NCBI GenBank assembly: GCA_020848035.1 | Contig: JADLAX010000007.1 | Span: 1-64,000 of the forward strand | Source: Anaerolineae bacterium | GTDB lineage: Bacteria > Chloroflexota > Anaerolineae > Promineifilales > Promineifilaceae | Length of the DNA stretch: 64,000 bases | Direction of reading: 5' to 3' | In this document: piece after piece, positions 1 to 64,000 of the stretch | Numbering within the stretch: position 1 is the stretch's first letter | Layout: each line of letters begins with the position of its first letter | Made by a program: the position numbers and the translations under genes | The notes under the pieces: generated by a model | Told to the model about the DNA's origin: nothing | Seen by the model: the letters and a program-made list of their open reading frames with translations, nothing else | The model's database searches: none

Positions 1-332
1 ATTCCGTGGCGTTAGGCAGCCTGGTGGGAAACGGCCGTTTGGCCAGCGGTGTACAGCGGGCAGCGATGTATGTGAACAGTGCGCGTGAGGCGTTCTACCG
101 CGCACGTGCTCGCGCGCTGGGGTTTTCGCCGGATCAGCTGCCCTATCAACCAGCTGATGGCGGTACGGCATGCCTGACACGCTGCAACTGCGATTGGGAG
201 TATGTGCCAGTTCAAGAAGATGACCAGCTGATTGGGTGGGATTGTTACTGGCGGCTGGGAGCCAGTGAGAAGCATTGTGCTGACTGCTTGATTCGGGCCA
301 ATGAATCAGCGCCATTCAGAATACGGTTCTAG
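1..332 (+). CDS. Minor head / head-morphogenesis protein, C-terminal part
   Basis: The reading frame is open at the left edge, so this is the 3' end of a longer gene; the GTG at 6 is not necessarily its start. About 108 residues are visible. The end has a cysteine-rich stretch (C-x-C, then CYWRLGASEKHCADC) like the C-termini of MuF-type minor head proteins. That identity fits a position a few genes before the prohead protease and major capsid protein. Portal and terminase should lie to the left, outside the window. The family call rests on the Cys pattern and position only. Confidence 0.45.
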   Translation, partial: SVALGSLVGNGRLASGVQRAAMYVNSAREAFYRARARALGFSPDQLPYQPADGGTACLTRCNCDWEYVPVQEDDQLIGWDCYWRLGASEKHCADCLIRANESAPFRIRF

Positions 333-340
333 GGAGTCTT

Positions 341-556
341 ATGAAACAAGTTAACGGGCGAGTAGTGGTAAACAGCGTGCATGTTGATGGGGACGGCTTT
401 TTCTGGGCTGGCCCGGTGAAGCTGTTCAGGATAGAGGGATGTAACGTAGTGGCCTTTGACAAAGACAAGATGCGCAGCCGTAAGCGCGGCACATCGGATG
501 TTGTAGTAACTGCCGAAGAGATGATCGAGGCGCTGCGTAAGCACGCCAGTCAATGA
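341..556 (+). CDS. Small protein of unknown function
   Basis: 71 residues beginning MKQVNGRVV, with a GGGAG ribosome-binding site 8 bases before the ATG. It looks like a small beta-rich protein followed by a basic helix (KDKMRSRKRG). It lies between the minor head gene and a histidine kinase gene. I do not recognise a family. Confidence 0.6.
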   Translation: MKQVNGRVVVNSVHVDGDGFFWAGPVKLFRIEGCNVVAFDKDKMRSRKRGTSDVVVTAEEMIEALRKHASQ

Positions 557-605
557 AGTTTTATTGTGGGGAGGTTTGGCCAACGAACGGCCGTTTGGAG
601 CGAAT

Positions 606-1703
606 ATGTTTTTCTTGCAACAAGTTTCACCGCCGAGCCTGATTTTGTACATCACGGTTCTACTTTTCTTCTTTACAGGGCCTCTATCGTTTGCGGTTAG
701 CTACTATGGCTGGCGCAACAACCAGTTTCATCCGATTGTGATGTTCCCGCTGGTTTTATATGGCATATCAGCTGTTGTTTTTTCTGTTAGCTACTCACAG
801 TTGACAATACCCTGGTTTCCTGGCTATCCAATTCAAAGCGGCGAGGCGCGGTTCTACTTCATGCTCATGGGCGCCGGGGCCTTGTCTGTTCCTCCTACTG
901 TGTTTTTGGCGCTGCGCCTGTTCACTGAGCGGTCAGAGCTATACGAACGCCTTCTTTCATCGGAAAAAGAGCGAATTCGGGAAAAAGAGAAATTCCTCGA
1001 AGAGAGGGCTAACGCACTGACCATTTTGGGGCACGAGATTCGGACCCCTTGGGCCGTGATGGAGGGACTTACAGGGGTTTTGTTGGAAATCCTGAAAGGG
1101 ACAGACATTACTAGCTTTGACTCTATGCGGCGTGACATTGAGCACGTTCGGGAACTGGCAGCATTGGCCGTAGATGGAGGCGCTCGGTTTCGCGTGATGC
1201 TGAAGATGTATGATGCCCAGACGCACGATCCGTTATTTGCGCCGGTGGATATTTGCCAGGTGGTTTATACGGCCGTTCAGAATGAGGATTTGTACGCAGC
1301 CACTCATCGCAAACCGGAAGACGTAACGATTGATATAGACTGCGAGCGGACATTCCCCACGGTAGATGCACGGATGATAGAAGCGGCCGTTATGGAAATG
1401 GTGCGGAACGGGCTGCGGGCCGTTGAGGTAGGTGGCCACGTGTGGGTGTCCGTGCGCAGCGACAAGACGCATTGCTATATCACTGTAGAGGATGATGGCC
1501 ACGGGATTGCGCCTGAACATTGGAACGTCATCTGGGTGCCCGGCAAGCAGTTGGAGCATCACATGCAGCGGAAGAAGGAAGGATCCGGCAATGGATTGGA
1601 AACGCTGCGAATTATTGCCGAGCGCCATGGTGGTAAAGCGATTTTGGAATGGAGTGAAGTGGGTCAGGGTTCGCGCTTTTTGCTGAAGCTGCCCATGCGA
1701 TAG
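606..1703 (+). CDS. Membrane sensor histidine kinase
   Basis: About 365 residues from the ATG at 606, preceded by GGAG; upstream in-frame starts lack a ribosome-binding site. The first ~110 residues hold three or four hydrophobic segments. A charged coiled-coil linker follows, then a HisKA motif LGHEIRTPW with the phospho-acceptor His near residue 143. An HATPase_c domain has an N box (EMVRNGLRA), a G1 box (DDGHGIA) and a G2 box (GSGNGL). No response regulator is adjacent; the only one in the window is at 47126-47857. Its place between head genes is unusual and suggests a cargo insertion in the structural operon. The ligand is unknown. Confidence 0.85.
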   Translation: MFFLQQVSPPSLILYITVLLFFFTGPLSFAVSYYGWRNNQFHPIVMFPLVLYGISAVVFSVSYSQLTIPWFPGYPIQSGEARFYFMLMGAGALSVPPTVFLALRLFTERSELYERLLSSEKERIREKEKFLEERANALTILGHEIRTPWAVMEGLTGVLLEILKGTDITSFDSMRRDIEHVRELAALAVDGGARFRVMLKMYDAQTHDPLFAPVDICQVVYTAVQNEDLYAATHRKPEDVTIDIDCERTFPTVDARMIEAAVMEMVRNGLRAVEVGGHVWVSVRSDKTHCYITVEDDGHGIAPEHWNVIWVPGKQLEHHMQRKKEGSGNGLETLRIIAERHGGKAILEWSEVGQGSRFLLKLPMR

Positions 1704-1711
1704 GAGGATTT

Positions 1712-2203
1712 GTGAACAGTCAACTTGATGAACGGGAGCAGCGGTTGGTGGCCAACTGCTGCGCATATGCGGAAGGTGATCCGGCCGGGCTGCCGGGGCA
1801 CGATTTGATGATTATTATTGCCAAACTAATAGCGCAGGCTGATGAGCTGCTGCACCTGGCGGGAAAAGGGGCCGATCACCTCCAGATTGATGAGATGATT
1901 GCCGAATATTCGCGGCTGGTGAATGGTCACAATGCGTTCTTTGGTGACCCACCAGCGGGCCAGCATGTTTTGCGCGTTGCCTTGCACAAACTCAAGCTGA
2001 TGGTAGCTGCGTACGATGTGAACCTTGATTTCTTTTTAGCTAATGCATCGAGGGAGGCACTGGTAACGTTTATCCAAAATTCTGAGACCGTGCACAACGA
2101 GCGGGTGCGCGTGCTGAATGCTATTCCTGAATGCCCGATACACGGCCGTGGCTGCATCCCTCACGCAATTGAGTGGATTGAGGGGAAAGCATCATCATGC
2201 TGA
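1712..2203 (+). CDS. Hypothetical protein
   Basis: 163 residues from a GTG at 1712 preceded by AGGAGG. It is mostly helical, with a C-terminal CPIHGRGC motif that might bind metal. The N-terminal segment GLPGHDLMIIIAKLIAQADEL resembles part of the next gene product (LEPTELLLIIAKQSFYIDEL), so the two may be diverged paralogues. It overlaps the next gene by 7 bases and is probably co-translated. Function unknown. Confidence 0.6.
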   Translation: MNSQLDEREQRLVANCCAYAEGDPAGLPGHDLMIIIAKLIAQADELLHLAGKGADHLQIDEMIAEYSRLVNGHNAFFGDPPAGQHVLRVALHKLKLMVAAYDVNLDFFLANASREALVTFIQNSETVHNERVRVLNAIPECPIHGRGCIPHAIEWIEGKASSC

Positions 2204-2394
2204 AGTTGACCGATGATCAGCAATATGTGGTGGGGGTTGGCCGTGTCCTGGCTGAAGCGCAGCCAGAATCTTTGGAGCCTACGGAGCTGCTTCTGATTAT
2301 TGCCAAGCAGTCGTTTTACATCGACGAGCTTGAGCAAAAGTTGTCAAAGCGGGAAGGGGCGCAAAAGGAAGAAATGGCTGCAAAGGCACCGTAA
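2197..2394 (+). CDS. Small hypothetical protein ending in a dispersed repeat
   Basis: 65 residues, mainly helical, sharing a short IIAK...DEL segment with the preceding protein. The last codons (AAKAP, stop) lie inside a dispersed repeat that also supplies the last codons of the gene at 50511-50894. The C-terminus may therefore have been re-cut by insertion of the repeat. Function unknown. Confidence 0.55.
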   Translation: MLKLTDDQQYVVGVGRVLAEAQPESLEPTELLLIIAKQSFYIDELEQKLSKREGAQKEEMAAKAP

Positions 2395-2570
2395 AGGCAC
2401 TTATTCGCGCGGGCGCACTGAACCTATCTATTCATACTGGCCCCTGTGCTTTAGCCAGTCCGCCCGCAAAGGTTTTGCAAATGTGCTCAATGGTATGCTT
2501 TTTGTTTCCCCCTACCCTACCCTTTTGTGTGACAGCGGCCGTTTCCAGGCGAAAATCAGCGCATTTGGAG
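2380..2570 (+). repeat. Dispersed terminator-like repeat, copy A
   Basis: It begins GCAAAGGCACCGTAAAGGCAC (the stop codon of the upstream gene is inside), continues with a CGCGCGGGCG block and CTATCTATTCATACTGG, then a T-rich hairpin region, and ends near a GCGGCCGTTTCC segment. The same order of blocks recurs at 33137 and 50880, and in shortened form at 59003. Confidence 0.7.
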
Positions 2571-2600
2571 GCTGTAGGAATGGAGGTTTTGCCCATGTAA

Positions 2601-2646
2601 TTGACAGTTATTTTTCTTTTGTCTAGAATGGTTGCAAAAGGTTTCA
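2601..2646 (+). promoter_or_regulatory. Sigma70-type promoter followed by a GTTKCA tandem box
   Basis: TTGACA at 2601-2606 and TAGAAT at 2624-2629 are separated by 17 bases. Directly after it come GTTGCA (2631) and GTTTCA (2641), spaced 10 bp, at about the transcription start. It should drive the protease and capsid genes. Confidence 0.7.
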
Positions 2647-2659
2647 AAATATTGTACGA

Positions 2660-2700
2660 GTGAGCCGCTGAGCCCTCCCGAATTTCGGGAGGGCTTTTTT
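2660..2700 (+). terminator. GAGCCGCTGAG leader plus intrinsic terminator-like hairpin
   Basis: GTGAGCCGCTGAG is followed by the perfect arms AGCCCTCCCGAA and TTCGGGAGGGCT and then T6. A ribosome-binding site and the start of the protease gene follow within 20 bases. The same leader-plus-hairpin occurs before the tape measure gene and the fibre gene. Confidence 0.75.
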
Positions 2701-2716
2701 GTTTTTGGAGGTGAGT

Positions 2717-4102
2717 ATGTCGAAAGGGATTGTTTCCCGACTAAAAGCATTGACGCAGCGTTCCAAGCCCCAGCAGTTTGAATCAGCCGCTGCCGTTGAA
2801 CGGGCTATCGGCTTTTCGCGGCTGCGGGACCAGGTGTGGCCGCTGATCGACGCGTTGGATATCCCGGAGCGTGGTTTATGGCATTGGCTGTCAGATGTCT
2901 ATTTCGATTCTGGGTCTCTGTATGTGCTGATCTACACCAGCACCGGCCGTCTGCTGCGGGCAAGCCTTACCGTGAGCGGTGACAGTGTTTCAATGGGTAC
3001 GCCGGTTACTGTGACAGAGATGCATGTACCGACCGCAGAGAACCGCGTGGTGACTCGCGTCTTCGAGACGGAAGACGGCCGTTTCCGGTGGTTGAGTATC
3101 TCCAACGTGGCCATCATGAATCGGGTGGGTGAGCTGGACAGCACCGCGCTGTTTGACAGTTTCATTGCTCATGCCAATGAGACTGGTGAATACCCCTACC
3201 GCACATTCTGGCATCAGGGCGAAGTGATGCGCACCGGGCAGGCGGACTTCCTGGCGCGTGATGGTTTCTGTTACATCACCTCCGGTCTGTATGAAGAAGA
3301 CAACGAACTGGCCCTGATTGAGATTGCCGCACTGCAAAACAGCCCCACTGGCTGGGGAGAAAGTATTGGTTTCGAGCCAACCGCGCTGCCGTCGCTGCTG
3401 CGGGTGGCTGATGATGTAAATGTTCCGGTTTATACACAGGGGATCAATCGTGAGATTTCCACCTGCCCCGAGGTGATGGCGGCCAGTTGGTTCACAACCC
3501 CAATGACGATGGAGGTCAATCGAATGAATGAAGGTGTCAAGAAAGGCTTACAGCAGTTGATGGCTGACGCCGGGGTTACGGATGAGGACGCCACCGCCCT
3601 GCTCGGTCACTTTGAGGGCGCGGTGGATCGTGTGAACACCCACGCGCAGCAACCTGGCGTCATCGCCCGCAGCACGGCCGCCGCACCGGCAACGGCCGTT
3701 GCCGAAGAAGATGCGGAAAAACCCAACGACGAAGGGGAGATCGTTGTTGATGAAACCGTGATTGAGGCCATCGTGGCGCAGCTGGAGCGCAGTGGCCGCC
3801 TGGTGCCGCCGGCTACAGCTAAGGTTGAACTTCCTGACGTGGATGCCATTGTGGCGCGTGTGAGTGAAGGCCTGGACGCCCAGTTGGGCCAGCTCGCGCA
3901 GCAAATCAATGACAACTTCGCCGCGCTCAGCGGGCGCATTGAGGCGGTGGAAGATGCCCTTGATGTTGAAGCAGAGCGGCTGGCGGACATGCCCGAGACG
4001 GCCCAGCGCACCATTGTTTACCGGCCCAGCAACCAAGGCACCGAAGGTGACGAGGCTCCAGCCTCTCAGCCTGCCGGGCTGGAAAAGCTGCCGGCTTATT
4101 AG
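2717..4102 (+). CDS. Prohead protease fused to a scaffold-like C-terminus
   Basis: 461 residues from the ATG at 2717, which follows GGAGGTGAGT; an upstream in-frame ATG at 2699 lies in the terminator. Residues ~130-270 resemble XkdF-like/herpes-assemblin-type prohead proteases: a conserved His in TFWHQG and a Ser in CYITSGLYEEDN are the likely catalytic pair. The C-terminal ~190 residues are acidic, Ala-rich and helical, with a coiled-coil stretch, as expected of a scaffold that is cleaved off. It lies directly before the major capsid gene, the usual place. The protease call rests on these motifs and position; the triad has not been checked structurally. Confidence 0.65.
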   Translation: MSKGIVSRLKALTQRSKPQQFESAAAVERAIGFSRLRDQVWPLIDALDIPERGLWHWLSDVYFDSGSLYVLIYTSTGRLLRASLTVSGDSVSMGTPVTVTEMHVPTAENRVVTRVFETEDGRFRWLSISNVAIMNRVGELDSTALFDSFIAHANETGEYPYRTFWHQGEVMRTGQADFLARDGFCYITSGLYEEDNELALIEIAALQNSPTGWGESIGFEPTALPSLLRVADDVNVPVYTQGINREISTCPEVMAASWFTTPMTMEVNRMNEGVKKGLQQLMADAGVTDEDATALLGHFEGAVDRVNTHAQQPGVIARSTAAAPATAVAEEDAEKPNDEGEIVVDETVIEAIVAQLERSGRLVPPATAKVELPDVDAIVARVSEGLDAQLGQLAQQINDNFAALSGRIEAVEDALDVEAERLADMPETAQRTIVYRPSNQGTEGDEAPASQPAGLEKLPAY

Positions 4103-4148
4103 TCGCGTTTGACAAATATTTGCCATTAAAAAGCAGGAGAACTCCCCT

Positions 4149-5606
4149 ATGACAGTTATGATTGCCCCAATTAACACCCGTACGCGCGTGCGCTCGAAGG
4201 CCACCGCGACCAAGCGCGCCGTGCAACGCGCGCAACAACCCATTGCACGGCCGTCTATTCACCAGCAGGCCCCCCAAACGTACGAAGCGCAAGCCGTGCA
4301 GCGCGCGATGAGTGTGTCCAATCTGGCCACGCCAATCGGGACCAACTTCTTTGACCGCTGCGGCGACGAAATCATGTCGCTGCACTATGGCCAGCAGTTG
4401 GACCTGTTGGACTGGATGGGTTTTGAGGTTTCCGATACGGCGTATCGCGTCCTGGAATTCATTGCCTACAATCGCGCCGCCCTGAGTGGCGGCAATCCCA
4501 CCGCTGGCCACCTGAGTGACCCCTGTGCTGATCCCAACGGCATCGAATACGGCACGGCCAAGCTCACCGTTGAGAACTTCGGCCGATACGGCCGTAAGGG
4601 GCCGGACCGGGAAATCATGAAGCCGAAGCGGTATTGTGCCACGGACCCCATTCGCCGCCTTGATGGTGAGGTTGTTACCTCTGAGAGCGAGTGGGATTTG
4701 CGCTTTGCCGTTGACGCCATGATTGGCGACATCCGCCGCGACCTGATCACCGGCAATGCTTCCGTTTCCGGTCAGTTCGATGGTTTGGAAGCCTGGGTGA
4801 AGACCAGCTACACCGGCCCCAACGCCGACGTGCTGAAATCCACCGTCATTGACTGGAATGGTAACCCGATGGCTGGTGGCGCGGGCGTGACCTGGAATGG
4901 CACGGCTATTGCCTCGAAGCCGGGCGGGGGCTACTACAACCTGATTGACGTGCTGCTGCCCGCGTGGCGCCGCATTCATCAGCGCATGATGTGGACCCGT
5001 CAGCTGCAAAACCAGCGGATGCGTTTGGGTGATGCAATCATCTTGCTGCCCACAATGCACGCGCAGTGCCTGCTGGATCATTTCACTTGCTGGAGCGTAT
5101 GCCCGGGCGGTGAATACAGCCCCGTCAACTTGCAGCAGATGGAAGCCCGCAAGTTCCGCAACGAACTGGTTCGCGCTGACAACCCCAACAACCTGTTTGG
5201 GTATGGGTACATCACGCTCGACAACACGACATTCCCGTTGATGGCCTACGACCCAGGGCTGATCAAAGGCCCAACGCGTGGCGACATCTACATGCTCTTT
5301 GGCTCTGTTGGCGGTGTGCGGTTGTGGGAAGGTGAACACCTGTCCGCAGCTGTGGCAGCCTCTGAGTTTGGCGACCACGGGTACACCTCGGTGGATGGTG
5401 GCCGTATCCTGACGCTGACCGAGACTGAGAACGAATGCTTCCATCTGAAAGCGTGGATGCACCCGCGCCTCTTCTGTCGTGCCCCGTGGGCTCAGGTTCG
5501 CTTCATGGATGTGGTATGCAGCCAGCCGGGTGGCCCGCTGAGCGGCGACCCCAACGACACCAGCTTCTTCTACAACAGCTCGTTCACGCCAGCGACGATT
5601 AGTTAG
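4149..5606 (+). CDS. Major capsid protein (HK97 fold)
   Basis: 485 residues from the ATG at 4149, preceded by AGGAGA. The basic N-terminus of ~50 residues may be a delta-like region removed during maturation. The core has features typical of HK97-fold capsid proteins, including a long spine-helix-like segment and a late region rich in Gly and aromatic residues. The size is normal for the family, and it follows the protease/scaffold gene. A GC-rich hairpin lies just after the stop codon and may protect the mRNA or limit read-through. Confidence 0.8.
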   Translation: MTVMIAPINTRTRVRSKATATKRAVQRAQQPIARPSIHQQAPQTYEAQAVQRAMSVSNLATPIGTNFFDRCGDEIMSLHYGQQLDLLDWMGFEVSDTAYRVLEFIAYNRAALSGGNPTAGHLSDPCADPNGIEYGTAKLTVENFGRYGRKGPDREIMKPKRYCATDPIRRLDGEVVTSESEWDLRFAVDAMIGDIRRDLITGNASVSGQFDGLEAWVKTSYTGPNADVLKSTVIDWNGNPMAGGAGVTWNGTAIASKPGGGYYNLIDVLLPAWRRIHQRMMWTRQLQNQRMRLGDAIILLPTMHAQCLLDHFTCWSVCPGGEYSPVNLQQMEARKFRNELVRADNPNNLFGYGYITLDNTTFPLMAYDPGLIKGPTRGDIYMLFGSVGGVRLWEGEHLSAAVAASEFGDHGYTSVDGGRILTLTETENECFHLKAWMHPRLFCRAPWAQVRFMDVVCSQPGGPLSGDPNDTSFFYNSSFTPATIS

Positions 5607-5629
5607 CTAATTTTTGCTGATGTTTGATG

Positions 5630-5658
5630 GCCGGGGGCTTCTGGACGAGGCCCCCGGC
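5630..5658 (+). terminator. GC hairpin after the capsid gene
   Basis: The arms GCCGGGGGC and GCCCCCGGC pair perfectly around an 11-base loop. There is no T-run, so it is more likely an attenuator or 3'-end stabiliser than a full terminator. Confidence 0.5.
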
Positions 5659-5673
5659 TATTGGGGAGAAACC

Positions 5674-7662
5674 GTGAACGATCTGACTATCATTATTCCA
5701 TTTTTCAACGGCCATGACACGATCGGCCCTTTGTTGGCCGGGCTGCCGCAGCAGCTCCCGGTGATCATTGTGGACGATTTAAGCGAACGGCCGTTAACCC
5801 CTGACGATTTGCCCAAGAAACGGCCGTCTGATGTGCGCATCATTCGGCTTGATGAGAAAGGCTATTTCTCCGGCGCAGTCAATTTCGGCATTTTGGCGTG
5901 CCGGACGGACGTGCTGGTGTTGAACCAGGATGTGACGCTAGAGGGCACCGCCTGGCTAAACGTGCTTTCTGAAAAGCACCAATTTTCCCTGATGGGCGAT
6001 GGTGTTTTTGGGCACCCGGCCTGGCCTGAAGGGTACGTGCAGGGGACATTCATGTTCATGCGCCGGGATGCGCTTGAGCAGGTTGGACTGCTGAATGCGG
6101 AGCAGTATCCGCTGTGGGGGGCTACCTGTGAATGGCAGCTGCGGGCATGCCGCCAGGGATTTTATGCCTACCCCATGAAGGAAATCCCCGGCTTCACGCA
6201 CAAGCGTGGCCAGCAGCCATACGGCAGCGGCATTCGCCAGCTGCTGCAGATGGAGCCAGAAAAGCGGGAGTGGCTCATCCAGACGCCGCCAACGGTGAGC
6301 GTGATTGTGAGCTGCTACAACTACGGCCGTTACCTGCCAGACCTGATCGCCTCGCTCATTGGTGGGGAGAGCAGCCTGGGCACAATGAAACCTCAGACCT
6401 TCCAGTCGTTTGAGGTGGTTATCGTCGACGATGCGAGCCAGGACGAGACGCCCGCCATTATCCGCTCATTGATAGACCCGTGGAAAGGTATCCGGTCCAT
6501 TCGGCTACCTGCGGCTGTTCACCCAGATGGCATGCCGAACAACGGCACGCCGTTGGCCAACAACGCAGGGATTGAAGCCAGTTACGGCCGTTACATCAGC
6601 ATCCTCGGTGGGGATGACATGATGGAGCACACGCGGCTGGGGCGGATGGTGCAGGCGCTGGAGGCTAACCCCCACTCAGTAATTTACGACGACATGCAGA
6701 TGTTTGCGCACGGCCGTCTGGGCCAGGTCATGCAGATGCGGGATTACAGCTTCGATGACCTGCTGCAGCGCAATCATATTCACGCGGGCATCATGTTCCC
6801 GCGCCAGGCATATGTAGACACCGGCGGCTACCCCGTTGCTATGCGGTACGGCCGTGAGGATTGGGCGTTCAACGTCGCCCTGGGCGTCCATGGGTATTGT
6901 GGCGTCCACCTGGATTATCCAGGCTATTTGTATCGAAGAGAGGAGCAAGGGCGCTCGACGCGGAACACAAACCCCTCGTGGATGAGCCGCTTTGCGGAGC
7001 AGATGCGTCGTTTGTTCCCCAGGATTTATGCAGGAGAAAGACCTATGGCTTGTTGTGGTCAGCGAAGCGTCTCTCTGCCAGCAGGCAGCGGGGCAAAAGG
7101 AATCGACATGAACAGTATTAACAACCTGGTTGGGCAGAAGGGCATGACCCTTGTTGAGTACCACGGCAGTAATGCGGGCACCCAGACATGGCACAGCCCA
7201 ATCACTAATGCCCGCTACGTTTTTGGCGGTAAGCGCAAGGTGGGCTTCGTGGACAATCGCGATTTGCAGTGGATTACCACGACGTTCTGGGAAGGTAATA
7301 AGCCTCTCTTCCGCAAAGCTCCACAACAGCCATCCGCGGCCGAGCTGGTGGTTGACCCCGGCGAAGCTGGCGTAGTTAATCCCCCTGCCCCTGGTGGCCC
7401 TGTAATCGGTGATGCCGATTTGAATCCGCCTGCTGCGGAAACGGCCGTTCCCGATGCGCCGGTAGAGGTTGTGGAGACGGCCGTGGTTGCGGCACCGTTT
7501 GACCCGAAGGCGCTGAACATCACGGACCTGAAGAAGCAGTTGGGCAGCCAGCCTTACAGCGTGGCCCAGCTGAGTGCGGTTCTGGCGGTGGAAAATGCCG
7601 ATTCGCCCCGTTCTGGCGCAGTGAGTGCGATTGAAGCGGCGATTGCTGCCGCTGGGGGCTAA
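5674..7662 (+). CDS. Tandem family-2 glycosyltransferase fused to a head-type protein
   Basis: 662 residues from the GTG at 5674, preceded by GGGGAGAAACC; an earlier TTG lies in the hairpin. Domain 1 (from TIIIPFFN) and domain 2 (from VSVIVSCYNYGRYLP, with VIVDDASQDET and GGDDMME) are GT-A folds. After about residue 455 the frame runs on without a stop into a different module: a small SH3-like head protein (VEYHGSNAGTQTWHSP, then FGGKRKVGFVD), an Ala/Pro linker and a short helical end. The second module has its own good starts: ATG 7045 after AGGAG and ATG 7108 after AAAGGAA. Two products, or one fusion that decorates the capsid with sugar, are both possible. Confidence 0.7.
   Translation: MNDLTIIIPFFNGHDTIGPLLAGLPQQLPVIIVDDLSERPLTPDDLPKKRPSDVRIIRLDEKGYFSGAVNFGILACRTDVLVLNQDVTLEGTAWLNVLSEKHQFSLMGDGVFGHPAWPEGYVQGTFMFMRRDALEQVGLLNAEQYPLWGATCEWQLRACRQGFYAYPMKEIPGFTHKRGQQPYGSGIRQLLQMEPEKREWLIQTPPTVSVIVSCYNYGRYLPDLIASLIGGESSLGTMKPQTFQSFEVVIVDDASQDETPAIIRSLIDPWKGIRSIRLPAAVHPDGMPNNGTPLANNAGIEASYGRYISILGGDDMMEHTRLGRMVQALEANPHSVIYDDMQMFAHGRLGQVMQMRDYSFDDLLQRNHIHAGIMFPRQAYVDTGGYPVAMRYGREDWAFNVALGVHGYCGVHLDYPGYLYRREEQGRSTRNTNPSWMSRFAEQMRRLFPRIYAGERPMACCGQRSVSLPAGSGAKGIDMNSINNLVGQKGMTLVEYHGSNAGTQTWHSPITNARYVFGGKRKVGFVDNRDLQWITTTFWEGNKPLFRKAPQQPSAAELVVDPGEAGVVNPPAPGGPVIGDADLNPPAAETAVPDAPVEVVETAVVAAPFDPKALNITDLKKQLGSQPYSVAQLSAVLAVENADSPRSGAVSAIEAAIAAAGG
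7108..7662 (+). CDS. Possible separate head protein from an internal start
   Basis: Same frame as the glycosyltransferase. The ATG at 7108 follows AAAGGAA, and another at 7045 follows AGGAGA. The product would be about 184 residues with an N-terminal beta domain (MTLVEYHGS, YVFGGKRKVGFVDNRD) like small proteins found between capsid and connector genes. Its C-terminus, LNITDLKKQLGSQPYSVAQL, resembles a HeH/Rho-N-like helical motif. Confidence 0.45.
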   Translation: MNSINNLVGQKGMTLVEYHGSNAGTQTWHSPITNARYVFGGKRKVGFVDNRDLQWITTTFWEGNKPLFRKAPQQPSAAELVVDPGEAGVVNPPAPGGPVIGDADLNPPAAETAVPDAPVEVVETAVVAAPFDPKALNITDLKKQLGSQPYSVAQLSAVLAVENADSPRSGAVSAIEAAIAAAGG

Positions 7663-7669
7663 TTTCATC

Positions 7670-7981
7670 ATGAATGACTGGCTGCTGCTGGCGCTTGCCA
7701 TCCTGGCGTGTTACCGACTGGCCCGGTTTGCGGTACATGAAGACGGTCCGTTTGGCTTCATGTTGAATATCCGCATCTGGGCTGGTCGATACGACTACGG
7801 CCCAAACGGTGAACCCCAGGGCACCCTGGGCAAGCTGTTTGCATGCCCGTATTGCACAGGCATGTGGATTGCGCTGGCGCTGGCAGCAGCTCTGTTTTGG
7901 CAACGGCCGTTGTGGATTCCACTAATATGGCTGGGGATCGCGGGTGGTCAGGCTTTCCTGGAAGGAATGTCGGGGCGTTAG
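7670..7981 (+). CDS. DUF1360-like membrane protein
   Basis: About 103 residues from the ATG at 7670. Two hydrophobic segments flank a CPYCTGMW motif, which is the signature of the DUF1360 family (YjcA-like). Such genes are common among phage head genes, but their role is unknown. It abuts the next gene without a gap. Confidence 0.75.
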   Translation: MNDWLLLALAILACYRLARFAVHEDGPFGFMLNIRIWAGRYDYGPNGEPQGTLGKLFACPYCTGMWIALALAAALFWQRPLWIPLIWLGIAGGQAFLEGMSGR

Positions 7982-9970
7982 ATGGCAACTCGACCCAGTA
8001 TTAACGGCACTCCGCAGTACGTTAACAGCACCAACACGATTTCCGTTACGTTGGCGGCTGCCGTAAACAAGCTGTTGGTCTTTGGTGCCTACTTTTACGT
8101 CAGCACAGGCGCTGCGCCCGGATCGGCCACATACAACAGCGTGGCGATGACCGGCCTGGGAGGCATTGAAATCGCGGCGGGGACACGCTCGGTCATCATT
8201 GAGGTGTTTGCGCTGGACATGCCTGCCACCGGCAGCCCGCATAATGCGGTGTATTCACCTGGTTCGACACCTACGGATATAGCGGTAATTGCGGTGCCCC
8301 TCCAAGACGCTGGGGATATCGGGGCAACCAGCCCCGCCCTGGCCGATAACGGCAGCGCAACAAACGCCACTGTCAGTTTTGATACAGATGATGTGGATGG
8401 GCTAATTGTGGCCATGCCTGTGCGGCGCGGTGGCGGGACGCCGCCGCTATGGACCCCAGGAAGCGGTTCAACCAAATGGGTTGACAGCGCCACCGGTACA
8501 AGTTCGACCTTCGACTTCATTTACAGCTTGCTCACCAAGGCGGCTACGGGCGGAACTGACACAATTAACGCCACCGTGGCCACGGCAAACAACATGGGCA
8601 TTTTGGCGGTCGAAATAAAGTCGATTGTTGCCGCAGGCAGCGATCTAGTTGAGGTGATTACCGAAGGGGTACAGCTGGTGGATGAGGCTGCACGACGGCT
8701 GGCAATGAGCCGGGTCGTTACTGAGACCGTGCAGATAGTAGAAATGCTCGCCCGTCTGCTGGGGCTGGTGCGCGCACCAGGTGAGGCAGTAGCAGTGGTT
8801 GAAGGCATTCTTCGACCTATGGCTCTTACCCGCTGGGGTGATGAGGTCATCGCGGTTGGGGATGGCTCACTGTATCGTCGAGGCTTAACCCGACGCTCAA
8901 ACGAAAATGTGCAGGTAGCGGAGGTTGTGGCCAGGCTGGCTGGTCTGGTTCGTGCCATCGCAAACACACTTTCAATTGGTGAAGGTTCGGCCCGGCCAAT
9001 GCATCTGCGGCGATTGATTAATGAAACTGTCCAGGCCCAGGAGGCAGGCGCGCGCCTGCGTGCACTGGTGCGCAGGGTCATTGAAGGTGTGCAGCTCCCC
9101 GAAACGGCCGTTCGCCTGATGGCCATGGTGAGAATCCGTCAGGAAACTGTGGCGGCGAGCGAGACAAACAGCCGCGTGGTGGGCTTTGTGCGGCAGGCCC
9201 TGGAGTCGGTGCAGAACATCGAGGCAGTGTCCCGCCTGGCAGGATTTGTGCGCCGGGCAAGCGAGACGGTGAGCGTGGAGGAAACGGCCGTTTACCGGCG
9301 CGCCCTCACCCGCCTGCTCAACGAGGTTACGGCCGTTGTTGAGCTGGTGGCCAACCCGCGCATTCTCAACCGCCTGATTGGCGAAACTGTCACGACGCCG
9401 GAGATTGTTGGGCGACTGAAGACGATGGTGCGTGGCCAAAGTGACGCTGTTCAAATTGGCGAGGGCAACGGCCGTGTGCTGGGATTCGTGCGGATGGTCT
9501 CGGATGTTGTAGGACTATCCGAAATAGCCGGGCAGGCTCGTGGCTTTTTGCGCATGGTGAATGACACAGTGCAGTTGAGTGAGGTAACTGGTCGCAACAT
9601 GGGTTTTGTGCGGCTTATCCTGGAGGGTGTGGGGCTTAACGAGACACTCGCCCGCTGGCGTGCCCTGCTCCGGGTGATTGGTGAAACCGAAACTGTGACA
9701 GAAACGGCCGTGTGGCGCATGGCCCTGATTCGCGTGATTTCCGAAAGCGTTCAGGTGCCCGAAGGTATTCTGCGCCTGGCGAGCTTTGTACGCAGCGCGG
9801 TTGAGATTGTGACGATCGCCGAAGACGCCAGCCGGGTCCGCGGTCTTATCCGCAGCGTGGCGGAAGATGTCGAGGTTAGCGAAGCCGTCTCCTGGCTATT
9901 TGGGGTGATAGGAACGGCCGTTGTGAAGTTCCGGGCCATGTGGCGCGGCATGTTCAGGGGGATGAGATGA
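7982..9970 (+). CDS. Repeat-bearing structural protein
   Basis: 662 residues. The first ~215 form a beta-sandwich-like domain (pattern ATYNSVAMT...IEVFALDMP) often found in virion appendages. Then come 20 consecutive repeats of exactly 20 residues with consensus R-x3-h-R-x3-E-x-V-x3-E-x4, up to residue ~637, then a basic tail. The repeats have diverged but never change length, which suggests a solenoid or fibre. It lies between head genes, so it may be a head fibre or neck appendage. I cannot name a family with certainty. Confidence 0.6.
   Translation: MATRPSINGTPQYVNSTNTISVTLAAAVNKLLVFGAYFYVSTGAAPGSATYNSVAMTGLGGIEIAAGTRSVIIEVFALDMPATGSPHNAVYSPGSTPTDIAVIAVPLQDAGDIGATSPALADNGSATNATVSFDTDDVDGLIVAMPVRRGGGTPPLWTPGSGSTKWVDSATGTSSTFDFIYSLLTKAATGGTDTINATVATANNMGILAVEIKSIVAAGSDLVEVITEGVQLVDEAARRLAMSRVVTETVQIVEMLARLLGLVRAPGEAVAVVEGILRPMALTRWGDEVIAVGDGSLYRRGLTRRSNENVQVAEVVARLAGLVRAIANTLSIGEGSARPMHLRRLINETVQAQEAGARLRALVRRVIEGVQLPETAVRLMAMVRIRQETVAASETNSRVVGFVRQALESVQNIEAVSRLAGFVRRASETVSVEETAVYRRALTRLLNEVTAVVELVANPRILNRLIGETVTTPEIVGRLKTMVRGQSDAVQIGEGNGRVLGFVRMVSDVVGLSEIAGQARGFLRMVNDTVQLSEVTGRNMGFVRLILEGVGLNETLARWRALLRVIGETETVTETAVWRMALIRVISESVQVPEGILRLASFVRSAVEIVTIAEDASRVRGLIRSVAEDVEVSEAVSWLFGVIGTAVVKFRAMWRGMFRGMR
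8693..9892 (+). repeat. Twenty tandem 60-bp coding repeats
   Basis: Each unit codes for 20 residues starting at an Arg (occasionally Tyr, Trp, Gln or Asn). Units such as RLAGFVRRASETVSVEETAV and RLASFVRSAVEIVTIAEDAS show the pattern. All units keep the same length, while the DNA identity between them is low. Confidence 0.85.
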
Positions 9971-10167
9971 AACACGTATTTTCGTTTTTTGGTTTTTTGC
10001 TCAAGTTAATCATCTTTGTTTTTTCCTACGCCTTCAGCAAGAAATTCCGGGCGTTGGTTAACTACAAGATGGCTCAATACCGGCGCGGATCTACAGAGCC
10101 AGTGACCAGCGGCGAAGAGGTATCGGCCGTGCTGGTTAACGCCAGGGGCAAAACCGTCATTCGTTAG
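9967..10167 (+). CDS. Small membrane protein
   Basis: 66 residues from the ATG at 9967, overlapping the previous stop codon (ATGA). It has one strong hydrophobic helix (FFGFLLKLIIFVFSYAF) followed by a basic region. Function unknown. Confidence 0.6.
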   Translation: MKHVFSFFGFLLKLIIFVFSYAFSKKFRALVNYKMAQYRRGSTEPVTSGEEVSAVLVNARGKTVIR

Positions 10168-10175
10168 GAGGCACC

Positions 10176-10775
10176 ATGTTTTTGAAACTGACATCCCAAT
10201 GTATTCAGCGCTTTCAGGTAAACGTATCGCGCTACTGGCTGGACGAGATCATTGCTCAGGTAATGAGGCGCCGTGAACGCGAGGTGGCCATCGGCGGCAA
10301 AGTGTTTGCCGTGCTGCGGGATCCGCTGCTGGAACGCGAGCTGATCATTCCCGGCCTCAACATTGTGACCAATGCTGGGGATGTTTACTATGCCCAACTG
10401 GGCGCTGGTGAGGCGGTTACCAACAACTTCGCCACCGGTGGTCTGCGGCTGGGCGACGATAATACCGCGCCGACCAAGGGTGACAACGATGTGACCGCAT
10501 TCCTGGCCGGTACGGGGCATGCGATTGATGCCACCTACCCCAAGACCGACGATGATGACGGTGACAACGGCGACGCGGGGACTGATGTAGTTTCCTATCG
10601 TTACAGCTACACCACGGCCCAGGGTAACGCGGCTGACATCATTGAAGGGGCCATTGTCAACAACATCGTGACGCCCACTGTGGCCCTGACACACTTCTTG
10701 TTTGCCGCCGCGTTTGGCAAAACTTCGTCGGACACGTTGAAGGTTTTTGTTAACCACACGATGAATGGAGTCTAG
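10176..10775 (+). CDS. Phage structural protein, unknown
   Basis: 199 residues preceded by AGGAGG. It has Gly/Asn-rich beta segments and an Asp-rich stretch (TDDDDGDNGDAGTD) that could bind calcium. A beta-rich C-terminus (VTPTVALTHFLFAAAFGK) resembles decoration or neck proteins. It is tightly clustered with the neighbouring head genes. I do not recognise a family. Confidence 0.55.
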   Translation: MFLKLTSQCIQRFQVNVSRYWLDEIIAQVMRRREREVAIGGKVFAVLRDPLLERELIIPGLNIVTNAGDVYYAQLGAGEAVTNNFATGGLRLGDDNTAPTKGDNDVTAFLAGTGHAIDATYPKTDDDDGDNGDAGTDVVSYRYSYTTAQGNAADIIEGAIVNNIVTPTVALTHFLFAAAFGKTSSDTLKVFVNHTMNGV

Positions 10776-10777
10776 GT

Positions 10778-10993
10778 ATGAACGCTGGACAGCAAGTGCA
10801 GACAGCGGCCAAGCGCCTGGCGAGTCGACTGATGCGGGGCACGATTCCGCAGTCGGACTCCACGATTGAAGTGACGGTCATCGTCACGATCCACAACGAC
10901 GGCTGCAAGATGGATTTCAGCGCGTCCGAGGTCCTGGAAAACGACGATGGCTCAGCCGACGGCCGTGACATGTCCATATTGGTAAGCGAGTAA
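10778..10993 (+). CDS. Small structural-operon protein
   Basis: 71 residues, starting 3 bases after the previous stop codon. It has an amphipathic N-terminus and a beta strand pair (IEVTVIVTIHNDG). Unknown function. Confidence 0.5.
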   Translation: MNAGQQVQTAAKRLASRLMRGTIPQSDSTIEVTVIVTIHNDGCKMDFSASEVLENDDGSADGRDMSILVSE

Positions 10994-10995
10994 CG

Positions 10996-11532
10996 ATGAT
11001 AGCTTCCTGGATTCCCAACCAACGCAATTTGATCACCTTCATCCTGGCAGATGCGAATGGGGATGAGGCTGAAGGCTTGGACGACACATTCACGCTTGTG
11101 ATTGCCAAGTCTGGCGGCGCGTTGGTGGCTGGAGTTGGCGACAAGGCGGAGATGGGCAGCGGCTGGTACTCGTACCTGTCTACGCAGGCGGAAGCGGACA
11201 CGCCTGGGCCAGTGAGCATAAGCGCCACAGGACCGGGGGTGAAGCAGCAGAATTTGGAGTATGTGGTGCAGGAGCGGACGGTAACGGCCGTTCCGTTTAC
11301 CTACACCATGACCAGCACGGCGACGCTGCTGCCCATCGAGGCGGTGAAGGTGCAGATTTGTGTAAGCAGTGACGGCAGCGGCGTGGTCTGGACTGGCTAC
11401 ACAGATGCCTTTGGCGTAGCGCGGGATGCATCTGGTAATTTGCCTCGGTTAGACCCAGGCACCTATTACATTTTCCGAACCCGGCAGGGATTCACGTTTG
11501 CGGACCCTGACATTGAGGTGGTAGATGGCTGA
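10996..11532 (+). CDS. Beta-sandwich virion protein
   Basis: 178 residues. The second half (VKVQICVSSDGSGVVWTGYT, then LDPGTYYIFRTRQGFTF) looks like a carboxypeptidase-regulatory/Ig-like domain as found in virion decorations. It overlaps the next gene by 8 bases. Confidence 0.5.
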   Translation: MIASWIPNQRNLITFILADANGDEAEGLDDTFTLVIAKSGGALVAGVGDKAEMGSGWYSYLSTQAEADTPGPVSISATGPGVKQQNLEYVVQERTVTAVPFTYTMTSTATLLPIEAVKVQICVSSDGSGVVWTGYTDAFGVARDASGNLPRLDPGTYYIFRTRQGFTFADPDIEVVDG

Positions 11533-12622
11533 TAGTGGCAGCGGCGTAGGGACACCTGTTTCGGGGAATACTCCCCCCACCCTGCTGAGCGGCGCAGTGC
11601 CGACCGGCGGTTGCCTGACGCTGCCGGAGTATGCGCAGATCATCGAGTACGATGAGCACCGCTTCTTTGGCGTGCATCGGGACGACTTTGATTACGGCTG
11701 CAGGGAGTATTGGACAAAAGCGCAGCGGGCCACGTTGCAGCACTATTTGAGCGTGGCCCAAAGCATGTTGGAGGATGAGCTGCGCTTTGCGCTGTGTCCC
11801 AGTTGGGTGGCCAACGAAGAGCAGCCGTACCAGGTAAACATGGAGACAAGGCGCAAGCACGTCATCGAGCCAGGTGTGATGGCCACGGCCAGTATCGAGG
11901 CGGGCGCGGCGGTGGACCACACCAGCGACCCGGCGATGATTGGGCCGATTGCCACGACGGTAACGGCCGTTTCTGAGGTAGTGGTGTATTACCCGGGCAC
12001 AACCATTCAGATCGTGCCACAGCAGATGCGGATAGAGAGCGGCCAACTGACCATCTGGATACCACGCTGCCGCCTGGTGAAGCTGGGCCTGCAGAATGGA
12101 CCGGTAGCGTATGAGACGTTGAGCAACTTCGTTGACGCGGTGGACGTGGTGCGCATCTACAACGATCCCACGGTGCAGGCCACCTTGATTTGGCCACACG
12201 CTCACAGCCAGCGCTGTGCTGAAACGGGCTGCACGGAAAACACTCAGACGGCCTGCCTGTATGTGCTGGATGGGGACATTGGCAATGTGACGGTGCGCCC
12301 GGCGACCCACGTGGATGGCGTGTGGACCACCGCCTCTCCGGCCTATCCAGGACGGCCGTATAAGGTGCGGCTGAATTACCGGGCGGGCGTGGGGACAATC
12401 CAGCCAGCGTTGAAGGAAGCCTTGGTGCGGCTGGCCCACGTGCTGATGCCCACTGAGCCTTGCAGCTGCGATGTGGTGCAGCGCCTGTGGAAACGTGATC
12501 GGAATATGCCCCCCATGTTTGATAGAGAACGACTGAACTGCCCCTTTGGGACATCGGATGGGGCATGGTTTGCCTGGCGCGTGGTGCAGGCGCGGCGGGT
12601 AGTAACAATGGGAGCGTTTTGA
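11525..12622 (+). CDS. Probable head-tail adaptor
   Basis: 365 residues. The middle contains beta-rich segments (VVVYYPGTTIQIVP, IPRCRLVKLG), and the end has a C-S-C motif and conserved aromatic residues. Position, after head genes and before the gp10-like neck protein, suggests a connector or adaptor. It ends TGATG, so the next gene is translationally coupled. Sequence evidence for the family is weak. Confidence 0.45.
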   Translation: MADSGSGVGTPVSGNTPPTLLSGAVPTGGCLTLPEYAQIIEYDEHRFFGVHRDDFDYGCREYWTKAQRATLQHYLSVAQSMLEDELRFALCPSWVANEEQPYQVNMETRRKHVIEPGVMATASIEAGAAVDHTSDPAMIGPIATTVTAVSEVVVYYPGTTIQIVPQQMRIESGQLTIWIPRCRLVKLGLQNGPVAYETLSNFVDAVDVVRIYNDPTVQATLIWPHAHSQRCAETGCTENTQTACLYVLDGDIGNVTVRPATHVDGVWTTASPAYPGRPYKVRLNYRAGVGTIQPALKEALVRLAHVLMPTEPCSCDVVQRLWKRDRNMPPMFDRERLNCPFGTSDGAWFAWRVVQARRVVTMGAF

Positions 12623-13113
12623 TGATTTACTGGATTCATTTTCTCAAGGTGCTTCAGCATAAATGGTTTGTGATTGTGGCGGGGGTGCGCGTGGGCGGCA
12701 TCCCGTTTTGGCGTCTGCTCTTCCACGATATGAGCAAGTTTTCTCGCGCCGAGTTTGGGCCATATGCCCGCAAGTTTTTGGCGGACAGCACGCCAGAGAT
12801 CGAGGTTGCTTTTGGGCTGGCGTGGCTGCACCATGAAAACCGGAATGGCCATCACTGGGGGCACTGGATTGCCAGAGTAGGCCGATATTCAGGACGGCCG
12901 TTGCCAATGCCGCGCAGCTATGCGCGGGAGATGGTAGCGGACTGGTGGGCAGCTGAGCGTTCCTACGGCAAGTCGTGGGATATGCACAACTGGCTGGTGG
13001 AAAATGTGCCCAAATTCGATCTTCACCAAGAGACGTTGAGCTCAGTCTACCAGGCGCTGAGCGACATCGGCTATGTGGAAACGGTGCAAGAGATTATGCG
13101 CCGCCTACGGTAG
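12622..13113 (+). CDS. DUF5662-like protein
   Basis: 163 residues from the ATG at 12622, overlapping the previous stop codon. The motifs FHDMSKFSRAEF, WLHHENRNGHHWGHW and MPRSYAREMVADWW match the DUF5662 family of phage and bacterial proteins. The conserved His/Asp pattern suggests a metal site, perhaps HD-hydrolase-like. The biochemical role is unknown. Confidence 0.8.
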   Translation: MIYWIHFLKVLQHKWFVIVAGVRVGGIPFWRLLFHDMSKFSRAEFGPYARKFLADSTPEIEVAFGLAWLHHENRNGHHWGHWIARVGRYSGRPLPMPRSYAREMVADWWAAERSYGKSWDMHNWLVENVPKFDLHQETLSSVYQALSDIGYVETVQEIMRRLR

Positions 13114-13130
13114 TTTTTTTGCCCGGTGCG

Positions 13131-13146
13131 GTTTCGCGAGGTTTCA
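13131..13146 (+). promoter_or_regulatory. GTTTCR tandem box
   Basis: GTTTCG at 13131 and GTTTCA at 13141, exactly 10 bp apart, directly precede the GTG start at 13147. The GAGG between them can also serve as the ribosome-binding site. Confidence 0.6.
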
Positions 13147-13632
13147 GTGGTTATTCAGGTCAAGGCCAAGAGGGCAAAAACGCTTAAAGAAGGGGTTTTT
13201 AGGCTGGAATTCCTGAATGAATTTCAGAGGATGGCCCCTGAAATTAAGCGGGACTTTGCTGCAACGACAGCCACGTGGGAGGGCGAGAAGCCTAAATTCT
13301 CGCACAAAGCTTTCCTGAATGAGGGTAATCCTACCTTGCAGATTCTTATTGGCACAGGTAAGGGTGCCGACAAGTGGAACTGGCTGGATAAGGGGACACG
13401 GGTGCGCTACGCGACCATGACCCCAAATTTTCAAGGCAAAACGAAGGTTGGTTTTATCGGCAGTTTCCCCGGGCGCGGCGGGCTGGCCTATGTAAACAAG
13501 CAACGGCCTCGGCCAGGCATTAAGCCTCGTGGCTTTCGCCGGGTTATTGAGCGCAAGTGGAAACGGCCGATTGAAAGACGTATGAAGGCCGCTAATAAGC
13601 GGGCGGCAAAGAAGTCCGGTCACGGAAAGTAA
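13147..13632 (+). CDS. Neck / tail-completion protein (HK97 gp10-like)
   Basis: About 161 residues from the GTG at 13147, which has GAGG 6 bases upstream; a GTG at 13126 is possible but lacks such a site. The motif WLDKGTRVRYATMTPNF and the later RPGIKPRGF pattern are typical of HK97 gp10-like proteins that close the connector. The C-terminus is very basic. The position before the tail tube gene agrees. Confidence 0.7.
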   Translation: MVIQVKAKRAKTLKEGVFRLEFLNEFQRMAPEIKRDFAATTATWEGEKPKFSHKAFLNEGNPTLQILIGTGKGADKWNWLDKGTRVRYATMTPNFQGKTKVGFIGSFPGRGGLAYVNKQRPRPGIKPRGFRRVIERKWKRPIERRMKAANKRAAKKSGHGK

Positions 13633-13643
13633 AGGAGCGATCT

Positions 13644-14027
13644 ATGGATGATGATGAGCCGACAAAGGCAACCCCACAGATAAAGGTTCGTGTGGTGCAG
13701 CGGCGCGGCGAAAGCGCACTGGTGGAGTGGCTGGACGGCGAGCGGCAGAGCCGGGCCATGATTCCGGCAACTGCCGTTGTTGATGACCTGGTGGCTGAGG
13801 ATGTGTTGGCCGCTGGTATTCCCTACGGCGTGACGTGGGGCGAGCTGGTGCAGCTGACGGCTACACCGGATGCGGTGCAGGCTGAGCTTTACCGGGTGGG
13901 CGTGTGGACAGTGGATGATTTGAGGCGAAACCCCCAGTTGGCGCTGGGTGCCTTACAGCGTGTTTACGGTACGGATCTGGCCGCGTTGATGCGGGCAGCC
14001 AAAGAATATGAAAGTGGAGGTAGCTAA
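13644..14027 (+). CDS. Neck/tail hypothetical protein
   Basis: 127 residues preceded by AAAGGAG. The N-terminal half is an SH3-like strand set (VRVVQRRGESALVEW), and the C-terminal half is helical (LYRVGVWTVDDLRRNPQLA). It is coupled to the tail tube gene by a TAATG overlap. Unknown. Confidence 0.55.
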   Translation: MDDDEPTKATPQIKVRVVQRRGESALVEWLDGERQSRAMIPATAVVDDLVAEDVLAAGIPYGVTWGELVQLTATPDAVQAELYRVGVWTVDDLRRNPQLALGALQRVYGTDLAALMRAAKEYESGGS

Positions 14028-15460
14028 TGAGCAGTCGTCAATACGGTTCCAACGAGGGGAGTATTTTTGTCCAGCCAGACGGCCCCAACACAAAGCCCCT
14101 GTATCTGGGCTGTCACGATATCGGGGATCTGGATGAACCGCTGGGTGATCCGGCACTATGGCAGTGTAAAGACCCTAACCTGGTGGGTCAGTGGGAGACC
14201 AGCCGCGTGGTTGTGGGCTCGCCCGGGCTGGTAACTACCAGCATCACCACAGATGTGCGCAAGGTGGCGGATTACATGGAAACTCTGCCAAACAATTCAC
14301 CCATCTACATCAACCTGATGCCAGAAAACGTTAAGCCCGATGTGTTTGACAGCTATGACCGGGCTTTTGCCGCCCGCTTCCTGGCCACCAATCGCAAGCG
14401 CAGCAACCTGGCCATGGGGCGCGCCACGGACAGCGGCACCAACGAGCGGGCCGAGCAAGTGATCGACCTCTCCGGCGCGCCGCCGGTGTACACCTTCTTT
14501 GACCTCGCCGGTGCCTCGCTGCGCATTTCCACGAGCGAAACGCTGGCGCTTAACAACATCGTCTTCTGTGATGCAGCTTGCAGTGAAGGCTTTATCGCGG
14601 CTGACGGCGGTGTGGCGGCGGCCAACGTGTTAGGCATTCCGGGCTTTACGGCCGTAACCGCTGATCCCTTCGCTGTAAACCAGAACATCGTCGGTGCCGT
14701 TTGCTTCCCTATCGACAAAAATACCACACGTTGGCTGGTAGCCCGCGGCACCTCCGCAGCTGCCCCAGCTACAGTAGCCTATTCGGACAATGGCGGCACG
14801 ACGTGGACAAGTGTCAACGTCGGTTCAACCAACACCCAGATCGCGAATGATTCGGCCGCGCTGTTTGCTCTGGACCAGTTCAACATCTGGTTTGCCACCA
14901 ATGACGGCTTTATCTACAAGTCCGAAGACGGCGGCCTGAGCTGGACTGCCCAGGAAGAAGGTGTCATCACCTCTAACGAGATAAACGCCGTGTACTTCAA
15001 GGATCCGCTGAACGGCATGGCTGGCGGTGATGGTGATGTGTTGATGCGCACCACGGATGGTGGGCTTACCTGGGCGGCTGTGACGGCTACGGGTGGCGGG
15101 GACAACATCACTACCATTGCCAATTCAGGAGGCTTCTGGTGGGCGGCCGACAGCGGTGGCCAGCTGTGGTACTCGGGCGATGACGGGTTGACCTGGAACG
15201 CTCGCACGTTCAACGGTTCGGGCACGGGTAATGTGGCTGCAGTGAAGTTTGCCAATGAGTTTTTTGGTGTGATGGCTCACAACACCGCCGCGCCGCTGGG
15301 CAGCGTCTTTGTGACCGTCAACGGCGGCTACACCTGGCAGAAAATTGCCCTGCCGGCCAACGCAGGCATCAACGACATCTGGATTTGCAGCACCCGCAAG
15401 ATTTATGTGGTGGGCGAAGCCCAGGGCGGTACCGGCTTTATTGCCAAGATTGAGGTTTAA
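14027..15460 (+). CDS. Probable tail tube protein with a BNR/Ycf48-type propeller
   Basis: 477 residues. The first ~190 are a beta-rich domain in the place of the major tail protein (just before the tail chaperone and tape measure genes). Residues ~230-477 hold repeated Asp-box-like units (YSDNGGTTWTS, KSEDGGLSWTA, RTTDGGLTWAA, YSGDDGLTWNA, VTVNGGYTWQK), typical of BNR/Ycf48-like beta-propellers. Such a domain would project from the tube and could bind sugars. A strong terminator follows the stop codon. The tube assignment is by position. Confidence 0.65.
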   Translation: MSSRQYGSNEGSIFVQPDGPNTKPLYLGCHDIGDLDEPLGDPALWQCKDPNLVGQWETSRVVVGSPGLVTTSITTDVRKVADYMETLPNNSPIYINLMPENVKPDVFDSYDRAFAARFLATNRKRSNLAMGRATDSGTNERAEQVIDLSGAPPVYTFFDLAGASLRISTSETLALNNIVFCDAACSEGFIAADGGVAAANVLGIPGFTAVTADPFAVNQNIVGAVCFPIDKNTTRWLVARGTSAAAPATVAYSDNGGTTWTSVNVGSTNTQIANDSAALFALDQFNIWFATNDGFIYKSEDGGLSWTAQEEGVITSNEINAVYFKDPLNGMAGGDGDVLMRTTDGGLTWAAVTATGGGDNITTIANSGGFWWAADSGGQLWYSGDDGLTWNARTFNGSGTGNVAAVKFANEFFGVMAHNTAAPLGSVFVTVNGGYTWQKIALPANAGINDIWICSTRKIYVVGEAQGGTGFIAKIEV

Positions 15461-15516
15461 GCGGGACACGGCCGTTGGCCAACTGCGTTGGCTCGGCCAA
15501 CGGCCGTTCCGCTTTT
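15461..15516 (+). terminator. Strong hairpin built from two ACGGCCGT palindromes
   Basis: The arms GCGG..ACGGCCGTTGGCC and GGCCAACGGCCGT..CCGC pair over 13 perfect bases plus a GCGG/CCGC clamp, followed by TTTTC. It lies directly after the tail tube gene. Confidence 0.7.
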
Positions 15517-15627
15517 CTGGGAGACATATTGTCATGGTCAAGCCGGGCTGGCAGCGGGCGCCTCTCCCCCGCCACCCCAAACGCTCCAGTCTGGCTGACC
15601 ACCTTTCTCAAGGGGAGAAAACATTGA

Positions 15628-16275
15628 ATGTCTACAAAAGTTAAGCCAAACCGCAGAAACCGACGTGCTGCCGCAGCACAACAGCGCAAACAACCAAAGC
15701 CGGGTTTGCACGGCGGCGGCGCTGTTTATGAACGATATGTCTCCAGCCGGGGAACGGCCGTTCACTTTTACCCCATGCCCCCTATGTTGATGGAGAAGAT
15801 TGAGGTGGGTGTGGAGGCTGAATTTGGCCCGCGCCCGGAGCCACCGACCTACACCATCAAAACGGCCGTGGGCGAAGATGAGGTCCGTACGCACACGAAA
15901 GAGACGTTGGACACGCCCGAAGACCGGGCAGCCTGGGCGGCCTATGAAGAGGAGCTAGGCGTCTGGGAAAGTGAGCTGAGTCGCCGCGTGCTACGGGCGA
16001 TTCAGGTTGAATGCATCAAGCCAGCTGATCCAGACGATACCGACTGGATGGAAAAGCAGGCCTTTTTGGGGGTGCCCATTCCTGAAGGCAAGTATCAGCG
16101 CCATCTGCACTGGATCGAAACAGAGTTCATTGGCAGCAATGAAGATGTGGTGGCCTGTATGTCCATCCCCATGCGCCTGGCGGGCGTGCCGGATGAGGAG
16201 ATGGCGGCAGCTGAAAAGTTGTTTCGCGATTCAATACAAGCGCAAGCCAATCGAACGGGCGCTGCCGCCGGATGA
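15628..16275 (+). CDS. Tail assembly chaperone, short form (gpG-like)
   Basis: 215 residues from the ATG at 15628, preceded by AAGGGGAGAAAA. The N-terminus is basic; the rest is acidic and helical. It lies between the tail tube and tape measure genes, the standard place for the gpG/gpGT pair. A second frame overlaps its 3' end and continues past its stop codon, as expected if some ribosomes shift frame to make a longer product. Confidence 0.65.
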   Translation: MSTKVKPNRRNRRAAAAQQRKQPKPGLHGGGAVYERYVSSRGTAVHFYPMPPMLMEKIEVGVEAEFGPRPEPPTYTIKTAVGEDEVRTHTKETLDTPEDRAAWAAYEEELGVWESELSRRVLRAIQVECIKPADPDDTDWMEKQAFLGVPIPEGKYQRHLHWIETEFIGSNEDVVACMSIPMRLAGVPDEEMAAAEKLFRDSIQAQANRTGAAAG

Positions 16276-16519
16276 TAAGGCGTTTGAGTTTGAGCGCAGT
16301 TATGCCGGGCTTCTGTTTAACAAGATGAATGCTGTTTATCAGTGGCGCGCCGGACGGCCGTCGGATTTCGGCTTGTGTGAGCCGGGCGAGGACTTGCCGC
16401 TAATGATGGCATTCATGAAAACGAAACGAAACATAGAGCTTGTTCAGGACAAGGAACAAGCCCGCAAGCTGGAGGACGCAACCGCCAAGCGTCATTTTAA
16501 GAATCTTCGCGGCAGCTAA
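16226..16519 (+). CDS. Tail assembly chaperone, frameshift extension (gpT-like)
   Basis: This frame is offset by +1 (equivalently -2) from the short form and has no credible start of its own. It reads on from about 16226 with AIQYKRKPIERALPPDD, then a region with FERSYAGLLFNKMNAVYQWRAG, to a stop at 16519. A plausible slip point is TTT C at 16222-16225, where tRNA-Phe can re-pair with TTC. The fused product would be about 297 residues. The exact shift site is inferred. Confidence 0.55.
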   Translation, partial: AIQYKRKPIERALPPDDKAFEFERSYAGLLFNKMNAVYQWRAGRPSDFGLCEPGEDLPLMMAFMKTKRNIELVQDKEQARKLEDATAKRHFKNLRGS

Positions 16520-16529
16520 GTAAACCGCA

Positions 16530-16583
16530 TATACACAAGTGAGCCGTTGAGCCTTTCCGAAAACTCGGAAAGGCTCTTTTTTT
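16530..16583 (+). terminator. -10 box, GAGCCGTTGAG leader and terminator-like hairpin
   Basis: TATACA (16530) is followed by GTGAGCCGTTGAG and the perfect arms GAGCCTTTCCGA and TCGGAAAGGCTC, then T7, ending 4 bases before the tape measure ATG. The only AAAGG-like ribosome-binding site of that gene lies inside the 3' arm of the hairpin. Confidence 0.75.
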
Positions 16584-16586
16584 GCT

Positions 16587-19500
16587 ATGGAAACGATTGG
16601 TCTAGAGGCATTCATCAATATGGGTGCCTTCCGTGCGGCATTCAAAGAGTACAACTCCTCTGTTGTACAGATGAACACCAACACGGAAACGGCCGCATCT
16701 GGCATCACTGGAAAATTCCAGTCGATGGGCAACTCGGTCCTGGGCATCGCCAAAGGGCTGGGCACGGCGATGGTGGCCGGAGCCACTGCGGCCATGGGAG
16801 CGATCACTGCTTTTGTGGGCAGCGGGGTCAAGCTGGCCACAGACCTTGAAGCGCAGATGGCAGGGGTGCGAGCCGTCCTGGGCATTACCGCTGATGACCT
16901 GGAGCTAATCCGACAGAAAACAATCGACTTGGGTCTAAATCCCAACTTGAAGGTTTCGGCCGTTGAAGCGGCTGGCGCAATTGAAATGCTGGCCAAAAAT
17001 GGCCTGAGCATGCAGGAGATTTTGGACGGCGCGGCCGAATCCACCATCTTGCTGGCCAACGCCACCGGTGCAGAATTTTCCAATGCGGCCAATATCGCGA
17101 CCGACGCGATGGCAATCTTCAACATCGGCGCCGGCGACATGCTGGCGGCGGTTGATGGGATCTCCTCAGTCACCGTCAGCTCCAAATTTGATATAGAAGA
17201 TTACGCCAACGCCCTGGCTCAAGGTGGCGGTGCCGCATCGGTTGCGGGTGTGGAATTCAACGATTTCAATGCGGCCATAGCCGCCATGAGCCCTCTGTTC
17301 AAGGCGGGGTCAGACGCGGGCACTTCTTTCAAAACCTTCCTTCAGCGAACCGTTCCCCAAAGCGCTCAAGCAGCAGAAGCCATAGAAGCACTTGGTCTGG
17401 AGTTCTTCGACGCCAACGGCAACATGCGCAGCATGGCAGATATTTCTGGCCAGTTGAACCAGGCTATGTATGGCACGTCCACTGCCATGACAGAGGTGGG
17501 CGGCCGTACCGCTGAGCAGAATGCAGAGCTGCAGCGCCTGGGCCGAATCTACGATTCGACCCTCCAAACTATCGCAGACTACGAGGCTGGGATCAAAGGG
17601 GCCGGGCTGTCTGAGGCAGCACGCGCGGACAGACTAGAAGATCTCCGCCTACAGCTTGGGAACACAGAAGCAGCCATGCAGCCGCTGTTGTCCATCCAAG
17701 GTGAGATGGTGGCCACAACCCGCCAACTGACCGAGGCGGAGCGGCTCCAATATCTGACTACCATCTTTGGGGCTGACGCCATGCGGGCCGCAGCTGGGTT
17801 GGCCGAATTCACCGAGGAAGAGTTTGCCGCTCTACAGGCGACGATGGGTGACACCAGCGCCCTGGACCAGGCGCGTATCCGGGTTGATACGCTGGCTGGG
17901 GCGATGGATATCTTCGCAGGCATTATTGAAGCGCTGAAGATCCAGGTGGGAGACGCTTTCATTCCGCTCATCCGCCAGGTTGTTGAGAGCCTGTCCAAAT
18001 TTGTAGAGGCCAATCAAGAAAAGATTGTTGGGTTTTTCCAAGGAATTGTCACATTCATCGAGACGCTGGTCGGCTCTCTCCAGTCAGGTTCCGGACCAAT
18101 AGAGGCATTCCTATCGGCACTGTCCGCTGTTGGTGTATCTGACGGCCTGGTGACCCAAATTGGCGATTTTGTCAATCGTGCTCGCGAACTCATTGATGTG
18201 GTGCGCGAGTTTGTTACCAATCACGCCGAGGCGTTTAAGGGGGCGCTGCTGGCGATTGGCGCGGTGCTGGCGGCCGCCGCGATCGCGGCGGCAATTACTG
18301 GTATCGTGGCGGCCATTGGTTCATTTGCTACAGGGATCGGACCCATACTTCTGCTTGTTGGGCTATTAGGGGCCGTGGTTGCGGAAAACTGGGACACGAT
18401 TCAGGCAGCCATTCTCTCTGCCTGGGCAGCGATAAAGCCTACGTTCGATGCATTCATGAGCGTGCTGAACGCGCTATGGGGCGAGATCAAGCCGGGCGTG
18501 AAGATATTGGGCCAGTTTGCCAGTCAGATCGTTGAGGCATTTCGCGGAGGTGGGGTTAAGGCAGCGATCCAAGAATTTGTGAACTTGTGGCCCGCAATCC
18601 AAACAGTAATCACGGCAACAATTACCAAAGTGCTGTCGTTTCTGGGGGCAAAGTTCGGCGTAGACCTGGTTGGTATTTTCAACAATGTTCGCGCAGTGCT
18701 TCAAACTGCCTGGACTGTTATTTCTGGCGTCATCACCTCGGCAATCTCAATCATCCAACCGACTGTGCAAAACCTATTTGCCGGGTTTACGGATGCGTTT
18801 AATTCGTTCGCCCCGTTAGGCGAGTCCTTCAAAAACCTCTGGCAAACCCTCCAGCCAGTTATCACAACCGTGGCGGCGGTCATTGGTGCAGCGCTGCTGG
18901 CCCTGGTGGGCGTTGTGGTGGGTGTGTTCAACGGCATTATTGCCGCTATCAACCCTCTCATCACCACGCTGGGCTTTGTGTTGAACGGCGTGGTTGTGTT
19001 TGTGGACGGGGTCATTGAATTCTTTACCGGCCTGTTCTCCTTTGTGGTGGGTTTGTTCACCGGCAATACGGAGAAAATGAAAGAGGCCTGGGCCACCATG
19101 GGCGCGGGTATCACAAACGTCGTGCTGGGCCTGGTAGAAGCGGTTGTGGGCCTGGTAACGGGGCTGTGGACCACGCTATCAGCATTGGTCAGTGGATTAG
19201 TTGAAGGAGTGATCGGTTTCTTTAGGAACCTGTATGACACGCTGGTTGGCCACAGCATCATTCCAGATTTGGTCAATGCCATTGTTGAGTGGATTACCGG
19301 GCTGAAGGACAAGTTTGTCCAGCTGATCATCACGCTGGTGACCAACGTCGTTAACAAGTTTATCGAGCTGAAAGATGGGGCCATTGAGCGAATCCAGGCG
19401 CTGCGGGATTCGGCCGTTTCTCTGTTTGACGCGCTGAAAACGGCCGTTTCCAACAAGATCGAGCTGCTGAAAATTGCGGCGACGAATAAGTTCAACCTGA

Positions 19501-20105
19501 TCAAAACGGCAGTTGTGGACAAACTGACCGAGCTGAAGAACGATGCGGTGGCCAAGGCGCTGGAGATTAAAGACAGCGTGGTAGCCAAGTTTGAAGAGCT
19601 AAAGACGTCTTTGATGAACAAGGTTGAGGCATTCAAATCAATCGGCTCCAACCTCATCATTGGCATCAAAGACGGCATCATGTCCCAAGTGGCCAGCTTG
19701 ATGACGGCAGTAGAGGGACTTGTCGCCATGCTGCCGCAAGCGGTTAAAGACTTGTTGGGGATTGCCTCGCCCTCGAAGCTTTTCTACTCGTTTGGGGTGA
19801 ACGTCATTCGCGGCTTAATCAACGGCGTGCTCTTCATGCGGTCGGCCGCCACGGCGGCGATGCGGAACGTGGTAGGTTCTCTGCCGGGGGTGGACCTGAA
19901 TGTGAGTGCCAGCAACCTGGCACGGGGCAGTTCAAATGCGGGGGTGGCGGCAGCACGGCCGTCCGTGGTGCAGCTGGATCCGTCGTCGCTGCGCGGACTG
20001 GGTGGCGGTGAGACGAACCACAATTATTACCTGACCAACCATTCTGGGGGTAGCCAGCTGGGCATACGCCAGGCATTCAGATTGATGGAGCTGTCCAGAG
20101 CATGA
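16587..20105 (+). CDS. Tail tape measure protein
   Basis: 1172 residues. The N-terminal ~260 match the TP901-type tape measure core (GVRAVLGITADDLELIRQ, GLSMQEILDGA, MSPLFKAGSDAGTSFKTFL). A long hydrophobic, repetitive, helical middle follows (residues ~540-830). The C-terminal region has amphipathic repeats and ends with a typical IASPSKLFYSFG motif. By the usual rule of about 0.15 nm per residue the tail would be near 175 nm. It follows the chaperone frames. Initiation may depend on melting of the hairpin just upstream. Confidence 0.92.
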   Translation: METIGLEAFINMGAFRAAFKEYNSSVVQMNTNTETAASGITGKFQSMGNSVLGIAKGLGTAMVAGATAAMGAITAFVGSGVKLATDLEAQMAGVRAVLGITADDLELIRQKTIDLGLNPNLKVSAVEAAGAIEMLAKNGLSMQEILDGAAESTILLANATGAEFSNAANIATDAMAIFNIGAGDMLAAVDGISSVTVSSKFDIEDYANALAQGGGAASVAGVEFNDFNAAIAAMSPLFKAGSDAGTSFKTFLQRTVPQSAQAAEAIEALGLEFFDANGNMRSMADISGQLNQAMYGTSTAMTEVGGRTAEQNAELQRLGRIYDSTLQTIADYEAGIKGAGLSEAARADRLEDLRLQLGNTEAAMQPLLSIQGEMVATTRQLTEAERLQYLTTIFGADAMRAAAGLAEFTEEEFAALQATMGDTSALDQARIRVDTLAGAMDIFAGIIEALKIQVGDAFIPLIRQVVESLSKFVEANQEKIVGFFQGIVTFIETLVGSLQSGSGPIEAFLSALSAVGVSDGLVTQIGDFVNRARELIDVVREFVTNHAEAFKGALLAIGAVLAAAAIAAAITGIVAAIGSFATGIGPILLLVGLLGAVVAENWDTIQAAILSAWAAIKPTFDAFMSVLNALWGEIKPGVKILGQFASQIVEAFRGGGVKAAIQEFVNLWPAIQTVITATITKVLSFLGAKFGVDLVGIFNNVRAVLQTAWTVISGVITSAISIIQPTVQNLFAGFTDAFNSFAPLGESFKNLWQTLQPVITTVAAVIGAALLALVGVVVGVFNGIIAAINPLITTLGFVLNGVVVFVDGVIEFFTGLFSFVVGLFTGNTEKMKEAWATMGAGITNVVLGLVEAVVGLVTGLWTTLSALVSGLVEGVIGFFRNLYDTLVGHSIIPDLVNAIVEWITGLKDKFVQLIITLVTNVVNKFIELKDGAIERIQALRDSAVSLFDALKTAVSNKIELLKIAATNKFNLIKTAVVDKLTELKNDAVAKALEIKDSVVAKFEELKTSLMNKVEAFKSIGSNLIIGIKDGIMSQVASLMTAVEGLVAMLPQAVKDLLGIASPSKLFYSFGVNVIRGLINGVLFMRSAATAAMRNVVGSLPGVDLNVSASNLARGSSNAGVAAARPSVVQLDPSSLRGLGGGETNHNYYLTNHSGGSQLGIRQAFRLMELSRA

Positions 20106-21040
20106 GCGATTTAAGGATTGTGGCTAAGGTCGCCGATGAACGGCTTCTGCTCACCGGCAGTGGGATTACGCTGCTGGATTATTCCGGGTTAGGAATGGCG
20201 AACGTGCGGCGATTGTCTGAGGTTGGGCCGTTTCAGCTGGGCGAAACTGATCTAGATTACCGGCAGGATTCGCGCGTGGTGATGCTGAAGCTGGGATTAA
20301 CCGGCCGGGGGCGCGACCCGTTGTTGGACCTGGAAAATCTACGCCAGCGCTTGATGACGGTTTTCCGACCACGGGTAGGCGACCCGGTAGCGTTGACATT
20401 GACGACAAACGGCCGTTTGCTGCAGCTCGATGGCAACCTGGAAGGGTTGATGGACGTGCCGATGCGTGACTGGGTAGGTTACGCCGATGAGGTAATGGCA
20501 CTGACGATCAAAGCCGGGGATCCACGACTGTATGACCCGCGGCTGCGGACTGTGTCGTTCAACATTGTGACGGCGTTGGCTGGCTGGAGCATTCCCTGGC
20601 CGATTCCGTGGTCCATTGGTGAATCCATCCTGGATGTAACGCAGACGGTTTACTATGCCAATGGAGACAAGAGCGCGGCAGAAGAGTACCCGATTATTCG
20701 CATTGCCGGGCCGATTTATGCGCCGGTAGTAGAGAACTTGACCACGGGTGAGCAGCTGGCGTTCACGGCTGAAGGCGGGCTGCTGCTGGAGCCGGGTGAC
20801 TATGTGGACATTAACCTGGGGTATGGCTTCAAAACGGCCGTTAACCAGCTGGGAGCGTCGGTAGAGCAGTATTTGAGTGATGGCAATGACCTGGCGACCT
20901 GGCACCTGGCTTACAACACGGAGCTGCTGAGTGATGGCAGCCGCTGTGATGGGAACAATGTTATTCGAGTGACGGGCGTGGGGGCGACGCTAAGCACGGA
21001 AGTGACGATGTTTTACTACAATCGGTATTTGGGGCTCTAA
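20102..21040 (+). CDS. Distal tail protein (Dit-like)
   Basis: 312 residues, overlapping the tape measure stop by 4 bases. The N-terminal ~150 residues (VGPFQLGETDLDYRQDSRVVMLKLGL, RLMTVFRP, LEGLMDVP) fit siphovirus Dit/TIGR-type phage tail domains. The rest carries a beta-rich galectin-like insertion. It would form the hub at the tail tip. Confidence 0.7.
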   Translation: MSDLRIVAKVADERLLLTGSGITLLDYSGLGMANVRRLSEVGPFQLGETDLDYRQDSRVVMLKLGLTGRGRDPLLDLENLRQRLMTVFRPRVGDPVALTLTTNGRLLQLDGNLEGLMDVPMRDWVGYADEVMALTIKAGDPRLYDPRLRTVSFNIVTALAGWSIPWPIPWSIGESILDVTQTVYYANGDKSAAEEYPIIRIAGPIYAPVVENLTTGEQLAFTAEGGLLLEPGDYVDINLGYGFKTAVNQLGASVEQYLSDGNDLATWHLAYNTELLSDGSRCDGNNVIRVTGVGATLSTEVTMFYYNRYLGL

Positions 21041-21050
21041 AGAAACTTCA

Positions 21051-21087
21051 CGCAACCTATTGAAACATTCTGAAACCAGCCTATAAT
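21051..21087 (+). promoter_or_regulatory. Promoter with three 10-bp-spaced boxes (reverse orientation)
   Basis: CGCAAC (21051), TGAAAC (21061) and TGAAAC (21071) are reverse-strand GTTKCR half-sites spaced exactly 10 bp. They overlap TTGAAA (21060-21065), 16 bases before a perfect TATAAT (21082-21087). Confidence 0.7.
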
Positions 21088-21097
21088 ATTTAAGTAT

Positions 21098-21148
21098 AAG
21101 AGCCGTTGAGCCGACTTCTGCCAGATGTGGCAGGGGTCGGCTTTTTTG
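21098..21148 (+). terminator. GAGCCGTTGAG leader plus terminator-like hairpin
   Basis: AGAGCCGTTGAG leads into a two-part stem (AGCCGAC/GTCGGCT and CTGCCA/TGGCAG) followed by T6. A GGGAGG ribosome-binding site and the fibre gene start follow. This is the third copy of this leader type. Confidence 0.7.
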
Positions 21149-21165
21149 TTTTCGGGAGGAAACCA

Positions 21166-22110
21166 ATGACACAATTTTCCATGCTGCCATGGACAACCGG
21201 AGCCGCAGGCGACGGAGCAACACCGTACACTCAAGAGCAAAGCAATAATTTCTTCCGCTTCTTTGATGTGCGAAACCCCGCATCTGAAGGGGTGGCGCTT
21301 GGCGTTCTGAACGAACTGGCCGTGTCTGGCTCGGCGTCGCCGTTGAGCGTGGCCACAGGCGCGGCGGTATGTTACGGCCGTTATTGGAATGACAGCGTGG
21401 TGAGCCTGGCGGTGTCTACGCCGGGGGTGGGCACCACGGGCGGCCGGGTGGTGCTGCGCTGTACGTGGGCCACGCGCCAGGTCCGGCTGGCGGTGAAGAT
21501 GTCGGCCAATGGCATTGCCACTCCCCCCACCCTGACGCAAACATTTGGCACGACATGGGAAATCTCGCTGGCGACGTTCACCATCACGACGGGTGGGGCC
21601 ATTACCCTGACGGATGACCGGAGCTTCCGCAAAGCGACCTTCCTGGTGGACACGGCGGCGATTGAGAACTTGGCGGTGACAACCGCCAAGCTGGCTAACC
21701 TTAACGTTACAACAGAAAAAATCGCTGAAGATGCTGTTGACTACACCAAGGCTGGAAATGGCATCATCCAGCTTGTCAGCCGACAGGGGGGCAATGCTGT
21801 TAATTGGGGCACTGCCGGCCTAAGTAATTACCTCATAGGGGCCAGCATCATGCAGACTGGCGTTGCATGGATGAAGGATACTGCAATTGCCGTCGGGGCG
21901 ACAGCTACTCGCTCTATTGTGTACGAGTTTCCGTTTGGTGGAGTGCCCATATTGACCTTTACTTTTAATCCTGGATATGGTGAGTCTTGGGCGATTCCCT
22001 ACAGAATAGTTTCCTCAAGCGAAGCCGGATTTAGTGTTGAAGTTAAAAACAACCACCCGACTCTGACTGTTTTTATATCAATTAGTTGGCAAGCAGTCGG
22101 GCCTGAGTAA
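21166..22110 (+). CDS. Tail fibre / receptor-binding protein
   Basis: 314 residues from the ATG at 21166 after GGGAGGAAACCA. The N-terminal ~180 residues resemble BppU-like baseplate/fibre N-domains (an oligomer of beta strands with LTDDRSFRKATFLVD). A short helical linker (IENLAVTTAKLANLNVTTEKIAEDAV) of the kind that trimerises fibres follows, then a beta-rich tip. It has its own promoter. Confidence 0.6.
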   Translation: MTQFSMLPWTTGAAGDGATPYTQEQSNNFFRFFDVRNPASEGVALGVLNELAVSGSASPLSVATGAAVCYGRYWNDSVVSLAVSTPGVGTTGGRVVLRCTWATRQVRLAVKMSANGIATPPTLTQTFGTTWEISLATFTITTGGAITLTDDRSFRKATFLVDTAAIENLAVTTAKLANLNVTTEKIAEDAVDYTKAGNGIIQLVSRQGGNAVNWGTAGLSNYLIGASIMQTGVAWMKDTAIAVGATATRSIVYEFPFGGVPILTFTFNPGYGESWAIPYRIVSSSEAGFSVEVKNNHPTLTVFISISWQAVGPE

Positions 22111-22526
22111 TGAACAGACGGACGTTTTTGCAGCTGGGGGGTGCGGGGTTGACGTTTTTGGGGGCGCGTTTTGTGCTGCCGTCGCTGTTGTGCAGGCCTG
22201 CAAGCCGGGCGGTTGTAGCGGAGGCGCAAGTTGAGACGGGCTGGGAAGTGCCGTGGGCGATTCCTTGGAGCATTGCGCCGGGAATGGTCTTCCCGACGCC
22301 GACGCCAACCGATACGGCATCGGCAACACCGACCGCCAGCATGACGCCTACACCTTCGGTTACGCCAACGGCCAGCATGACGCCAACCGCCACCAGTACA
22401 CCTACGGCGACGGCCACACCGACAGCTACGGCCACCCCCTCCCCTACCCCATCCCCCACGGCGACCCCACAAACGTTTTTTAGCTGGCTGCCAATTATTT
22501 TTGGCGGCGAGGCGGATGACGATTAA
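22110..22526 (+). CDS. Tat-signal protein with a Thr-Pro linker
   Basis: 138 residues. It begins NRRTFLQLGGAGLTFLG, a twin-arginine signal (RR-x-F-L plus hydrophobic core). After ~75 residues come tandem TPT/TAT repeats, then FFSWLPIIFGGEADDD. The layout resembles Chloroflexota surface proteins with a Pro/Thr stalk and a short hydrophobic tail. It overlaps both neighbours (TAATG, ATTAATGG), so it belongs to the fibre operon. An exported protein inside a virion operon is odd; it might alter the lysogen surface. Confidence 0.6.
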   Translation: MNRRTFLQLGGAGLTFLGARFVLPSLLCRPASRAVVAEAQVETGWEVPWAIPWSIAPGMVFPTPTPTDTASATPTASMTPTPSVTPTASMTPTATSTPTATATPTATATPSPTPSPTATPQTFFSWLPIIFGGEADDD

Positions 22527-23668
22527 TGGCGTATCAGTTTCGCCTCACCCACCGCTCGCTGTCTGGAGCCATTAAACGCCAGTCGATCACCGATTTCAGA
22601 TGGCTGCAATATTCCAAGCAGGCAAGAGCTGTCGGGTCTTTGTCGTTTGGGCTGAACGGAGACCATCCAGCTCTTGAGGCGTTGGAAGATTTTGACCAGT
22701 TTGAGGTGTGGTGGCGAAACGTTGAATTGGGCGTGGATTGGCACATGGACTTTATCGGCATCTACCGTGAGCCAGATTGGCGAGACGACGAGGAGGACCA
22801 ATCGCTTTTTGAGACGGTGTGCCTGGGCGATAAGAGCATCCTGGGCTGGCGGCAAATCGCGTGGAAGTCTGGCATCGAGGGGCGCAGCAAGTTCACCGAT
22901 GTTCCGGCCGAAACCGCCATGAAGACCCTGGTTACTTACAACTGCACCACTGCGGCCAGTGTAGCAAACGGCCGTTTGCGCGAGGGCGACCTGGCCACCA
23001 GCATGGGCATCACCATCCAGGTGGCACCAGACAATGGAGACGGTAACCCGATTACCCGGGCGTTTGCAAATGGAAATTTGGGGCGCGTGCTGCACGAAAC
23101 TCTGCTGCCAACAGCTGGGGGCGATTTTAGTCTGACCCGGATTGCACCATCGGTGTGGGAATTTGATTTCCATCCAGGGCAGCTGGGACAGAACAAAAGT
23201 GTAGGAGAGAACAAGGTAGTTTTCTCAAAGAGCCGGGGCAACATGATCAATGTGCGGTATCTCATCCGGCGCGCCACCTCTGCGACGGTGGCCATTGTAG
23301 GCGGGCAGAACGAAGGTGAGAACCGCGCGTACCAGGTAGCTTATTCCGATGATTACGCCTTTGGGAATGACCTGGAGATGTTCATTGATGCGCGCAACGA
23401 GACGGATGAGGGATTGATCCAGGCCGGGTGGGCAGCGCTTTACAACGACAGGGCGGTTAAGGATCTGAGCTTCGATGTGCGGCAAACGCCGACGACGTTT
23501 TACGGCCCGCCCGTGGATGGGAAACGCACCTACCAGGTAGGCGACCTGGTGGCCGCTGAGCATCGTGATGTAGAGCTAGTGCGCATGATAACGAATGTGC
23601 ATGTCTCGGTGAACGTGCCAGACAGTGGCGGGCCTGTGGTGATTAAGGTAGCAACGGAGGACGTGTAG
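22526..23668 (+). CDS. Siphovirus Gp37-like tail protein
   Basis: 380 residues, ending one base into the next gene. The order of segments (FRWLQYSKQARAVGSLSF, WHMDFIGIYREPDW, the FETVCLGDKSILGWR strand, NPITRAFANGNLGRVLHE) fits the ReqiPepy6 Gp37-like family of tail-tip proteins. It probably sits at the tail tip with the Dit protein. Confidence 0.65.
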   Translation: MAYQFRLTHRSLSGAIKRQSITDFRWLQYSKQARAVGSLSFGLNGDHPALEALEDFDQFEVWWRNVELGVDWHMDFIGIYREPDWRDDEEDQSLFETVCLGDKSILGWRQIAWKSGIEGRSKFTDVPAETAMKTLVTYNCTTAASVANGRLREGDLATSMGITIQVAPDNGDGNPITRAFANGNLGRVLHETLLPTAGGDFSLTRIAPSVWEFDFHPGQLGQNKSVGENKVVFSKSRGNMINVRYLIRRATSATVAIVGGQNEGENRAYQVAYSDDYAFGNDLEMFIDARNETDEGLIQAGWAALYNDRAVKDLSFDVRQTPTTFYGPPVDGKRTYQVGDLVAAEHRDVELVRMITNVHVSVNVPDSGGPVVIKVATEDV

Positions 23669-24555
23669 TGGACGTCGGCGAAATTCTGGAAATGCAGGCG
23701 CGGGAAATCAAGAAGCTGCGCATGGACGTTGACCAGCTCAAGCAGCAAGAGACGCCGGTTGTGTCGTTGGCGAATGCGTTTTTGCTGGCGCAGGACGGCC
23801 GTATTGGGGCGGCCGAAACACAGTTGGCGCAGATGTCACCAGCTGCATTGGCCTGGGCGGTCTATCATGCCGTTCCCCTGCTCTTCCCAAATTTGGTTGG
23901 CGTATGGTACATGAACGAGGTCGCCAGCAACCAGCTGTGGGATGCCGGTTCGCAAGGGCGACACCTTACGCGGAATGGCACCTGGGGCTTCCCACAACTG
24001 GGGCTGATTCGCAACGGCCAATTAGATGGTTCTACATCTTACGCCAACAGGGCCAGTGAAGCGGCTCTGCAAATAACGGGAAACTTGTCCATCATGGGAT
24101 GGACCTACAGGGCGGTGAGTGGCATTCAACATCCTATATTGGCCAAAACGACTTCATTAACCGGCAGCGCCAACTTCGCCTACTGGATGCTTCACGGCTC
24201 AGGCGGCAATCTGAATCTTTCTATCTGTAATGGAACAACAATTAAAGCCATTACATCGCCCGCTCCCACTGGAGCCTGGTATTACGGAGCCGTCAGCTTT
24301 GAAGCTGGTGTATCCGGCACCGTGTTTGTGGGCTCGCAAGATGGGTGGTCTGAGCCTGTTAGCGACACATCTAGCATTCCTGCCTCTATCAATCCAGCCA
24401 CAACAACCGATTTGACAATCGGAGCGCTTCACGGGGGGGCAAGTTTCGGCAACGGCAATATTGCAATGGTGGCGTTAATGAACAGCACGTCTAGCGAGAC
24501 GCTGTTCAGGAATTATTTTGAGTTTACTAAAGGTTTGTTTTATGGGTTCAACTAA
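23668..24555 (+). CDS. LamG-type lectin tail protein
   Basis: 295 residues from a GTG at 23668. A short N-terminal coiled coil (MQAREIKKLRMDVDQLKQQE) is followed by a concanavalin-like/LamG domain (WYMNEVASNQLWDAGSQGRH, NLSIMGWTYRAV, LTIGALHGG). It probably binds cell-surface sugars as a receptor-binding tip. It is the last structural gene before lysis. Confidence 0.65.
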   Translation: MDVGEILEMQAREIKKLRMDVDQLKQQETPVVSLANAFLLAQDGRIGAAETQLAQMSPAALAWAVYHAVPLLFPNLVGVWYMNEVASNQLWDAGSQGRHLTRNGTWGFPQLGLIRNGQLDGSTSYANRASEAALQITGNLSIMGWTYRAVSGIQHPILAKTTSLTGSANFAYWMLHGSGGNLNLSICNGTTIKAITSPAPTGAWYYGAVSFEAGVSGTVFVGSQDGWSEPVSDTSSIPASINPATTTDLTIGALHGGASFGNGNIAMVALMNSTSSETLFRNYFEFTKGLFYGFN

Positions 24556-24567
24556 AGGAGGTTATCC

Positions 24568-24957
24568 ATGAACGCTGAAGTGATTTTAGATGTTGTTTTG
24601 CCTATCGCTGGGGCATTGACCCTCATTGCTGCGCCGTTTGCGCTGGGCTTCCTGACGGTATGGCTGCGCACAAAGGTGGGCGGTGAAAAGCTTAGTAAGC
24701 TGCTGGCTATTGTTCAGGAGACGGTGCTGGCCGCTGAGGGGCTTTTCCCCCAGGATGGCAGCGGTGCGAGCAAGAAGGCTTACGTGATGAAGGTGCTGCG
24801 CTGGGCCGCCAATGACGTGATCGGCATGGGGGTAGACGATGAGTTCTTGTCTACACTGGTGGAATCGGCCGTGTACTGGCTGTTCAACCGGGAAAAGAAA
24901 TCGGCATCGAGCGCCATCGAGCCAGCTCCTGCGACCGTCGCCTATAAGGGCAAATAA
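24568..24957 (+). CDS. Holin (LL-H type)
   Basis: 129 residues preceded by AAGGAGG. It has one N-terminal membrane helix, then the pattern VQETVLAAEGLFPQDGSG and a C-terminal LVESAVYWL segment, as in phage_holin_LLH proteins. It lies directly before the endolysin gene. Confidence 0.75.
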   Translation: MNAEVILDVVLPIAGALTLIAAPFALGFLTVWLRTKVGGEKLSKLLAIVQETVLAAEGLFPQDGSGASKKAYVMKVLRWAANDVIGMGVDDEFLSTLVESAVYWLFNREKKSASSAIEPAPATVAYKGK

Positions 24958-24960
24958 CTG

Positions 24961-25590
24961 ATGGCTTTTGAGTTCACGCATTGGCCAACGGAGTTCCCGG
25001 GCCGCGCGTACATTACCCAGACGTTTGGGGCGAATCCCGCTTACTATGGCAAGTTCAAGCTGCCGGGCCACGAGGGCATTGACTTTCACGCACCGTCTGG
25101 CAGCCCTGTCTTTGCGCTGGCGAAGGGCACAGTGCGGGATATCAACCACACCGGCCTGCTGCCCAGCGGCGCCACTCACGCTTATGGGGTGTTTGTGCGC
25201 ATTGACCATGAGGACGGCTACCAGACGACGTATGCTCACCTGGAACGGCCGTTGGTTGTGGTTGGTGAGTGGGTGCTGGGTGGCCAGCTGATTGGCCTGG
25301 CAGACAACACTGGCAACATCAAGAGTGGGGATTCGCACCTGCATGTGACGTTGAAGCGGTTTCCGACTGGTCAACCTGGTTGGAAGTCGAATATCGTTGA
25401 CCCACGGCCGTTTCTGGAGCAACTGCTTACCTCACCTGGGGTGCGGCGGCTGATGACGGAATCGGTTGATGACGTGCAGCAGCTGCGTTACCTGGTGGAG
25501 TATTGGGAGAAGCAGGCGGCCAACTACCGAGATTTGTACCTGCGTGCGTCGAAGCCAACCTCCCCCACCCCCGATCGGAAGCCGGTGTGA
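24961..25590 (+). CDS. M23-family endolysin
   Basis: 209 residues. The peptidase M23 zinc motifs are present: GHEGIDFHAP (H-x3-D), TTYAHLE and HLHVTL (HxH). The catalytic domain fills residues ~15-150; the C-terminal ~50 residues may bind the cell wall. It should cut peptide cross-links of peptidoglycan after holin opens the membrane. There is no signal peptide, so release depends on the holin. Confidence 0.85.
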   Translation: MAFEFTHWPTEFPGRAYITQTFGANPAYYGKFKLPGHEGIDFHAPSGSPVFALAKGTVRDINHTGLLPSGATHAYGVFVRIDHEDGYQTTYAHLERPLVVVGEWVLGGQLIGLADNTGNIKSGDSHLHVTLKRFPTGQPGWKSNIVDPRPFLEQLLTSPGVRRLMTESVDDVQQLRYLVEYWEKQAANYRDLYLRASKPTSPTPDRKPV

Positions 25591-25802
25591 AGGAAAGAAG
25601 GAAGCGGTCGCTGCACCGCATGACGCTGCGGCAGATGGAGGATGATCCGGGGAGTGATGGGATGTGGGGCATTTCCACCATTGTGGCCGAACGGGTTTTG
25701 TGTGTGCGCGACCTGGCCAGGCTGTTGACGGCAATTGGCACGTTGGATGTTGATGAAGCACTGGCCCGGATTGAGGAATGGAAACGGCTGTGTAACAGTT
25801 AG
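25587..25802 (+). CDS. Small hypothetical protein
   Basis: 71 residues from a GTG at 25587 that overlaps the endolysin stop codon. Basic N-terminus, helical C-terminus. It may be a lysis accessory by position only. Confidence 0.45.
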   Translation: MKERRKRSLHRMTLRQMEDDPGSDGMWGISTIVAERVLCVRDLARLLTAIGTLDVDEALARIEEWKRLCNS

Positions 25803-25877
25803 TTAGTTTGGGGGTTTTGCGATGATTGGGCACAAACTTCTTCCCGAAGGCAGCCCGGAATCGTCGCTTCACTCTAA

Positions 25878-25909
25878 GGCGTCAGCTCATACGGGCTGAC
25901 GCCTTTTTT
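25878..25909 (+). terminator. Intrinsic terminator of the structural/lysis operon
   Basis: The arms GGCGTCAGC and GCTGACGCC pair perfectly, followed by T6. Confidence 0.9.
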
Positions 25910-25948
25910 GTTGTTAATCACTAAATCCTGTGAATTTGTGTCAGATTG

Positions 25949-25986
25949 TTGACACTCTACGTAGAGTTGTGATACTCTACGTAGAG
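25949..25986 (+). promoter_or_regulatory. Promoter with two CTCTACGTAGAG palindromes
   Basis: TTGACA (25949) and GATACT (25971) form a promoter. The perfect 12-bp palindromes CTCTACGTAGAG at 25955-25966 and 25975-25986, 20 bp apart, cover the spacer and the start region. They look like repressor operators on one face of the helix. Confidence 0.8.
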
Positions 25987-25999
25987 ATATGAGGGTGTT

Positions 26000-26206
26000 A
26001 TGGCAAAAGAGCGGTTGGACATTTGGTTTGGGGATAATGCAGGGACAGTAGTGTCTGATCTTCTCAAGCTGTTTGATTTCGTTGTGCCTGATGAAGAAGC
26101 TGGGCAGCGCGACTCAAAGAAAGCCCCGTTCATGCGTAAATTGCTTGAAATAGACCCCCAGGAGTTAAAACAGTTAATGTATCCGGAAGAAGGTGTTACT
26201 GAATAG
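26000..26206 (+). CDS. Small acidic protein behind a tightly controlled promoter
   Basis: 68 residues with GAGGGTG upstream. The sequence is helical and acidic (DLLKLFDFVVPDEEAGQ; LLEIDPQELKQLMYPEEG). No helix-turn-helix is obvious, yet the double-operator promoter suggests a regulatory switch. Function unknown. Confidence 0.55.
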   Translation: MAKERLDIWFGDNAGTVVSDLLKLFDFVVPDEEAGQRDSKKAPFMRKLLEIDPQELKQLMYPEEGVTE

Positions 26207-26232
26207 TTGGTTAGCCAAATTGGATATGCAGA

Positions 26233-26285
26233 GGTAGAGGAGGTGATGCCGGATTGAGAGCCCAGGACATCACCAACCCTCTACC
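26233..26285 (+). promoter_or_regulatory. Long hairpin covering an AGGAGG sequence
   Basis: GGTAGAG and GGTGATG (26233-26248) pair with CATCACC and CTCTACC (26268-26285). The AGGAGGTGATG on the 5' side is a nearly ideal ribosome-binding site and is buried in the stem. No convincing gene starts right after it. Confidence 0.5.
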
Positions 26286-26320
26286 AGCTTTTAATGTTAC
26301 CTGCATTCATATTGTTGATC

Positions 26321-26352
26321 AAAAAAGGGCTCGCGATGCGGGCTCTTTTTTT
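26321..26352 (+). terminator. Intrinsic terminator
   Basis: A6 is followed by a GC stem with two G-T pairs around a GAT loop and T8. The A- and T-runs make it possibly bidirectional. Confidence 0.7.
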
Positions 26353-26363
26353 TGTTTTCTCAG

Positions 26364-26399
26364 GTTTCAGGATGTTGCAGAATGTTTCAAAAGGTTTCA
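26364..26399 (+). promoter_or_regulatory. Four GTTKCA half-sites at 10-bp steps
   Basis: GTTTCA (26364), GTTGCA (26374), GTTTCA (26384) and GTTTCA (26394) form a strict 10-bp tandem array just before or at the 5' end of the HNH gene. Confidence 0.75.
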
Positions 26400-26753
26400 G
26401 AAATTCAGGCACATTGGTACACCGGGTTGCCCATTCGGCGGCGCGAGCCGGGCGAGGAGCGGGCACCCATTGCCAAGCGCACGCGTATGCGCGTGTGGCT
26501 GCGCGATATGGGCTACTGCCAATACTGCGGCATGTGGGGTGGCTGGTGGATGCACCATCTAGACCACGTGCATCCGTGGATATGGGGTGGGCCGAACTGG
26601 AACAACCTAGTAGTAGCTTGCCGCACGTGCAATATGCGCAAGTCGGATGATTTATATGGCTGGCAGCCACGGCCCGCCAGCGCTTGGAAGAGAATTGTTG
26701 ATTGGCTGCTAATCCTAATCTGGGATTGGCCAAGCATTGGAGATTTCCAGTAA
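26382..26753 (+). CDS. HNH endonuclease
   Basis: About 123 residues if the ATG at 26382 is used; the start is uncertain because the half-site array overlaps it and no clear ribosome-binding site is seen. The core is unmistakable: CQYCGMWGG, HHLDHVHPW and NLVVACRTCNMRKSD give the two CxxC pairs and the HNH residues. In phages such enzymes act in packaging or as free-standing nucleases. Confidence 0.8.
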   Translation: MFQKVSEIQAHWYTGLPIRRREPGEERAPIAKRTRMRVWLRDMGYCQYCGMWGGWWMHHLDHVHPWIWGGPNWNNLVVACRTCNMRKSDDLYGWQPRPASAWKRIVDWLLILIWDWPSIGDFQ

Positions 26754-26754
26754 C

Positions 26755-26766
26755 GGAGGTTAGACC
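26755..26766 (+). promoter_or_regulatory. GGAGGTTAGACC leader element
   Basis: Perfect copy; the ATG follows immediately at 26767. It is fully complementary to the candidate sRNA at 32904. Confidence 0.8.
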
Positions 26767-27702
26767 ATGAACGATACGACACTGAATTATTTGGGCGCTG
26801 CTTTAATCGTAGCCTTCGCGATTTACATCATGGTGCGTTCACGGGCAAAAGGTATTCGTGGCGCGATCAGCGAGATTGGTGGCCGGTATATCGTGTTCTA
26901 TGCGGCACTTACATTTATGGTCACGATTGTGCCACGCACAATCGTGAATACGAGCGGCAATATGGGTGACTGGAACCAGGTGACAACTGGCCTGGGAGGA
27001 GCCAAAGAGGAGGCGAGCCAGTTCTGGCAAGAGTATGGCCTGCCTGCTTCAGGACGCGACGGTGATGGCATCCCGCTAGATACATCGTTGCTGCCCACAC
27101 CGGTTCTCCCACCTGAAACTGTGGCAGCAATTGAAGTGACACCTACACCTCAAGTGGAAGGCGGGGAAGCTGCACCGACAGCGCCATCACAACCGGAGTC
27201 TACAGGCACTGCGGTTGCGCAAGCTCCTGAACCAACCACTACGCCTACTCCCCAGTCCACTCGACTGGCCCGAATCGAGGAGCTTTACGAACTGCTGGTG
27301 ACAGCAAAAGTCAACGGTGACCGGCCGGGAGGGAGCATGATAGTAAGCGAGTTAGAGCAACTGTCTCCCGGTGACATTATTGCAGAAACGGCCAGAGGCG
27401 AGCTGGAAGTTGCTGAATACCTGATCGGGCTACGCAATAACCTGACTGCTCGTATCACATCGTCGCTCCAACCCACGCAGCAGGGTCGAGATTTGGTGTA
27501 CACAGCGTTGGGTGGTGGTCAGTTCGCCATCATTGATGATGGGGCAAAGACATTCAACAGCATGTGCGGCGAAACTGCTCAGGTACGCGACATCACACAG
27601 GGCTGGACGTTTGGTGACACATTTGAGGTACCTCGCTGCTACCTGTCGATATATGGTGCAACGATGACAGGTGATACGTTTACTGCACCGGGAGGACGAT
27701 AA
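26767..27702 (+). CDS. Membrane protein with a Thr/Pro linker
   Basis: 311 residues. Two N-terminal hydrophobic segments (YLGAALIVAFAIYIM; YIVFYAALTFMVTIV) are followed by a long Pro/Thr-rich stalk and a ~120-residue outer domain with two Cys. Its start is set by a GGAGGTTAGACC element. It heads a three-gene set with the ATPase and the lytic enzyme, which may form a membrane-spanning machine. No family recognised. Confidence 0.6.
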   Translation: MNDTTLNYLGAALIVAFAIYIMVRSRAKGIRGAISEIGGRYIVFYAALTFMVTIVPRTIVNTSGNMGDWNQVTTGLGGAKEEASQFWQEYGLPASGRDGDGIPLDTSLLPTPVLPPETVAAIEVTPTPQVEGGEAAPTAPSQPESTGTAVAQAPEPTTTPTPQSTRLARIEELYELLVTAKVNGDRPGGSMIVSELEQLSPGDIIAETARGELEVAEYLIGLRNNLTARITSSLQPTQQGRDLVYTALGGGQFAIIDDGAKTFNSMCGETAQVRDITQGWTFGDTFEVPRCYLSIYGATMTGDTFTAPGGR

Positions 27703-27703
27703 G

Positions 27704-29176
27704 ATGGCCAGGGGAGAATTAGCTGGGTTGTATGACGCAATTAGCAATCATGGCAGCCGCATTGTAACAGCTGGAGGCACAGCGCTGTTTCTGGGCGGTG
27801 GCTGCATGTGGCTTACCGCGAACTGGGTTCAGGGCGTTTTTGGACCAGAGGATGTGATACCCATCATGGCAACGGGCACAGCTGCTGTATGCTGTTCGCC
27901 ACTAGCCATTGGAGCTGGGGTAATTTACGGAATTTCTCGCCGCGGTTGGCACAATCCTGTCGAGCGATTTGCAAACGCCTGGAGTGATATGCGCCAGAGC
28001 AGTCGTGTAATTCACCAGGGAAATGTACCAGCTCCTGTTGTTGAGGAGGCGCCGGCGGTGCCTGCTCACGTGGTGGACCCGCTCCATTACTTAATGCGAG
28101 ACCCCTTGCACATCCTGGTTATCGGTCACTCCGGTGGCGGCAAAACCACATTGATGCACTATTTGGCAACGGAATGGAACCGACAGGGCCAGGTTGTAAT
28201 TGTTTGCGACCCGCAGGCCGCCAACGGTTTGTGGCCAGGCTGCAAGGTTGTAGGTGTAGGGCTGAACTTCCAGCAAATACAACGTGTGCTGGACAAGATC
28301 AAAGAAGAGTTTGATCGCCGAATCAAGCTCCTGGCCAGGGGCCACATGGAATTCCGTGACATCTATGTCATCCTGGAGGAGTACAAGATGATTGCCGATG
28401 CTTTGCCGGAGACACGCCAGAAGATCGAGGATATCTTGCGCGTCGGCCGAAAGCTCAACATCCATTTGATCTTGGGTGTGACAGATAAGCAGGTAAAAAC
28501 CCTGGGCTTTGAAGGTGCCAGCTCGCTGTTAGAAAACTTCACATTCACCGTCGAAGCTACATACAGTCGCAAAGAAGGTCGGCGCTTTTTGACAATCACA
28601 GAGGGCAATGATCGCAGCACGCAGTTTACAGTGATCACGCCTCGGCTCCCCGACCCAAGAAAATACATCATACGTGCCGATGATCAAGCCGATGATGGCT
28701 CGACATTGGAAGATCGCCTGGGCCTCACCGGCCGCACCGCTGTCACCAGCGAAGCGGACACGGCCGTTTTTAACCAAAACAACGCAAATCCTGTGCCCCC
28801 ACCCCGATCACCAGCTGGATCACCAGTTGTTCAGACGGCAAATCGAAGCCGCATTCTGGCTGAATCGGTGCGATCACCAGGGGCTTCGGTGACAATTCCC
28901 ATTGCACCGGTGCAGGAAAACGAAGGATCACCAGCCGGATCACCAGTCTATGAAGCGTTGGCAACCCGGGTAAGCGAGTTATTGACGGACACGACCGACA
29001 GTCCCGTAGACGGCCTCACTGTTGGCATGGCGCAGTCCATGGCCATGCTTATGCTGTATGGCTATTCGCAGAATCTAACGATGGACGTTGTGTTGGGCGG
29101 CAAGAATCCAACTCGCCATGCCAAGCTCAAGGAATTGATGTTGCGCCTGGAAAATGCGATCGGCGCAGCCGACTAG
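27704..29176 (+). CDS. FtsK/TraG-like ATPase
   Basis: 490 residues from the ATG at 27704, two bases after the previous stop codon. Two N-terminal membrane helices are followed by a cytosolic motor: Walker A GHSGGGKTTL at residues ~141-150, and a Walker B-like VILEEYKMIAD followed by LRVGRKLNIHLILGV. This fits the FtsK-HerA/VirD4 class that moves DNA through membranes. The C-terminal linker has SPAGSP repeats. Two membrane helices and its neighbours suggest a coupling-protein role, but FtsK-like or packaging roles cannot be excluded. Confidence 0.7.
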   Translation: MARGELAGLYDAISNHGSRIVTAGGTALFLGGGCMWLTANWVQGVFGPEDVIPIMATGTAAVCCSPLAIGAGVIYGISRRGWHNPVERFANAWSDMRQSSRVIHQGNVPAPVVEEAPAVPAHVVDPLHYLMRDPLHILVIGHSGGGKTTLMHYLATEWNRQGQVVIVCDPQAANGLWPGCKVVGVGLNFQQIQRVLDKIKEEFDRRIKLLARGHMEFRDIYVILEEYKMIADALPETRQKIEDILRVGRKLNIHLILGVTDKQVKTLGFEGASSLLENFTFTVEATYSRKEGRRFLTITEGNDRSTQFTVITPRLPDPRKYIIRADDQADDGSTLEDRLGLTGRTAVTSEADTAVFNQNNANPVPPPRSPAGSPVVQTANRSRILAESVRSPGASVTIPIAPVQENEGSPAGSPVYEALATRVSELLTDTTDSPVDGLTVGMAQSMAMLMLYGYSQNLTMDVVLGGKNPTRHAKLKELMLRLENAIGAAD

Positions 29177-29185
29177 AGGTTCAAC

Positions 29186-30340
29186 GTGTATTCTTTTTCT
29201 AAAAGCTGGGCGCGCCCTTTTTGGAGAGGTGTGCGCCTGGCTTTTTTTGATCTCCTGTTTTTTGGCGGCCTGCTGGCGCTCTTCCTGGTCGGTGGCGGCA
29301 GCATCGAGATACCGTCGATTGCTTTAACACGTCTGCTACCAGGTGGGCGGATAGCCCCATTTTTCGATCCCTCAGTGCAACGTTGGGAACCTTACATTAT
29401 GATGTGGGCCAACGACGAGGGTGTAGACCCTAACGCAATTGCCACCATTATGCAGATAGAAAGCTGCGGTGACCCAACGGCCGTCTCGCGGGATTTACAA
29501 GGGAACATTGTGGGAGCCATGTCATTGATGCAGGTGATGCCGTTTCACTTTGGGGCGGATGAAGATGGTATGGACCCTATAGTGAATGGCCCAGTGGGCA
29601 CTGCTTACTTTGCTGAGCGCCTTGCGGCCACCGGCGGAGACTATGTTTCTGCTTTCGCTCAATACAATGGAGGACCTCGTGCGGCCAGCCCGGCAAACCG
29701 GGTGGCGGAAACGCAGCGATATGTGTATTGGGCTGAAGGTATTTACGAGGATGCAAAAGCAGGAAAGTCTGTCAGCTCTAGATTAAACGAATGGAAGGGT
29801 GCTGGGGGGCATTCGTTGTGCACGGCGGCAGCAAACGCGCCTGGCCCTGATGGGTATTGGCTGCCGCCAGTAGAGGTGAAGTTTGATTGGCCCCGTTGGA
29901 TTAGTGTTCTTTTAGAGCAGCGCCGCATTGTGGACGATACACCGGGCGCGCGAATGCCTTACGGACCAGACACGCCATTTAAGATGACGCAAGGGCTGCA
30001 CGAAGGTCCATTAGGACGTGATTACGCAGCTGCATGCGGCTCGCCTCTGTATGCCCCGTTTACTGGCTATGTACACAGCACTGGCTTTGATGGTTATATC
30101 GGCCCCTATGGAAGCAACAATTCCTACGTTTGGTTCAGTAATGGTAACGGCGCTCGTGTGATGTACATGCACGGCCGTTACATCGTCGAGCGGGACCAGC
30201 TGGTCACAAAAGGGCAACTGGTTGGCTATGAGGATAGCATTGGAAACTCAACCGGCTGTCACACGCATCTGGCCGTTGAGGTGAACGGTCAGTCTCTCGA
30301 CCCGGCGATTTATTTTGGTAGGCCACAGGATAGATGGTAA
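29186..30340 (+). CDS. Lytic transglycosylase plus M23-type domain
   Basis: 384 residues from a GTG at 29186. One N-terminal membrane helix is followed by an SLT-type domain (IATIMQIESCGDPTAVS, GAMSLMQVMPFHF, AFAQYNGGPRAA) with the catalytic Glu in QIES. A C-terminal M23-like fold (CGSPLYAPFTGYVHST, VMYMHGRYI, GCHTHLAVEV) follows. Its first zinc His appears replaced, so the M23 part may bind but not cut. Membrane-anchored wall openers of this kind serve conjugation (VirB1-like) or DNA entry. Confidence 0.75.
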   Translation: MYSFSKSWARPFWRGVRLAFFDLLFFGGLLALFLVGGGSIEIPSIALTRLLPGGRIAPFFDPSVQRWEPYIMMWANDEGVDPNAIATIMQIESCGDPTAVSRDLQGNIVGAMSLMQVMPFHFGADEDGMDPIVNGPVGTAYFAERLAATGGDYVSAFAQYNGGPRAASPANRVAETQRYVYWAEGIYEDAKAGKSVSSRLNEWKGAGGHSLCTAAANAPGPDGYWLPPVEVKFDWPRWISVLLEQRRIVDDTPGARMPYGPDTPFKMTQGLHEGPLGRDYAAACGSPLYAPFTGYVHSTGFDGYIGPYGSNNSYVWFSNGNGARVMYMHGRYIVERDQLVTKGQLVGYEDSIGNSTGCHTHLAVEVNGQSLDPAIYFGRPQDRW

Positions 30341-30364
30341 CATTTCGATAAGGAGAGAACTTAC

Positions 30365-31159
30365 ATGAGTGACAAAGCCCTACAACCTGTTGAGCAAAAA
30401 GTGGTGTTGTTTTATGACGATGAGCTAACCGCCGTGCGCGCCGACGGAGATGTCTACGTCAGCATCCCGCAGATGTGCGGCTCCCTCGGCCTGGACACGC
30501 AGGCCCAGCGCCGCCGCATGGAGCGGCACGAGATTATGGCGGATGGTATAGGGGTAGCCAATTTGGCTACCCCTGGCGGCCAGCAAGATACATACGTGCT
30601 GCGCGTTGACTTGATCCCCCTGTGGCTTTCGGGTGTGCGCGTGAGCGCTGTACGAGATGAGATACAGCCAAAGCTGGTCCGCTTCCAACGTGAGGCAGCC
30701 AAGGTGTTGTGGCAGGCGTTTCAGGACGGCCGTTTGACAACTGCCCCAGACATGGACATCGAGTCGCTGCTGCAGCAGGATTCACCGGCCGCTCAGGCGT
30801 ATCAGATGGCCATGGCCGTAGTGCGCATGGCTCGGCAGCAACTGTTGATGGAAGCGAAGCTGGATGAGCACGGTGCCCAGCTGGGCGAACACGCTGAGCG
30901 CCTGGACCAGCTAGAAGCGGCCGTCGGCGGGGAGCATGTGACCGAGGCGCAGGCGGCACAGATCAGCCAGGCAGTGAAGGCGGTGGCCTTGGCCATCGGG
31001 ACGAAAACCAAGCGCAACGAATTTGGGGCGGTGTATGGGGAACTGTATCGCCGCTTTAATGTGGCCAGCTATAAGGCGATTCCGCAGCGAAGGTTTGAGG
31101 CGGTGATGGACTTCCTCAATGAGTGGCTGCAAAGCCACATAGGGAATGAGCCATTTTAG
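30365..31159 (+). CDS. Antirepressor (P22 Ant N-domain plus ORF6C domain)
   Basis: 264 residues preceded by AAGGAGAGAAC. Residues ~10-120 match the P22 antirepressor N-terminal domain (VYVSIPQMCGSLGLDTQAQRRRM, LPLWLSGVRV-like motif). A coiled coil (residues ~155-190) leads to an ORF6C-type domain (YGELYRRFNVASYKAIPQRRFE). Such proteins inactivate a phage repressor during induction. No CI-like repressor is visible in the window, so its target lies elsewhere. Confidence 0.8.
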   Translation: MSDKALQPVEQKVVLFYDDELTAVRADGDVYVSIPQMCGSLGLDTQAQRRRMERHEIMADGIGVANLATPGGQQDTYVLRVDLIPLWLSGVRVSAVRDEIQPKLVRFQREAAKVLWQAFQDGRLTTAPDMDIESLLQQDSPAAQAYQMAMAVVRMARQQLLMEAKLDEHGAQLGEHAERLDQLEAAVGGEHVTEAQAAQISQAVKAVALAIGTKTKRNEFGAVYGELYRRFNVASYKAIPQRRFEAVMDFLNEWLQSHIGNEPF

Positions 31160-31218
31160 GGTGTTGCACATGAAAACAATCCTGATCAAAAAAGCAGACA
31201 TCTTGCTTTGGAAAGGGG

Positions 31219-31380
31219 TAGACAACTAGCAGCAAGTACGGCATAATTTCTACGTGGCACTCCTCCCCCAAACTGGCACGAGAGAAACGCGACTGGAACA
31301 AGCCTGATGCCGTGGCCACAAGCAGAGGGTAAAGAGAAGTGAGATCGACGCCCGTCACTCACTTCTCTTTTTTTATTCCA
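31219..31380 (+). ncRNA. Candidate small RNA 1 upstream of parA
   Basis: TAGACA (31219) and CATAAT (31242) with a 17-base spacer predict a start near 31254. The transcript would end after a stem formed by AGAGAAGTGAG (31331) and CTCACTTCTCT, followed by T7 at ~31378. It holds no convincing reading frame and contains a CTCCTCCCCC stretch that could pair with ribosome-binding sites. Expected length about 125 nt. Target unknown. Confidence 0.5.
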
Positions 31381-31486
31381 AGCGATTGAGCGCAGCCTCG
31401 TGCCGTACCGCTTTCACGCGTCGCCCAAAAGGCCGAAAATTCGCGCTGTGCGAGGCGACACCCTTTTTGCGACGGACTTCCCATTC

Positions 31487-31503
31487 TTCGCCGCTACGGC
31501 GAA
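31487..31503. repeat. Perfect palindrome upstream of parA
   Basis: TTCGCCG and CGGCGAA flank CTA. The rest of 31380-31556 shows no gene; this palindrome may be a partition or regulator site. Confidence 0.4.
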
Positions 31504-31556
31504 ATTTCCCCCATTCTCGCGGGCGGCCTTGTTTTGTGTTCCATTGTGTACGCGCG

Positions 31557-31594
31557 TTGACATGGCGTGTACTGTTGTGTACAATGGCACACAA
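31557..31594 (+). promoter_or_regulatory. parA promoter with operator
   Basis: TTGACA (31557-31562) and TACAAT (31580-31585) are 17 bases apart. The inverted repeat TTGTGT-N8-ACACAA (31575-31594) covers the -10 box, and GTGTAC occurs three times nearby. Autoregulation by the partition proteins is likely. Confidence 0.8.
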
Positions 31595-31620
31595 TTACAA
31601 TTTTTCACCCGTTTTTATGA

Positions 31621-31632
31621 GGAGGTTAGACC
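31621..31632 (+). promoter_or_regulatory. GGAGGTTAGACC leader element
   Basis: Perfect copy, one base before the parA ATG at 31634. Confidence 0.8.
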
Positions 31633-31633
31633 A

Positions 31634-32509
31634 ATGACAACTGTAATTAGTGTGGAAAACCGAAAGGGTGGGGTAGGCAAGACAACCACGGCCGTCACGT
31701 TAGCAGTTCGCACTGCCCAAAAGATTGCACCGGAAAAGGTGCTGCTTATTTGTGTGGACCCCCAAGGCGATGCGGCTCGCGCGTTGGGGCTGGACCCGGG
31801 CGGACGCTGTTTGTCCCAGCTGCTGCGCGAAGAAGCATCATATGGTGATGTTATCATGTCGGCGGATCTGGCGGCGAACGGCGGGCCATCTCGGCCGAAT
31901 CTGTACTACTTGCCGGCATCGAATAGGCTCTTTGCTGCGCTGACCACGATTCAGGAAGATGTGGTGGCCATGCGGGAGATCGCTAACAAGATGACCCCGC
32001 AGGAACGCAAGCGAAAAGGGTTAGACGAAATTGACGACCTAACTGCCCGGGTACTCAACATCCTGCAACCACTCAAGTCAACTAAAAATGGCCCCAAGTA
32101 CATTTTTATCGACTGCCCACCATCGCTTGGGCCAATGCAAATGGCAATCCACAAATTTGCTGATTACGCGATTGTTCCTGTTGAGCCAGGCGATCAGGAC
32201 TTAGCCATGACTGTTCAGCACACGACGGAAATCGCCGAGGACTTAAAACATGGTGCCAAGATGAAGCTGTTGGCGGTTTTGCCCACCAATGTCCAGCCGC
32301 AACTTAATCTACACACCGCCATGTTAAGCCAGATACGGAAGGTTTATGAGCCGCAGCGGGCATTGGTAACATACATCCCGCGCCGGACGGCCATTCAGCA
32401 GGGGCCGTCTCTGGGTGGGCTAGTGATTTTCGATCATGAGCCAGACAGTGACGCAGCAAAAGCATACGATGTTTTGTCCGAACGGGTGTTGGCCGTAGGA
32501 GGAAGATAA
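31634..32509 (+). CDS. parA: ParA-family partition ATPase
   Basis: 291 residues from the ATG at 31634; upstream in-frame codons lie in the promoter. The deviant Walker A KGGVGKTTT is at residues ~11-19, with IFIDCPPSLGPMQ (Walker B) and VPVEPGDQDLAMTVQ further on. ParA proteins segregate low-copy plasmids with a centromere-binding partner, here the next gene two bases downstream. Its presence supports plasmid-like maintenance of the prophage. Translation starts at a GGAGGTTAGACC element and so is a predicted sRNA target. Confidence 0.9.
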   Translation: MTTVISVENRKGGVGKTTTAVTLAVRTAQKIAPEKVLLICVDPQGDAARALGLDPGGRCLSQLLREEASYGDVIMSADLAANGGPSRPNLYYLPASNRLFAALTTIQEDVVAMREIANKMTPQERKRKGLDEIDDLTARVLNILQPLKSTKNGPKYIFIDCPPSLGPMQMAIHKFADYAIVPVEPGDQDLAMTVQHTTEIAEDLKHGAKMKLLAVLPTNVQPQLNLHTAMLSQIRKVYEPQRALVTYIPRRTAIQQGPSLGGLVIFDHEPDSDAAKAYDVLSERVLAVGGR

Positions 32510-32510
32510 G

Positions 32511-32864
32511 ATGAGCGTAGACTGGGATAGCATTACTCAAAGCGGGGGCAAGAAAGGCGGCAAGGACAAAAAGCCCCAGTTCCGATCAGTTACCGATGGA
32601 TTGACACCCGAAACTGTTCGCAGCGCCACTGGCCGGGAGAAGGCGCAGAAGGGACGTCGCCAGTATCCACTAACAACCCGTCTTCCTATTGAACTGTCTG
32701 GGGAAATACTGGAGAAAATCAAACGCTACGCTGACGAGCTGAACATGGCCCAGAATGATGTGCAGTTGCTCTGCCTTATGCGTGGACTGAATTCGCTGGA
32801 GGATAACCCACCGAAGGTGGAAATCGAGCCAAAGGCGAAGCCAGTTCTGCCGGATCTGTCTTAA
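32511..32864 (+). CDS. Ribbon-helix-helix partition partner
   Basis: 117 residues. A basic N-terminal tail precedes YPLTTRLPIELSGEILEKIK and a second helix, the pattern of ribbon-helix-helix DNA-binding proteins. The place directly after parA suggests the centromere-binding ParB/ParG-type partner. The tail could stimulate ParA. Confidence 0.65.
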   Translation: MSVDWDSITQSGGKKGGKDKKPQFRSVTDGLTPETVRSATGREKAQKGRRQYPLTTRLPIELSGEILEKIKRYADELNMAQNDVQLLCLMRGLNSLEDNPPKVEIEPKAKPVLPDLS

Positions 32865-32869
32865 GATCA

Positions 32870-32969
32870 TTGATCACCGTTTGCGGTTGTGCTACACTGT
32901 GGACGGTCTAACCTCCGCTGAAAAGTGGAAGTTGGGTAGGGGCATCCGCGAGGGTGCCCTTACTTTTCT
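32870..32969 (+). ncRNA. Candidate anti-Shine-Dalgarno small RNA
   Basis: The promoter is TTGATC (32870-32875), 17 bases, TACACT (32893-32898), so transcription starts near 32904. The RNA then begins GGTCTAACCTCC (32905-32916), the exact reverse complement of the GGAGGTTAGACC element at eight ribosome-binding sites (seven exact, one with a single mismatch). A GAAA-loop hairpin partly covers the CCTCC and leaves GGTCTA free as a toehold. An intrinsic terminator follows: GGGCATCC, GCGA loop, GGGTGCCC, then a T-rich run ending near 32969. Predicted length is about 66 nt. It should block initiation at its targets in trans. No reading frame or minus-strand gene explains this sequence. Confidence 0.75.
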
Positions 32970-32977
32970 CTGGCGTG

Positions 32978-33026
32978 GTTGCAAGTTGTTGCAATAGGTT
33001 GCGCACCGTTTCAACTGTGATATATT
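32978..33026 (+). promoter_or_regulatory. Four GTTKCR half-sites and a -10 box
   Basis: GTTGCA (32978), GTTGCA (32988), GTTGCG (32998) and GTTTCA (33008) at exact 10-bp steps lead to TATATT (33021). TTGCGC at 32999 is a possible -35 box. Confidence 0.75.
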
Positions 33027-33032
33027 TTGGCA

Positions 33033-33104
33033 GACTCTTTCATGTGCAGGGGTCGGATCCTGCAAATGACGAAAGCACCGCTGTGCGACAGCGGTGCTTT
33101 TTGT
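33033..33104 (+). ncRNA. Candidate small RNA 3, two hairpins
   Basis: Downstream of the four-half-site promoter. Hairpin 1 is TGCAGG/CCTGCA; hairpin 2 is AAAGCACCGCTG/CAGCGGTGCTTT followed by T5, a strong terminator. About 72 nt, no reading frame. Its promoter places it under the same regulator as the other GTTKCA sites. Confidence 0.6.
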
Positions 33105-33136
33105 TTGCCTGTTTGGGCAAAAAGGCCAGATTGCCC

Positions 33137-33325
33137 GCAATGGCACCGTAAAGGCACCTATTTCGCGCGGGCGCATTGAACCTATCTATTCATACTAGCC
33201 CCCGCACTCCCGCCCGTCCGCTCGCAAAGGCGCACCCAAGGCTATTTGGGGGCGCTTTTGTTTTTACCCCTACCGCACACAGGATTCGGTAAACGGCCGT
33301 TTCCCGGCTCAATTTGGCGTATTTC
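33137..33325 (+). repeat. Dispersed terminator-like repeat, copy B
   Basis: Same block order as copy A: a GCAATGGCACCGTAAAGGCAC start, CGCGCGGGCG, CTATCTATTCATACTAG, a GCGC..GCGC hairpin with T-run, then CGCACACAGG and AAACGGCCGTTT. It lies in non-coding DNA between small RNA 3 and the next gene. Confidence 0.75.
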
Positions 33326-33393
33326 GTGCGCCTTGCTATTTTCGCGCTTATGTGCATAATATTTACGCATCCGCGAACATAGAAAGGAACATT

Positions 33394-33768
33394 ATGCAAG
33401 AAACATCGAGAAACGGTCGTTACCAATTAGACGAGGAAGAGGGGCAGATCACCGTCAATCATGAGGGTCAGCCTGTTTTTCAAGGAAACATTGAGGAACT
33501 GCGCGAACTGGCAATCGTGTTAAACCGTTTTTTGCTGTACGGCGAGAAGGTAGGGGAGGGGAAGCCCGCAGCCTGGTTATCAACCGGCGATGCGCTGGCG
33601 CTGAGCCAGCGGTACGGCGGCCCGGGCAAGGATGCGATTCGGTATGCGGCGCGGAACGGCCGTTTCGTAGCTGAGAAAGATGCATCTGAGAGATGGCGCT
33701 ATGAGAGGGCCAGCTTTATGCGGTGGCTGCTGGATGACGCAGCTCACCAACCAGGCAGGAAGGAATAA
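33394..33768 (+). CDS. Possible HTH regulator
   Basis: 124 residues from the ATG at 33394, preceded by AAAGGAAC. The N-terminal half is acidic. The C-terminal half (STGDALALSQRYGGPGKDAIRYAARNGRF, RYERASFMRWL) resembles an excisionase/MerR-type helix-turn-helix that reads as an insert-and-recognise motif. It could be a small DNA-binding regulator. Confidence 0.5.
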   Translation: MQETSRNGRYQLDEEEGQITVNHEGQPVFQGNIEELRELAIVLNRFLLYGEKVGEGKPAAWLSTGDALALSQRYGGPGKDAIRYAARNGRFVAEKDASERWRYERASFMRWLLDDAAHQPGRKE

Positions 33769-33769
33769 G

Positions 33770-34348
33770 ATGGAAATAAAAGATTACCAACTCATGATCT
33801 TCGATGTGGACGGTACGATTGCCAACCGGGATGAAGATCGGCTGCTGCCGGAAGCGCGGGATTTCTTCAAGCTGCTGTATCAGTGGTCGGCCGTGGCCAC
33901 CTTGCCAAAACTGGCGCTGGCCACCAACCAGGGTGGGGTGGGCTTGCGGTGGTGGATGATTGACAGTGGATGGGGTAATCCAGATGAGCTGCCAACGCTG
34001 AAGAGCGTGGAGGAGCGCCTGCGTGCGATTCAGCAGCAGATCCCGCTGCCGACCATGCTCTACACGGCCTATGCGTACCAGTCGCAAAAAACGCGGGAAT
34101 GGTCGCCGGTGCCGATGGAGTATGTGGGGCGGCCGGAGTGGAGCCGCGCCTGGCGCAAGCCAAACCCGGGCATGATTCAACAGGCAATGGTTGATTACGG
34201 CGTAGCCGATCCTCGGCGCGTTTTATTTGTGGGCGACCAGCCGGAGGATGAGGGGGCGGCAGTTGGCGCGGGCGTTGCGTTCTGCTGGGTGAAACTGTTT
34301 TGGGTAAAGGTGCCAGAGTTTATCAATCTAACGGCCGTTGGGGGGTAG
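33770..34348 (+). CDS. HAD phosphatase, polynucleotide-phosphatase-like
   Basis: 192 residues. HAD motifs: FDVDGTI (residues ~11-17, nucleophile Asp), LATNQGGVG (motif II-like) and KPNPGM with FVGDQPEDEGAAVGAG (motifs III/IV). The order and NQGG sequence resemble HisB-type and polynucleotide 3'-phosphatase HADs. A nucleic-acid end-repair role is plausible. There is no kinase domain. Confidence 0.75.
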   Translation: MEIKDYQLMIFDVDGTIANRDEDRLLPEARDFFKLLYQWSAVATLPKLALATNQGGVGLRWWMIDSGWGNPDELPTLKSVEERLRAIQQQIPLPTMLYTAYAYQSQKTREWSPVPMEYVGRPEWSRAWRKPNPGMIQQAMVDYGVADPRRVLFVGDQPEDEGAAVGAGVAFCWVKLFWVKVPEFINLTAVGG

Positions 34349-34393
34349 GACTTTCCTCATATTTTTTGGTCGCGTAAATCTCCAAATTAGTGC

Positions 34394-34439
34394 TTTACAA
34401 CACAGTTGCAAAATGTTACAATCTATATGCACTTAATCA
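34394..34439 (+). promoter_or_regulatory. Promoter overlapped by a GTTRCA tandem box
   Basis: TTTACA (34394) and TACAAT (34417) are 17 bases apart. GTTGCA (34405) and GTTACA (34415) lie over the spacer and -10 box. Downstream comes CACTTAATCA (34430), shared with two other promoters. Confidence 0.75.
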
Positions 34440-34448
34440 AACATTACT

Positions 34449-34460
34449 GGAGGTTAGACC
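34449..34460 (+). promoter_or_regulatory. GGAGGTTAGACC leader element
   Basis: Perfect copy, two bases before the ATG at 34463. Confidence 0.8.
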
Positions 34461-34462
34461 AA

Positions 34463-34858
34463 ATGCTTCACGCATTACACAACCCAGATTTGCACATCAA
34501 CTGCTTCTATGAAGATGCAGCGTGTGCCAAGATTGTCATCAACCGCTTTGGTGGTGCGGAGGTTTTGACAATTAGCCCGGAAACGGCCGACCGCATCAAG
34601 GCTGAGATGAGCCAGTATGAGGAAAGCCACGAAGGGTATGATGAAGACCCTACCGCCACCATCTGGTTTTTATTCCCAAATGATTTAGGCAAATATTTGA
34701 ATACTGACGAGCGGCAGCGGTTATTTGCGACCATCGTCAGTATGTGGCACGAGGCTAACCCCGGTGCTGACCTATACGCCTCGCGCAAGCGCGGCTCTAT
34801 GAATGTAATGAACCGGATTGCCAACAAGCGCCGTCGCAACAACGGCCGCTTTTTTTAG
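34463..34858 (+). CDS. Hypothetical early protein
   Basis: 131 residues. Acidic, mixed alpha/beta, with a very basic C-terminus (RIANKRRRNNGR) that could bind nucleic acid. Its promoter is boxed and its start lies after GGAGGTTAGACC, so it is doubly controlled. Function unknown. Confidence 0.6.
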   Translation: MLHALHNPDLHINCFYEDAACAKIVINRFGGAEVLTISPETADRIKAEMSQYEESHEGYDEDPTATIWFLFPNDLGKYLNTDERQRLFATIVSMWHEANPGADLYASRKRGSMNVMNRIANKRRRNNGRFF

Positions 34859-34866
34859 CGCTGGTG

Positions 34867-34882
34867 GTTGCAAAAGGTTTCA
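34867..34882 (+). promoter_or_regulatory. GTTKCA tandem box
   Basis: GTTGCA (34867) and GTTTCA (34877), 10 bp apart, just before the next leader element. Confidence 0.7.
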
Positions 34883-34884
34883 AA

Positions 34885-34896
34885 AGAGGTTAGACC
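34885..34896 (+). promoter_or_regulatory. AGAGGTTAGACC leader element (one mismatch)
   Basis: 11 of 12 positions match; the ATG is at 34902. Confidence 0.7.
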
Positions 34897-34901
34897 AAAC
34901 C

Positions 34902-35090
34902 ATGAATCGTTATTTAGCCGTCATCGGCGACCAGAAAAAATACCTTGTTTACGCATACTCGCCCGCGCTGGCGCAAGATCAGATTGAAGCGCTGCTCACT
35001 AACCGCCGGGCGCATGAAACCCAGCGGCAGGAGTTCAGCGCGTGGGCGGATGGCGGTAAGCGGGTAGAGGAAACGGACATCGAAGCATGA
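34902..35090 (+). CDS. Small protein
   Basis: 62 residues (MNRYLAVIGDQKKYLVYAYS...). Strand-strand-helix pattern. The next gene overlaps its stop codon. Unknown. Confidence 0.5.
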   Translation: MNRYLAVIGDQKKYLVYAYSPALAQDQIEALLTNRRAHETQRQEFSAWADGGKRVEETDIEA

Positions 35091-35431
35091 TACATCGAAT
35101 CCCCAAAGTAAGTTTTGAAGAAGTCCACGGCCGTTCCCCTCGGGCGGGCGATTGGATGTACCAGGCAGTCTCGTGTGTCGATTTCGTAGACAAGAAAAAT
35201 GCGGTTTATGAACTGCGCGTTTGCCTGAGCCTGAATGAAGCGGCCATTGCGGCAACCCAACACGATATCAATGGCGGAGGCAGCGTTGAGATTTACTGGT
35301 ACGACATTTTTTGTTGTGGTAAGTGGAGATGGAATGCTTCATCTCCCGCAATTGAGGTGCTGCAAAGCTCAGCCCCAAAAGGAGCAGGAAATGCTTACTG
35401 TTCAGATATCTGGGTTAACGCCCCACAATGA
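35087..35431 (+). CDS. Hypothetical protein
   Basis: 114 residues, overlapping both neighbours. Beta-rich middle (YELRVCLSLNEAAIAAT) and a WYDIFCCGKWRW segment. No family recognised. Confidence 0.5.
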   Translation: MIHRIPKVSFEEVHGRSPRAGDWMYQAVSCVDFVDKKNAVYELRVCLSLNEAAIAATQHDINGGGSVEIYWYDIFCCGKWRWNASSPAIEVLQSSAPKGAGNAYCSDIWVNAPQ

Positions 35432-35945
35432 CACCACGCCCATCACGGGTTTGCTGGAAGCATTGGTGAGTGAGCTTCGTGTGCTGCGCAGGTTAAGCGA
35501 TGGGGATAAGCGTCCCCTCGTTTTGCAGCGGGCAAACGATTACGGTCATATCAAATGCACGATTGCAGACCCCGAAGAGATGGTCGGCTCACTGGATGGT
35601 GTGACACACCAAAATGGCGGTCAGGACTGGATGGTGGGTTATTACGTGCCTACCAGTGAGTTCTTGAAGATGCAAGAGCACACGGCCGTTATGGATGCTC
35701 AGACACAGGGGCTGGTGGCCACCTGTGGGCCATCGGGCGACCCGGCCAGCATGCGGGATGCGTGCCTGTTTGCTGTCAGCCCCAAGCTGTATGCGCTTTG
35801 CCAGCAGGTTTTGGCGCTGACGCTGACGGGGCAAACAGCCAAGTCTCTAATACCGGAGCTGCAAGCGGTGCTGGAGCAGGTGCCGCAGGGTACGGTAAGT
35901 TCCCCAGCTGCCAACCAGAAGGGTATTCACTCTGTTTTTGAATGA
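35391..35945 (+). CDS. Hypothetical protein
   Basis: 184 residues from the ATG at 35391, after GGAGCAGGAA. The N-terminal half is beta-rich; the C-terminal half, LYALCQQVLALTLTGQ onward, is helical. Unknown. Confidence 0.5.
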   Translation: MLTVQISGLTPHNDTTPITGLLEALVSELRVLRRLSDGDKRPLVLQRANDYGHIKCTIADPEEMVGSLDGVTHQNGGQDWMVGYYVPTSEFLKMQEHTAVMDAQTQGLVATCGPSGDPASMRDACLFAVSPKLYALCQQVLALTLTGQTAKSLIPELQAVLEQVPQGTVSSPAANQKGIHSVFE

Positions 35946-35963
35946 TTTTTTTTAAGTCCGATG

Positions 35964-35979
35964 GTTTCAGATAGTTTCA
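35964..35979 (+). promoter_or_regulatory. GTTTCA tandem box before the PRTRC region
   Basis: GTTTCA at 35964 and 35974, exactly 10 bp apart, followed by AGGAGG and the ATG at 35994. Confidence 0.7.
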
Positions 35980-35993
35980 CAATAGGAGGCAAC

Positions 35994-36311
35994 ATGGTAG
36001 TCGAAGCAGTGGAAGTCAACAGTTTTGTTTTACACCAGGTAGTGGTTGTGCCGCCGAGCAACGGCCGTTCGCGGACCGTGCACCCAGCGATCACGTCGTT
36101 CCTCACGCAGGACCTCGACGAGGTAAAGGCGTTGATGGCCATTTACTGGGAGGGTGGGGAGGATGCGCGAATCGTTGAAGCTCTACCTGGTGGGGATGTG
36201 TACAGCACGCCGGGCATTCAGGTAAAGACGGTCGCGTTTCTTGGCCCTGATGGCAAAGACGCCTCGAAGCATTTGGCCAGTGAGCATAAGGCTGCGTTGG
36301 GGTTGTCATGA
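35994..36311 (+). CDS. Small protein at the head of the PRTRC cassette
   Basis: 105 residues. Beta strands flank LDEVKALMAIYWEGGED, a loose beta-grasp-like order. I considered it as a second ubiquitin-like protein, but the match is weak and the C-terminus (LGLS) does not fit. Overlaps the next gene by 4 bases. Confidence 0.45.
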   Translation: MVVEAVEVNSFVLHQVVVVPPSNGRSRTVHPAITSFLTQDLDEVKALMAIYWEGGEDARIVEALPGGDVYSTPGIQVKTVAFLGPDGKDASKHLASEHKAALGLS

Positions 36312-36574
36312 CGTGTGGCAAGGTTGTTCACCTGACGAAGGAGTCGGCAGAAGGGCATGCAGATCGCCTGGAAGCCGAGACCGGGGTGCGCCCAGAAATC
36401 TATCAATGTACGGAGTGCAATAACACGTGGCACGTGGGCCACACGGTCGCACTCAGAAAAAAACTATCAAAAAAAAGCCGCCGCATTCGGCGCGCACACC
36501 GCAATGGCGGCATGAGAAAAAGGAGCATTCATGAACGAAAGAATAGAAATGGTGCCGATTGGCCCAATCCGTAA
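36308..36574 (+). CDS. Small zinc-finger protein
   Basis: 88 residues. YQCTECNNTWHVGH carries CxxC plus His, preceded by a Cys near the start; a basic tail follows. A paralogue is at 61200. It overlaps the ParB-like gene by 44 bases. Nucleic-acid binding is likely. Confidence 0.6.
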   Translation: MTCGKVVHLTKESAEGHADRLEAETGVRPEIYQCTECNNTWHVGHTVALRKKLSKKSRRIRRAHRNGGMRKRSIHERKNRNGADWPNP

Positions 36575-38558
36575 GAACCGGGCGCAGATGCGCACGACTT
36601 ACGATTTGACCAAGCTGGCCGAGCTAACCCTGCAAATGATCCAGCGCGGCTTCGATGGTGATAAGCCACTGCTGATCCGCAAGCTTGACAAGCCAGAAGG
36701 TAGCACAGCGATGACCTACCAGTATGAGAACATCCGTGGCCACCGCCGCCGGATGGCCATGCTGATGGCCCTGGACTGCAAGGGTGGTGGCGAATGGGAG
36801 ATCGAAGCCCTGCGCACCGTCTGGAAGGATTTGGTAGTGCAGTTCGGTGGAGATGTGAGCGAGGAGGTGGTTTCGGCCGAATACGTGGAAGCCGCAGCCG
36901 AATCACTGGCAGAAGCATACCGCGATGAGCTGGTACCGGCCGTCATCTTCCAGGGTGATGAAAAGCAGGCGACGCTGAGCCTCATCTCCGACAACTTCGG
37001 CGACGAAGACCCAGACCCGCTGGGGATTGCCCACGCTCTGCAGGTAGCGGCGCAGCAGGGAATCAATGTGAATGAGGTGGCCAGCCACATGGGGCAGTCG
37101 CGCTACTTCGTTGAAAACCATCTGGCCCTGGGGCAGGTGGATGCCGATATCGCGCAGCGCATTGTGCGCAAAGAGATGAGCATGTCGGTAGCCCCGCTGC
37201 TCATGGCCCAGGCCGAAGAAGTGCGCGAAGCGCTGACCCAGTTCATTCTCATGAATCCAGCGCATCTGATTACCCTGGCCGGTATCAAGAAGCTGACAAA
37301 GCTCTTCGGCAAAGTTTCCTTTACGCTGCCCCTCAGTTTCCCCAACAGCACCCGGCGCAACGTCGCCCGGGCGTTCTGCAATCTGTGGCATGAGGTTTAC
37401 AGCGCCAATCCCGCGCGCGCCTGGTTAGGCGCAGCGGTGGTGCTGTACAACGGCGACCTCATCTACCCGTGGGATGATCCGGAGTATGCGGGGAAGTGGC
37501 TGCGTGCCCTGGGTGTTGAGTTCTCCGGGCACTGGATGGCCGCCGTTGAGCCGTATCTGCGCGAAGTGGCTTGCGCCACGTGCCCAATTGCCCAATTGCC
37601 CAAAGAGATTCTGAAGGTTGATTTGGTAGCGCCGGGGCTGCCCTGCCGCCAGGGGATTGCTACGGAAAAGTGTATGCACGGGTTGGCCGAAAGCGACCCC
37701 TTCCACGTGCGTGTGCCAATGGCATGGTCCAGCTTGAAGCCGGTTAAGCGGGAAGGCAACGTCTACTTTGTGGACAGCTTTGACGATCTGCAAGCCGCCT
37801 GGACGGCGCAGCAGAAAAAAGAGGCAAAAGAGGCCAAGGCGGAAGCCAAAGAGAAAGCGCCTGAGAAGCCGAAAAAGAAGGATGAAGCGAAAGTAACTAC
37901 GGCCGCTGCTGCGCCCACGCCTGCGCCGGAGATACAAAACAAGCCGGGCGATCCGTCGCCGATTGAGCTGATGCGTGCCCGGATTGGCATGTACATGGCC
38001 CACAGCGAGCAGGACGGCCGTAAGCACTTCATGGCTACGCCGTGCAGCACCTGCCAGCACAAATTGGCGGCCAGCCCCACGTCCGATCCGGCGGTGCCGC
38101 ACTGCGCCTGGGCCAGCCACACCCGCAGCGTGACGTTTAAGGCAATTAGCGGGGCAGGGTTTGAGCAGATGGTGGTTTGTCACCAGTATGCGCCAGACCG
38201 GCCGTGGCGGGAGATTGTGCCGGAATATCCCGCAGCGCCAGCGCTGGAGCGCGGTTGGATGGAACGGCAAATCACGATGTGGGTCAATGATCGCAAGAGC
38301 GGGGATTACAAGCCGTTCCAATGGTTGACCGGCCGCCCGATGTCTTCCGGCGAGCGCTGGGACGATTGGTTCCTGGAGCAGTTCAAAACACAGAAAGGGG
38401 AACTGTCCAGCGGGCAAATATTCACGCTTTTCTTGCTGGTCTCCGGCGAGTGGAAGCAGGCCGAACGATGGAACGGTGACAAGAAGTTTGAACTGCCCGT
38501 CGACGCGACCTTTGCCCAGATGGCCATCGTAACGGCCGAAAAATGGGGGAAAGAATAA
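36531..38558 (+). CDS. PRTRC ParB-related protein
   Basis: 675 residues from the ATG at 36531, after AAAGGAG. The N-terminus is ParB/Srx-like (PIRKNRAQMRTTYDLTKLAEL, NIRGHRRRMAMLMAL). A helical HTH region follows (EVASHMGQSRYFVENHLALG). Two Cys clusters follow: CATCP...C...C near residue 345, and CSTCQHK...C...C after a Lys/Ala/Glu linker. These may bind zinc or an iron-sulphur centre. It is the defining gene of PRTRC cassettes found on plasmids and other mobile elements. Its function in them is not established. Confidence 0.75.
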   Translation: MNERIEMVPIGPIRKNRAQMRTTYDLTKLAELTLQMIQRGFDGDKPLLIRKLDKPEGSTAMTYQYENIRGHRRRMAMLMALDCKGGGEWEIEALRTVWKDLVVQFGGDVSEEVVSAEYVEAAAESLAEAYRDELVPAVIFQGDEKQATLSLISDNFGDEDPDPLGIAHALQVAAQQGINVNEVASHMGQSRYFVENHLALGQVDADIAQRIVRKEMSMSVAPLLMAQAEEVREALTQFILMNPAHLITLAGIKKLTKLFGKVSFTLPLSFPNSTRRNVARAFCNLWHEVYSANPARAWLGAAVVLYNGDLIYPWDDPEYAGKWLRALGVEFSGHWMAAVEPYLREVACATCPIAQLPKEILKVDLVAPGLPCRQGIATEKCMHGLAESDPFHVRVPMAWSSLKPVKREGNVYFVDSFDDLQAAWTAQQKKEAKEAKAEAKEKAPEKPKKKDEAKVTTAAAAPTPAPEIQNKPGDPSPIELMRARIGMYMAHSEQDGRKHFMATPCSTCQHKLAASPTSDPAVPHCAWASHTRSVTFKAISGAGFEQMVVCHQYAPDRPWREIVPEYPAAPALERGWMERQITMWVNDRKSGDYKPFQWLTGRPMSSGERWDDWFLEQFKTQKGELSSGQIFTLFLLVSGEWKQAERWNGDKKFELPVDATFAQMAIVTAEKWGKE

Positions 38559-38875
38559 TGATTGCAATACGGGACGCTTTGGCAGACAAGAAAGTGGTGG
38601 TAACGGCCGTTATTCGGCAGGGTGATGAAAACACCCCCCGCGACAGCCGCGATGTAGTGGTCACAGTGGGAATCCCCGACGAGCGCGTGGTGATTAAGGC
38701 AGGCAAGTTTGGCCAGCTGCACCATCTGATTGATGTGGCCTGGAGCGAGTATGGTGAGATTGTGACGGCAAACCAAACGGCCGTTGCGACTACGGAGCCA
38801 GAAGAGATTGGCTCGGCCGCGCCGGAAGCCACGGTCAGCCAATCCAGCAGTTATTACAGCGACGACGATTTCTAG
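38558..38875 (+). CDS. Possible PRTRC protein E-like
   Basis: 105 residues, coupled by TAATG to the ParB-like gene. Beta strands (KVVVTAVIRQGD, RDVVVTVGIPD) then LHHLIDVAWSEYGEI and a Ser/Asp-rich end. The strand order and place before the ubiquitin-like gene suggest a diverged protein E. Low certainty. Confidence 0.4.
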   Translation: MIAIRDALADKKVVVTAVIRQGDENTPRDSRDVVVTVGIPDERVVIKAGKFGQLHHLIDVAWSEYGEIVTANQTAVATTEPEEIGSAAPEATVSQSSSYYSDDDF

Positions 38876-38885
38876 GAGGAAGATG

Positions 38886-39380
38886 ATGAGCCAAGATGAC
38901 AAAGAGTATGTCACCATTGCCGAGGCAATAGCCGACGCGAAGAAGCCCAGAGTATTTGTTTATGAAGGGCATGAGTATGAAGACCCCGGCCAGCACTTGA
39001 GCAACGAGGATGTGCGAGACATTCTAGCGCGCACCTTCGGCGCGCTGGCGGGCGGCATTATTGAGACGACTGAGCAGGATAGCCGGATTGTGGTGCACCT
39101 GAAGCCGCGGCCTGAGCGCAAGGCAGGAACGGCCGTATCTCGCCAAAAAACGTGCGGGGCCTGTGGTGGACCAGTGTGCGCCATTTGCGGTGGCTGCTTT
39201 GAGGAAGGTGAGTGCGGCTGCTACGAGCAGATGATCGACGACGCAATGTTGGCGGAGTGGGCAAGGGCTAATCGCGATGGGCTGGAAGAGTTCGCCCGGT
39301 TGTGCCGTCAGGACCTGGTCAACGATGTGCTGGTGCTGTTCGGCCGGGTGTTCCAATTGCCCGCAGCCATGATTGAATAG
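38886..39380 (+). CDS. Ubiquitin-like PRTRC protein C with a Cys-rich tail
   Basis: 164 residues from the ATG at 38886 (another ATG at 38883), after AGGAGG. Residues ~22-80 fit PRTRC protein C / Prok_Ub: RVFVYEGHEYEDPGQHLSNE, then DVRDILARTFGALAGG and IVVHLKPRPERKAG, compared with the family pattern F-x-Y-x-G-x2-L-x-D-P ... E-x-V-x2-x-Y-A. Instead of ending there, it continues into a cluster of seven Cys (C90-x2-C-x4-C-x2-C-x2-C-x5-C-x-C112), probably a zinc-binding treble clef. It would be the modifier, or a modifier fused to a zinc module, of the neighbouring E1/E2/JAB set. Confidence 0.65.
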   Translation: MSQDDKEYVTIAEAIADAKKPRVFVYEGHEYEDPGQHLSNEDVRDILARTFGALAGGIIETTEQDSRIVVHLKPRPERKAGTAVSRQKTCGACGGPVCAICGGCFEEGECGCYEQMIDDAMLAEWARANRDGLEEFARLCRQDLVNDVLVLFGRVFQLPAAMIE

Positions 39381-39414
39381 CTGAGAGGGTGGGGGTGTTT
39401 TTTTAGCCCCCACT

Positions 39415-39430
39415 GTTTCAAAAGGTTTCA
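39415..39430 (+). promoter_or_regulatory. GTTTCA tandem box
   Basis: GTTTCA at 39415 and 39425, 10 bp apart, ending 6 bases before the ATG at 39437. A GTGGGGG/CCCCCAC hairpin with a T-rich loop lies just upstream. Confidence 0.7.
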
Positions 39431-39436
39431 GCGACC

Positions 39437-39697
39437 ATGCAAGCAATCATAGATTACTTACTAGAAATTCTGAACGACGACGATGAAGTGCCATACATTG
39501 ATGTGGATGACGTTTTCAACTTTCTGAACGACTTGATTGGCAACCAGCTGGATGCAGCACATATTGTAGACAGGGTAGGGCTTTATGAGGTGGAGCTAAA
39601 CAGCGTAGCGTGGGAAGGACGCGCTGCCAGCGAACTGCTAACCAGGCTGCTTATTACGCCAGCTGTACCGCTGAAAGGGTATGTGGTGGGGCTATGA
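39437..39697 (+). CDS. Small acidic protein in the PRTRC cassette
   Basis: 86 residues, helical and acidic (LLEILNDDDEVPYIDVDDVF). Overlaps the next gene (ATGA). Unknown. Confidence 0.5.
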   Translation: MQAIIDYLLEILNDDDEVPYIDVDDVFNFLNDLIGNQLDAAHIVDRVGLYEVELNSVAWEGRAASELLTRLLITPAVPLKGYVVGL

Positions 39698-40590
39698 AAA
39701 CCAAAAAACTTGACCCACGAGACCTGGCCCGCTGTGCCCTCACCAGCCTACGGCTAGCACGAATCCATCAGAATTTCTTCAGCGATGCGCTGCCTGATCT
39801 GAAATGGAAGCCCGTCGATGAAAAAAGCACCGCAAAGGCGGCTTCCAAGATACTTGGACACGTGGGCACTCTGTTTCCTCTTTGGGAAATGTGGGATGAC
39901 GATTACGCAATGGCCGAGGATTTTTCACAGTATATCCCTATCACCGTATTTGGCGTCGACGATGAATATATTTCAGACATGATGGGTAGCCATATATGGC
40001 ATGACCTGGAGGCATATCTATTTGCCTTTGATGGCGGGTTTGGGGGAGGGGAAGAAGAAGAGGCCGGCGAAGAACTCGCTTGCCAGTTTGATATTCGCCA
40101 GCCAGCGCCCATCTGGAAGATTTTCCTCAAGCTGGAAATGATGCTCATCGAAGGTGATGAGCGGCTCCAGCAGTACAGGGTGCAATGGCGCAACATGGCG
40201 CGACGCTTCCGCTATTTGACGGCCAATACGGAGCACCAGTTTCTCGATCGAGACATCGAAACGCAGAGTTACTCTGGTCAGATACCCTGGGAAAAGGAAT
40301 GGATTGATGCCCTGACAGAGCAATGGGCAGAAGCGGAGCCATACCTGGATTCCACATGGGCATTTGTAAATTGGGTGATAGAAAGCCCAGGTAACTTCGA
40401 CCTGGCAATTGCCGTGGTGCGCCTGGTGTGTGACGAAGTGGCTGCTGACGAGCAGATGGCCAATGTCAGCTTGAATGAAGTACACACTGAAGATCACAAA
40501 GACCTCCTGACAATTCAGCAACGTTTGAACGCAATGGAATGGGACGAAAATGACAAACCAGAAAACGAAAAAGAAACCGAAGCTAGTTAG
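39694..40590 (+). CDS. PRTRC-cassette protein of unknown function
   Basis: 298 residues from the ATG at 39694. Helical, acidic, with a Gly/Glu-rich stretch (GGFGGGEEEEAGEE) near the middle and many Trp. By position it could take the place of PRTRC protein F, but I see no diagnostic motif. It overlaps the E2-like gene by 41 bases. Confidence 0.5.
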   Translation: MKTKKLDPRDLARCALTSLRLARIHQNFFSDALPDLKWKPVDEKSTAKAASKILGHVGTLFPLWEMWDDDYAMAEDFSQYIPITVFGVDDEYISDMMGSHIWHDLEAYLFAFDGGFGGGEEEEAGEELACQFDIRQPAPIWKIFLKLEMMLIEGDERLQQYRVQWRNMARRFRYLTANTEHQFLDRDIETQSYSGQIPWEKEWIDALTEQWAEAEPYLDSTWAFVNWVIESPGNFDLAIAVVRLVCDEVAADEQMANVSLNEVHTEDHKDLLTIQQRLNAMEWDENDKPENEKETEAS

Positions 40591-41209
40591 AGGAAAATGG
40601 GCGGCGCGCATCTCTCTCTACCGGGATCACGCATATGTGGAGATGGATCACCCGGAAGGCTTGCTCGAAAAGCAGGTCGCGCTTGATAGCCTGGGTCCGG
40701 TGTTCGCCAATGTCCCCGTGGGGACGGGGCTGCTGCCGCGCAACATTCTGTTTTATGAAAAGCAGAACGGGGAACAGCGCATCGGCATCTACATTGAACC
40801 TGATCGATACACCTTCCGCACGCCAGATCGGGAATACAAGCTGCCTATGCCGGGCTTTGTGTTTGTGGGCCAGGCGCAGCGTTACAGCCTATATGCCGTG
40901 GCTGAGACGGATTGGCCGGGGCAGCGCACCAGGCTGTACTGGCCGCCCATGACCAACATTCAGGATGGTGGGTCTATGTGCACCGGAACGGTGAAGGTGC
41001 CCAGCTGCGCACCGGACACCATTTGGGACGCCTGGGCTGCGCTGATGGGCGCGTATTTCACGCCTCATGCCATTGAGCATCGCAGCAAAAGCCACAAATC
41101 AGTCATTGAGTTCTGGGAGTTCCTGGAAGCGGTGGACGCTTTTCCCTATGACGAGCTAGTGCCGATGGACAAGCCGCGCACGCTGGAAGAGCTGCTCAGA
41201 GGAGTCTAA
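40550..41209 (+). CDS. E2-like PRTRC protein B
   Basis: 219 residues. LLPRNILFYEK, GIYIEPDRYTFR and the GGSMCTGTVKVP motif with Cys144 match PRTRC protein B / prokaryotic E2 family D, in which this Cys is the candidate thioester site. FTPHAIEH is the conserved later motif. It lies next to E1-like, JAB and ubiquitin-like genes. The conjugating activity is a prediction of the family, not shown here. Confidence 0.7.
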   Translation: MTNQKTKKKPKLVRGKWAARISLYRDHAYVEMDHPEGLLEKQVALDSLGPVFANVPVGTGLLPRNILFYEKQNGEQRIGIYIEPDRYTFRTPDREYKLPMPGFVFVGQAQRYSLYAVAETDWPGQRTRLYWPPMTNIQDGGSMCTGTVKVPSCAPDTIWDAWAALMGAYFTPHAIEHRSKSHKSVIEFWEFLEAVDAFPYDELVPMDKPRTLEELLRGV

Positions 41210-41211
41210 CA

Positions 41212-41814
41212 ATGCTCAGTATTCACAACTTACTCCAACACTACATCTACGATGGCACCCTGCCAGAACCAAACCCGCCAGGGTATCAGTACATCATGGC
41301 GGGCAATGGCATCTTCATCCAGGCAGATAGCCCACTGCGACGCGTGGTTGTGCAAATCGCCCGAAAGCAAATTAAAGGGCTGCCAGCGCTTCAGCAGCAG
41401 ATCAGGTTGAAGCACCCCCGGCTAAACGGCCGTACGCTGCCGGTGATCATCGAACACGCCAGACAGCGCCTGGACATCGAGGTGGTTTACCACGTGACAG
41501 CTGACATGCGGATTCGCGCCATCGCCACGGGCACCAAGGCGTCTGTTGAGTTTGAGAATGTGCCTGATGAAGGGGTTATCCTGGAGGCTCATTCGCATAA
41601 CACAATGCCTGCAGGATTTTCCTCAGTAGACAACAAGTATGAACAGCGGTTTCGATTCTATATGGTGGTGGGCAATCTGCACGACCGTCCGCAGGTGGCC
41701 TTCCGGCTGGGGGTGTATGGGTATCACATCCCGCTACCGCTATCGGTTTTGTTTGACTTTAGCAACGTAAACATTGAATGGGACGAGGTGGGTCATGCTC
41801 AAGATAGATATTGA
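41212..41814 (+). CDS. JAB/JAMM PRTRC protein A
   Basis: 200 residues from the ATG at 41212. Glu125, then H127-S-H129, seven residues, S137-x2-D140: the full JAMM metalloprotease motif (HxH-x7-S-x2-D). JAB proteases of this class remove or mature ubiquitin-like tags. It overlaps the E1-like gene by 20 bases. Confidence 0.8.
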   Translation: MLSIHNLLQHYIYDGTLPEPNPPGYQYIMAGNGIFIQADSPLRRVVVQIARKQIKGLPALQQQIRLKHPRLNGRTLPVIIEHARQRLDIEVVYHVTADMRIRAIATGTKASVEFENVPDEGVILEAHSHNTMPAGFSSVDNKYEQRFRFYMVVGNLHDRPQVAFRLGVYGYHIPLPLSVLFDFSNVNIEWDEVGHAQDRY

Positions 41815-42721
41815 AAAACGATATCGGGTGATGGTTCCCGATTTTCAATTTGTGCAGCTTGTGGTTGCCGGGGTGGGGGGAACTGGCTCAGCCGTAGCCA
41901 TCGATCTGGCACGCCTGGCATATCACTGCCAGGAGAATGGACTACCGGTGATGATGCAGCTGGTTGACGGCGACAAGGTGGAACCAAAAAATGTCGGACG
42001 CCAGCAGTTCTCGATGTACGAGGTCGGTGAAAACAAGGCGACGTCCATGGCGCGGCGGCTGAACCTCTGGCTTGGGCTGGATATAACGGGCACCCCCAAG
42101 ATGCTAACAGAAAAAACGAAACTCATCTTCAACGACGGCCGTATGAAGCCGCTGCGAATCATTGTGGGTGCAGTAGACAACCATAAGGCGCGCCGGGCCA
42201 TTGCCAAACATGCGCAGAAATCTGGCGCATGGTGGGTGGATGCGGGCAACGGCGAATTCAAGGGCCAGGTTCTACTCGGCAATTATCCGCAGGGTGGGAT
42301 TGAGGTAGCCGAGGACCTGGCCCTGATGAACGGGTTACCCGCTCCAGACAAACAGATGCCGGAGCTGCTTGAAGAAGAGGACAAACCAACGCTGGAGTTC
42401 GAGGATTGTGCCTTACGCATCTTACGCGATGAGCAGAGCATCAACATCAATCGGTTGATGGCCACGTATGCGGCGCAGGTGGTTTACGACCTGATCATCA
42501 AGCGGGAGTTGGATTACATGGCGATTCATACCAGCTTCCGGCCGCCCAGCACAACGGCCGTGCCTGTCACCCGCCGCACGCTTGAGCGGTATGGCGAAGT
42601 GAAGGAAGTGCCCGCAAAGTACGACCCCAAGGACATGGACCCAGAGGAGTTTGACGACGAAGAGGATTTTGAACAGTGGTTGCTGGACATGGAAATGGAA
42701 GGCGAGGAGGAGCTGCCGTAA
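41795..42721 (+). CDS. E1/ThiF-like PRTRC protein
   Basis: 308 residues from the ATG at 41795, with GAGGTGGG upstream. The Rossmann motif AGVGGTGSA is at residues ~25-33. LVDGDKVEPKNVGRQQF has the adenylating Asp and the N-x2-RQ motif of ThiF/E1 enzymes. A Cys in FEDCALRIL is a candidate active site. It should adenylate the C-terminus of a ubiquitin-like partner. The end is very acidic. TAATG couples the next gene. Confidence 0.8.
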   Translation: MLKIDIEKRYRVMVPDFQFVQLVVAGVGGTGSAVAIDLARLAYHCQENGLPVMMQLVDGDKVEPKNVGRQQFSMYEVGENKATSMARRLNLWLGLDITGTPKMLTEKTKLIFNDGRMKPLRIIVGAVDNHKARRAIAKHAQKSGAWWVDAGNGEFKGQVLLGNYPQGGIEVAEDLALMNGLPAPDKQMPELLEEEDKPTLEFEDCALRILRDEQSININRLMATYAAQVVYDLIIKRELDYMAIHTSFRPPSTTAVPVTRRTLERYGEVKEVPAKYDPKDMDPEEFDDEEDFEQWLLDMEMEGEEELP

Positions 42722-43116
42722 TGTTTCAAATGGATGAATCAGCTATTCAAATTCCACAAGAAAGTGGTGCAGACGTGTGGCAAAACGGCCGTACGGGCGA
42801 GATGGCCAACTTTGCCGTATTCAAGGTTTATCACACTCAGGACGGTTCTGGCCGCATTCATTACCAAATGGAGCGGGAGGGCGTGGCAATTGCCCCAAAC
42901 CCTTTCACTGGCCGGGTAGAAAAGTACACCTTTATTTTGTCGCCACCGATGGGCAGCCGACCGAAGTCTGCCAAACCTGCGGGGGATATGCCCAATTTTG
43001 GTCCGAAGCCGCAGTATGCTTTCTGGGAGGATTGGGGAGTCATCTTGGGCTTTGTGGGTGGCCTCCTGTTTTGGGTCGCGACTATTTACTGGCTGTGGAG
43101 GCTGGTATGTCGATAG
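42721..43116 (+). CDS. C-terminally anchored membrane protein
   Basis: 131 residues; soluble beta-rich part, then one strong membrane helix near the end (WGVILGFVGGLLFWVATIYW). Coupled to the E1-like gene by TAATG. It could tether the cassette to the membrane. Unknown. Confidence 0.55.
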   Translation: MFQMDESAIQIPQESGADVWQNGRTGEMANFAVFKVYHTQDGSGRIHYQMEREGVAIAPNPFTGRVEKYTFILSPPMGSRPKSAKPAGDMPNFGPKPQYAFWEDWGVILGFVGGLLFWVATIYWLWRLVCR

Positions 43117-43688
43117 AGTTGGGTCGCTACCGGTTGATCGTCCTGGATCTGGCTTCTGTTTTGCATCGAGACAACGGCCATTTTCACCTGATGCCCTCCG
43201 CGCAAGAGTGGCTGGCACAGCAGCCAATGCGCGCTCCGGATCAGACGCCGTTCATTGCAGTGGTTGAATACCTGCCCATTGCCGTGGGATCCAGGTACAC
43301 GCCGCTTGCATCCAGACTGACACGCCGGTTGCCCATCGATGGAGCCAGGTCGCTGCTCGGCCGGTGGCCGGACCCGGCTGTGCTGCGCCTGTGCCAACGT
43401 CTTTATGGCAACGGCCCCAGCCTGCTTCTGGGCAACTCTCAACTTCATTTTGTGGCGGCCCAGTCAGTTGGCTTTGATTTCTGTTTTGTTCAGGCACTCT
43501 TTTCACCGAGCAAGCAGGTGCAGGCAGGCGACCCCACGGCACGATGGTGCCCGCGCTGTGGGCCGAAGTCTCTGTTAGTGGTCGGTGGTCAAAACGAAGA
43601 CAAGTTGACCTGCTCATCTTGTGGCTACCGTACCGATGCGCCTGAGTCCATCAAATTGTTGAATAGCGGCGCTGCACGGTTGCTATGA
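43107..43688 (+). CDS. Zinc-ribbon hypothetical protein
   Basis: 193 residues from the ATG at 43107; the longer frame upstream overlaps the previous gene and is rejected. The C-terminus has a zinc ribbon: CPRCG...CSSCGYRTD. The N-terminus (YRLIVLDLASVLHRDNG) is HAD-like at most. Function unknown. Confidence 0.55.
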   Translation: MSIELGRYRLIVLDLASVLHRDNGHFHLMPSAQEWLAQQPMRAPDQTPFIAVVEYLPIAVGSRYTPLASRLTRRLPIDGARSLLGRWPDPAVLRLCQRLYGNGPSLLLGNSQLHFVAAQSVGFDFCFVQALFSPSKQVQAGDPTARWCPRCGPKSLLVVGGQNEDKLTCSSCGYRTDAPESIKLLNSGAARLL

Positions 43689-43707
43689 AACCGTTTGAAA
43701 CTATAAT
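43680..43707 (+). promoter_or_regulatory. Promoter of the prenyl synthase with a tandem box
   Basis: TTGCTA (43680) and a perfect TATAAT (43702) are 16 bases apart. TGAAAC at 43686 and 43696 (reverse-strand GTTTCA, 10 bp apart) fill the spacer. The regulator of the boxes could thus control its own signalling cassette. Confidence 0.75.
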
Positions 43708-43733
43708 TTGGGAAACCTTGGGAGAGGTGCTTT

Positions 43734-44672
43734 ATGCATATAGAGAAAACCCGTTTGTGTGGTGAATCGGCAATGGCCAATTATGATTGGCCGTTACTGC
43801 GGCGATTGTGGGAAGAGGCGACCAGTAAGCCGCGCCCCAGCTGGTACTTGCCGGAGCTGGTGACCATGTGCTTTGTGGACCAGTGCGACGAGGAAGTGTC
43901 GGCCAAGTTGGCCGCAGCGCTGGGGATGGCTCAATTGGCAATCAAGTTAATCGACGACTTGCTTGATGCTGAGCCAGGTGGGGTACAGGAACAGGCCAGC
44001 GCTGGGGAGGTGGCCAACATTGCCTGTGCCTTTCAGGCTTTTTCTTCCGACCTGGCGCTTACGTCGTTTCATCCAAATACACCTTTTGGTAAGCCTGCTG
44101 CAGCTATCATTGCCCGGCTACTGCATGAGACGGCCTTTGGCCAAAAGCTAGACTCATCTGAGGCGTTTACAGAGGAAGAATATTGGGTGACCGTGCAGTG
44201 GAAATCTACGCCATTCTACAGGCACGCTTTTGCCTTGGGCGCGCTGCTGGCGCGGCATCATGGGGCCACTGTCGATGTGCAGTTGATTCGGTCACTGGGG
44301 ACGATTTTTGGCGAGATGGTGCAGGTGATTGACGACATGGTGGATGTAATGGCTACACCGGCGACCGGCGATTGGCATCGCAGCAACAATCTACTCATTC
44401 TGTTTGCAGAATTGACCGATGAGCACGGCCGTTTCGCAGAGCTAAAAACGGCAGTTCAGGGCGGTGCCGACCCCGAAACAGCCCAGCAGTATTTAATCGA
44501 CTGTGGGGCAGTGACTTACTGTGAGCACGTTGTGAAGGGGAAGTATGAAAGGGCGATGGAGCTTCTGGCTATTTTGAAGATTGAAGATAGTCCGTTGCGG
44601 AAATTATTTGACAGCCACTTGAGCGCCGTCTTAGTACCAACCAAAGGGCCAGACAGCATTCGCCTCGTTTAA
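43734..44672 (+). CDS. Polyprenyl synthase, ComQ-like
   Basis: 312 residues from the ATG at 43734 after GGGAGAGG. The all-helical isoprenoid synthase fold has both aspartate-rich motifs: IDDLLDAEPG (D74, D75, D78) and VIDDMVDVM (D200, D201, D204). In ComQXPA systems such a protein prenylates a Trp of the ComX peptide. Here a candidate peptide gene overlaps its 3' end on the other strand, and a kinase and regulator follow. A housekeeping prenyl-chain role is less likely in a phage. Confidence 0.75.
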   Translation: MHIEKTRLCGESAMANYDWPLLRRLWEEATSKPRPSWYLPELVTMCFVDQCDEEVSAKLAAALGMAQLAIKLIDDLLDAEPGGVQEQASAGEVANIACAFQAFSSDLALTSFHPNTPFGKPAAAIIARLLHETAFGQKLDSSEAFTEEEYWVTVQWKSTPFYRHAFALGALLARHHGATVDVQLIRSLGTIFGEMVQVIDDMVDVMATPATGDWHRSNNLLILFAELTDEHGRFAELKTAVQGGADPETAQQYLIDCGAVTYCEHVVKGKYERAMELLAILKIEDSPLRKLFDSHLSAVLVPTKGPDSIRLV

Positions 44673-44759
44673 CTGGGCACGAAGTTCTGCAACGGTTAAC
44701 CTTGGTTTTTCAGGCTTACTTTTGGCGAAATCAGTAATCGACAAGATGTTGCTATTCAC
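44631..44759 (-). CDS. Candidate prenylated pheromone precursor (ComX-like)
   Basis: A 42-codon minus-strand gene: GTG at 44759, TAA ending at 44631. GAGAGG lies 7 bases before the GTG, and an extended -10 box TGCTATAAT lies on the minus strand at 44823-44815. The peptide starts NSNILSITDFAKS, is basic and helical in the middle, and ends AVWPFGWY. ComX precursors are ~50 residues with the modified Trp near the C-terminus, so W37 or W41 would be the site. The gene is antisense to the last ~40 bases of the ComQ-like gene, and divergent from the kinase. I could find no other peptide candidate between them. Export and processing are inferred. Confidence 0.6.
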   Translation of the reverse strand: MNSNILSITDFAKSKPEKPRLTVAELRAQLNEANAVWPFGWY

Positions 44760-44769
44760 TGTTTACCTC

Positions 44770-44795
44770 TCTGAGCTACGAATCTAAGCTACGAA
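44770..44795. promoter_or_regulatory. Tandem 13-bp repeat between peptide and kinase genes
   Basis: TCTGAGCTACGAA (44770) and TCTAAGCTACGAA (44783) are adjacent direct repeats. They sit in the leader of the minus-strand peptide gene and just before the kinase start, a good place for a shared operator. Confidence 0.6.
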
Positions 44796-44804
44796 CTGGA
44801 TAGA

Positions 44805-47114
44805 ATGATGCTGCATTATAGCATAAGACGCCTTTTAATTGCCTTAGTCCTTTTGTCTTTTGTGGTTGCCGCCTATTTTTCGGCGCGCTACATCATTACG
44901 CCAGCGGTTATGATGACCGCCACGGACAAGGGGTTGGTGATTTACGATCAGCCCGAGTGTGATGTGTGCAGCCTTGAAATAGGCGATATCGTGGTGGCAA
45001 TTGAGGGGGTAGAATATGAGCCGGGTGTTTTTCTGGCTCCATTTGCGGGCTTTACAAATGGTGACGTGGTGAACATGTCGGTGCTGCGGGGCGGGGAGCG
45101 GGTGGAGGCGCAGCTGCGCATCCCTGCGTCTGACGGGTCTGAGGTGTTTGTAAAGCTGCTGGTCTTTGTATTCTGGATGCCGTTTTGGCTGAGCGCTGCC
45201 TGGCTGGCGTATTTTGCGCCGTTGGACAAGCGGGCCATTACGATGGCGGCTATGTTTTCGGTGTATGCCGTCTGGGTGGTGGCCGGGCTGGTGTCGTCGG
45301 CGTTTGTGTCGGCCGCTTCGGTAGTAGTGCACGTGGCTACCTGGATGCTGGTGCCACTGACGGTACAGGTGCATTGGGTATCGCCCAGCCCACTGCACTG
45401 GCGGGTGCCTCGATGGACGGCCGTGGGTTTCTACGGGGTGTTTGCTGTGCTGGTAGTAGCGGAGCTGTTTCAGATGGTGCCTCGCCAGCTGTTCAGCATT
45501 GGCACGGTTTTGATGGTGCTGGCTCCATTTGTGCTGCTGCCACTACACCGGGATAAGGCGCGCCTGAACGCACGCCGCATGATGTTGATGGGGGTGGTTA
45601 CATTGACGGTGCCCCTGGTTGCCTGGCTGCTGATTTCTTTCAATACAGAAACCAGCAGCAGCGCCTCGTCGGTAAATCTGATGCTGGTGGGGGGGTCGGC
45701 GCTGCTGGCGCTGCCGGTGTTTCCGCTGCTTTACGTATATGCCAATTACCGCCAGTATTTTTCGGCCAAAATGGAGCAGCGGTCATGGCGGGTGTTGGTG
45801 TTGTTGGTTTATATCTCCCTAATTCTGGTGGCGATTACAGCGGCAATCACCGTGGCCGGGCGGTCGCTGTCTATAAACGATCAGGCGATCAACTTGAGCC
45901 TGATTACCTCGACGATTATTGGGGTGGCCGTGGCGCTGGGAACAAACAGTGCGCAGAGCTGGATGAAGCGCTTTACCTACGGCGATTTTGAATCGCGCAT
46001 TAACCTGGCTTCGGTTCGTTTTTCGACGCAGATGACGGAGCTGACGGCTCCGGGCGACTTGGAAGCATTTCTGGCAGCCGAAACGCATGCCCAGCTGGGC
46101 GTGACAGCCTCGGCGCTGTACCTGGCCAGCCCAGAGCTGGTGTTGAAATATGTGGTGGGCGCGGCAGAGGGCGCGACAAAAGCCCCAGAGACGATCAGTC
46201 CTAATAACGACATTGTGGCGGGGTTGGGGAAGTATCGGCCGTATGTGGCGGGCAGCAGCCTGCCCTGGGCCAGGCTGTGCGTTCCTCTGTTGGTAGAGAA
46301 AGACCTGGTGGGGGTATGGTTATTGGGGCCACGGGAGAACGATGATTTTTATGCAGCCGGGCACATCCAGCAGCTGCAAGCGCTGGGCAACCAGGTAGCA
46401 GCGGTGGTGGAAATGCGGCGGCAGCAGCGCGAGATTGAGCGGCAGGTGGCCACGTTACTGGTGAAGGAAAAGGAGGCGGCGTTGGGGCGGGTAGTCACCT
46501 CTGTGGCCCACCAGTTCCGCAATCCGCTGCAAGTTATTATGGGGGCGCTGGAAGCGGACAATGATTACCAAAAGCCGGAAAACGAGTGGCTGGCATTGGC
46601 CTACCAGCGGGCGGAGCGGCTGTCTGACGTAGTTCGTTCTATTCAACGGTTTGCCACGATTAATGACCCAGGAAACGAAGCGGCGCAGCGGATTGATGTG
46701 CAGGAGGCGGTTAAAGAGGCGATGCTGCTCATTGAGCACCGGTTGAAAGAACAGGGGATTACGCTAGCTCTGGAAGATGGCGAACCGTGTTTTGTGATGA
46801 TGGGGGCGTCTGAGCTGACGCAGGCAGTTCTGAACTTGTTGGAGAATGCCAGCGACGCACAAGAAGGGGGCTGCATCCATATTGAGGTGAGCCAACGCAA
46901 TGGCACTGTTGTGCTGCGGGTGCGCGATGAGGGAGCGGGGATTGCTGACGGTGACATTGAGCGGGTATTTGAGCCGTTGTTCACGACAAAAAACGGGCTC
47001 GGTTTGGGATTGTGGATTACGCGTAGTATTATTGAACGAAATCGCGGGACAATAAGCGCCCAGAGTGCTTTGGGGAAAGGTTCTATTTTTACAATAACAC
47101 TCCCAGCAGTGTAA
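44805..47114 (+). CDS. Membrane histidine kinase, ComP-like
   Basis: 769 residues. Signal-anchor helix, then an outer PDZ-like loop (residues ~40-105, LEIGDIVVAIEGVEYEPG), then eight or so membrane helices to residue ~390. A GAF-like region (residues ~395-540) leads to HisKA (VAHQFRNPLQV, phospho-His569) and HATPase_c (NLLENASDA, RDEGAGIADG, NGLGLGLWI). The sensor half matches the layout of Bacillus ComP (PDZ-like loop plus multiple helices), although the kinase core is HisKA rather than HisKA_3. Only GGA precedes the ATGATG start. Confidence 0.75.
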   Translation: MMLHYSIRRLLIALVLLSFVVAAYFSARYIITPAVMMTATDKGLVIYDQPECDVCSLEIGDIVVAIEGVEYEPGVFLAPFAGFTNGDVVNMSVLRGGERVEAQLRIPASDGSEVFVKLLVFVFWMPFWLSAAWLAYFAPLDKRAITMAAMFSVYAVWVVAGLVSSAFVSAASVVVHVATWMLVPLTVQVHWVSPSPLHWRVPRWTAVGFYGVFAVLVVAELFQMVPRQLFSIGTVLMVLAPFVLLPLHRDKARLNARRMMLMGVVTLTVPLVAWLLISFNTETSSSASSVNLMLVGGSALLALPVFPLLYVYANYRQYFSAKMEQRSWRVLVLLVYISLILVAITAAITVAGRSLSINDQAINLSLITSTIIGVAVALGTNSAQSWMKRFTYGDFESRINLASVRFSTQMTELTAPGDLEAFLAAETHAQLGVTASALYLASPELVLKYVVGAAEGATKAPETISPNNDIVAGLGKYRPYVAGSSLPWARLCVPLLVEKDLVGVWLLGPRENDDFYAAGHIQQLQALGNQVAAVVEMRRQQREIERQVATLLVKEKEAALGRVVTSVAHQFRNPLQVIMGALEADNDYQKPENEWLALAYQRAERLSDVVRSIQRFATINDPGNEAAQRIDVQEAVKEAMLLIEHRLKEQGITLALEDGEPCFVMMGASELTQAVLNLLENASDAQEGGCIHIEVSQRNGTVVLRVRDEGAGIADGDIERVFEPLFTTKNGLGLGLWITRSIIERNRGTISAQSALGKGSIFTITLPAV

Positions 47115-47125
47115 GAGAGGTTCCG

Positions 47126-47857
47126 ATGGCCCACATTTTGGTGGTTGATGATGAGGACGATATTTGCCGCCTTATCCGGGATGCCTTTTATAGAAAAGGG
47201 CATGACGTGGATGTGGCGCACAATGGGCGGCAGGCTCTGGAATTGCTGCGACAATCCTTTTATGATGCGATGATACTTGACCTGGTGATGCCCGGCATGA
47301 CCGGCGAGCAGGTTTTGGATCATCGTGAGGAGTATGCGGAAACGGCCGTTATCATTTTGACGGCGCACAGTTCGACCAGCTCAGCAGTGAAGGCGCTGCG
47401 CACACAGGTGTCTGATTACTTGGAGAAGCCGGTTGAGCTGGCTCGGCTGGTGGAGATGGTGGAATCTTATATTGTTTGGCACAGCTACAAGGATTTCAAA
47501 GTCAATATTCAGTCACAGCGCGCCTTCTATAAGGGCGAGCTCATCGAAGGGATGACGGCAGGGCTGTTTTACATTTTTTCGATTTTTGTGAAATATCCCG
47601 GCCGGTACTTTACGCATCAGGAGCTGGTGACGCAGATGGTGAAAGAGTACCCGGATTATTTTGAAAGCGACACCAGGGCTTACATAGCCAAAAAGGTTAA
47701 TGCCGTTGGGGGAATTGACCGAATAACCGCCACACGCTACCTACGCCCGCAGATATCGCGATTGCGGCGGAAGGTGCTGGACCCGTTGGTGGGGCGCGAG
47801 GTGATTACGGATCAGAAGGGGGTGGGGTTTACGTGGGGCCGTTTTGATCTTGTGTAA
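47126..47857 (+). CDS. OmpR-type response regulator
   Basis: 243 residues, 11 bases after the kinase gene, with GAGAGG upstream. The receiver has DDEDD near residues 8-12, phospho-Asp52 (MILDLVMPG), Thr/Ser in ILTAHSS and Lys in LEKPVE. The C-terminal ~100 residues form a winged helix (FTHQELVTQMVKE, RYLRPQISRLRRKVLDP, ITDQKGVGFTW). OmpR-family regulators bind tandem direct half-sites 10-11 bp apart, so it is the best candidate for the GTTKCA arrays. Confidence 0.85.
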   Translation: MAHILVVDDEDDICRLIRDAFYRKGHDVDVAHNGRQALELLRQSFYDAMILDLVMPGMTGEQVLDHREEYAETAVIILTAHSSTSSAVKALRTQVSDYLEKPVELARLVEMVESYIVWHSYKDFKVNIQSQRAFYKGELIEGMTAGLFYIFSIFVKYPGRYFTHQELVTQMVKEYPDYFESDTRAYIAKKVNAVGGIDRITATRYLRPQISRLRRKVLDPLVGREVITDQKGVGFTWGRFDLV

Positions 47858-47906
47858 AAATTGAGGATTTGTTATAGTGGAGGCCTGCTGGTTGCAGTAG
47901 GTTTCA
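47850..47906 (+). promoter_or_regulatory. Promoter and tandem box before the replication gene
   Basis: TTGTGT (47850) and TATAGT (47873), 17 bases apart, then GTTGCA (47891) and GTTTCA (47901), 10 bp apart. CTATACA follows at 47911. Confidence 0.65.
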
Positions 47907-47921
47907 AAATCTATACAAGGC

Positions 47922-48019
47922 AAAAAAAAGCCCGGTGCTTTGGCGAGCATACCGGGCGGGCGCCACAGAGTGGCAGTGGATTCAGCCGCATTATATCATA
48001 TTCCCCTGTGACGCCACAA
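47922..48019 (-). ncRNA. Candidate minus-strand antisense RNA
   Basis: On the minus strand, TTGTGG (48019-48014) and TATAAT (47995-47990) are 18 bases apart, predicting a start near 47983. The RNA ends at a strong terminator: GCCCGGT..GCT paired with AGCACCGGGC, then T8 (47929-47922). It is about 62 nt and antisense to the leader of the replication gene, the arrangement of plasmid copy-control RNAs. Confidence 0.6.
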
Positions 48020-48093
48020 GCCTATATTTTTTATGGATCACCTGTTCTAGGTGATGTGGTGAAACATACGTGGGGATGGTAGAATTGGGCAAC

Positions 48094-48152
48094 TTTTCCC
48101 GACTGGAAACGGGAAAAACAAAACGACCAAATGTCCTGGAAAACATTTGGTC
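48094..48152 (+). promoter_or_regulatory. Two perfect inverted repeats in the rep leader
   Basis: TTTTCCCG/CGGGAAAA (48094-48117) and GACCAAATGT/ACATTTGGTC (48125-48152). TAGAAT at 48080 may be a -10 box. They could be operators or leader hairpins. Confidence 0.6.
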
Positions 48153-48261
48153 GCCGCAAACTTTCAGTGTTAGCCGCATTACGCTTCTGGAAAAGCGCCC
48201 CTTTAGTGGGGAGGGGGGATTTGTATCTCCCAGCGGCTTTGTTGCATAGAGGATAGCAAAA

Positions 48262-49473
48262 ATGGCAGCAGCGGTCAAGAGTTCGGCAGAAACAACCTGG
48301 AGAGCGACCCTCAGCGAGCTTGAGTTGCAGATGACGAAGGCCACATTTAACACGTGGCTGAAAGATGCGGTGTTTTTGCGGGTCGAAAAGGGCGTCTACG
48401 TGATTGGCGTACGGAACAGCCATGCAGTTGACTGGCTCACAAATCGGCTGGGGGACACGATCCGGCGCACATTGGCAGCGATTGCTGATACGGCCGTTGA
48501 TGTGCGTTTTGTGGTGGTGGACGTAGTTGAGAGTGAGCTGGCCCAGGACGACGAGGGTGAAGATGGGGAACGGCCGTTTTACTCGCGGCCTGACATCAAC
48601 GCCCAATGGTATGCTGTGCTAAAGGCGTATGCGGAAGCCCAAGACAGTTTGCAGCCATCATCCTGCCTGAAGCTGCTGAATAAATTGGATTTTTTGATTG
48701 ACGGTACAAACCTCAAGATTTTTTCTTCTGACCCCAAAGCTATTGAAAATTTGAATAGAATCGCCAACTGGCTGGAGGCCCTGCAAGCGCAGTTTCGTGT
48801 GGCGGGCCTGCTGGTGGATGTGTCATTGCACCAGGAGCCGAGCAGTAATGGCCGTGCCAATGGGCAAGCTAGCCAGGCTAGCCAGAAGCAGCAAACCAAG
48901 CGCAAGGGCAGCGATGACGGGGATGGACCGGTGCAGTATAGGAACATTCGGCCCCCAACGGATCCGCTGGGGTCTTTTGTGAAAACCAGCCATTATGCCA
49001 TTCGGTTCTGGCGGCCGTACCTGGGGCCAGATGTGTTTGATTTGCTGCAAATCATTAGCAGTTATGCTTATGAATTTGAGGTGTTACGCAAGGATGGGCC
49101 AACCCTGACAGCCCTCATTAACAAGATGGGGCGGGGGAAGGACACCAGGAAGCTCACCGGCAGAACAGGCAGCGGCAAGGGCGATAGCTACCGCGAGGGG
49201 TCTTATGGTTGGCTGAACGAGCTGCGGGATCATCGGCTGTGCGACTATTGGCAAGATGGGTACGGCCGTTGGGCTAAGAATTATTTCGACCACTTGACCA
49301 AAGTGAGCGACCTCCCACTACTAACCCCCAAACAGGTAGCACGATTATCCCCTGAAGACCAGGCAGAACACGAGGAATGGCTCCGGCTGCATACGGCCGT
49401 TGATTACGACGAATGGAGCCAGGACGGGCGTGAATCACGCATTCCAGAATTGCCTTTGCGAGAACACCCCTAA
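48262..49473 (+). CDS. Replication initiator with a DnaA_N domain
   Basis: 403 residues with GAGGAT upstream. Residues ~10-90 fit DnaA domain I (TWRATLSELELQMTKATFNT, VRNSHAVDWLTNRLGDTI). A flexible linker leads to a C-terminal half with many aromatic residues (SHYAIRFWRPYLGPDVFDLL) and an RTGSGKGDSYREGSYGW loop. There is no AAA+ domain, so it is not DnaA; the N-terminal domain could recruit host DnaB or DnaA partners. Iterons begin 23 bases after the stop codon. I take it as the plasmid-type initiator. Confidence 0.7.
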   Translation: MAAAVKSSAETTWRATLSELELQMTKATFNTWLKDAVFLRVEKGVYVIGVRNSHAVDWLTNRLGDTIRRTLAAIADTAVDVRFVVVDVVESELAQDDEGEDGERPFYSRPDINAQWYAVLKAYAEAQDSLQPSSCLKLLNKLDFLIDGTNLKIFSSDPKAIENLNRIANWLEALQAQFRVAGLLVDVSLHQEPSSNGRANGQASQASQKQQTKRKGSDDGDGPVQYRNIRPPTDPLGSFVKTSHYAIRFWRPYLGPDVFDLLQIISSYAYEFEVLRKDGPTLTALINKMGRGKDTRKLTGRTGSGKGDSYREGSYGWLNELRDHRLCDYWQDGYGRWAKNYFDHLTKVSDLPLLTPKQVARLSPEDQAEHEEWLRLHTAVDYDEWSQDGRESRIPELPLREHP

Positions 49474-49495
49474 TCACTATACGATAATCTATCCC

Positions 49496-49644
49496 GGCGG
49501 AGCGCCAGGATAGAAGTGTTCTATGGTGGCGGAGCGCCGGGATAGAGGTTGATTTCTATGGTGGCGGAGCGCCAGGATAGAAATTCTAAGTAGGCGGAGC
49601 GCCAGGATAGAGGGGGGTTTAAGTAGGCGGAACGCCAGGATATA
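49496..49644 (+). repeat. Five iterons (origin region)
   Basis: GGCGGAGCGCCAGGATAGA at 49496, 49528 (one change), 49563, 49593 and 49626 (three changes). Start-to-start distances are 32, 35, 30 and 33 bp, close to three helical turns. Each copy contains GGCG-GAG-CGCC. Confidence 0.85.
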
Positions 49645-49730
49645 CCTCTGGTATAAAGAACTAAAGACCATAGGGAGAAAAAAACAGATTTATATTTTTC
49701 TCTTTTTATTAAAAGAGATGTAAGTAAAGA
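49645..49730 (+). other. AT-rich stretch beside the iterons
   Basis: Nearly all A and T with AAAAAAACAGATTTATATTT and a TTTTTATTAAAAGAG segment. It is the likely strand-opening region of the origin. No gene is seen in 49473-49766. Confidence 0.6.
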
Positions 49731-49748
49731 AGGCCGCTTGGCCGACTT

Positions 49749-49760
49749 GGAGGTTAGACC
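49749..49760 (+). promoter_or_regulatory. GGAGGTTAGACC leader element
   Basis: Perfect copy, six bases before the ATG at 49767. Confidence 0.8.
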
Positions 49761-49766
49761 AGACCC

Positions 49767-50006
49767 ATGAATGTAGGAATGTTGTGGTTAGATGATGACA
49801 AGCAACGGCCGTTGGCTGAGAAGGTGCAGCGAGCGGTTGAGTATTACCAGCAGAAGTATGGCACCGTGCCCACTACCTGCCTGGTGAATAGTTCGGCTGT
49901 GGCGGCGGAAACGGCCGTTGCCGGAGTGAAGGTGAAGGTGAAGGGGAGCACCACGGTGCTGCCGTATCATTTCTGGTTGGGGCAGGAGGAAGCGAATGCG
50001 CATTAA
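49767..50006 (+). CDS. Conserved small early protein
   Basis: 79 residues: LAEKVQRAVEYYQQKYGTVP, TCLVNSS and VLPYHFWLGQEE form a pattern seen in small phage proteins. Role unknown. Overlaps the next gene by 11 bases. Confidence 0.6.
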   Translation: MNVGMLWLDDDKQRPLAEKVQRAVEYYQQKYGTVPTTCLVNSSAVAAETAVAGVKVKVKGSTTVLPYHFWLGQEEANAH

Positions 50007-50451
50007 GGCCGCCACTCTGTGGGACCCGTGGGGGACGTTGGTCGCCCTGGAGGAAAAGCTGTATGAGACGCGCAGTTGGGCAACGAATTACCGCGGTCCG
50101 CTAGCGATTCATGTAGCCCGGCGGTGGAAGATTGATCAGTTCGAGCTTTTGCGATGTGAACCGTTCCGATCGGTTCTGGCAAAGCATGGGTTTTCTAAGC
50201 GTGATGATTTCCCTTTGGGCTGCGTGGTGGCGGTAGTTAATCTAACGGCCGTTTACCGGACGGAGGATATGCGGGCAAGCCTGGGTGAACAGGAGCTGGC
50301 GTTTGGCAATTACAGTAACGGCCGTTACGCCTGGGAGTTGACTAGTGTGCGACGGCTACCGGAGCCTGTGCCAGCCAGGGGCGCGCAGCAGTTGTGGTGG
50401 TGGGATGTACCGGATAGGTTGGTTGGCGAGTTGAGTTTGGTGCTTGACTAA
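49996..50451 (+). CDS. ASCH-domain protein
   Basis: 151 residues. ATLWDPWGTLVALEEKLYET and RGPLAIHVARR match the ASCH/PUA-like fold, which binds RNA or modified nucleotides. DFPLGCVVAVVNLTAVY is the second conserved strand set. Early gene of unknown target. Confidence 0.75.
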   Translation: MRIKAATLWDPWGTLVALEEKLYETRSWATNYRGPLAIHVARRWKIDQFELLRCEPFRSVLAKHGFSKRDDFPLGCVVAVVNLTAVYRTEDMRASLGEQELAFGNYSNGRYAWELTSVRRLPEPVPARGAQQLWWWDVPDRLVGELSLVLD

Positions 50452-50488
50452 GCCTAAAGCGATTCGGTATCATAGATGCACTTAATCA
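50444..50488 (+). promoter_or_regulatory. Promoter with a CACTTAATCA element
   Basis: TTGACT (50444) and TATCAT (50468), 18 bases apart, then CACTTAATCA at 50479, as at 34430 and 52263. Confidence 0.6.
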
Positions 50489-50510
50489 GATGTAGATAGG
50501 AGCAGTTGTT

Positions 50511-50894
50511 ATGAGCAAGCGTGGTGGGCATCGGGAGAATGCCCAACGGCCGCCGCTGTACGGGGACACAATGGATAAGTATATCCTGCGGCTGCCTGCG
50601 GAAATGATTGTCTTTTTAGACAGCACCGGCGAGCGAGATCGGGCGGCCAACTTGCGCAACCTGTTGGCATGGGCGGCGGCGCTGCCAGAGCCTGATTTGC
50701 TGCATGATCCAGGTACAGGCGATGAACAGCTGGGGCGGCGCTACGCGCTGCGTGATGAGGACCTGGCCACGGCCGTGCGCCTGGGGGATGGCAACCGAAC
50801 GGCCGGGGCGCGGCGGGTTATCTTCACGGCGATGCGTCGGCAAGTGGACTTGGTGGCGTTGCAAGAGGATTCTTTTGCCGCAAAGGCACCGTAA
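50511..50894 (+). CDS. Hypothetical protein ending in a dispersed repeat
   Basis: 127 residues. KYILRLPAEMIVFLDSTG could be a ribbon-helix-helix start, then helices. The last codons (AAKAP) come from repeat copy C, as in the gene at 2197. Unknown. Confidence 0.5.
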   Translation: MSKRGGHRENAQRPPLYGDTMDKYILRLPAEMIVFLDSTGERDRAANLRNLLAWAAALPEPDLLHDPGTGDEQLGRRYALRDEDLATAVRLGDGNRTAGARRVIFTAMRRQVDLVALQEDSFAAKAP

Positions 50895-51062
50895 AGGCAC
50901 GTATTTCGCGCGGGCGTTCTGCCCATAACCAAACATACTGGCCCCCGAGCTTTCGCAAGCGGGCTTGCAAAGGCACTCCCAAAGCAATTTGGAAGTGCCT
51001 TTTTCTTTTCCCCTATGGCACACAGGTTAGAGCAAACGGCCGTTTCTGGGCGCATTCTCGCA
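50880..51062 (+). repeat. Dispersed terminator-like repeat, copy C
   Basis: A GCAAAGGCACCGTAAAGGCAC start, CGCGCGGGCG, then GGCACTCCCAAA/TTTGGAAGTGCC hairpin with T5, CACACAGG and AAACGGCCGTTT. The rest of 51062-51184 holds a repeated TTCAACCTGTC and no gene. Confidence 0.75.
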
Positions 51063-51184
51063 GCCTGCTTCTTCAACCTGTCTACCAACCCGTTCAACCT
51101 GTCAACTTTGGATATTCTCGCCTTCCCGTTGGCGTATTGCTCGCGTTAGGATCAACTCAAGTAAATAACTTTTCACCTGTAAAC

Positions 51185-51196
51185 GGAGGTTAGACC
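51185..51196 (+). promoter_or_regulatory. GGAGGTTAGACC leader element
   Basis: Perfect copy with a C before it (13 bases complementary to the sRNA); ATG at 51199. Confidence 0.8.
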
Positions 51197-51198
51197 AA

Positions 51199-51525
51199 AT
51201 GTCAGTTTACTTGATTTGTTTCCGCGCGCCTGATGGCGAGAAGGCCCACTATAAACATGCCGGTCACTACATCGGCTTCGCCGATCGCGGCGAGACGCCC
51301 CAGGCCAGCGTCGAAGCGCGTCTGCGCGAACATCGGGCTGGCTACGGCGCAGCGCTGACCCGGGCGGCCGTCGACAGCGGCCTGGACCTAGTTGTTTCCC
51401 GCATCTGGGAAGACGGTACAAAAGATGATGAGTGGCGCCTGCGCTGCCGGTCCGAGAATCCCCGTCTTTGCCCATTTTGCAATCCAGAAGCCTATCACCT
51501 GGCGCAGGGGGTGGGCCATGACTAA
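51199..51525 (+). CDS. GIY-YIG-like protein
   Basis: 108 residues. YLICFRAPDGEKAHYKHAGHYIGFAD and RLREHRAGYGAALTRAA resemble compact GIY-YIG-type nuclease folds; NPRLCPFCNPEAY is a zinc-like end. The catalytic Arg and Glu are plausible but unproven. It overlaps radC by 8 bases. Confidence 0.55.
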   Translation: MSVYLICFRAPDGEKAHYKHAGHYIGFADRGETPQASVEARLREHRAGYGAALTRAAVDSGLDLVVSRIWEDGTKDDEWRLRCRSENPRLCPFCNPEAYHLAQGVGHD

Positions 51526-52216
51526 CTACAAGCAGCGCGATAATCGTCGCCATGTACGCGACATGGCCGTGGCGGATCAGCCAATGGTGCGGCAGCAGCA
51601 ATATGGCGGCGATGCGCTTTCTACGGCCGAGCTGCTCGCCAACGTTTTGCAGACGCACGATGCGCTCGACCTGGCTATTGATATGCTGGCCGCCTTTGGG
51701 GACTTGCCTTCGCTGGCCAGGGCCACTGTTCCCCAGCTGCGCCAATTCGATGGGGTGGGGGAGGCACAGGCAATGCGGCTGAAGGCAGCGTTTGCATTGG
51801 GCAAGCGGCTGTTTGCCCAGACGACGGGGGATGTGACAAGGATTGCCAGCCCGGCCGACGCGGCAAATTTGCTGATGGCGGAAATGCAACACCTGGAGCA
51901 GGAGCACCTGCGCGTGATTTTGTTGGACACGCGGAACCGGGTGATTGGGGTCCGTACGCTTTACATTGGGAATGTGAACACATCCATTGTTCGGATGGCT
52001 GAGGTGTTCCGCCCGGCGATTGCGGAAAACGCTCCCGCCATTATTGTGGCGCACAACCATCCCAGTGGGGATGCCTCGCCAAGCCCAGAAGATATTGGCA
52101 TTACGCGGACTATGGTTGCGGCCGGCAAAACACTGGGTGTTGATGTGTTGGATCACATCATCATTGGCGCTGGCCGATTCGTTTCTCTCAAGGAAAGAGG
52201 GTTGGGATTTATGTGA
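51518..52216 (+). CDS. radC: RadC-family JAB protein
   Basis: 232 residues from the ATG at 51518. N-terminal helix-hairpin-helix region (VPQLRQFDGVGEAQAMRLKA), then the RadC JAB core with HNHPSGDASPSPED, the metal motif. RadC-type proteins are common on mobile elements; their role in repair is unsettled. Confidence 0.85.
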   Translation: MTNYKQRDNRRHVRDMAVADQPMVRQQQYGGDALSTAELLANVLQTHDALDLAIDMLAAFGDLPSLARATVPQLRQFDGVGEAQAMRLKAAFALGKRLFAQTTGDVTRIASPADAANLLMAEMQHLEQEHLRVILLDTRNRVIGVRTLYIGNVNTSIVRMAEVFRPAIAENAPAIIVAHNHPSGDASPSPEDIGITRTMVAAGKTLGVDVLDHIIIGAGRFVSLKERGLGFM

Positions 52217-52226
52217 AAATTGGCGC

Positions 52227-52272
52227 TTTACAACACGGTTGCAAAATGTTACAATTAATATACACTTAATCA
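52227..52272 (+). promoter_or_regulatory. Promoter overlapped by a GTTRCA tandem box
   Basis: TTTACA (52227) and TACAAT (52250), 17 bases apart; GTTGCA (52238) and GTTACA (52248) overlap them; CACTTAATCA at 52263. Nearly identical to the promoter at 34394. Confidence 0.75.
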
Positions 52273-52295
52273 AAGCGGGGCGCCGCCCCGGCAAC

Positions 52296-52307
52296 GGAGG
52301 TTAGACC
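52296..52307 (+). promoter_or_regulatory. GGAGGTTAGACC leader element
   Basis: Perfect copy with a C before it; ATG at 52313. Confidence 0.8.
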
Positions 52308-52312
52308 AAACC

Positions 52313-53020
52313 ATGAATCAAGTGAAACGAACGGTAGAGCAGATATACGGCAGCGATAATGAGCTGAACCGTCTGGCTTTGCGGATTTTGGAAGTTCATC
52401 CGCAGGCCGACATCATGCAGGAGGATGGCTGTCTGTATATGGCCCAGATGTCTCTGGCCACCGGGGCGTATGCGCTCCCGGCCGAACTGGGCGAAATCCA
52501 GGTGTGGCTGGATGAAGGTGGCAAGCTCGTCTTCATGCTTGGCTATGCTTATCACCAGCGGGTGATGGACAGCCAGGGCGGTGGGATGTGGTGGCCAACG
52601 CCACGCGAAATGACCGCCGCCGAGCGCATTCAGAACAAGGTGCTTGGGGAGGATGTTGGTTATATCTGCGGTCTGATCCGGGCCAAGGATATGCGATGGT
52701 TGACCAGTTTGGGTATTCCCGCAGCAGACGTGATTGACAACGCGAAATACGTGGGAACGGCCGTTGTGACCGCTGACGAAATGGCGAATAAAAAGCCGCC
52801 CATTGCCCGCACCTGGGCGTCGGTGGGGCTGCGCCGGGCGGGTAAGGATGCCATGTCACGGGCTTTCGGGACCAGTATTCAGGCGTTTGTTATTGAGGCA
52901 GCGCCGCCGGTGCAATCAGCGCCCGTCTCTCTGCCTGTGCCAGTTAAAGGAGCCGATCAAGCGCCCGCGTGGGCACCTATGACATCGGCTGATATTGATG
53001 ACATGTTTTCTTATGGGTGA
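52313..53020 (+). CDS. Early protein, perhaps a single-strand annealing protein
   Basis: 235 residues. YMAQMSLATGAYALPAELGE and a following strand-rich segment (KLVFMLGYAYHQRVMD) loosely resemble RecT/Sak-type annealing proteins. The C-terminal third is a Pro-rich linker and a short acidic end (ADIDDMFSYG) that could bind SSB partners. The neighbours, radC and the sliding clamp, suit recombination. Weak family evidence. Confidence 0.45.
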   Translation: MNQVKRTVEQIYGSDNELNRLALRILEVHPQADIMQEDGCLYMAQMSLATGAYALPAELGEIQVWLDEGGKLVFMLGYAYHQRVMDSQGGGMWWPTPREMTAAERIQNKVLGEDVGYICGLIRAKDMRWLTSLGIPAADVIDNAKYVGTAVVTADEMANKKPPIARTWASVGLRRAGKDAMSRAFGTSIQAFVIEAAPPVQSAPVSLPVPVKGADQAPAWAPMTSADIDDMFSYG

Positions 53021-53068
53021 GATGGCCCAGCTGTGGGCGGACTTGTCTAAAAAAACTGGAGGCTTGTC

Positions 53069-54208
53069 ATGAAATTTAGTACGAATCGCGAATCCCTGAT
53101 TGATGTTTTGAAGAAGTTACGGCCGTTTGTGTCCACGCGCAGCCTGCTGCCTGTTTTGCAGAATGTGCGGGTGGAAGCATTTGAAGACGGCCGGGTGAAT
53201 CTGACGGTCACCAACCTGGAAGTGATAGGGGCCGCAATGGCTGGTGCAACGGTGGACGCACCTGGGGCCACCACGCTGCCTTACACGCTCCTGGTGAGCG
53301 TGCTGGGCGAAATGATGGGGGAGCAGGTGTCGTTTTCGCCTGACGAGGGTGAGCGCACCCTGATCCAGTCTGATTTGTCTGAAAGCTCTCTGGCGGGCCT
53401 TCCCGCAGCGGAGTTCCCCAAGACGGATTTCGTGATTACCGACGCTTCATTTTCCTTCCCTGTGACGGCGGCATGGCTGAAGCAGCGCTTCAACCAGGTT
53501 CTGTTTAGTGCGGCCGGTGACGATACGCGACCGGTTCTGTGTACGGTGCTGTTCCGGGTGGTTGGTGGCAAGTTAACAATGGCGGCTACCGATGGATTCC
53601 GCCTTACGCTGATTGATGCCCCAGAAGCCTTTGGTGAAACGGCCGTTCCCAACTTTGAAGTGATCTTCCCCGCAGCGCAAATGGCGGGAATCTTGCAGAT
53701 GCTCGAAGGCGATGTAACGGTAACCGTTAACTGCAAGCGGGTGAAGTTTGAGACGGCGACGGCCACGGCCGTGCTGCAAGTGCCTGACTATGACTACCCT
53801 GATTTCAGCCCCATCATTCCAACGCGTGTGCTGACCATGTTTACTTTGGAGCGTGCGCGGGCCATCAGTGCGGCGCGGTTGGCGATGGTGATTGCTCATC
53901 ACAACGACGGTCCCGAGGCGATCACGCTGGAGCATGAGCCGGTGGATGGGGAGGCGGGGTGGTTGGCCATGTCTTCGGTGATTGCGTCGGTGGGGGCAAA
54001 CGAGGCCCGCGCCACGCTCATTTCGGCTGAGGGCAACCAGTTTTCAACGATGGGGGTGAATGGGGGGTATCTGCTGGATGCGCTAACTCATGCGCCTGAT
54101 GGTGATATCCAAATCCGTACCACCAATCCGGTAGAGCCAATTGTTATTCGGTCGGTTAATGATGCGACGTGGCAGTGCATCATTATGCCGCTCCATTTGA
54201 AACGTTAG
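53069..54208 (+). CDS. dnaN: DNA polymerase III beta subunit (sliding clamp)
   Basis: 379 residues, the normal length. Start MKFSTNRESLIDVLKKLRPF; middle LCTVLFRVVGGKLTMAATDG; end WQCIIMPLHLKR, all clamp hallmarks. It should encircle DNA and raise the processivity of a polymerase encoded by the host or outside the window. GGAGG precedes the ATG, and a very strong terminator follows. Confidence 0.9.
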   Translation: MKFSTNRESLIDVLKKLRPFVSTRSLLPVLQNVRVEAFEDGRVNLTVTNLEVIGAAMAGATVDAPGATTLPYTLLVSVLGEMMGEQVSFSPDEGERTLIQSDLSESSLAGLPAAEFPKTDFVITDASFSFPVTAAWLKQRFNQVLFSAAGDDTRPVLCTVLFRVVGGKLTMAATDGFRLTLIDAPEAFGETAVPNFEVIFPAAQMAGILQMLEGDVTVTVNCKRVKFETATATAVLQVPDYDYPDFSPIIPTRVLTMFTLERARAISAARLAMVIAHHNDGPEAITLEHEPVDGEAGWLAMSSVIASVGANEARATLISAEGNQFSTMGVNGGYLLDALTHAPDGDIQIRTTNPVEPIVIRSVNDATWQCIIMPLHLKR

Positions 54209-54215
54209 TCCAGTA

Positions 54216-54267
54216 GCGGGACGGTGCTGCCAGCCCGGCAGCGCCGTCTCGCTCTTTTTACTTTTTA
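54216..54267 (+). terminator. Strong intrinsic terminator after dnaN
   Basis: A 16-bp stem (GCGGGACGGTGCTGCC with GGCAGCGCCGTCTCGC, two G-T pairs) and T-rich runs. Confidence 0.9.
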
Positions 54268-54268
54268 C

Positions 54269-54280
54269 GGAGGTTAGACC
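54269..54280 (+). promoter_or_regulatory. GGAGGTTAGACC leader element
   Basis: Perfect copy with a C before it; ATG at 54286. It lies just after the dnaN terminator. Confidence 0.8.
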
Positions 54281-54285
54281 AAACC

Positions 54286-54657
54286 ATGAACGATGATTTT
54301 GACTTTGAACGATATGCCAATGTGTCCATCAGCATGAATCTGCTTTTGCCCCAGGATTATGTGGCGATGGTCGGTGCGAGTTTGATTGGCGAGCTGGCCA
54401 CTGCGGTGGGGGCGGGGAAACTGCCTGTGCAGCTGACGATTTCGTTGGCCACCACCGGCAGTCCGTCTGGGGTGCCACAGGTGATCCGGGATATGTGGCT
54501 GGCGCGCATTGCTGAGGATGAGGGCCGGGTAACGGCCGTTTCTCGCCTGGCGGCGGATTTGGACGTGGATGAGGAAGGGAAGCTGACCCGCTCATTTTTG
54601 GTGTGGCCAGTGGGCACGCCTATTGGTGATGTTGAAGCGTGGATTGAGAGTGTTTAA
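54286..54657 (+). CDS. Hypothetical early protein
   Basis: 123 residues, mixed alpha/beta (VSISMNLLLPQDYVAMVGAS, ISLATTGSPSG). Predicted sRNA target. Unknown. Confidence 0.5.
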   Translation: MNDDFDFERYANVSISMNLLLPQDYVAMVGASLIGELATAVGAGKLPVQLTISLATTGSPSGVPQVIRDMWLARIAEDEGRVTAVSRLAADLDVDEEGKLTRSFLVWPVGTPIGDVEAWIESV

Positions 54658-54659
54658 CC

Positions 54660-55034
54660 ATGAAATGTCAATTTTGCGACGAACCATTTATTACTGACAT
54701 GACCGGCGTAAATGTCTGCCAGAAGCATTACGAGGCGATGCTGTTGGCCAGTCGTGTTACTCGTCAGGGCAAGGCGCTGACGTTGAGCAACGTTCAACTG
54801 CTGCTGGCCCGGCAGCTCACCAGATTCGCTATCCAGATGGATGAGCTTGAGACGTACCTGAAAGAGGCATTGGGGCCGATTGAGGTCGGTGAACCGCTGG
54901 ACCCCGTTGCGATCTTCTCTGATCTGGGCGGCTTCTTCTGGTCTGACTCCAAGAAGCGCGCGGGCTTCCGGTCTCATCGGGGCAGTCGTGTCTTTGGGGC
55001 ACTATTTCCTGATTGGGAGGCGTTTGTTATTTAA
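54660..55034 (+). CDS. Small zinc-finger-like protein
   Basis: 124 residues. MKCQFCDEPF with a later CQKH gives CxxC and CxxH, a likely zinc site. The rest is helical. Unknown target. Confidence 0.55.
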   Translation: MKCQFCDEPFITDMTGVNVCQKHYEAMLLASRVTRQGKALTLSNVQLLLARQLTRFAIQMDELETYLKEALGPIEVGEPLDPVAIFSDLGGFFWSDSKKRAGFRSHRGSRVFGALFPDWEAFVI

Positions 55035-55045
55035 GCATTTTGCAG

Positions 55046-55098
55046 CTGCACCGCTGGCGCCGACTTTTGGGGTCCATCTCTGGGGGAGCGGTGCAGCA
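55046..55098 (+). repeat. 11-bp inverted repeat with long loop
   Basis: GCTGCACCGCT and AGCGGTGCAGC flank about 30 bases between two genes; no T-run. A processing or attenuation signal is possible. Confidence 0.5.
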
Positions 55099-55152
55099 CA
55101 GCCTGCGGTCGGGGCGAGCGCCTCGGCCCAGGCTTTATTGAAAGGAACGAAC

Positions 55153-55377
55153 ATGAACCAAACAGATGAAAAACCGATGAAACCAAAATGGTTTGTGATA
55201 GTTGAAATAGCTTTGTCGTTTGTGCTGCTGTACGTGTTGCTAATAGGGTTCAGGGCATTGGCCAATGCCCTGAAGCTGTTCGGAATTCCGCCGATGTGGG
55301 CCATGCTTTTGGCTTTGGTCATCTTTCTGGCAGTTATCCACGGAATCATCTTGCCCAATTGGAAGACGAAGAAATGA
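55153..55377 (+). CDS. Small two-helix membrane protein
   Basis: 74 residues from the ATG at 55153 after AAAGGAAC. Two hydrophobic segments (VEIALSFVLLYVLLIGF; MWAMLLALVIFLAVIHG). Coupled to the next gene by ATGA. Unknown. Confidence 0.6.
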   Translation: MNQTDEKPMKPKWFVIVEIALSFVLLYVLLIGFRALANALKLFGIPPMWAMLLALVIFLAVIHGIILPNWKTKK

Positions 55378-55979
55378 GCACACGCACGGAGGATCTGTGG
55401 ACGCCAGAGCAGGAGGCTTTACTGAGGCAGGAATACGGCCGTATCCCGCGGCGGCAGCTTGCAGAAAAGCTTGGTCGCAGCGAGGTCGCGATTAAGATGC
55501 GCGCCCGGGTGCTGCGCGTTCCCTCTCCACGCACTTGGCAGCACATCATGCTGTCCACTGTGCTGACTTACGCACTGGGTTTTGGCTGCGAAAAGTCGGT
55601 GAGAAACCTGATGTGCAAGGGGGTCTTTCCGGTTCACTATGTTTATTTGGGCAACACTCGGGTGCCTGCGGTGAACATCAAGCGGATGCAGCAATGGTTG
55701 GGAGACCCAAACAACTGGTACTGCCTGGATGTAGATCGGATTGTGGACCCTCGTTACCAGTCTGTCGTGCGCCTGGCGCGCCGACAGTGGAATGACGAGT
55801 GGCTGACCGTTGGGCAGATTGCCGAGCTGATGGGGTATTCCCAACAAGGTATCAACAAGCTTATTCATGGGGGAGCACTTCCCGCAAAGCGCCACAACAA
55901 CTGGCACGTTCTAAAAAGCGATGCCCTGAAAGTAAAACGCATTGTACAGCAAGGGGGTGGGTGTTGGAGCTACACGTAA
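55374..55979 (+). CDS. Two-HTH DNA-binding protein
   Basis: 201 residues. N-terminal SANT/GcrA-like motif (WTPEQEALLRQEYGRIPRRQ, LAEKLGRSEVAIKMRARVL) and a C-terminal MerR/excisionase-like motif (VGQIAELMGYSQQGINKLIH). It probably regulates transcription or recombination. No target is visible. Confidence 0.6.
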   Translation: MSTRTEDLWTPEQEALLRQEYGRIPRRQLAEKLGRSEVAIKMRARVLRVPSPRTWQHIMLSTVLTYALGFGCEKSVRNLMCKGVFPVHYVYLGNTRVPAVNIKRMQQWLGDPNNWYCLDVDRIVDPRYQSVVRLARRQWNDEWLTVGQIAELMGYSQQGINKLIHGGALPAKRHNNWHVLKSDALKVKRIVQQGGGCWSYT

Positions 55980-57106
55980 TTTCACGGGCGGCATTAGATT
56001 TGGTGGACCGGCTATATAAGGCGGCCACTACCCAGGCGCTGCGGTATGGGTGGGCAACATTTTCTTTCAAGTTTGTGCTGCACATTGATGAATGGTCACC
56101 GGCCAGCGTGGTGGTTAAGAAGCTGGATCCGGGTGAACCAACTGTGCTGTGCGTTGATGGGGCTGAATGCCCGCTGAACTGTGAAGGTGGACGAAATGCG
56201 GCGGCGATGCTGCTCATGCTGGCGGCGTGGCCGAAGGAAGGCGATGCGATGATTGAAGAAACGGCAAGAGGTGAGGCAGATCCGGCAGACGGCCGGGGTG
56301 ATTATGGATTGCAGTGGTTGTGGAGCGGCTATGCTGGCCAGAATGTAAACGGCCGCAGCCGCCAGACTACCACTACTTACCGGGCCGTCATTGATGTTGA
56401 GAGTGTGCCTGCTGCGGAAGAGCTGGTCCAGCAAATGGAGGGAGCCGGTTACCGTCTGGAGGATCGGACGCTGGATGCAACGATGCGTGAGGATTGGCGG
56501 GAAGGGGAGGGGACCACTGTCACCTACGGTTTTCAGCACTCGATGAAGTTTGTAGAGGGGAACGCCGCGCTGGTGGCGCGGGTGCAGTCGGGATGGTTTT
56601 TGACGGTGATGGAAGCAGTTGGAGCGGCAACGGCCGTTGTCACCGACATTTGGCATCGCGGCGGCCTGGTTCCTGGTGGGAAGGGGCAGCTGAACAAATG
56701 CAAGCGTATCGGCCGGGAATTGTGGCAGCAGCACGGGCACCTGGTGGGCTCGGACAGGCCGCAAGTTGTGGTGCCCTACGAGACGCGAGGTGGCCGCGGT
56801 GGGTGGAAGGTCAAGACGGCACGCCGGGCGTTTACTCCAGGCGAGTTGCTTGATGCACCCAAAACAAAGCAGCGCCTGGCAGGCATTCGGGTGCAGGTGG
56901 AGATACCTGCAGGCGGGCGCGACTGGGCGGAATTTGGAGAGCGGTTCGTTCGACTTCGCCCGGATGGCAAGGTGGAGATGCGCCATCTGGCTTATGCGAT
57001 TGACGTGGTGGGCGAGTGGGCGATTCTACGAAACTCTAGCGGCCCTCAGTATCGAATCCCGGTAATGGAGTGGAACCGCCTCCAGATAAAGGCGAAGCTG
57101 CAATGA
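55961..57106 (+). CDS. Hypothetical protein
   Basis: About 381 residues if the GTG at 55961 is used (TTG at 55964 also possible); earlier starts run inside the previous gene. Mixed fold with LVGSDRPQVVVPYETRGGRG and a Cys pair (CVDGAECPLNC). No family recognised. Confidence 0.5.
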   Translation: MLELHVISRAALDLVDRLYKAATTQALRYGWATFSFKFVLHIDEWSPASVVVKKLDPGEPTVLCVDGAECPLNCEGGRNAAAMLLMLAAWPKEGDAMIEETARGEADPADGRGDYGLQWLWSGYAGQNVNGRSRQTTTTYRAVIDVESVPAAEELVQQMEGAGYRLEDRTLDATMREDWREGEGTTVTYGFQHSMKFVEGNAALVARVQSGWFLTVMEAVGAATAVVTDIWHRGGLVPGGKGQLNKCKRIGRELWQQHGHLVGSDRPQVVVPYETRGGRGGWKVKTARRAFTPGELLDAPKTKQRLAGIRVQVEIPAGGRDWAEFGERFVRLRPDGKVEMRHLAYAIDVVGEWAILRNSSGPQYRIPVMEWNRLQIKAKLQ

Positions 57107-57927
57107 ACGCTCACTCTTACGCTGCCCGTAAGGATGCTATGCCGCGCGATTTGCGGATCAGTAACCCAGATAGCGGCAAGCTTTACGATGTGGAGCCGGA
57201 AGCTTTTGAAAGGTTCAAGAGGATTTTAGCGGAAAAGGAAACCGCCTCGGCGCGGACAGTTAAAGGAGCAAACATGAAAAGCGAAGCAGGTCAAGTTGAT
57301 TTATCAATTTATCCAGATGAGGTTGTCGCGGCAGCTAAGGTTGAGGCAGCCAAGCCGGACAAGCGCGCTCGTCGATACGGCGATGTGTTCACACCAGAAG
57401 TGGTCGCAGTCTGGCAGGCGTGGAAGGATACGGACGGCCGTTCTACGGCCTGGATTGGCAAAAACAACGGGCTGCTAGAAGTGCCGGAAACCGTGGTGCA
57501 TACCTATATGTTTAAGCACAAGCAGGAGGCTGCTGCATTGCGCAGCCAGAAGAAGAGCCAGGAGACGGCCGTGCCTAGCGTTGCGCCGAAGGCTGAGCCG
57601 GTTGCGGTGGTGGAAGAAACGGCCGTTGCAGATGAGGTTGAGGAAGCCGCTGCGGTTGAGCCGCCGATGGTGGAGGATACGGCCGTTGCGGATGTTCTGC
57701 CGCTGGATGACGCGGCGGGGGACGATGCAGCGATGCCTGTTCAGTCAGTTGAACCCTTTGTGCCACGACGTCCAGATAATTTACCGGATTTTCTGGACCG
57801 GGAGTATCGGCCGGTGCCCAGGGTGGGGGATACGCTGGGCAATCTCATCCGCCTGCTGAATGATGAGCGGGTAACGATTGAGGGTGAGGTTGATTTGCGG
57901 TTGAACATTAAGTTTGGGGGGAAATAA
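57103..57927 (+). CDS. Acidic, Ala/Val-rich hypothetical protein
   Basis: 274 residues. A folded N-terminal half (FTPEVVAVWQAWKDTDGRS) is followed by a long acidic linker. ETAVADE and DTAVADV segments in it come from ACGGCCGT copies read as T-A-V. Unknown. Confidence 0.5.
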   Translation: MNAHSYAARKDAMPRDLRISNPDSGKLYDVEPEAFERFKRILAEKETASARTVKGANMKSEAGQVDLSIYPDEVVAAAKVEAAKPDKRARRYGDVFTPEVVAVWQAWKDTDGRSTAWIGKNNGLLEVPETVVHTYMFKHKQEAAALRSQKKSQETAVPSVAPKAEPVAVVEETAVADEVEEAAAVEPPMVEDTAVADVLPLDDAAGDDAAMPVQSVEPFVPRRPDNLPDFLDREYRPVPRVGDTLGNLIRLLNDERVTIEGEVDLRLNIKFGGK

Positions 57928-57928
57928 G

Positions 57929-58993
57929 GTGCAGCAGACGATACGGCCGTTCACCGACGAGCAGATAAAAGCCTTCGTTCCCCGCATCGCCATGCGGGAT
58001 CTGCGGGAGATTGACGAGTGGTGCCTGCACAGCGGGCACGGCGGTTTTGACCACATGATCCGAACGGCAGCCAGATGGGGCATCGACCGCGTGGAAGCCA
58101 CCCTGATGTCTTACGGCGCTGGAACCCAGACCAACGTGCTGTTGGCCCTGGCGGCTTACGCTCACAAGTTCGAGCCAGGCCAGCCCGGCCACCTTCCGGT
58201 GGACTTCTGCATGTTCGCCAACGTCGGCGACGATGGGACCCCGTGCGAGTATCCCGAAACCATTGATTACATGGAACGCATTCTGTACGCCAGCCCGATT
58301 GCGATGGTGAAAGTCTCGCCAAGCCTCTGGAACACAAGCCTGCCAAACGATGGCGGGTTGTTCGACATCTTCCTGGAGCGGGAAACTATGCCTTTTCGGA
58401 TGTTTCGCGGCTGTACAGACAATTTCAAGATTCAGCCACAACTGAAATCTCTGGACTGGCTGCACGCTCACGTCATGAGGGAGCATGGCATCTATCTACA
58501 GTTTCGGCAGGTCATTGGCTATTCAGTGGGCGAGGAGGATCGTGTCAAGAAGTTTGACACCGGACGGCCGTACATCCGGCCCTGGTTCCCGCTGATCGAA
58601 TGGGGATGGGGCCGCGAGGAGACCGTCGCCCGCTTTGCCTACCATCTGCCCGACGTGGCCCAGGCCGTGGGCCTGCCTGAACGCTCAGGATGCTGGTTTT
58701 GTCCTTTTCAGCGCCGGGGCACCATTGACCCGGTAACACTGGAGCCTACGCCGCGCAGCTGGACCGCCTTGTACCAGCAGCACCCAGACCTGTTTGCTGC
58801 CGCTGTCGAGATGGAAGATCGGCAGAATGCTAGACGGGTGTCGGAAGGAAAAGCGCCTGCCTATTTGTATGGTAATAAGCCGCTTGAGTATTGGGTAGGC
58901 GACAAGTTTATGACAGTCCAAATGGGCTTTGATTTTGACGAAGGTGAGCGCCATGGTGATGACACTTGCTCATCTTGGGGATGCTTTCGATGA
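57929..58993 (+). CDS. PAPS-reductase-like PP-loop protein
   Basis: 354 residues from a GTG at 57929 after GGGGGGAAATAAG. The PP-loop SYGAGTQTNVLL (residues ~60-71) is followed by FRGCTDNFKIQP and RSGCWFCPFQRRG. The family includes PAPS reductases and DNA-modification enzymes such as DndC. No other modification genes are visible, so the substrate is open. Confidence 0.75.
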   Translation: MQQTIRPFTDEQIKAFVPRIAMRDLREIDEWCLHSGHGGFDHMIRTAARWGIDRVEATLMSYGAGTQTNVLLALAAYAHKFEPGQPGHLPVDFCMFANVGDDGTPCEYPETIDYMERILYASPIAMVKVSPSLWNTSLPNDGGLFDIFLERETMPFRMFRGCTDNFKIQPQLKSLDWLHAHVMREHGIYLQFRQVIGYSVGEEDRVKKFDTGRPYIRPWFPLIEWGWGREETVARFAYHLPDVAQAVGLPERSGCWFCPFQRRGTIDPVTLEPTPRSWTALYQQHPDLFAAAVEMEDRQNARRVSEGKAPAYLYGNKPLEYWVGDKFMTVQMGFDFDEGERHGDDTCSSWGCFR

Positions 58994-59002
58994 AAAAGGC
59001 TT

Positions 59003-59105
59003 GCAAAGGCACCGTAACGCGCCTTATTTCACGCCAGCGCTGGCCAATATCACATCATAAACGCCCTGGCGTTTTGGCAAGCCTGGGGCACATTCTCGCA
59101 AGCGG
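59003..59105 (+). repeat. Dispersed repeat, shortened copy D
   Basis: GCAAAGGCACCGTAACGCGCC start and an end (GGCACATTCTCGCA) close to that of copy C. The middle is short and diverged. Confidence 0.55.
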
Positions 59106-59121
59106 GAAAAGGAATTGACGC

Positions 59122-59691
59122 ATGAAAAAGCCATTTTTGAACCCTATTTTTGAACATTTGGATGAAGATTGCGATGTTGACATCGTTGAGCGGATGGGTT
59201 TCAAGCATGTATTGATTACCCCTGAATTTAGTGATGAAGAGTTTGAGGCATATCAAGTCAACTCGGATTTCTTTCGCGAGTGGCATTTACCAGAAACAAA
59301 AAACGAATTTGTTTTAGCGGGAATGTGGGATACAGATGATGGGCCAGTTGCTCTGTATGTGCAGCCGTTGACGCCCTTTGCCGAAGAGCTGCTGGCGTTG
59401 GGGCTGCGGCACATGCGCACGGCCGAATATGCTACGTTGGCGAAACGGCCGTCGCGCCAGCGGGATTGGGTGGGGAATCATGTGCAGCTCAAGCGGAAGG
59501 TTGAGAACGGTAATGGAACGGTTTTTCCTGCAGGTCTCATTATGAAGGTTGTGGGGTCTTATCGTGGCCTCACCCTGGAGACGGTGGAGCTGTACAAGCC
59601 CAGCGGGGTCTTTGTGAAGCATAAGATTAGCAGGGTGCCTGTGGATTGGGTTGACCTGGTTGTGGTGCCGTTTGAGGGTGGCAATGAGTAA
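59122..59691 (+). CDS. Hypothetical protein
   Basis: 189 residues with GGAA upstream. Mixed alpha/beta, a basic middle (KRPSRQRDW) and a beta-rich end. Overlaps the next gene. Unknown. Confidence 0.5.
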   Translation: MKKPFLNPIFEHLDEDCDVDIVERMGFKHVLITPEFSDEEFEAYQVNSDFFREWHLPETKNEFVLAGMWDTDDGPVALYVQPLTPFAEELLALGLRHMRTAEYATLAKRPSRQRDWVGNHVQLKRKVENGNGTVFPAGLIMKVVGSYRGLTLETVELYKPSGVFVKHKISRVPVDWVDLVVVPFEGGNE

Positions 59692-60298
59692 GGATGTGAA
59701 ACGGCCGTATGCTCAGGCGCTGCCGTTGGCCCAGGAGGTTGTGGGCAAGTTACGGCCGTACTGTCACCGCATCGAAATTGCGGGCAGCCTGCGGCGGCAG
59801 CGGCCGGAGGTTGGAGACCTTGAGATCGTGGCCATCCCCAAGTATCAGGTTGGGCTATTGGGGCCAGATTATAAGCAGCCCAGCGCCCTGGACCTGTTCT
59901 TTGAGGGGCATGAAGTCCCGCTGATCATCGGTGGGAAGATGTACAAGAAAGGGCAGCGGGAGCGGCAGAAGCGGTTTCGGTATCGCGGTTACCAGGTTGA
60001 CTTGTTCCTGGCGGTGCCTGAGAACTGGGGGCTGATTTATTGGCTGCGCACGGGCAGCGAGCCGTTTGGGAAGTGGTGTGTGACGTTGAAAGGGTGGGGT
60101 GGGGCGATGCCACCCGGTATGCAGAGTAAGGACGGGTTCCTTTGGCGGAATGGTGAGCAGATAAACACGCCAGAGGAAGTGGATTTCTTCAATGAGTTGG
60201 GGTTGCCGTTTATTCCGGTGGAGATGCGGGATAACGGCCGTTGGCATGAGTTTCTGGAAACAGTGCAGCAAGGCGTGGTTGATGATGGTGGAGTTTAG
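59684..60298 (+). CDS. PolX-like nucleotidyltransferase
   Basis: 204 residues from the ATG at 59684. CHRIEIAGSLRRQRPEVGDL followed by EIVAIP is the GS...GDxE motif of family-X polymerases, and YQVDLFLAVPENWG supplies the third acidic residue and the strand after it. Only palm and thumb parts are present (short for PolX), as in some phage enzymes. It may fill repair gaps. Confidence 0.75.
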   Translation: MSKDVKRPYAQALPLAQEVVGKLRPYCHRIEIAGSLRRQRPEVGDLEIVAIPKYQVGLLGPDYKQPSALDLFFEGHEVPLIIGGKMYKKGQRERQKRFRYRGYQVDLFLAVPENWGLIYWLRTGSEPFGKWCVTLKGWGGAMPPGMQSKDGFLWRNGEQINTPEEVDFFNELGLPFIPVEMRDNGRWHEFLETVQQGVVDDGGV

Positions 60299-60551
60299 TA
60301 GCGTCAGGTCCATAAAAATAGCAATCGAAGAGACGAGGAAAGGTCCAACGGCCGTGTTCGCTCGCCTCTCAAGATATCGTGGGATAGTGGTGCAGGTGAG
60401 CAACGCGCAGACTAGCTTTGGCAACCTCTTTATTAACCCTACGCATACAGATGATTGGATAGAGGTTAGTTGGGGCGAAGTGTTTACTCAACAACGGGAG
60501 ACCGTCCCGGCTACAACATTAATTCAACTGCTTACAGGAGAGATGGAATGA
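60282..60551 (+). CDS. Small hypothetical protein
   Basis: 89 residues from the ATG at 60282, overlapping the previous gene. Beta-rich. Coupled to the next gene. Unknown. Confidence 0.45.
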   Translation: MMVEFSSVRSIKIAIEETRKGPTAVFARLSRYRGIVVQVSNAQTSFGNLFINPTHTDDWIEVSWGEVFTQQRETVPATTLIQLLTGEME

Positions 60552-61210
60552 AAGCATATAACTTGTTTATTGAAAAAGATGAAAGCCCAGACGGAGATTG
60601 CCCGTACGTGTTGATTGGCAGCCATGACCCGGCTGACGGCATGGACGGCGCGGTGGCTCATGTATTTGGGGATGATGAGGCTGCGGCCGAGAAGCTGGCC
60701 CGCGAGATTTTGGACGGGTTGAGCGTGGCCGGTGGCGGGGAATCTGGGGTGCTGGAGGTTAACGAATACCAGCTGATGGGCGGCGGCCCTGCTGATGTGG
60801 TTGACGTACGCATATTACGGCGACGCGGAAAAGGAGACCAAACCAAATGGGCGGTAGTGTCGGTCGATGTCATCCTTAACAAAAAGGGGGAATGGGAGAC
60901 TCGCGGTGTTTTGGACTTTGCTTATTCAGACTTCATGACGTGGGACAAATATCAGCATTGCTATTTCGACACGGTGGAAGATGCTTTGCGGTGCTGGCAA
61001 ACGGCCGTTGTGCGCAGTGTGCATGACAAGCCGGTGCAGAAGCAAACGATCCAGTTGGATGACCTGGGGTTTTTCCGCGAGATTCAGGAGCGCCTAACGG
61101 CTGGGGTTGAGCGCCGCGATCCTACGCAAATCGAATATGCGCGCGAGATGATTGCGGATTGGATAGATGAGCTGGAAGCTGAGAAACGGCCGTCTAGCGA
61201 TGGCGAGTAA
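60548..61210 (+). CDS. Hypothetical protein
   Basis: 220 residues from the ATG at 60548 after AGGAGA. Acidic N-terminal half, then an alpha/beta region and a helical end. Overlaps the next gene by 11 bases. Unknown. Confidence 0.5.
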   Translation: MKAYNLFIEKDESPDGDCPYVLIGSHDPADGMDGAVAHVFGDDEAAAEKLAREILDGLSVAGGGESGVLEVNEYQLMGGGPADVVDVRILRRRGKGDQTKWAVVSVDVILNKKGEWETRGVLDFAYSDFMTWDKYQHCYFDTVEDALRCWQTAVVRSVHDKPVQKQTIQLDDLGFFREIQERLTAGVERRDPTQIEYAREMIADWIDELEAEKRPSSDGE

Positions 61211-61427
61211 GCGACGTCTTCGTCGGCGGCAATGCACCAATAAGATGCGCCACGCTGATGAGGAAGCGGCCAAGGTGCATGCGCGGGCTTTGAAGCGTAG
61301 TGGCTACCTATGCACCTGGTACAAGTGTGATTTTTGTTCTGGGTGGCATGTGGGCCGGGCTAGCAAAAAACGGCGCCAGCAGCTGCGGGCCAAGCGCAAA
61401 CAGAAGATTTTGCAAGGAGATCCATGA
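61200..61427 (+). CDS. Small zinc-finger protein, paralogue of 36308
   Basis: 75 residues from the ATG at 61200. Basic ends around QCTNKMRH and CTWYKCDFCSGWHVGR; the last part matches the product of 36308. Probably a nucleic-acid-binding zinc finger. Confidence 0.6.
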   Translation: MASKRRLRRRQCTNKMRHADEEAAKVHARALKRSGYLCTWYKCDFCSGWHVGRASKKRRQQLRAKRKQKILQGDP

Positions 61428-61795
61428 TGGAAAAAGAAACGGCATTCAATATGGGGTATGACGATTACCCAGACTATGCAGCAAGCCAATTCGAGCCAGG
61501 CTCATCGTTGGCCAACTTTTACAGCACAGGTTGGGCCACGGCCCGGATGCACGAGAGCCCGGCTTGTTATTACAAATCGGACAGTTACCCCTATGGCGAT
61601 CGGCAGCCGTACAAGGTGCGGATGTTGGCAACTGTTCAAAGCGACTTGCCTTACATGACTTTGGCAGAAACGGCCGTGCAGGGGGAAGTGTATGAGGTTT
61701 ATACCAACTCTCATGGGGCACTCTCTGTTTATCTGCCTTGTGGCGAGAAGCTGGGGGTTAAGCCAGGTGGGTTCGAGATTGTTGAGTGGTATTAG
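61424..61795 (+). CDS. Hypothetical protein
   Basis: 123 residues. Tyr-rich N-terminus and SH3-like end (GEVYEVYTNSHGALSVYLPC). Unknown. Confidence 0.45.
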   Translation: MMEKETAFNMGYDDYPDYAASQFEPGSSLANFYSTGWATARMHESPACYYKSDSYPYGDRQPYKVRMLATVQSDLPYMTLAETAVQGEVYEVYTNSHGALSVYLPCGEKLGVKPGGFEIVEWY

Positions 61796-61803
61796 GGGTA
61801 AAT

Positions 61804-62034
61804 ATGAGCCAGCAATATCAGAACATGTGGGAAAGAGATCACAGGCTGCTTTTTGAGGCTTACGTCTGGTTCTACGTATTTTGCGTGCTTTTTCCTGCTC
61901 ACCGGTTGACTATCAAGCTCTACTTCCGGTGGAAGCGTAGGATGTTGCGCTTTGAAGCACAGTGGGGCCGCCCATGGGACTTTCGCTCGGCGCATGCTCA
62001 TGCTCACGAGCTAATCTCTGATGTGACAATTTAA
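61804..62034 (+). CDS. Small protein with a hydrophobic stretch
   Basis: 76 residues from the ATG at 61804 after GGGGTAAAT. One hydrophobic segment (FEAYVWFYVFCVLFP) then basic and His-rich residues. Unknown. Confidence 0.45.
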   Translation: MSQQYQNMWERDHRLLFEAYVWFYVFCVLFPAHRLTIKLYFRWKRRMLRFEAQWGRPWDFRSAHAHAHELISDVTI

Positions 62035-62058
62035 AAGGTGAATTTATGGAGGAAAATC

Positions 62059-62667
62059 ATGGACGTACCGTTGATTGAAATGAACCGCGAGGAGGCCCTC
62101 GCCAAGATTGATGCTTACGCGGCTCAGCTGCGCCGCCGGGCAGATGAGGAGTATTCAGCGGCCGTGGCGGGATACCGTGCTTTGGCTGATGGCAAGCAAC
62201 TACTGAACTTGACCGACGCCATTAACCACGCGGGCCTGGGCGATGACGGCCGTCCCCGACTGGCCATTGCGCGAGCGGACAGACGGCAGGTGAAAGTGGA
62301 GGCTCGGAGTTGGGGTGCTTCCCGTGGCCAGGTACTTTTTGATGCTACCGCGAGGAACTTCCACCAGTGGAGTTATATGGGCAGTTTGGTTATCTCGATC
62401 CGCTGGCGCGCACCAGAAATCGAAATGAGAACGGGATATGCAATCGTCCCGATGGTACCGGCGGATGTCCGGCCCAACCGGGGGCAGATGCGTGACTACT
62501 TCATTCTGTGGGAAGTAGAGCAGTGGGCAGATAACCGGATACGCGTTGAGCCGGATAAGGACCCATACTTATTGACGCACCTCGCCGGTGACCTGTATGT
62601 GGTTGAGGCTGAATGGGATTTGACGCCGCTGGAGCGGGCGATCATGAGCGGGCGACGTGATGCTTGA
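62059..62667 (+). CDS. Hypothetical protein
   Basis: 202 residues from the ATG at 62059 after GGAGG. Helical start and a beta-rich second half. Overlaps the next gene by 8 bases. Unknown. Confidence 0.5.
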   Translation: MDVPLIEMNREEALAKIDAYAAQLRRRADEEYSAAVAGYRALADGKQLLNLTDAINHAGLGDDGRPRLAIARADRRQVKVEARSWGASRGQVLFDATARNFHQWSYMGSLVISIRWRAPEIEMRTGYAIVPMVPADVRPNRGQMRDYFILWEVEQWADNRIRVEPDKDPYLLTHLAGDLYVVEAEWDLTPLERAIMSGRRDA

Positions 62668-62935
62668 GTTGAATGGTTATCAAGTTGTTTTTTGTGAGCT
62701 AACGGACACGGTGGACGCGATAACTGTTAAGCGGACTTTTCGCCCTGGTGTGCGCAAGGGGAAACGGGCTGGACAGTTGACCAAGGTTTACGTGTTGGCG
62801 AAGTCGTACCAGGTGCCAAGTGCGAGTTGCTTCCTGGTAAACGGCCATATCGTCATTCACCCGGCTATATGGGCGCAGGTAGAGGCTGAGTTGGAGAAGC
62901 TCGATGCTCCTCAGATGTCTTACGGGTGGATGTGA
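62660..62935 (+). CDS. Small hypothetical protein
   Basis: 91 residues from the ATG at 62660 (GTG at 62657 also possible). Beta-rich. Unknown. Confidence 0.45.
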   Translation: MLELNGYQVVFCELTDTVDAITVKRTFRPGVRKGKRAGQLTKVYVLAKSYQVPSASCFLVNGHIVIHPAIWAQVEAELEKLDAPQMSYGWM

Positions 62936-62953
62936 GTTTTTTTGAGAATGACG

Positions 62954-62969
62954 GTTTCGGACAGTTTCG
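62954..62969 (+). promoter_or_regulatory. GTTTCG tandem box
   Basis: GTTTCG at 62954 and 62964, 10 bp apart, followed by GGAGG at 62971. Confidence 0.6.
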
Positions 62970-62982
62970 TGGAGGATGCACT

Positions 62983-64000
62983 TTGAGGCTGCGTAAGTGG
63001 CAGGAAGAGGCTTTGGGAGTTTATCACCAGGCATTGGCCGAGGGGAGACGGTCTTTGCTTTGGGAGGCGACCCCTGGCGCTGGCAAGACGACGGCGGCCG
63101 TGACAGTGGCAGTGGATCAGCTCGGGCGCGGCTGTCGTCGGATTGTTGTTGTGGTGCCCACACGCCATCTTAAGCGTCAGTGGGCCAGCTCGGCGACGCG
63201 ACTGGGGGTGCAGCTGGACAGCGAGTTTGGCGGTGCCCTCACACGCGATTTCAATGGGGTGGCTTTGACGTACCAGCAACTGGCCAGCGATCCGGACTTC
63301 TTTGAGGATTTTTGCCGTGGCGCGACGCTCATCCTGGACGAGGTGCACCACGCGGGTGATGGGCTGCAATGGGGAACGGCCGTGAACCAGGTGGCCCAGG
63401 ATGCGGCGTTTGTGCTGGCTCTGACGGGCACGGCCTTCCGCACGGATGATTGCCAGATTCCGTTCCTCCAGTACAAGGATGGGGCCAGCGTGCCCGATTA
63501 CCGCTACTCCTACAGCCAGGCTTTGGCGGATGGGATTTGCCGCCCGGCGGCGTTTTGCACCTATGGCGGACACGTGGTTTGGGAGCAGGAAGACGACACG
63601 ATCCAGACCAGCTTCAACGATTACGCCTTTGACTACCCAGCGCGGCGGCTGCGCGTGGCGCTGCACCCGGGCAGTGGGTGGATTCAGAAGATGCTCCTCG
63701 ATGCTCACGAAATGTTGATGGACGTGCGGCGGCAGCACCCTGACGCGGGGGCTCTGCTGGTGGCCCACAATCAAGAGAATGCCCAGGCGCTGGCGGCGGC
63801 ACTGCAAGAGCTGACCGGCCGGACGCCAGTGGTGGCGTTGTCTGATGACGCGGGGGCATCGAAGCGGATTCAGGCATTTACCAGCAGCAGTGATGAATGG
63901 ATTGTGGCCTGCAATATGGTGAGTGAGGGGGTTGACATTCCCCGGCTGCGCGTGGGTGTGTATGCGACGACGGTAACGACGAAGCTGTACTTCCGGCAGT
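62983..64000 (+). CDS. Superfamily 2 helicase (ResIII/UvsW type), truncated by the window
   Basis: About 339 residues from a TTG at 62983 with GGAGG 7 bases upstream; an ATG at 62978 is out of frame. Motif I ATPGAGKTT, motif II LILDEVHHAG, motif III ALTGTAF and motif VI-like NMVSEGVDIP are present. It unwinds DNA or RNA in replication or repair. The gene runs off the right edge. Confidence 0.85.
   Translation, partial: MRLRKWQEEALGVYHQALAEGRRSLLWEATPGAGKTTAAVTVAVDQLGRGCRRIVVVVPTRHLKRQWASSATRLGVQLDSEFGGALTRDFNGVALTYQQLASDPDFFEDFCRGATLILDEVHHAGDGLQWGTAVNQVAQDAAFVLALTGTAFRTDDCQIPFLQYKDGASVPDYRYSYSQALADGICRPAAFCTYGGHVVWEQEDDTIQTSFNDYAFDYPARRLRVALHPGSGWIQKMLLDAHEMLMDVRRQHPDAGALLVAHNQENAQALAAALQELTGRTPVVALSDDAGASKRIQAFTSSSDEWIVACNMVSEGVDIPRLRVGVYATTVTTKLYFRQ

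Follow-up and report, generated by a model that had tools for sequence, protein, structure and literature searches.

A repeated GAGCC leader joined to an intrinsic terminator precedes phage late genes and may be read by Com-type zinc-ribbon proteins

Introduction

Three late genes of a single phage element are each preceded by the same short leader and an immediate transcription terminator, raising the question of what the common leader does and how RNA polymerase gets past the terminator. To our knowledge, how late genes are switched on in most non-lambdoid phages is unknown. Here, we describe the three sites, the wider family to which they belong and a candidate class of protein partners, and weigh the explanations for their arrangement.

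Results

The element and its late genes

The window, the whole stretch of DNA analysed, comprises the first 64 kb of a contig of 101,576 bp (G000:C7) in a 7.6-Mb bacterium. The contig carries an exact 127-bp terminal direct repeat (contig 1-101576), and the molecule is therefore circular. Because its genes include a GpA-type terminase, a tape measure, ParA, a ParB-like gene, an integrase and a CBASS locus, it reads as a complete circular phage-plasmid. The CBASS locus (contig 73802-76658, L022) is a pair made of a SMODS cyclase and a SAVED effector. A ThiF (E1-like) gene is found at 41774, and Prok-E2_D, Prok-JAB and Prok_Ub domains are present among the scanned contig proteins; with the ThiF region (about 40500-43700), these represent a possible ubiquitin-like conjugation operon. 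An 8-bp palindrome, ACGGCCGT, occurs in 152 copies on the 101-kb contig (e.g., at 31, 587, 3692 and 5787) and is frequent on other contigs of the genome too (50 in 31.6 kb). In the related element, G016:C62, its place is taken by GCGGCCGC (215 copies); both are HIP1-like iterated palindromes and may be host-specific. A module of ~190 bp beginning CCTATCTATTCATACTGGCCCC precedes operons at 2423 and 33181 and at contig positions 77543 and 92775, and some of its copies carry a terminator.

The coordinates of the three sites and their genes are given in Table 1. The first gene has no family match of its own, and the AlphaFold (AF2) models of two window proteins, that of this gene included, were of too poor quality to use; IMG/VR contains no relatives of this gene. 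The sequence-only reading had called it protease/capsid, and it is probably a capsid protease, based on position alone in the window phage and on a Peptidase_S77 counterpart in G016.

Table 1. Features at the three leader-terminator sites (window coordinates)
Feature	Position	Strand	Evidence
Sigma70-type promoter TTGACA-17-TAGAAT, copy 1	2601..2629	+	p 0.003 against random contig windows
Tandem 10-bp repeats GTTGCAAAAG/GTTTCA, just past the -10, operator-like	2631..2646	+	
Leader copy 1, GAGCCGCTGAGCC, with Com-type motif CCGCTGAG inside	2662..2674	+	Covariance model E 5e-7 (5.4e-7)
Terminator hairpin GAGCCCTCCCGA..TCGGGAGGGCTT and T-run, copy 1	2670..2702	+	Fold
First late gene, probable capsid-maturation protease	2717..4102	+	Position; counterpart in G016 is Peptidase_S77
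Leader copy 2, GAGCCGTTGAGCC	16541..16553	+	Covariance model E 1.6e-9
Terminator hairpin and T-run, copy 2, adjoining the tape-measure start; no upstream promoter detected	16549..16583	+	
Tail tape-measure protein gene	16587..20105	+	PHROG 1272, E 2e-60
Sigma70-type promoter TTGAAA-16-TATAAT, copy 3	21060..21087	+	p 0.002 against random contig windows
GTTKCA tandem repeats, reversed, inside promoter 3	21061..21076	-	
Leader copy 3, GAGCCGTTGAGCC	21100..21112	+	Covariance model E 1.2e-9
Terminator hairpin and T-run, copy 3	21108..21149	+	Fold, covariance model
Tail-fibre/virion structural protein gene	21166..22110	+	Protein-family match

Three leader-terminator sites in the window

The leader GAGCCGYTGAGCC, followed by a perfect hairpin and a T-run, occurs at 2662, 16541 and 21100 on the plus strand, each time within the 5' leader of one of the late genes. 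The stems begin inside the leaders (at 2670, 16549 and 21108). The combined pattern has three matches in the window and none in 100 shuffles, which confirms the arrangement that the sequence-only reading had described at three late genes. That reading had also proposed looking for the leader elsewhere in the element. The 7.65-Mb genome contains 12 copies of the 12-mer GAGCCGYTGAGC, and only the three window sites are followed by a hairpin. With a relaxed pattern, 396 genomes of the class yielded the three window sites and nine others, approximately the number given by a reversed-pattern control. On its own the leader is unstructured: six of the seven leaders tested, including all three from the window, fold at 0 kcal/mol.

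Only at the tape-measure copy does the hairpin run right up to the ATG. There, no Shine-Dalgarno sequence is found between hairpin and ATG, and the sole purine tract, GGAAAGG, belongs to the 3' arm and precedes the ATG by 13 nt; the earlier remark that this hairpin covers the ribosome-binding site is thus a fair one. The Shine-Dalgarno sequences of copies 1 and 3 are free.

Strong, consensus-like promoters were predicted close upstream of copies 1 and 3, with the leader at about +26 and +6 from the predicted start, so the spacing is variable. Three promoters had been proposed from the sequence; two stand, but at the tape-measure copy none was detected (best p 0.30 against random contig windows). 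Nor is the leader the only conserved part, as had been claimed, because tandem GTTKCANNNN repeats are common to both promoters. These 10-bp repeats occur at about 11 intergenic or promoter places on the contig (2631, 21061-21076 on the minus strand, 26364, 32978, 34867, 35964, 39415, 43701 on the minus strand and 47891; contig 79123 on the minus strand and 92948) and are likely the operator of a phage repressor or of an activator. Given their presence at both promoters and at about 11 intergenic places, initiation is probably regulated too.

A family of GAGCC leaders in uncultured phages

Scans for the exact 13-mer in IMG/VR and in 85k genomes gave chance-like results save for L003, L004 and L066, and a family emerged only once the two middle bases were relaxed. 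The relaxed IMG/VR scan, which fixed GAGCC-NN-TGAGCC and a GGCT-T-run base and then applied a folding-energy filter, recovered 119 stretches, about 100 of them distinct and 77 with good folds. The two free bases are strongly biased (AT, TT, TA, GT), and many contigs carry two copies. The next gene usually lies within tens of bases, with a start codon that can be 20-140 nt away, and typically encodes a portal, scaffold, terminase (TerL), head protease, major head/capsid or tape-measure protein. Some copies have strong promoters of their own (11 compared with 1.4 expected) and others have none; elsewhere in the family, the leader is found 18-26 nt past the -10.

Selecting copies by fixed GAGCC, TGAGCC and GGCT and by folding energy inflates the apparent conservation and pairing rate. 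Fairer tests are covariation relative to slid partners and matches on the window, which was left out of training. Compensatory changes are extensive in the alignment of 61 non-window copies, with helix covariation in 152 both-side cells versus 54 when shuffled. A covariance model built from this alignment (R1) finds exactly three sites in the 64-kb window (E 1.2e-9, 1.6e-9 and 5.4e-7; next best 0.23) and, in another genome of the class (G358), matches once, in a region that resembles a prophage (L154). Rfam 15 gave no family at its curated threshold for either the window or the IMG/VR loci, and the literature searched contains no report of the motif in a phage-leader context. The leader-terminator is thus apparently a widespread element of phage late genes that is undescribed in the sources searched.

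A repeated hairpin-leader in another phage group, with CCGCCTCCTGAATGGCGG directly before several terminators (L080 at 5339, 7424 and 15984; L077 at 6828), was considered for membership and rejected as a different element.

Relatives of the window phage carry a similar layout

Tracing relatives in the same class through TerL similarity gave two informative elements. In the first, G016:C62 (109 kb), another leader, CCAGGAAC-N3-5-GAGACACGG, is present three times with a hairpin: one copy before a protease-capsid fusion (Peptidase_S77), one before a small gene and one abutting the tape-measure start. The second, G050:C578, has GTGAAACGTTGAGAC and a hairpin before a gene that is protease-like by eye only and has no IMG/VR relatives. 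The layout and the choice of genes are common to the window phage, G016 and G050, and the leader and stem sequences differ. Because the G016 and G050 leaders lack CC-N-GAG and are missed by R1, theirs is a related layout and not the same element. Four phage records with related portal, terminase or tape-measure proteins contain no full copy; one of them (MT835513) has a partial copy.

Com-type zinc ribbons adjoin many leaders

We found that the genes ending at the leader often encode small zinc-ribbon proteins resembling Mu Com. A Com profile built from 12 leader-adjacent genes matches 73 of 115 leader loci, versus 0 of 49 and 0 of 26 control loci, which are not phylogeny-matched. When the 12 seed loci are left out, a Com stop codon falls within -40 to +30 nt of the leader at 23 of 67 sites, where random positions in the same loci predict 0.45, and some phages have the com stop codon inside the leader itself.

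In vitro selection (SELEX) with a Mu-type Com zinc finger yielded the RNA motif 5'-CC(N)2-3GAG-3', which is often bipartite in a GAG..CC arrangement (PMC6483171). The repeat GAGCC-N3-GAGCC includes CC-N3-GAG, the GAG of which is the 5' base of the terminator stem, and all three window leaders contain CC(N)2-3GAG. Judging from motif and gene neighbourhood, the leaders are most likely read by Com-type RNA-binding proteins.

No com gene adjoins any of the three window leaders. A weak Com candidate for the window phage, bearing CPQC..CPKC, is located at contig 100608-101009, about 3 kb upstream of copy 1; its profile E-value of 0.0016 falls among those that unrelated control chunks give (0.0003-0.47). 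A tblastn search of INPHARED with two Com queries returned no homologs. Other candidate factors were discarded. The zinc finger at G050 15603 resembles a topoisomerase-type finger, no link was found for a PC4-domain protein, and a NusG paralog was rejected because none is encoded on the element: the contig has no RfaH/LoaP-type paralog and the only two NusG genes of the genome are on other contigs. The gene at contig 78152-78586, common to G016, matches a PHROG 'transcriptional regulator', has two similar repeats and probably encodes the PC4-domain protein of the contig scan.

Discussion

A protein-controlled attenuator as the preferred reading

The anatomy of the sites, their recurrence before late genes in many phages, the covariation, the linkage to Com-like genes and the match to the Com motif can be read directly from the sequences. 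Taken as a whole, they are best explained, with a probability that we put at roughly one half, if every site attenuates transcription of a late gene from within its 5' leader, under the control of a protein, and is opened by a Com-type factor. RNA polymerase would enter from a promoter just upstream or by read-through from the previous gene, and would transcribe GAGCC-N3-GAGCC followed by the terminator, whose stem base would be the second GAGCC paired with GGCUC/GGCUU beside the U-tract. When the factor is absent, transcription would stop and the late genes would remain silent. The factor, most likely a zinc ribbon of the Com type, would be a small RNA-binding protein that, late in infection, binds the nascent CC-N3-GAG. 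With CC taken from the first repeat and GAG from the second, neither repeat could fully close the stem base at the U-tract. The weakened terminator would let polymerase proceed into the protease/capsid, tape-measure and fibre genes. We infer the binding, the direction of its effect and, for the window phage, the identity of the factor.

Constrained folding bears on two parts of this scheme. With the second repeat blocked, the first takes the GGCUC partner in 63 of 64 copies; this ability of repeat 1 to replace a blocked repeat 2 would account for the direct repeat. When CC-N3-GAG is blocked, the stem base becomes weaker by about 7 kcal/mol (medians -21.8 to -14.6), and the stem, though shorter beside the U-tract, is mostly retained. 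Read-through upon Com-type binding is therefore plausible and not certain, since part of the GGCT by the U-run stays paired in all 64 copies. The antitermination effect is probably local and not processive, because each terminator keeps its own leader, the promoterless tape-measure copy included.

The sequence-only reading had suggested a shared antitermination or attenuation signal in the first ~13 nt of each transcript. The recurrence, the stem covariation, the Com motif and the Com-like neighbours favour such a signal, but a promoter is found at only two of the three copies and the leader is not the sole conserved part.

Weighing other explanations

In lambda pR'-tR', too, a strong promoter leads straight into a terminator, and the direct repeat TGAGCC-GY-TGAGCC has the same 8-bp phase as the TGAGCA repeats of the phage 21 QBE (PMC6606751). 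Both would suit processive antitermination of the Q/AlpA/GafZ type, in which a phage DNA-binding protein loads onto polymerase at a promoter-near direct repeat and the downstream terminator is then ignored. However, the QBE sits between -35 and -10, whereas the leader repeat lies past the predicted start at a variable distance (+6 and +26 here, 18-26 nt after the -10 elsewhere), often has no promoter, overlaps the stem and is present as a separate copy at each terminator. Among about 100 contig proteins there is no match to a named Q-type family in Pfam or PHROGs, although distant forms may escape such searches, and we consider this reading unlikely. An improbable alternative, too, is a translational switch as in Mu com-mom, with leader and hairpin hiding the ribosome-binding region until a Com-type protein opens it and termination being secondary. 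Mu Com does activate mom translation by binding a leader hairpin (PMC6483171), and in two of the three G016 copies, as at the tape-measure gene of the window, an ATG comes directly after the hairpin and lacks a Shine-Dalgarno sequence. Yet every copy comes close to a perfect intrinsic terminator, U-tract included, and many have a free Shine-Dalgarno sequence past the hairpin, with a start codon that may be 20-140 nt away.

The sites could also be plain terminators or insulators whose partial read-through tunes late gene ratios, the leader being an evolutionary remnant or the end of a com gene. Terminators are common between late genes and the com stop codon within some leaders fits this idea, but leader identity is kept at three window places that have no adjacent com gene and in phages with diverged flanks (L003/L004), and the stems covary strongly, making this quite unlikely. 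Finally, promoter and terminator together would yield RNAs of ~50-75 nt with the same 5' sequence, which might act in trans as small RNAs with a common 13-nt seed. We regard this as very unlikely: any complement of the 11-nt core in the window has at least two mismatches, and the two-mismatch minus-strand matches that were checked fall in coding sequence.

Comparison with known systems

The proposed attenuator resembles Mu com/mom in that the Com motif CC(N)2-3GAG lies by an inhibitory hairpin before a late gene, with a Com-like gene adjoining many copies. It differs in having an intrinsic terminator as its hairpin, in preceding capsid, tail and packaging genes and in being present in several copies in one phage; the known role of Mu Com is to activate translation, whereas the role proposed here would be antitermination. 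As in the BglG/SacY/LicT RAT sites, TRAP, HutP and PyrR, a protein bound to the nascent leader would decide the fate of an overlapping terminator. Unlike those systems, there is no separate antiterminator hairpin, the leader is unpaired, the second repeat doubles as the stem base and the targets are phage late genes. The Q-dependent systems (lambda, 21; AlpA; GafZ) likewise combine a promoter, an immediate terminator and late genes, but the site described here is in the transcript, at a variable distance and repeated at each terminator, and no Q was detected. HK022 put and lambda nut are also phage leader RNA elements ahead of terminators; in contrast to them, the present leader has no fold of its own and no boxB or put-like stem-loops. 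The element is apparently a variant of protein-controlled attenuation undescribed in the sources searched.

Significance

Many uncultured phages carry the element before genes for packaging, capsid and tail. We tentatively suggest, at somewhat less than even odds, that Com-type proteins, whose one known role is the activation of Mu mom translation, are a widespread class of phage late-gene antiterminators, and that com and the GAGCC-N3-GAGCC leader-terminator form a self-contained switch that opens genes for lysis as well as for packaging, capsid and tail in phages of several bacterial phyla. Pairing a candidate protein with an RNA element that is short and can be searched for makes the question of the late-gene switch directly testable, and such a role would give a function to many orphan com-like genes beside phage structural genes.

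Follow-up and report, generated by a model that had tools for sequence, protein, structure and literature searches.

A phage genome that closes to a circle of 101,449 bp carries one predicted small RNA whose first 12 bases are the exact complement of a 12-base sequence, GGAGGTTAGACC, that lies on the ribosome-binding site of sixteen of its own genes (14 exact copies and two with one mismatch), suggesting that a single RNA could switch that whole gene set off at the level of protein synthesis. The stretch of DNA analysed here (the window, 64,000 nucleotides) comprises bases 1-64000 of contig C7 (101,576 bp) of a 7.65-Mb metagenome-assembled genome with an estimated contamination of 7.3%. C7 begins and ends with the same 127 bases, so it closes to a circle. 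It encodes a tail tape-measure protein, a gpA-type terminase, a Gp37-like tail protein, an SLT/M23 protein, a P22-type antirepressor, ParA, two ParB-like proteins, a DnaA-N protein, a DnaN sliding clamp and a DarB-like antirestriction protein, and we read it as a phage-plasmid. Relatives identified by terminase are mostly Chloroflexota MAG contigs. The element also carries unusual cargo (Table) and a strikingly abundant short repeat, with the palindrome ACGGCCGT occurring 151 times on C7 and AACGGCCGTTT 21 times.

The observation that prompted this analysis, a 12-base motif shared by ribosome-binding sites and matched by a complementary small-RNA locus, held up and proved larger than first described. 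The original prediction listed eight sites, which is only half of the set because eight more lie on the circular contig outside the window. Its statement that four sites extend the match to 13 bases is right, as a C precedes the motif at 26755, 51185, 52296 and 54269. Within the window, ten sites with up to two mismatches were found against 3.1 expected, and none of 100 shuffles reached ten. When the best mismatch count was taken over all predicted plus-strand starts, the distribution was sharply bimodal, with 16 starts at 0-1 mismatch, none at 2 and the rest at 3-9. All 16 copies lie on one strand, their start codons follow 0-6 nt later, and 15 of the 16 start codons are ATG. All are outside the structural block and follow a gap between genes, although the gene list comes from a crude caller of our own, so that exact gene counts are approximate. 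The downstream proteins are mostly unrelated, the exception being the 90704/91133 pair, and the sequence around the motif is not shared beyond an A that follows it at 16 of 16 sites. In 395 other genomes of the class the 12-mer stays at chance level.

The reverse complement of the motif occurs once on C7, against an expectation of 0.014 copies. A scan that knew nothing of the motif, looking for a promoter with a terminator inside intergenic space, returned about ten units on C7, one of which has its predicted transcription start exactly at the first base of the complement, at 32905 rather than at 32904 as originally predicted. The promoter and the GNRA-loop terminator proposed there were both recovered. 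Taken together, we estimate the chance of the match to be of order 1e-6. The predicted 65-nt RNA folds into two hairpins at -36.3 kcal/mol, with no shuffle as stable (z = -6.2), and the two ORFs that overlap it score as non-coding, which argues against a protein-coding explanation of the locus. The best-matching promoters before target genes share the 17-nt spacer of the small-RNA promoter and often have a TACAAT -10, and the small RNA's own -10 sequence also lies upstream of ParA in a more distant 109-kb relative (G043:C62). Directly downstream is a second candidate small RNA, for which no recurrent complementarity was found and whose modelled pairing with the first RNA is negligible.

Table. 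Coordinates of the predicted small RNA, its matching leaders and other features (window and C7 numbering coincide).
Position	Strand	Feature	Details
32870-32875	+	-35-like hexamer of the predicted small-RNA promoter	TTGATC; 17 nt from the -10; 8 of 12 matches together with the -10
32893-32898	+	-10-like hexamer	TACACT
32905-32969	+	predicted 65-nt small RNA	5' anti-leader segment, hairpin 1, terminator hairpin 2, U-rich tail
32905-32916	+	anti-leader segment	GGTCTAACCTCC, reverse complement of GGAGGTTAGACC
32908-32935	+	hairpin 1	GAAA loop; pairs most of the anti-leader segment with an imperfect leader mimic (GGAAGUUGG)
32936-32969	+	predicted intrinsic terminator	12-bp stem, GCGA (GNRA) loop, UUUUCU tail
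26755-26766	+	leader motif	before 26767 (311 aa, no family found)
31621-31632	+	leader motif	before ParA (31634-32509); promoter TTGACA-17-TACAAT upstream
34449-34460	+	leader motif	before 34463 (131 aa); promoter TTTACA-17-TACAAT
34885-34896	+	leader motif, one mismatch (AGAGGTTAGACC)	before 34902 (62 aa)
49749-49760	+	leader motif	before 49767 (79 aa)
51185-51196	+	leader motif	before 51199 (108 aa, GIY-YIG-like by eye only)
52296-52307	+	leader motif	before 52313 (235 aa, just upstream of the DnaN gene at 53069); promoter TTTACA-17-TACAAT
54269-54280	+	leader motif	before 54286 (123 aa)
67562		leader motif, outside the window	DarB-like antirestriction protein
78138		leader motif, outside the window	PC4-like
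79795		leader motif, outside the window	ParB-like (79808; by inspection and by homology to a relative)
80908		leader motif, outside the window
82321		leader motif, outside the window
90691		leader motif, outside the window
91120		leader motif, outside the window
92031		leader motif, outside the window
33033-33105	+	second candidate small RNA	TTGCGC-16-TATATT, two hairpins, strong terminator at 33072-33100, about -37 kcal/mol
33130-33302, 2380-2472, 50875-51045; 77497-77664, 92723-92896, partial at 81678 and 81770		family of intergenic repeats	about 170 bp, 76-86% identical, most ending in ACGGCCGTTT; also on contigs C72 and L125 (see text)
51097-51147, 67501, 90590-90660, 91019-91089, 92002		upstream elements shared by a subset of leader genes	ACCTGTCAA direct repeats and TAGGATCAA, probably promoter/operator
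5620-7662, 43734-44672, 44862-47114		cargo genes	glycosyltransferase, polyprenyl-synthase-like protein and a histidine kinase

The placement of the motif provides a likely indication of the level at which it acts. Its distance to the start codon is fixed within 6 nt whereas its distance from the clearly recognisable promoters varies from 23 to 55 nt, which argues for translation rather than transcription, and because the RNA would cover GGAGG itself, the expected sign is repression. The upstream elements shared by a subset of leader genes suggest a transcriptional layer on top of the leader motif. In the predicted fold, nucleotides 1-3 (GGU) of the RNA are free, but nucleotides 4-8 and 10-12 of the anti-leader segment are paired inside hairpin 1, so that most of the seed is locked in the RNA's own structure and is not an open 5' end, a point that the original prediction missed. 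The 12-bp leader duplex (-21.4 kcal/mol) is much stronger than hairpin 1 (-12.7 kcal/mol), so a full leader can displace it in the model. The modelled net gain averages -12.3 kcal/mol over the 16 leaders and -2.1 over 96 other starts, although the leader at 34885 pairs only weakly (-3.9). In random contexts the whole RNA gains -9.8 with a full leader, -2.2 with GGAGG alone and -3.9 with TTAGACC alone. The hairpin therefore looks like a filter that admits only the 12-nt address, but this is an inference from energies and the kinetics may differ. No Hfq was detected in the host genome and no CsrA in the whole assembly, so pairing would have to work without Hfq, and CsrA is not a candidate for reading the motif.

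Leaders, but not the RNA, were recovered in relatives of the element. A 9.9-kb contig from another MAG (L125), with a terminase 94% identical and DNA 86-92% identical to C7 over the main blocks, keeps two leaders, including the one-mismatch variant GGAGATTAGACC at the same gene; this single contig lacks the RNA region, and no small-RNA region was recovered from its genome bin. A host-chromosome island (contig C72 of genome G000, about 64960-71730, and contig C703 of genome G003, L109) is 99.9% identical in two genomes of the same genus and carries decayed homologues of C7 genes, with an in-frame TGA and an apparent frameshift, which ties the phage to this host. The island retains two exact GGAGGTTAGACC leaders although its matching stretches are only about 80% identical to C7, and it is possibly a remnant of an older related phage. 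The more distant relative G043:C62 (terminase 48% identical) has neither motif nor RNA and uses plain AAGGAG-type sites before several homologous genes. ParA relatives in the host family showed no recurrent start motif on their contigs. Searches for relatives of the RNA in phages and plasmids gave only short chance hits, the one in Rhodococcus (E 0.01) reading like part of a coding gene with no leaders nearby, and a pattern search of IMG/VR gave hits at chance level only and none for the RNA's hairpin pattern. No Rfam family matched in the window at gathering score. The RNA is known from one element only.

Based on these results, we consider the most likely explanation, with a probability of about 0.72, to be that the locus encodes a trans-acting antisense RNA of about 65 nt that represses translation of a dedicated regulon of a phage-plasmid infecting a Chloroflexota host. 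What the sequence itself establishes is that sixteen mostly unrelated non-structural genes carry the same 12-mer over the Shine-Dalgarno site, and that the only other copy is its complement, at the predicted 5' end of a non-coding, highly structured unit with a predicted promoter and terminator. The remainder is inferred, including transcription of the RNA, repression and co-regulation of its targets. According to this view, the 5' GGU acts as a toehold on the ACC of the leader, and full complementarity then displaces hairpin 1 to give a 12-13 bp duplex over GGAGG that blocks ribosome binding. An ordinary GGAGG would be unable to open hairpin 1, so that host and other phage mRNAs would be spared. 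The outcome would be coordinated silencing of partition, anti-restriction and other small accessory genes, released when the RNA is not made or is outnumbered by its targets. The original interpretation, that one RNA turns off partition, recombination and other early genes together, is thus supported in part. An antisense RNA acting on many ribosome-binding sites remains the best-supported reading, and partition genes are in the set (ParA and the ParB-like protein at 79808), but the case for recombination is thin, resting on a small protein at 51199 that is GIY-YIG-like by eye only, and what is shown of the genes is that they are non-structural, their being early remaining a prediction.

Some of the data fit this model less well. 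The pairing of eight of the twelve seed positions inside hairpin 1 should slow pairing, and the host shows no Hfq to help. Moreover, the RNA has no pairing base for the A that follows the motif at all 16 sites, so part of the leader's conservation is not explained by the RNA, and G043:C62 manages without either component.

Of the alternatives, the one that survives best, though we regard it as unlikely, is that a phage- or host-encoded RNA-binding protein recognises GGAGGUUAGACC on the mRNAs as a translational repressor or activator. The complement at 32905 would then be secondary, for instance a relic of an inverted leader, or an RNA whose hairpin 3' arm (GGAAGUUGG) imitates the leader and titrates the protein. 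Conservation of the motif beyond what pairing with the RNA needs, the leader mimic in hairpin 1 and the many leader genes that encode unannotated small proteins are consistent with this idea. However, the complement is perfect over exactly the shared 12 bases and sits at the predicted transcription start, the mimic is imperfect, and the best-known candidate, CsrA, is absent from the host. Less likely still, the motif may be an extended Shine-Dalgarno site that gives phage mRNAs stronger ribosome recruitment, because GGAGGU and GACC can both pair with the 16S tail (GGAUCACCUCC), in which case the RNA, whose 5' end GGUCUAACCUCC resembles that tail, would be incidental or merely compete. The genome's 16S carries the standard tail, and modelled pairing is -13.1 kcal/mol with a longer 16S tail against -10.5 with a shorter stretch of it. 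Nevertheless, the bases between the two pairing blocks are bulged in that model yet are as conserved as the rest, a 12-bp pairing to the small RNA is far stronger, and structural genes, which need the most translation, lack the motif. It is improbable that the motif is a DNA element (an operator, or a sequence at the transcription start) placed at start codons as a by-product of short leaders: several leaders do share upstream promoter sequences (TTCCCG-17/18-TAGGAT and ACCTGTCAA repeats), but the promoter distance varies while the start-codon distance does not, the motif always contains the Shine-Dalgarno site, and its orientation is fixed with the gene. Finally, a coincidental complement is the least likely possibility, since the expectation of 0.014 for one copy somewhere in the element, which alone is not negligible, falls to order 1e-6 given its exact placement at the start of a promoter-hairpin-terminator unit.

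The closest parallel we found is the Start-Associated Sequence (SAS) of cluster K mycobacteriophages, GGGATAGGAGCCC (Pope et al. 2011, PMC3203893), a 12-13 bp asymmetric sequence that contains the Shine-Dalgarno core and is present in 11-19 copies, in one orientation, within a few nt of mostly ATG start codons of non-structural genes of unrelated families, after intergenic gaps. Its authors left open whether an RNA or a protein reads it. The present motif differs from the SAS consensus and occurs in a different host, so it is SAS-like in behaviour but not a member. About half of SAS sites have extended upstream inverted repeats (ESAS); here a subset of leaders shares the TAGGATCAA and ACCTGTCAA elements, which are not shown to be of the same kind. 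We found no convincing complementary RNA in the cluster K phages Anaya, Pixie or ZoeJ: Pixie has no reversed site, that of ZoeJ is the start of a divergent gene, and the single one of Anaya lies in a conserved gap and is kept in some close relatives but not in more distant ones. A conserved, often unannotated intergenic stretch (CGCTTTTAGACT..CAGCACAACTGTGCCC..GGCCCCGG..GGGGCCGTTTC) at Anaya 59739-59849 (about 39740-39850 of the record L105) and in 176 other mycobacteriophage records looks like a small non-coding RNA with a terminator in cluster K mycobacteriophages. The present element thus behaves like an SAS system with a candidate reader.

Among phage antisense RNAs, c4 of the phage-plasmids P1 and P7 and sar of P22 pair at a ribosome-binding site to block translation of one antirepressor mRNA (reviewed in PMC12197685), and c4 is described as likely exposing its complementary sequences in loops, whereas here the seed is in a 5' stem and the 16 targets are dispersed. 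The prophages of P1 and P7 are plasmids. Multi-target trans-encoded sRNAs with anti-Shine-Dalgarno seeds, such as S. aureus RNAIII, likewise pair with many mRNAs over the Shine-Dalgarno site, but their targets share short, imperfect, scattered complementarity, while here all targets carry an essentially identical 12-mer, as if evolved as address labels. The sRNAs VpdS of VP882 and PreS of lambda are also encoded by temperate phages, but both are described as Hfq-binding; PreS targets a host gene, VpdS is described acting on host sRNAs and on host and phage mRNA levels, and neither is described with a shared leader motif (PMC12197685).

A tentative possibility, which we consider less likely than not, is that the RNA serves as a master switch, with sixteen transcription units fitted with the same 12-nt address and a self-locked antisense RNA silencing them together to hold the plasmid-prophage state, hairpin 1 being a built-in specificity filter. 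The same logic, with an RNA not yet found, would explain the SAS of mycobacteriophages. Phage antisense RNAs described so far mostly act on one or a few mRNAs. A phage that has put an identical RNA-readable address on sixteen genes, and encodes one matching RNA, would be a post-transcriptional counterpart of a repressor-operator network, in a host without detectable Hfq. It also gives a concrete, testable answer, namely a complementary RNA, to the question open since 2011 of what reads start-associated motifs in phage genomes, and the hairpin-locked seed suggests a simple way in which an anti-Shine-Dalgarno RNA is made specific.

Follow-up and report, generated by a model that had tools for sequence, protein, structure and literature searches.

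Gene content of the cassette and its carrier

The locus at 36,531–42,721 holds a cassette of eight genes in the order ParB, E position, ubiquitin-like (Ub-like), small gene, F position, E2, JAB and ThiF (Table 1), within a 64,000-nt stretch of DNA (the window) from a circular phage-plasmid of 101,449 bp (contig C7 of a bacterial assembly), of which the window covers two thirds. The original prediction of ParB, Ub-like, E2, JAMM and ThiF genes in this order was correct in genes, order and coordinates. The C7 contig closes on itself via a 127-bp exact repeat at both ends and encodes terminase, tape measure, tail and lysis/lysin proteins, placing the cassette inside a phage genome as predicted, along with a ParA, a clamp and an integrase; profile searches identified no portal or major capsid protein among the C7 proteins tried. 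The expected linkage to a parA system was also borne out, with the ParA gene on the same replicon, 4 kb upstream of the cassette ParB, and the ParA, DnaA_N-domain protein, iteron-like repeats and clamp all lie within 12 kb of the cassette in the window. This linkage of ParA, a second ParB and the DnaA_N-domain protein to the cassette fits a phage-plasmid, as does the combination of a circular replicon with packaging and partition/replication genes. In four other genomes of the host family, TerL-related phages (48–53% identity) showed no E2 on the same contig (contigs that may be partial), and the cassette therefore looks accessory.

Table 1. Features of the cassette and of its replicon (window positions unless marked C7).
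Feature	Position	Strand	Evidence
ParA, same replicon	31634..32509	+	phrog_164 E 3e-36
ParB-family protein of 675 aa, leading the cassette	36531..38558	+	HTH_ParB 30.3 bits (cut-off 22.6)
Small protein, position of PRTRC protein E	38558..38875	+	Gene order; relatives on C101/C72/C102, E 2e-11 to 1e-10
Ub-like protein	38883..39380	+	Prok_Ub E 3.6e-4, below cut-off; alignments; structure model
Tandem GTTKCA operator-like site, 22 bp before small gene	39415..39430	+	
Small protein, 86 aa, between Ub-like and F genes	39437..39697	+	ORF
F-position protein, 298 aa	39694..40590	+	Iterated HMM and hhalign
E2-like protein (Prok-E2_D), Cys144 with Pro133 and Asn136	40550..41209	+	Pfam 78.9 bits (cut-off 25), E 5e-22
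JAB/JAMM metallopeptidase, E90, H127, H129, S137, D140	41212..41814	+	TIGR03735 E 8e-14, below cut-off; alignment
ThiF/E1-like adenylating enzyme with Cys205	41795..42721	+	TIGR03736 147 bits (cut-off 144.75); alignment
Small protein, start overlapping ThiF stop, hydrophobic C-terminal stretch; cassette membership unsure	42721..43116	+	
Zinc-ribbon-like protein; cassette membership unsure	43107..43688	+	IBR 20.1 bits, cut-off 24.3 (weak)
DnaA_N-domain protein, likely replication initiator	48262..49473	+	PF11638 E 3.3e-9; phrog_26369 E 4.6e-7
Five 28-nt repeats, iteron-like, candidate origin	49487..49644	+	Repeat search: family D2; inverted pair I2
Sliding-clamp-like DNA polymerase processivity factor	53069..54208	+	phrog_947 E 3.3e-48
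Second ParB of C7	C7 79808-80806		

Three further cassettes occur in the same bacterial assembly, on contigs C101, C72 and C102, each with a relative of the cassette ParB (E 1e-125 or better). The ParB itself scores well below the TIGR03734 cut-off (23.5 against 278.6 bits), and its family matches span only about the first 250 residues. The genes in the E and F positions fit the cassette set; the F-position protein was tied by iterated HMM to proteins of 10 of 33 cassette clusters, and by hhalign to cyanobacterial/Chlorohelix F-position proteins (Prob 90 over 68 columns, versus 0.1 for proteobacterial F). Family searches returned no match for the 86-aa protein or for the small protein after ThiF. 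The ThiF start was taken at 41795, from which Cys205 is numbered, while the longest ORF begins at 41774.

Tandem GTTKCA sites are numerous in the window (11 observed against 0.07 expected). As a candidate ParB site, AACGGCCGTT resembled a centromere with 59 copies on C7; given 3,823 copies in the host assembly and 7 of a reversed control, we instead regard it as a genome-wide iterated palindrome. A dispersed repeat (up to 180 bp) was likewise rejected as the PRTRC ParB site, as it occurs on C7 and C72 but not on C101 or C102, which have the same ParB.

The Ub-like protein comprises a single beta-grasp domain (residues ~21–80, core modelled at pLDDT 86–94) with Lys-Ala-Gly at positions 80–82, followed by a Cys-rich C-terminal extension; fold comparison of the model placed protein L first (Z 4.6). 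The K-A-G end, rather than K-G, sets it apart from the 59 Ub-like matches (the window not among them), 58 of which have Lys-Gly: at the exact end in 14, before up to 8 further residues in 8, and before a longer tail in 36. Jumbo-phage Ub-like types consist of 2 to 6 head-to-tail repeats, each closed by KG, an arrangement that calls for a processing peptidase.

Against the PDB, Foldseek returned no significant match for the E2 (pLDDT 86) or Ub-like model. A second comparison aligned the E2 model to UFC1 (Z 2.7) and Cap2 (Z 2.6, 90 residues), both ranking under unrelated matches (Z up to 3.3) to another part of the model, and the structural link to known E2s is thus weak. For the JAB profile, the best solved-structure match was BilC (E 0.012).

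Recurrence in bacterial viruses and conservation

Relatives of the cassette were found in 38 IMG/VR contigs (several near-copies) and three INPHARED records, with Ub-like, E2, JAB and ThiF together in 31 of the 38 contigs. These relatives are spread over bacterial viruses of several unrelated kinds, and carriage by a phage is no peculiarity of the window. Because small Burkholderia phages have intact copies under selection, as does a Bacillus phage whose isolate has been sequenced, the role of the cassette becomes a question of phage genetics; jumbo phages carry it as well. Neither a DNA search among phages nor a single-protein IMG/VR scan found a close relative of the cassette, and a ThiF tree (quick method) placed the window among long branches without support.

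The catalytic residues named in the original prediction (E2 Cys144; JAB H127, H129, S137 and D140) are present and invariant in our alignments. The E2 Cys144 is kept in 13/13 sequences of one alignment and, with P101, P133 and N136, in all 30 of a larger one; JAB E90, H127, H129, S137 and D140 are invariant in 11/11 sequences, and ThiF Cys205 in 14/14. While His residues follow the E2 cysteine in the window, the alignment of 13 has no invariant His column. Loss of catalytic residues in relatives, the outcome named beforehand as counting against the prediction, was sought in the virus copies and none was found: the ThiF cysteine is kept in 38/38 IMG/VR contigs, the E2 Pro/Asn/Cys/Gly set in all 35 scored from these contigs, and the JAMM H, H, S and D in all 34 scored copies, each also in 3/3 INPHARED records. 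Comparing the assembly's three other cassettes with one another gives a dN/dS of 0.10–0.25 for Ub-like, E2, JAB, ThiF, ParB and F, and comparing five phage contigs with BgVeeders33 gives 0.04–0.30 for E2, JAB and ThiF. The cassette genes are evolving under purifying selection.

A proposed tagging role and its alternatives

Our leading reading, which we hold tentatively and with less than even confidence, is that the cassette is a working, self-contained and reversible Ub-like conjugation system on a phage-plasmid, whose tag tunes replication or recombination. The retained catalytic residues, the purifying selection, the Lys-Gly ends and the neighbouring genes speak for it; against it stand the window's K-A-G end, the weak structural link of the E2 and the absence of ParB from 28/33 clusters. 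In this scheme the Ub-like protein would lose its C-terminal extension through JAB cleavage at the Lys-(Ala)-Gly end, and ThiF would adenylate that end and hand it over, probably via Cys205, to E2 Cys144. With no recognised E3 involved, the E2 may then place the tag on lysines of selected proteins. The F protein and the ParB perhaps direct it to these, and the ParB would keep the machinery at the DNA of the element itself; the JAB could also remove the tag. The likeliest substrates, and the weakest part of this scheme, would be replication or recombination proteins acting on the element's DNA, either its own or the host's, with tagging taking effect while the element exists as a plasmid or soon after infection begins. 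After trypsin digestion, a tag with the common Lys-Gly end would remain on the modified lysine as one Gly residue, which is readily confused with alkylation, and the tag of the window's phage as Ala-Gly, so that conjugates could escape routine proteomics.

The suggestion regarding substrates comes from the genes that neighbour related cassettes. Across the 33 cassette clusters, a DUF6094 methylase occurs in 8, Rad52 in 7, an SMC/Rad50-like protein in 7 and a clamp in 5, each being absent from 30 control virus loci, and a 4-nt overlap of the clamp gene with the ThiF stop is seen in nine loci. These neighbours suggest replication/recombination proteins as substrates, mostly within one Clostridia lineage and with one control contrary. 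A single ThiF-tree clade (Bacillota and two virus loci) contains every one of the seven Rad52 and SMC clusters and all but one of the five clamp clusters, which brings the association close to that of a single lineage. In the Burkholderia phages, the surroundings of the cassette yielded no clamp. We did not retain a general association with the clamp: the cluster counts and the DnaN model TIGR00663 (3/22 cassette-bearing virus records versus 0/29 controls) favor it, but a second clamp model, phrog_947, matched 3/22 records versus 8/29 controls, with weak partial matches (both tests cover 22 of the 41 cassette-bearing virus loci, leaving out near-copies and BgVeeders33). A more far-reaching reading, which we consider improbable, is that several unrelated tailed phages carry complete Ub-like conjugation/deconjugation systems modifying DNA replication/recombination machinery (e.g., the sliding clamp, encoded in Clostridia elements by a gene overlapping that of the E1), as a bacterial-virus counterpart of eukaryotic clamp modification in which, for phage-plasmids, ParB recruits the system to the phage's DNA.

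The methylases could also be read as part of an anti-defence role, which the original prediction named beside maintenance and in which host defence proteins would be tagged and inactivated early in infection or establishment. The same phage encodes a 1690-aa DarB-like antirestriction protein and a DNA methylase, and DarB-like proteins occur in 5/33 clusters alongside the DUF6094 methylase-helicases in 8. However, large mobile elements often carry antirestriction and methylase-type genes, and this role leaves the dedicated deconjugase and the ParB unexplained; we consider it unlikely, though a serious contender.

The enzyme set (Ub-like, E1, E2 and JAB) is also that of Bil, and the ThiF matches PADLOC E1-E2 models (best E 6.5e-9), as might be expected if the cassette tagged incoming virion or replication proteins in inter-phage defence or superinfection exclusion, in the manner of Bil or CBASS Cap2/Cap3. 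The three further cassettes in the same assembly could be seen in this light. Yet the ThiF was the sole PADLOC match among the ten genes scanned, its BilD match reaches only 1.1e-3, the E1 and E2 are separate, unlike in Cap2, and the cassette is found in jumbo phages too, making such a role rather improbable.

Plasmid-style partition or copy control, with the ParB as a true centromere binder regulated by the tagging parts, would account for its first place in the operon and the nearby ParA, and in the available text of PMC7466150 the PRTRC ParB of Pseudomonas plasmids bears a partition-system annotation. Given that ParA and a further ParB are already present on C7, that the cassette ParB's family matches leave most of the protein uncovered, and that ParB is missing from 28/33 clusters (found in the fetched loci of five, four of these with virus loci), we regard this as improbable. 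A sulfur-carrier role with no conjugation, as for the ThiF/Ub-like pair of ThiS/MoaD pathways, is very improbable: relatives with such roles give the next-best ThiF scores, but the E2 cysteine and JAMM residues are retained in virus copies and no sulfur-transfer gene was seen among the genes scanned.

Relation to known systems

Compared to Bil (BilABCD), with which the cassette has the set of Ub-like protein, E2, JAB and E1 in common, the window encodes one Ub-like domain where BilA has two. The E1/E2/JAB logic is shared with CBASS Cap2/Cap3, whereas in the window E1 and E2 are separate genes, and among the ten genes scanned PADLOC models gave no CBASS match beyond the E1. The lambda-type tail genes I and K, as covered in the available sections of PMC1779556, also pair a Ub-like protein with a JAB in a phage; they lie in the tail module and lack E1 and E2, and a tail-module reading of our cassette was rejected because of its position outside that module and its separate E1 and E2.

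The cassette also resembles operon type 6d, predicted in 2006 (Iyer, Burroughs and Aravind, PMC1779556), which, in the available sections of that paper, combines a Ub-like protein with conserved Gly, a JAB, separate E1 and E2, and a further protein. In the window, the Gly lies in K-A-G and the Cys-rich extension comes after it. The separate 6d E2 has a conserved Cys, matched in the window by Cys144 of the Prok-E2_D protein, and a conserved His downstream of it, a stretch in which the window has His residues but the alignment no invariant His column. The 6d JAB N-terminal Arg/Trp signature is incomplete in the window; in our alignment, the Trp is absent at that place there and in the C101, C102 and C72 copies. 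The carriers given in those sections are bacteria, with no mention of phages.

A literature search found no tested function for PRTRC systems. The PRTRC identity given in the original prediction stands as regards cassette type and gene order (ParB-E-C-F-B-A-ThiF, with E and F taken by position); of the strict NCBIfam cut-offs, only that for ThiF is passed. The E2, JAB and Ub-like proteins score 69.8 (cut-off 131.45), 51.6 (101.8) and 18.9 (45.95) bits against PRTRC B, A and C, and are homologues of these below equivalog level (the JAB is likewise under the cut-off for Prok-JAB, at 20.7 bits). The E- and F-position proteins had no NCBIfam match and no significant hhalign match to proteobacterial E or F, and the former was hence rejected as a true PRTRC E. 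With only ThiF above its cut-off, the cassette is, judged by sequence, a divergent PRTRC-like variant on a phage carrier. It shares gene order and homologous E2, JAB, ThiF and Ub-like proteins with plasmid PRTRC systems (TIGR03734–TIGR03738 and relatives; e.g., Paraburkholderia PPGU16_p2), and differs in the Cys-rich extension of its Ub-like protein, the extra gene between C and F, and its carrier, a tailed phage. Phages are a little-noticed carrier of this putative Ub-like tagging set, known until now from plasmids.

The replicon that carries the cassette

The cassette lies on C7, a 101,576-bp contig in a 7.65-Mb, 104-contig assembly; the window covers positions 1-64,000 of C7. The first 127 bases of C7 are repeated exactly at the contig end, as is typical of circular molecules, which gives a replicon length of 101,449 bp. 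Consistent with the original prediction that the cassette sits within a phage genome, C7 encodes a large terminase (phrog_675, E 1.4e-93), a tape measure protein (E 2.4e-60), minor tail proteins, and a lysin carrying both an SLT and an M23 domain; no portal or major capsid protein was recognised among the C7 proteins tried against Pfam and PHROGs. Also encoded are ParA and a second ParB, a DnaA_N-domain protein followed by five iteron-like repeats, a clamp-like processivity factor, a tyrosine integrase, a DNA methylase, and a 1690-aa DarB-like protein. We classify C7 as a phage-plasmid, with its host probably a Chloroflexota bacterium, judging by protein style and relatives.

AACGGCCGTT is a highly iterated palindrome, similar to HIP1 of cyanobacteria, with 59 copies on C7 (101 kb; 38 in the window) and 3,823 in the whole 7.65-Mb assembly (7 for the reversed control); this equal density ties the phage and host together. 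The conserved leader GGAGGTTAGACCAA was noted at 16 places on C7; the genes it precedes include ParA, the DarB-like gene, and the second of the two ParB genes. Tandem GTTKCA sites (11 in the window vs 0.07 expected) are probably operators of a phage regulator. A dispersed intergenic repeat recurs once on C72, another contig of the assembly, near the cassette found there.

Features of the phage replicon and related contigs (window positions unless a contig is named)
Feature	Position	Remark
Cassette, eight genes	36,531-42,721	plus strand; gene ends overlapping or close
Leader GGAGGTTAGACCAA	26755, 31621, 34449, 34885, 49749, 51185, 52296, 54269	12-18 bp before start codons
Tandem GTTKCA sites	2631, 26364-26399, 32978, 34867, 35964, 39415, 47891 and others	10 bp apart, near gene starts
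Dispersed intergenic repeat	2377, 33135, 50870; C7 77497, 81685, 92730; C72 62173	up to about 180 bp
Histidine-kinase-like proteins	606-1703, 44805-47114
Polyprenyl-synthase-like protein	43734-44672
P22_AR_N antirepressor-type gene	30365-31159	near the cassette; relatives near the C72, C101, and C102 cassettes
Zinc-ribbon-like protein	43107-43688	right after the cassette; weak IBR (half-RING) match under cut-off; possibly a ligase part
Truncated extra JAB/ThiF copies	C102 15855-17194; C72 52348-53378	adjoining intact cassettes

Relatives in phages and conservation of the catalytic residues

PRTRC is annotated as a plasmid partition system in PMC7466150. The literature searches (including PMC1779556, PMC7466150, and PMC11354881) turned up no description of these cassettes as parts of phages, although one may exist. 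Three INPHARED records match the window ThiF by tblastn: Burkholderia phage BgVeeders33 (cassette E-C-F-B-A-ThiF; its genome annotation lists terminase, capsid, and tail genes), Bacillus phage KLEB27-3 (E2, JAB, ThiF, and a Ub-like protein made up of four repeats), and the metagenomic MT835919 (E2, JAB, and ThiF). A single-protein scan of IMG/VR found no cassette relative; three alignment-based scans gave 68 loci, 38 of which (L025-L062, accepted as viral as called by IMG/VR) are cassette relatives, with Ub, E2, JAB, and ThiF all present by HMM in 31. These 38 are not independent, as 18 are near-relatives of BgVeeders33 (ThiF 78-96%), four share an identical ThiF, and two are apparently one virus. 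Terminase models scored over cut-off in 11 distinct records (GpA in 2/38, Terminase_6N in 10/30). The 30 weak IMG/VR matches (L063-L092), of which 29 miss a conserved Arg, belong to other ThiF families and served as the control set. A quick-method ThiF tree of 97 rows, in which some 'cell' rows may be prophages, required eight changes between virus and cell or plasmid, at least six on well-supported branches, indicating that the cassettes moved between carriers several times.

The first alignments showed invariant E2 Cys144, Pro133, and Asn136, JAB Glu90/His127/His129/Ser137/Asp140, and ThiF Cys205, and E2 P101/P133/N136/C144 were kept in 30/30 diverse sequences. Residues were then read out by HMM alignment from matches with E <1e-6. 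Among the 38 IMG/VR contigs, the motif was complete in 38/38 for ThiF, 35/35 for E2, and 34/34 for JAMM H/H/S/D (one JAMM row has a Thr between the two His, and one no readable Glu), as it was in 3/3 for each protein in INPHARED. In bacterial genomes, the ThiF motif was complete in 35/49 rows (10 others were gapped at motif columns and four substituted away from the Cys), with the E2 Cys kept in 33/33 and JAMM H/H/S/D in 32/32; the short, partly cut host-family loci gave 5/8, 15/15, and 10/13 for ThiF, E2, and JAMM H/H/S/D, respectively. None of the catalytic residues originally named, whose loss in close homologues was to count against the reading, was lost in the virus copies scored.

Three further cassettes occur in the same assembly, on contigs C72, C101, and C102, with ThiF 33-37% identical to that of the window and about 76-91% mutual DNA identity, block by block. 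Among these three, dN/dS was 0.13-0.15 for ParB, 0.10-0.14 for Ub, 0.10-0.13 for E2, 0.22-0.25 for JAB, 0.11-0.20 for ThiF, 0.19-0.25 for F, and 0.40-0.68 for the E-position protein. Prok-E2_D was present in 11/52 host-family genomes, this assembly counted.

The Ub-like protein and neighbouring genes

The window Ub-like protein was modelled as a beta-grasp domain (residues 21-80; pLDDT block means 86-94, whole-model mean 69.7) followed by a low-confidence Cys-rich extension. Fold comparison, where Z <8 may reflect merely a common arrangement, gave Z 4.6 for protein L, above the parkin ubiquitin-like domain (4.2) and a MoaD-type protein (3.8); a sequence profile search returned no solved structure resembling the E2 or Ub-like protein at E <0.4. 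Among 59 other Ub-like matches, Lys-Gly is the exact end in 14, is followed by at most eight residues in 8 and by a longer tail in 36, and is absent from one cut by the locus end; the window protein has Lys-Ala-Gly instead. Head-to-tail repeats, each ending in Lys-Gly, number four in KLEB27-3, six in L055-L058, and two in L059 and L060. Across the jumbo-phage-type contigs (L017, L055-L060), the repeats number from two to six, with Lys-Gly at the junctions. The Ub-like ends fit a predicted maturation by the JAB gene product.

Neighbours, up to about 10 kb per side (26-64 kb for the window locus), were surveyed at the 58/98 loci with ThiF and E2 among greedily called ORFs, the 40 dropped including reference plasmid L021; grouping them by 70% ThiF identity gave 33 clusters, of which 16 include a virus locus. 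A DUF6094 methylase (8/33 clusters), Rad52 (7/33), SMC/Rad50-like proteins (7/33), and a clamp (5/33) were each found in 0/30 control loci, and the clamp gene overlaps the ThiF stop codon by 4 nt at nine loci (L018, L129, L135, L140, L146, L150, L151, L153, and L161). One ThiF clade (Bacillota and two virus loci) holds 7/7 Rad52, 7/7 SMC, and 4/5 clamp clusters, however, so the association is close to a single lineage. Across whole records, DnaN (TIGR00663) was found in 3/22 cassette-bearing records vs 0/29 controls, and phrog_947 in the same three vs 8/29 controls, where matches were weaker and partial; in the three cassette records, no more than about 5 kb separates the clamp from the cassette. 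The link with replication genes is suggestive only. We favour a function in which reversible tagging would regulate DNA-transaction proteins.

Comparison with PRTRC cassettes

The genes and their order stand as originally described, and the PRTRC assignment holds in part: gene order agrees and ThiF scores over the PRTRC_ThiF cut-off, but E2, JAB, Ub-like, and ParB are homologues scoring under the NCBIfam cut-offs. The F-position family is present in 10/33 cassette clusters, and the E-position protein is assigned to E on position alone. We therefore regard the cassette, carried here by a phage-plasmid, as a divergent PRTRC-like (type 6d-like) system, of which phages hold many others. Compared with the annotated PRTRC cassette of the Paraburkholderia plasmid PPGU16_p2, gene order is the same, except that the window has an extra small gene.
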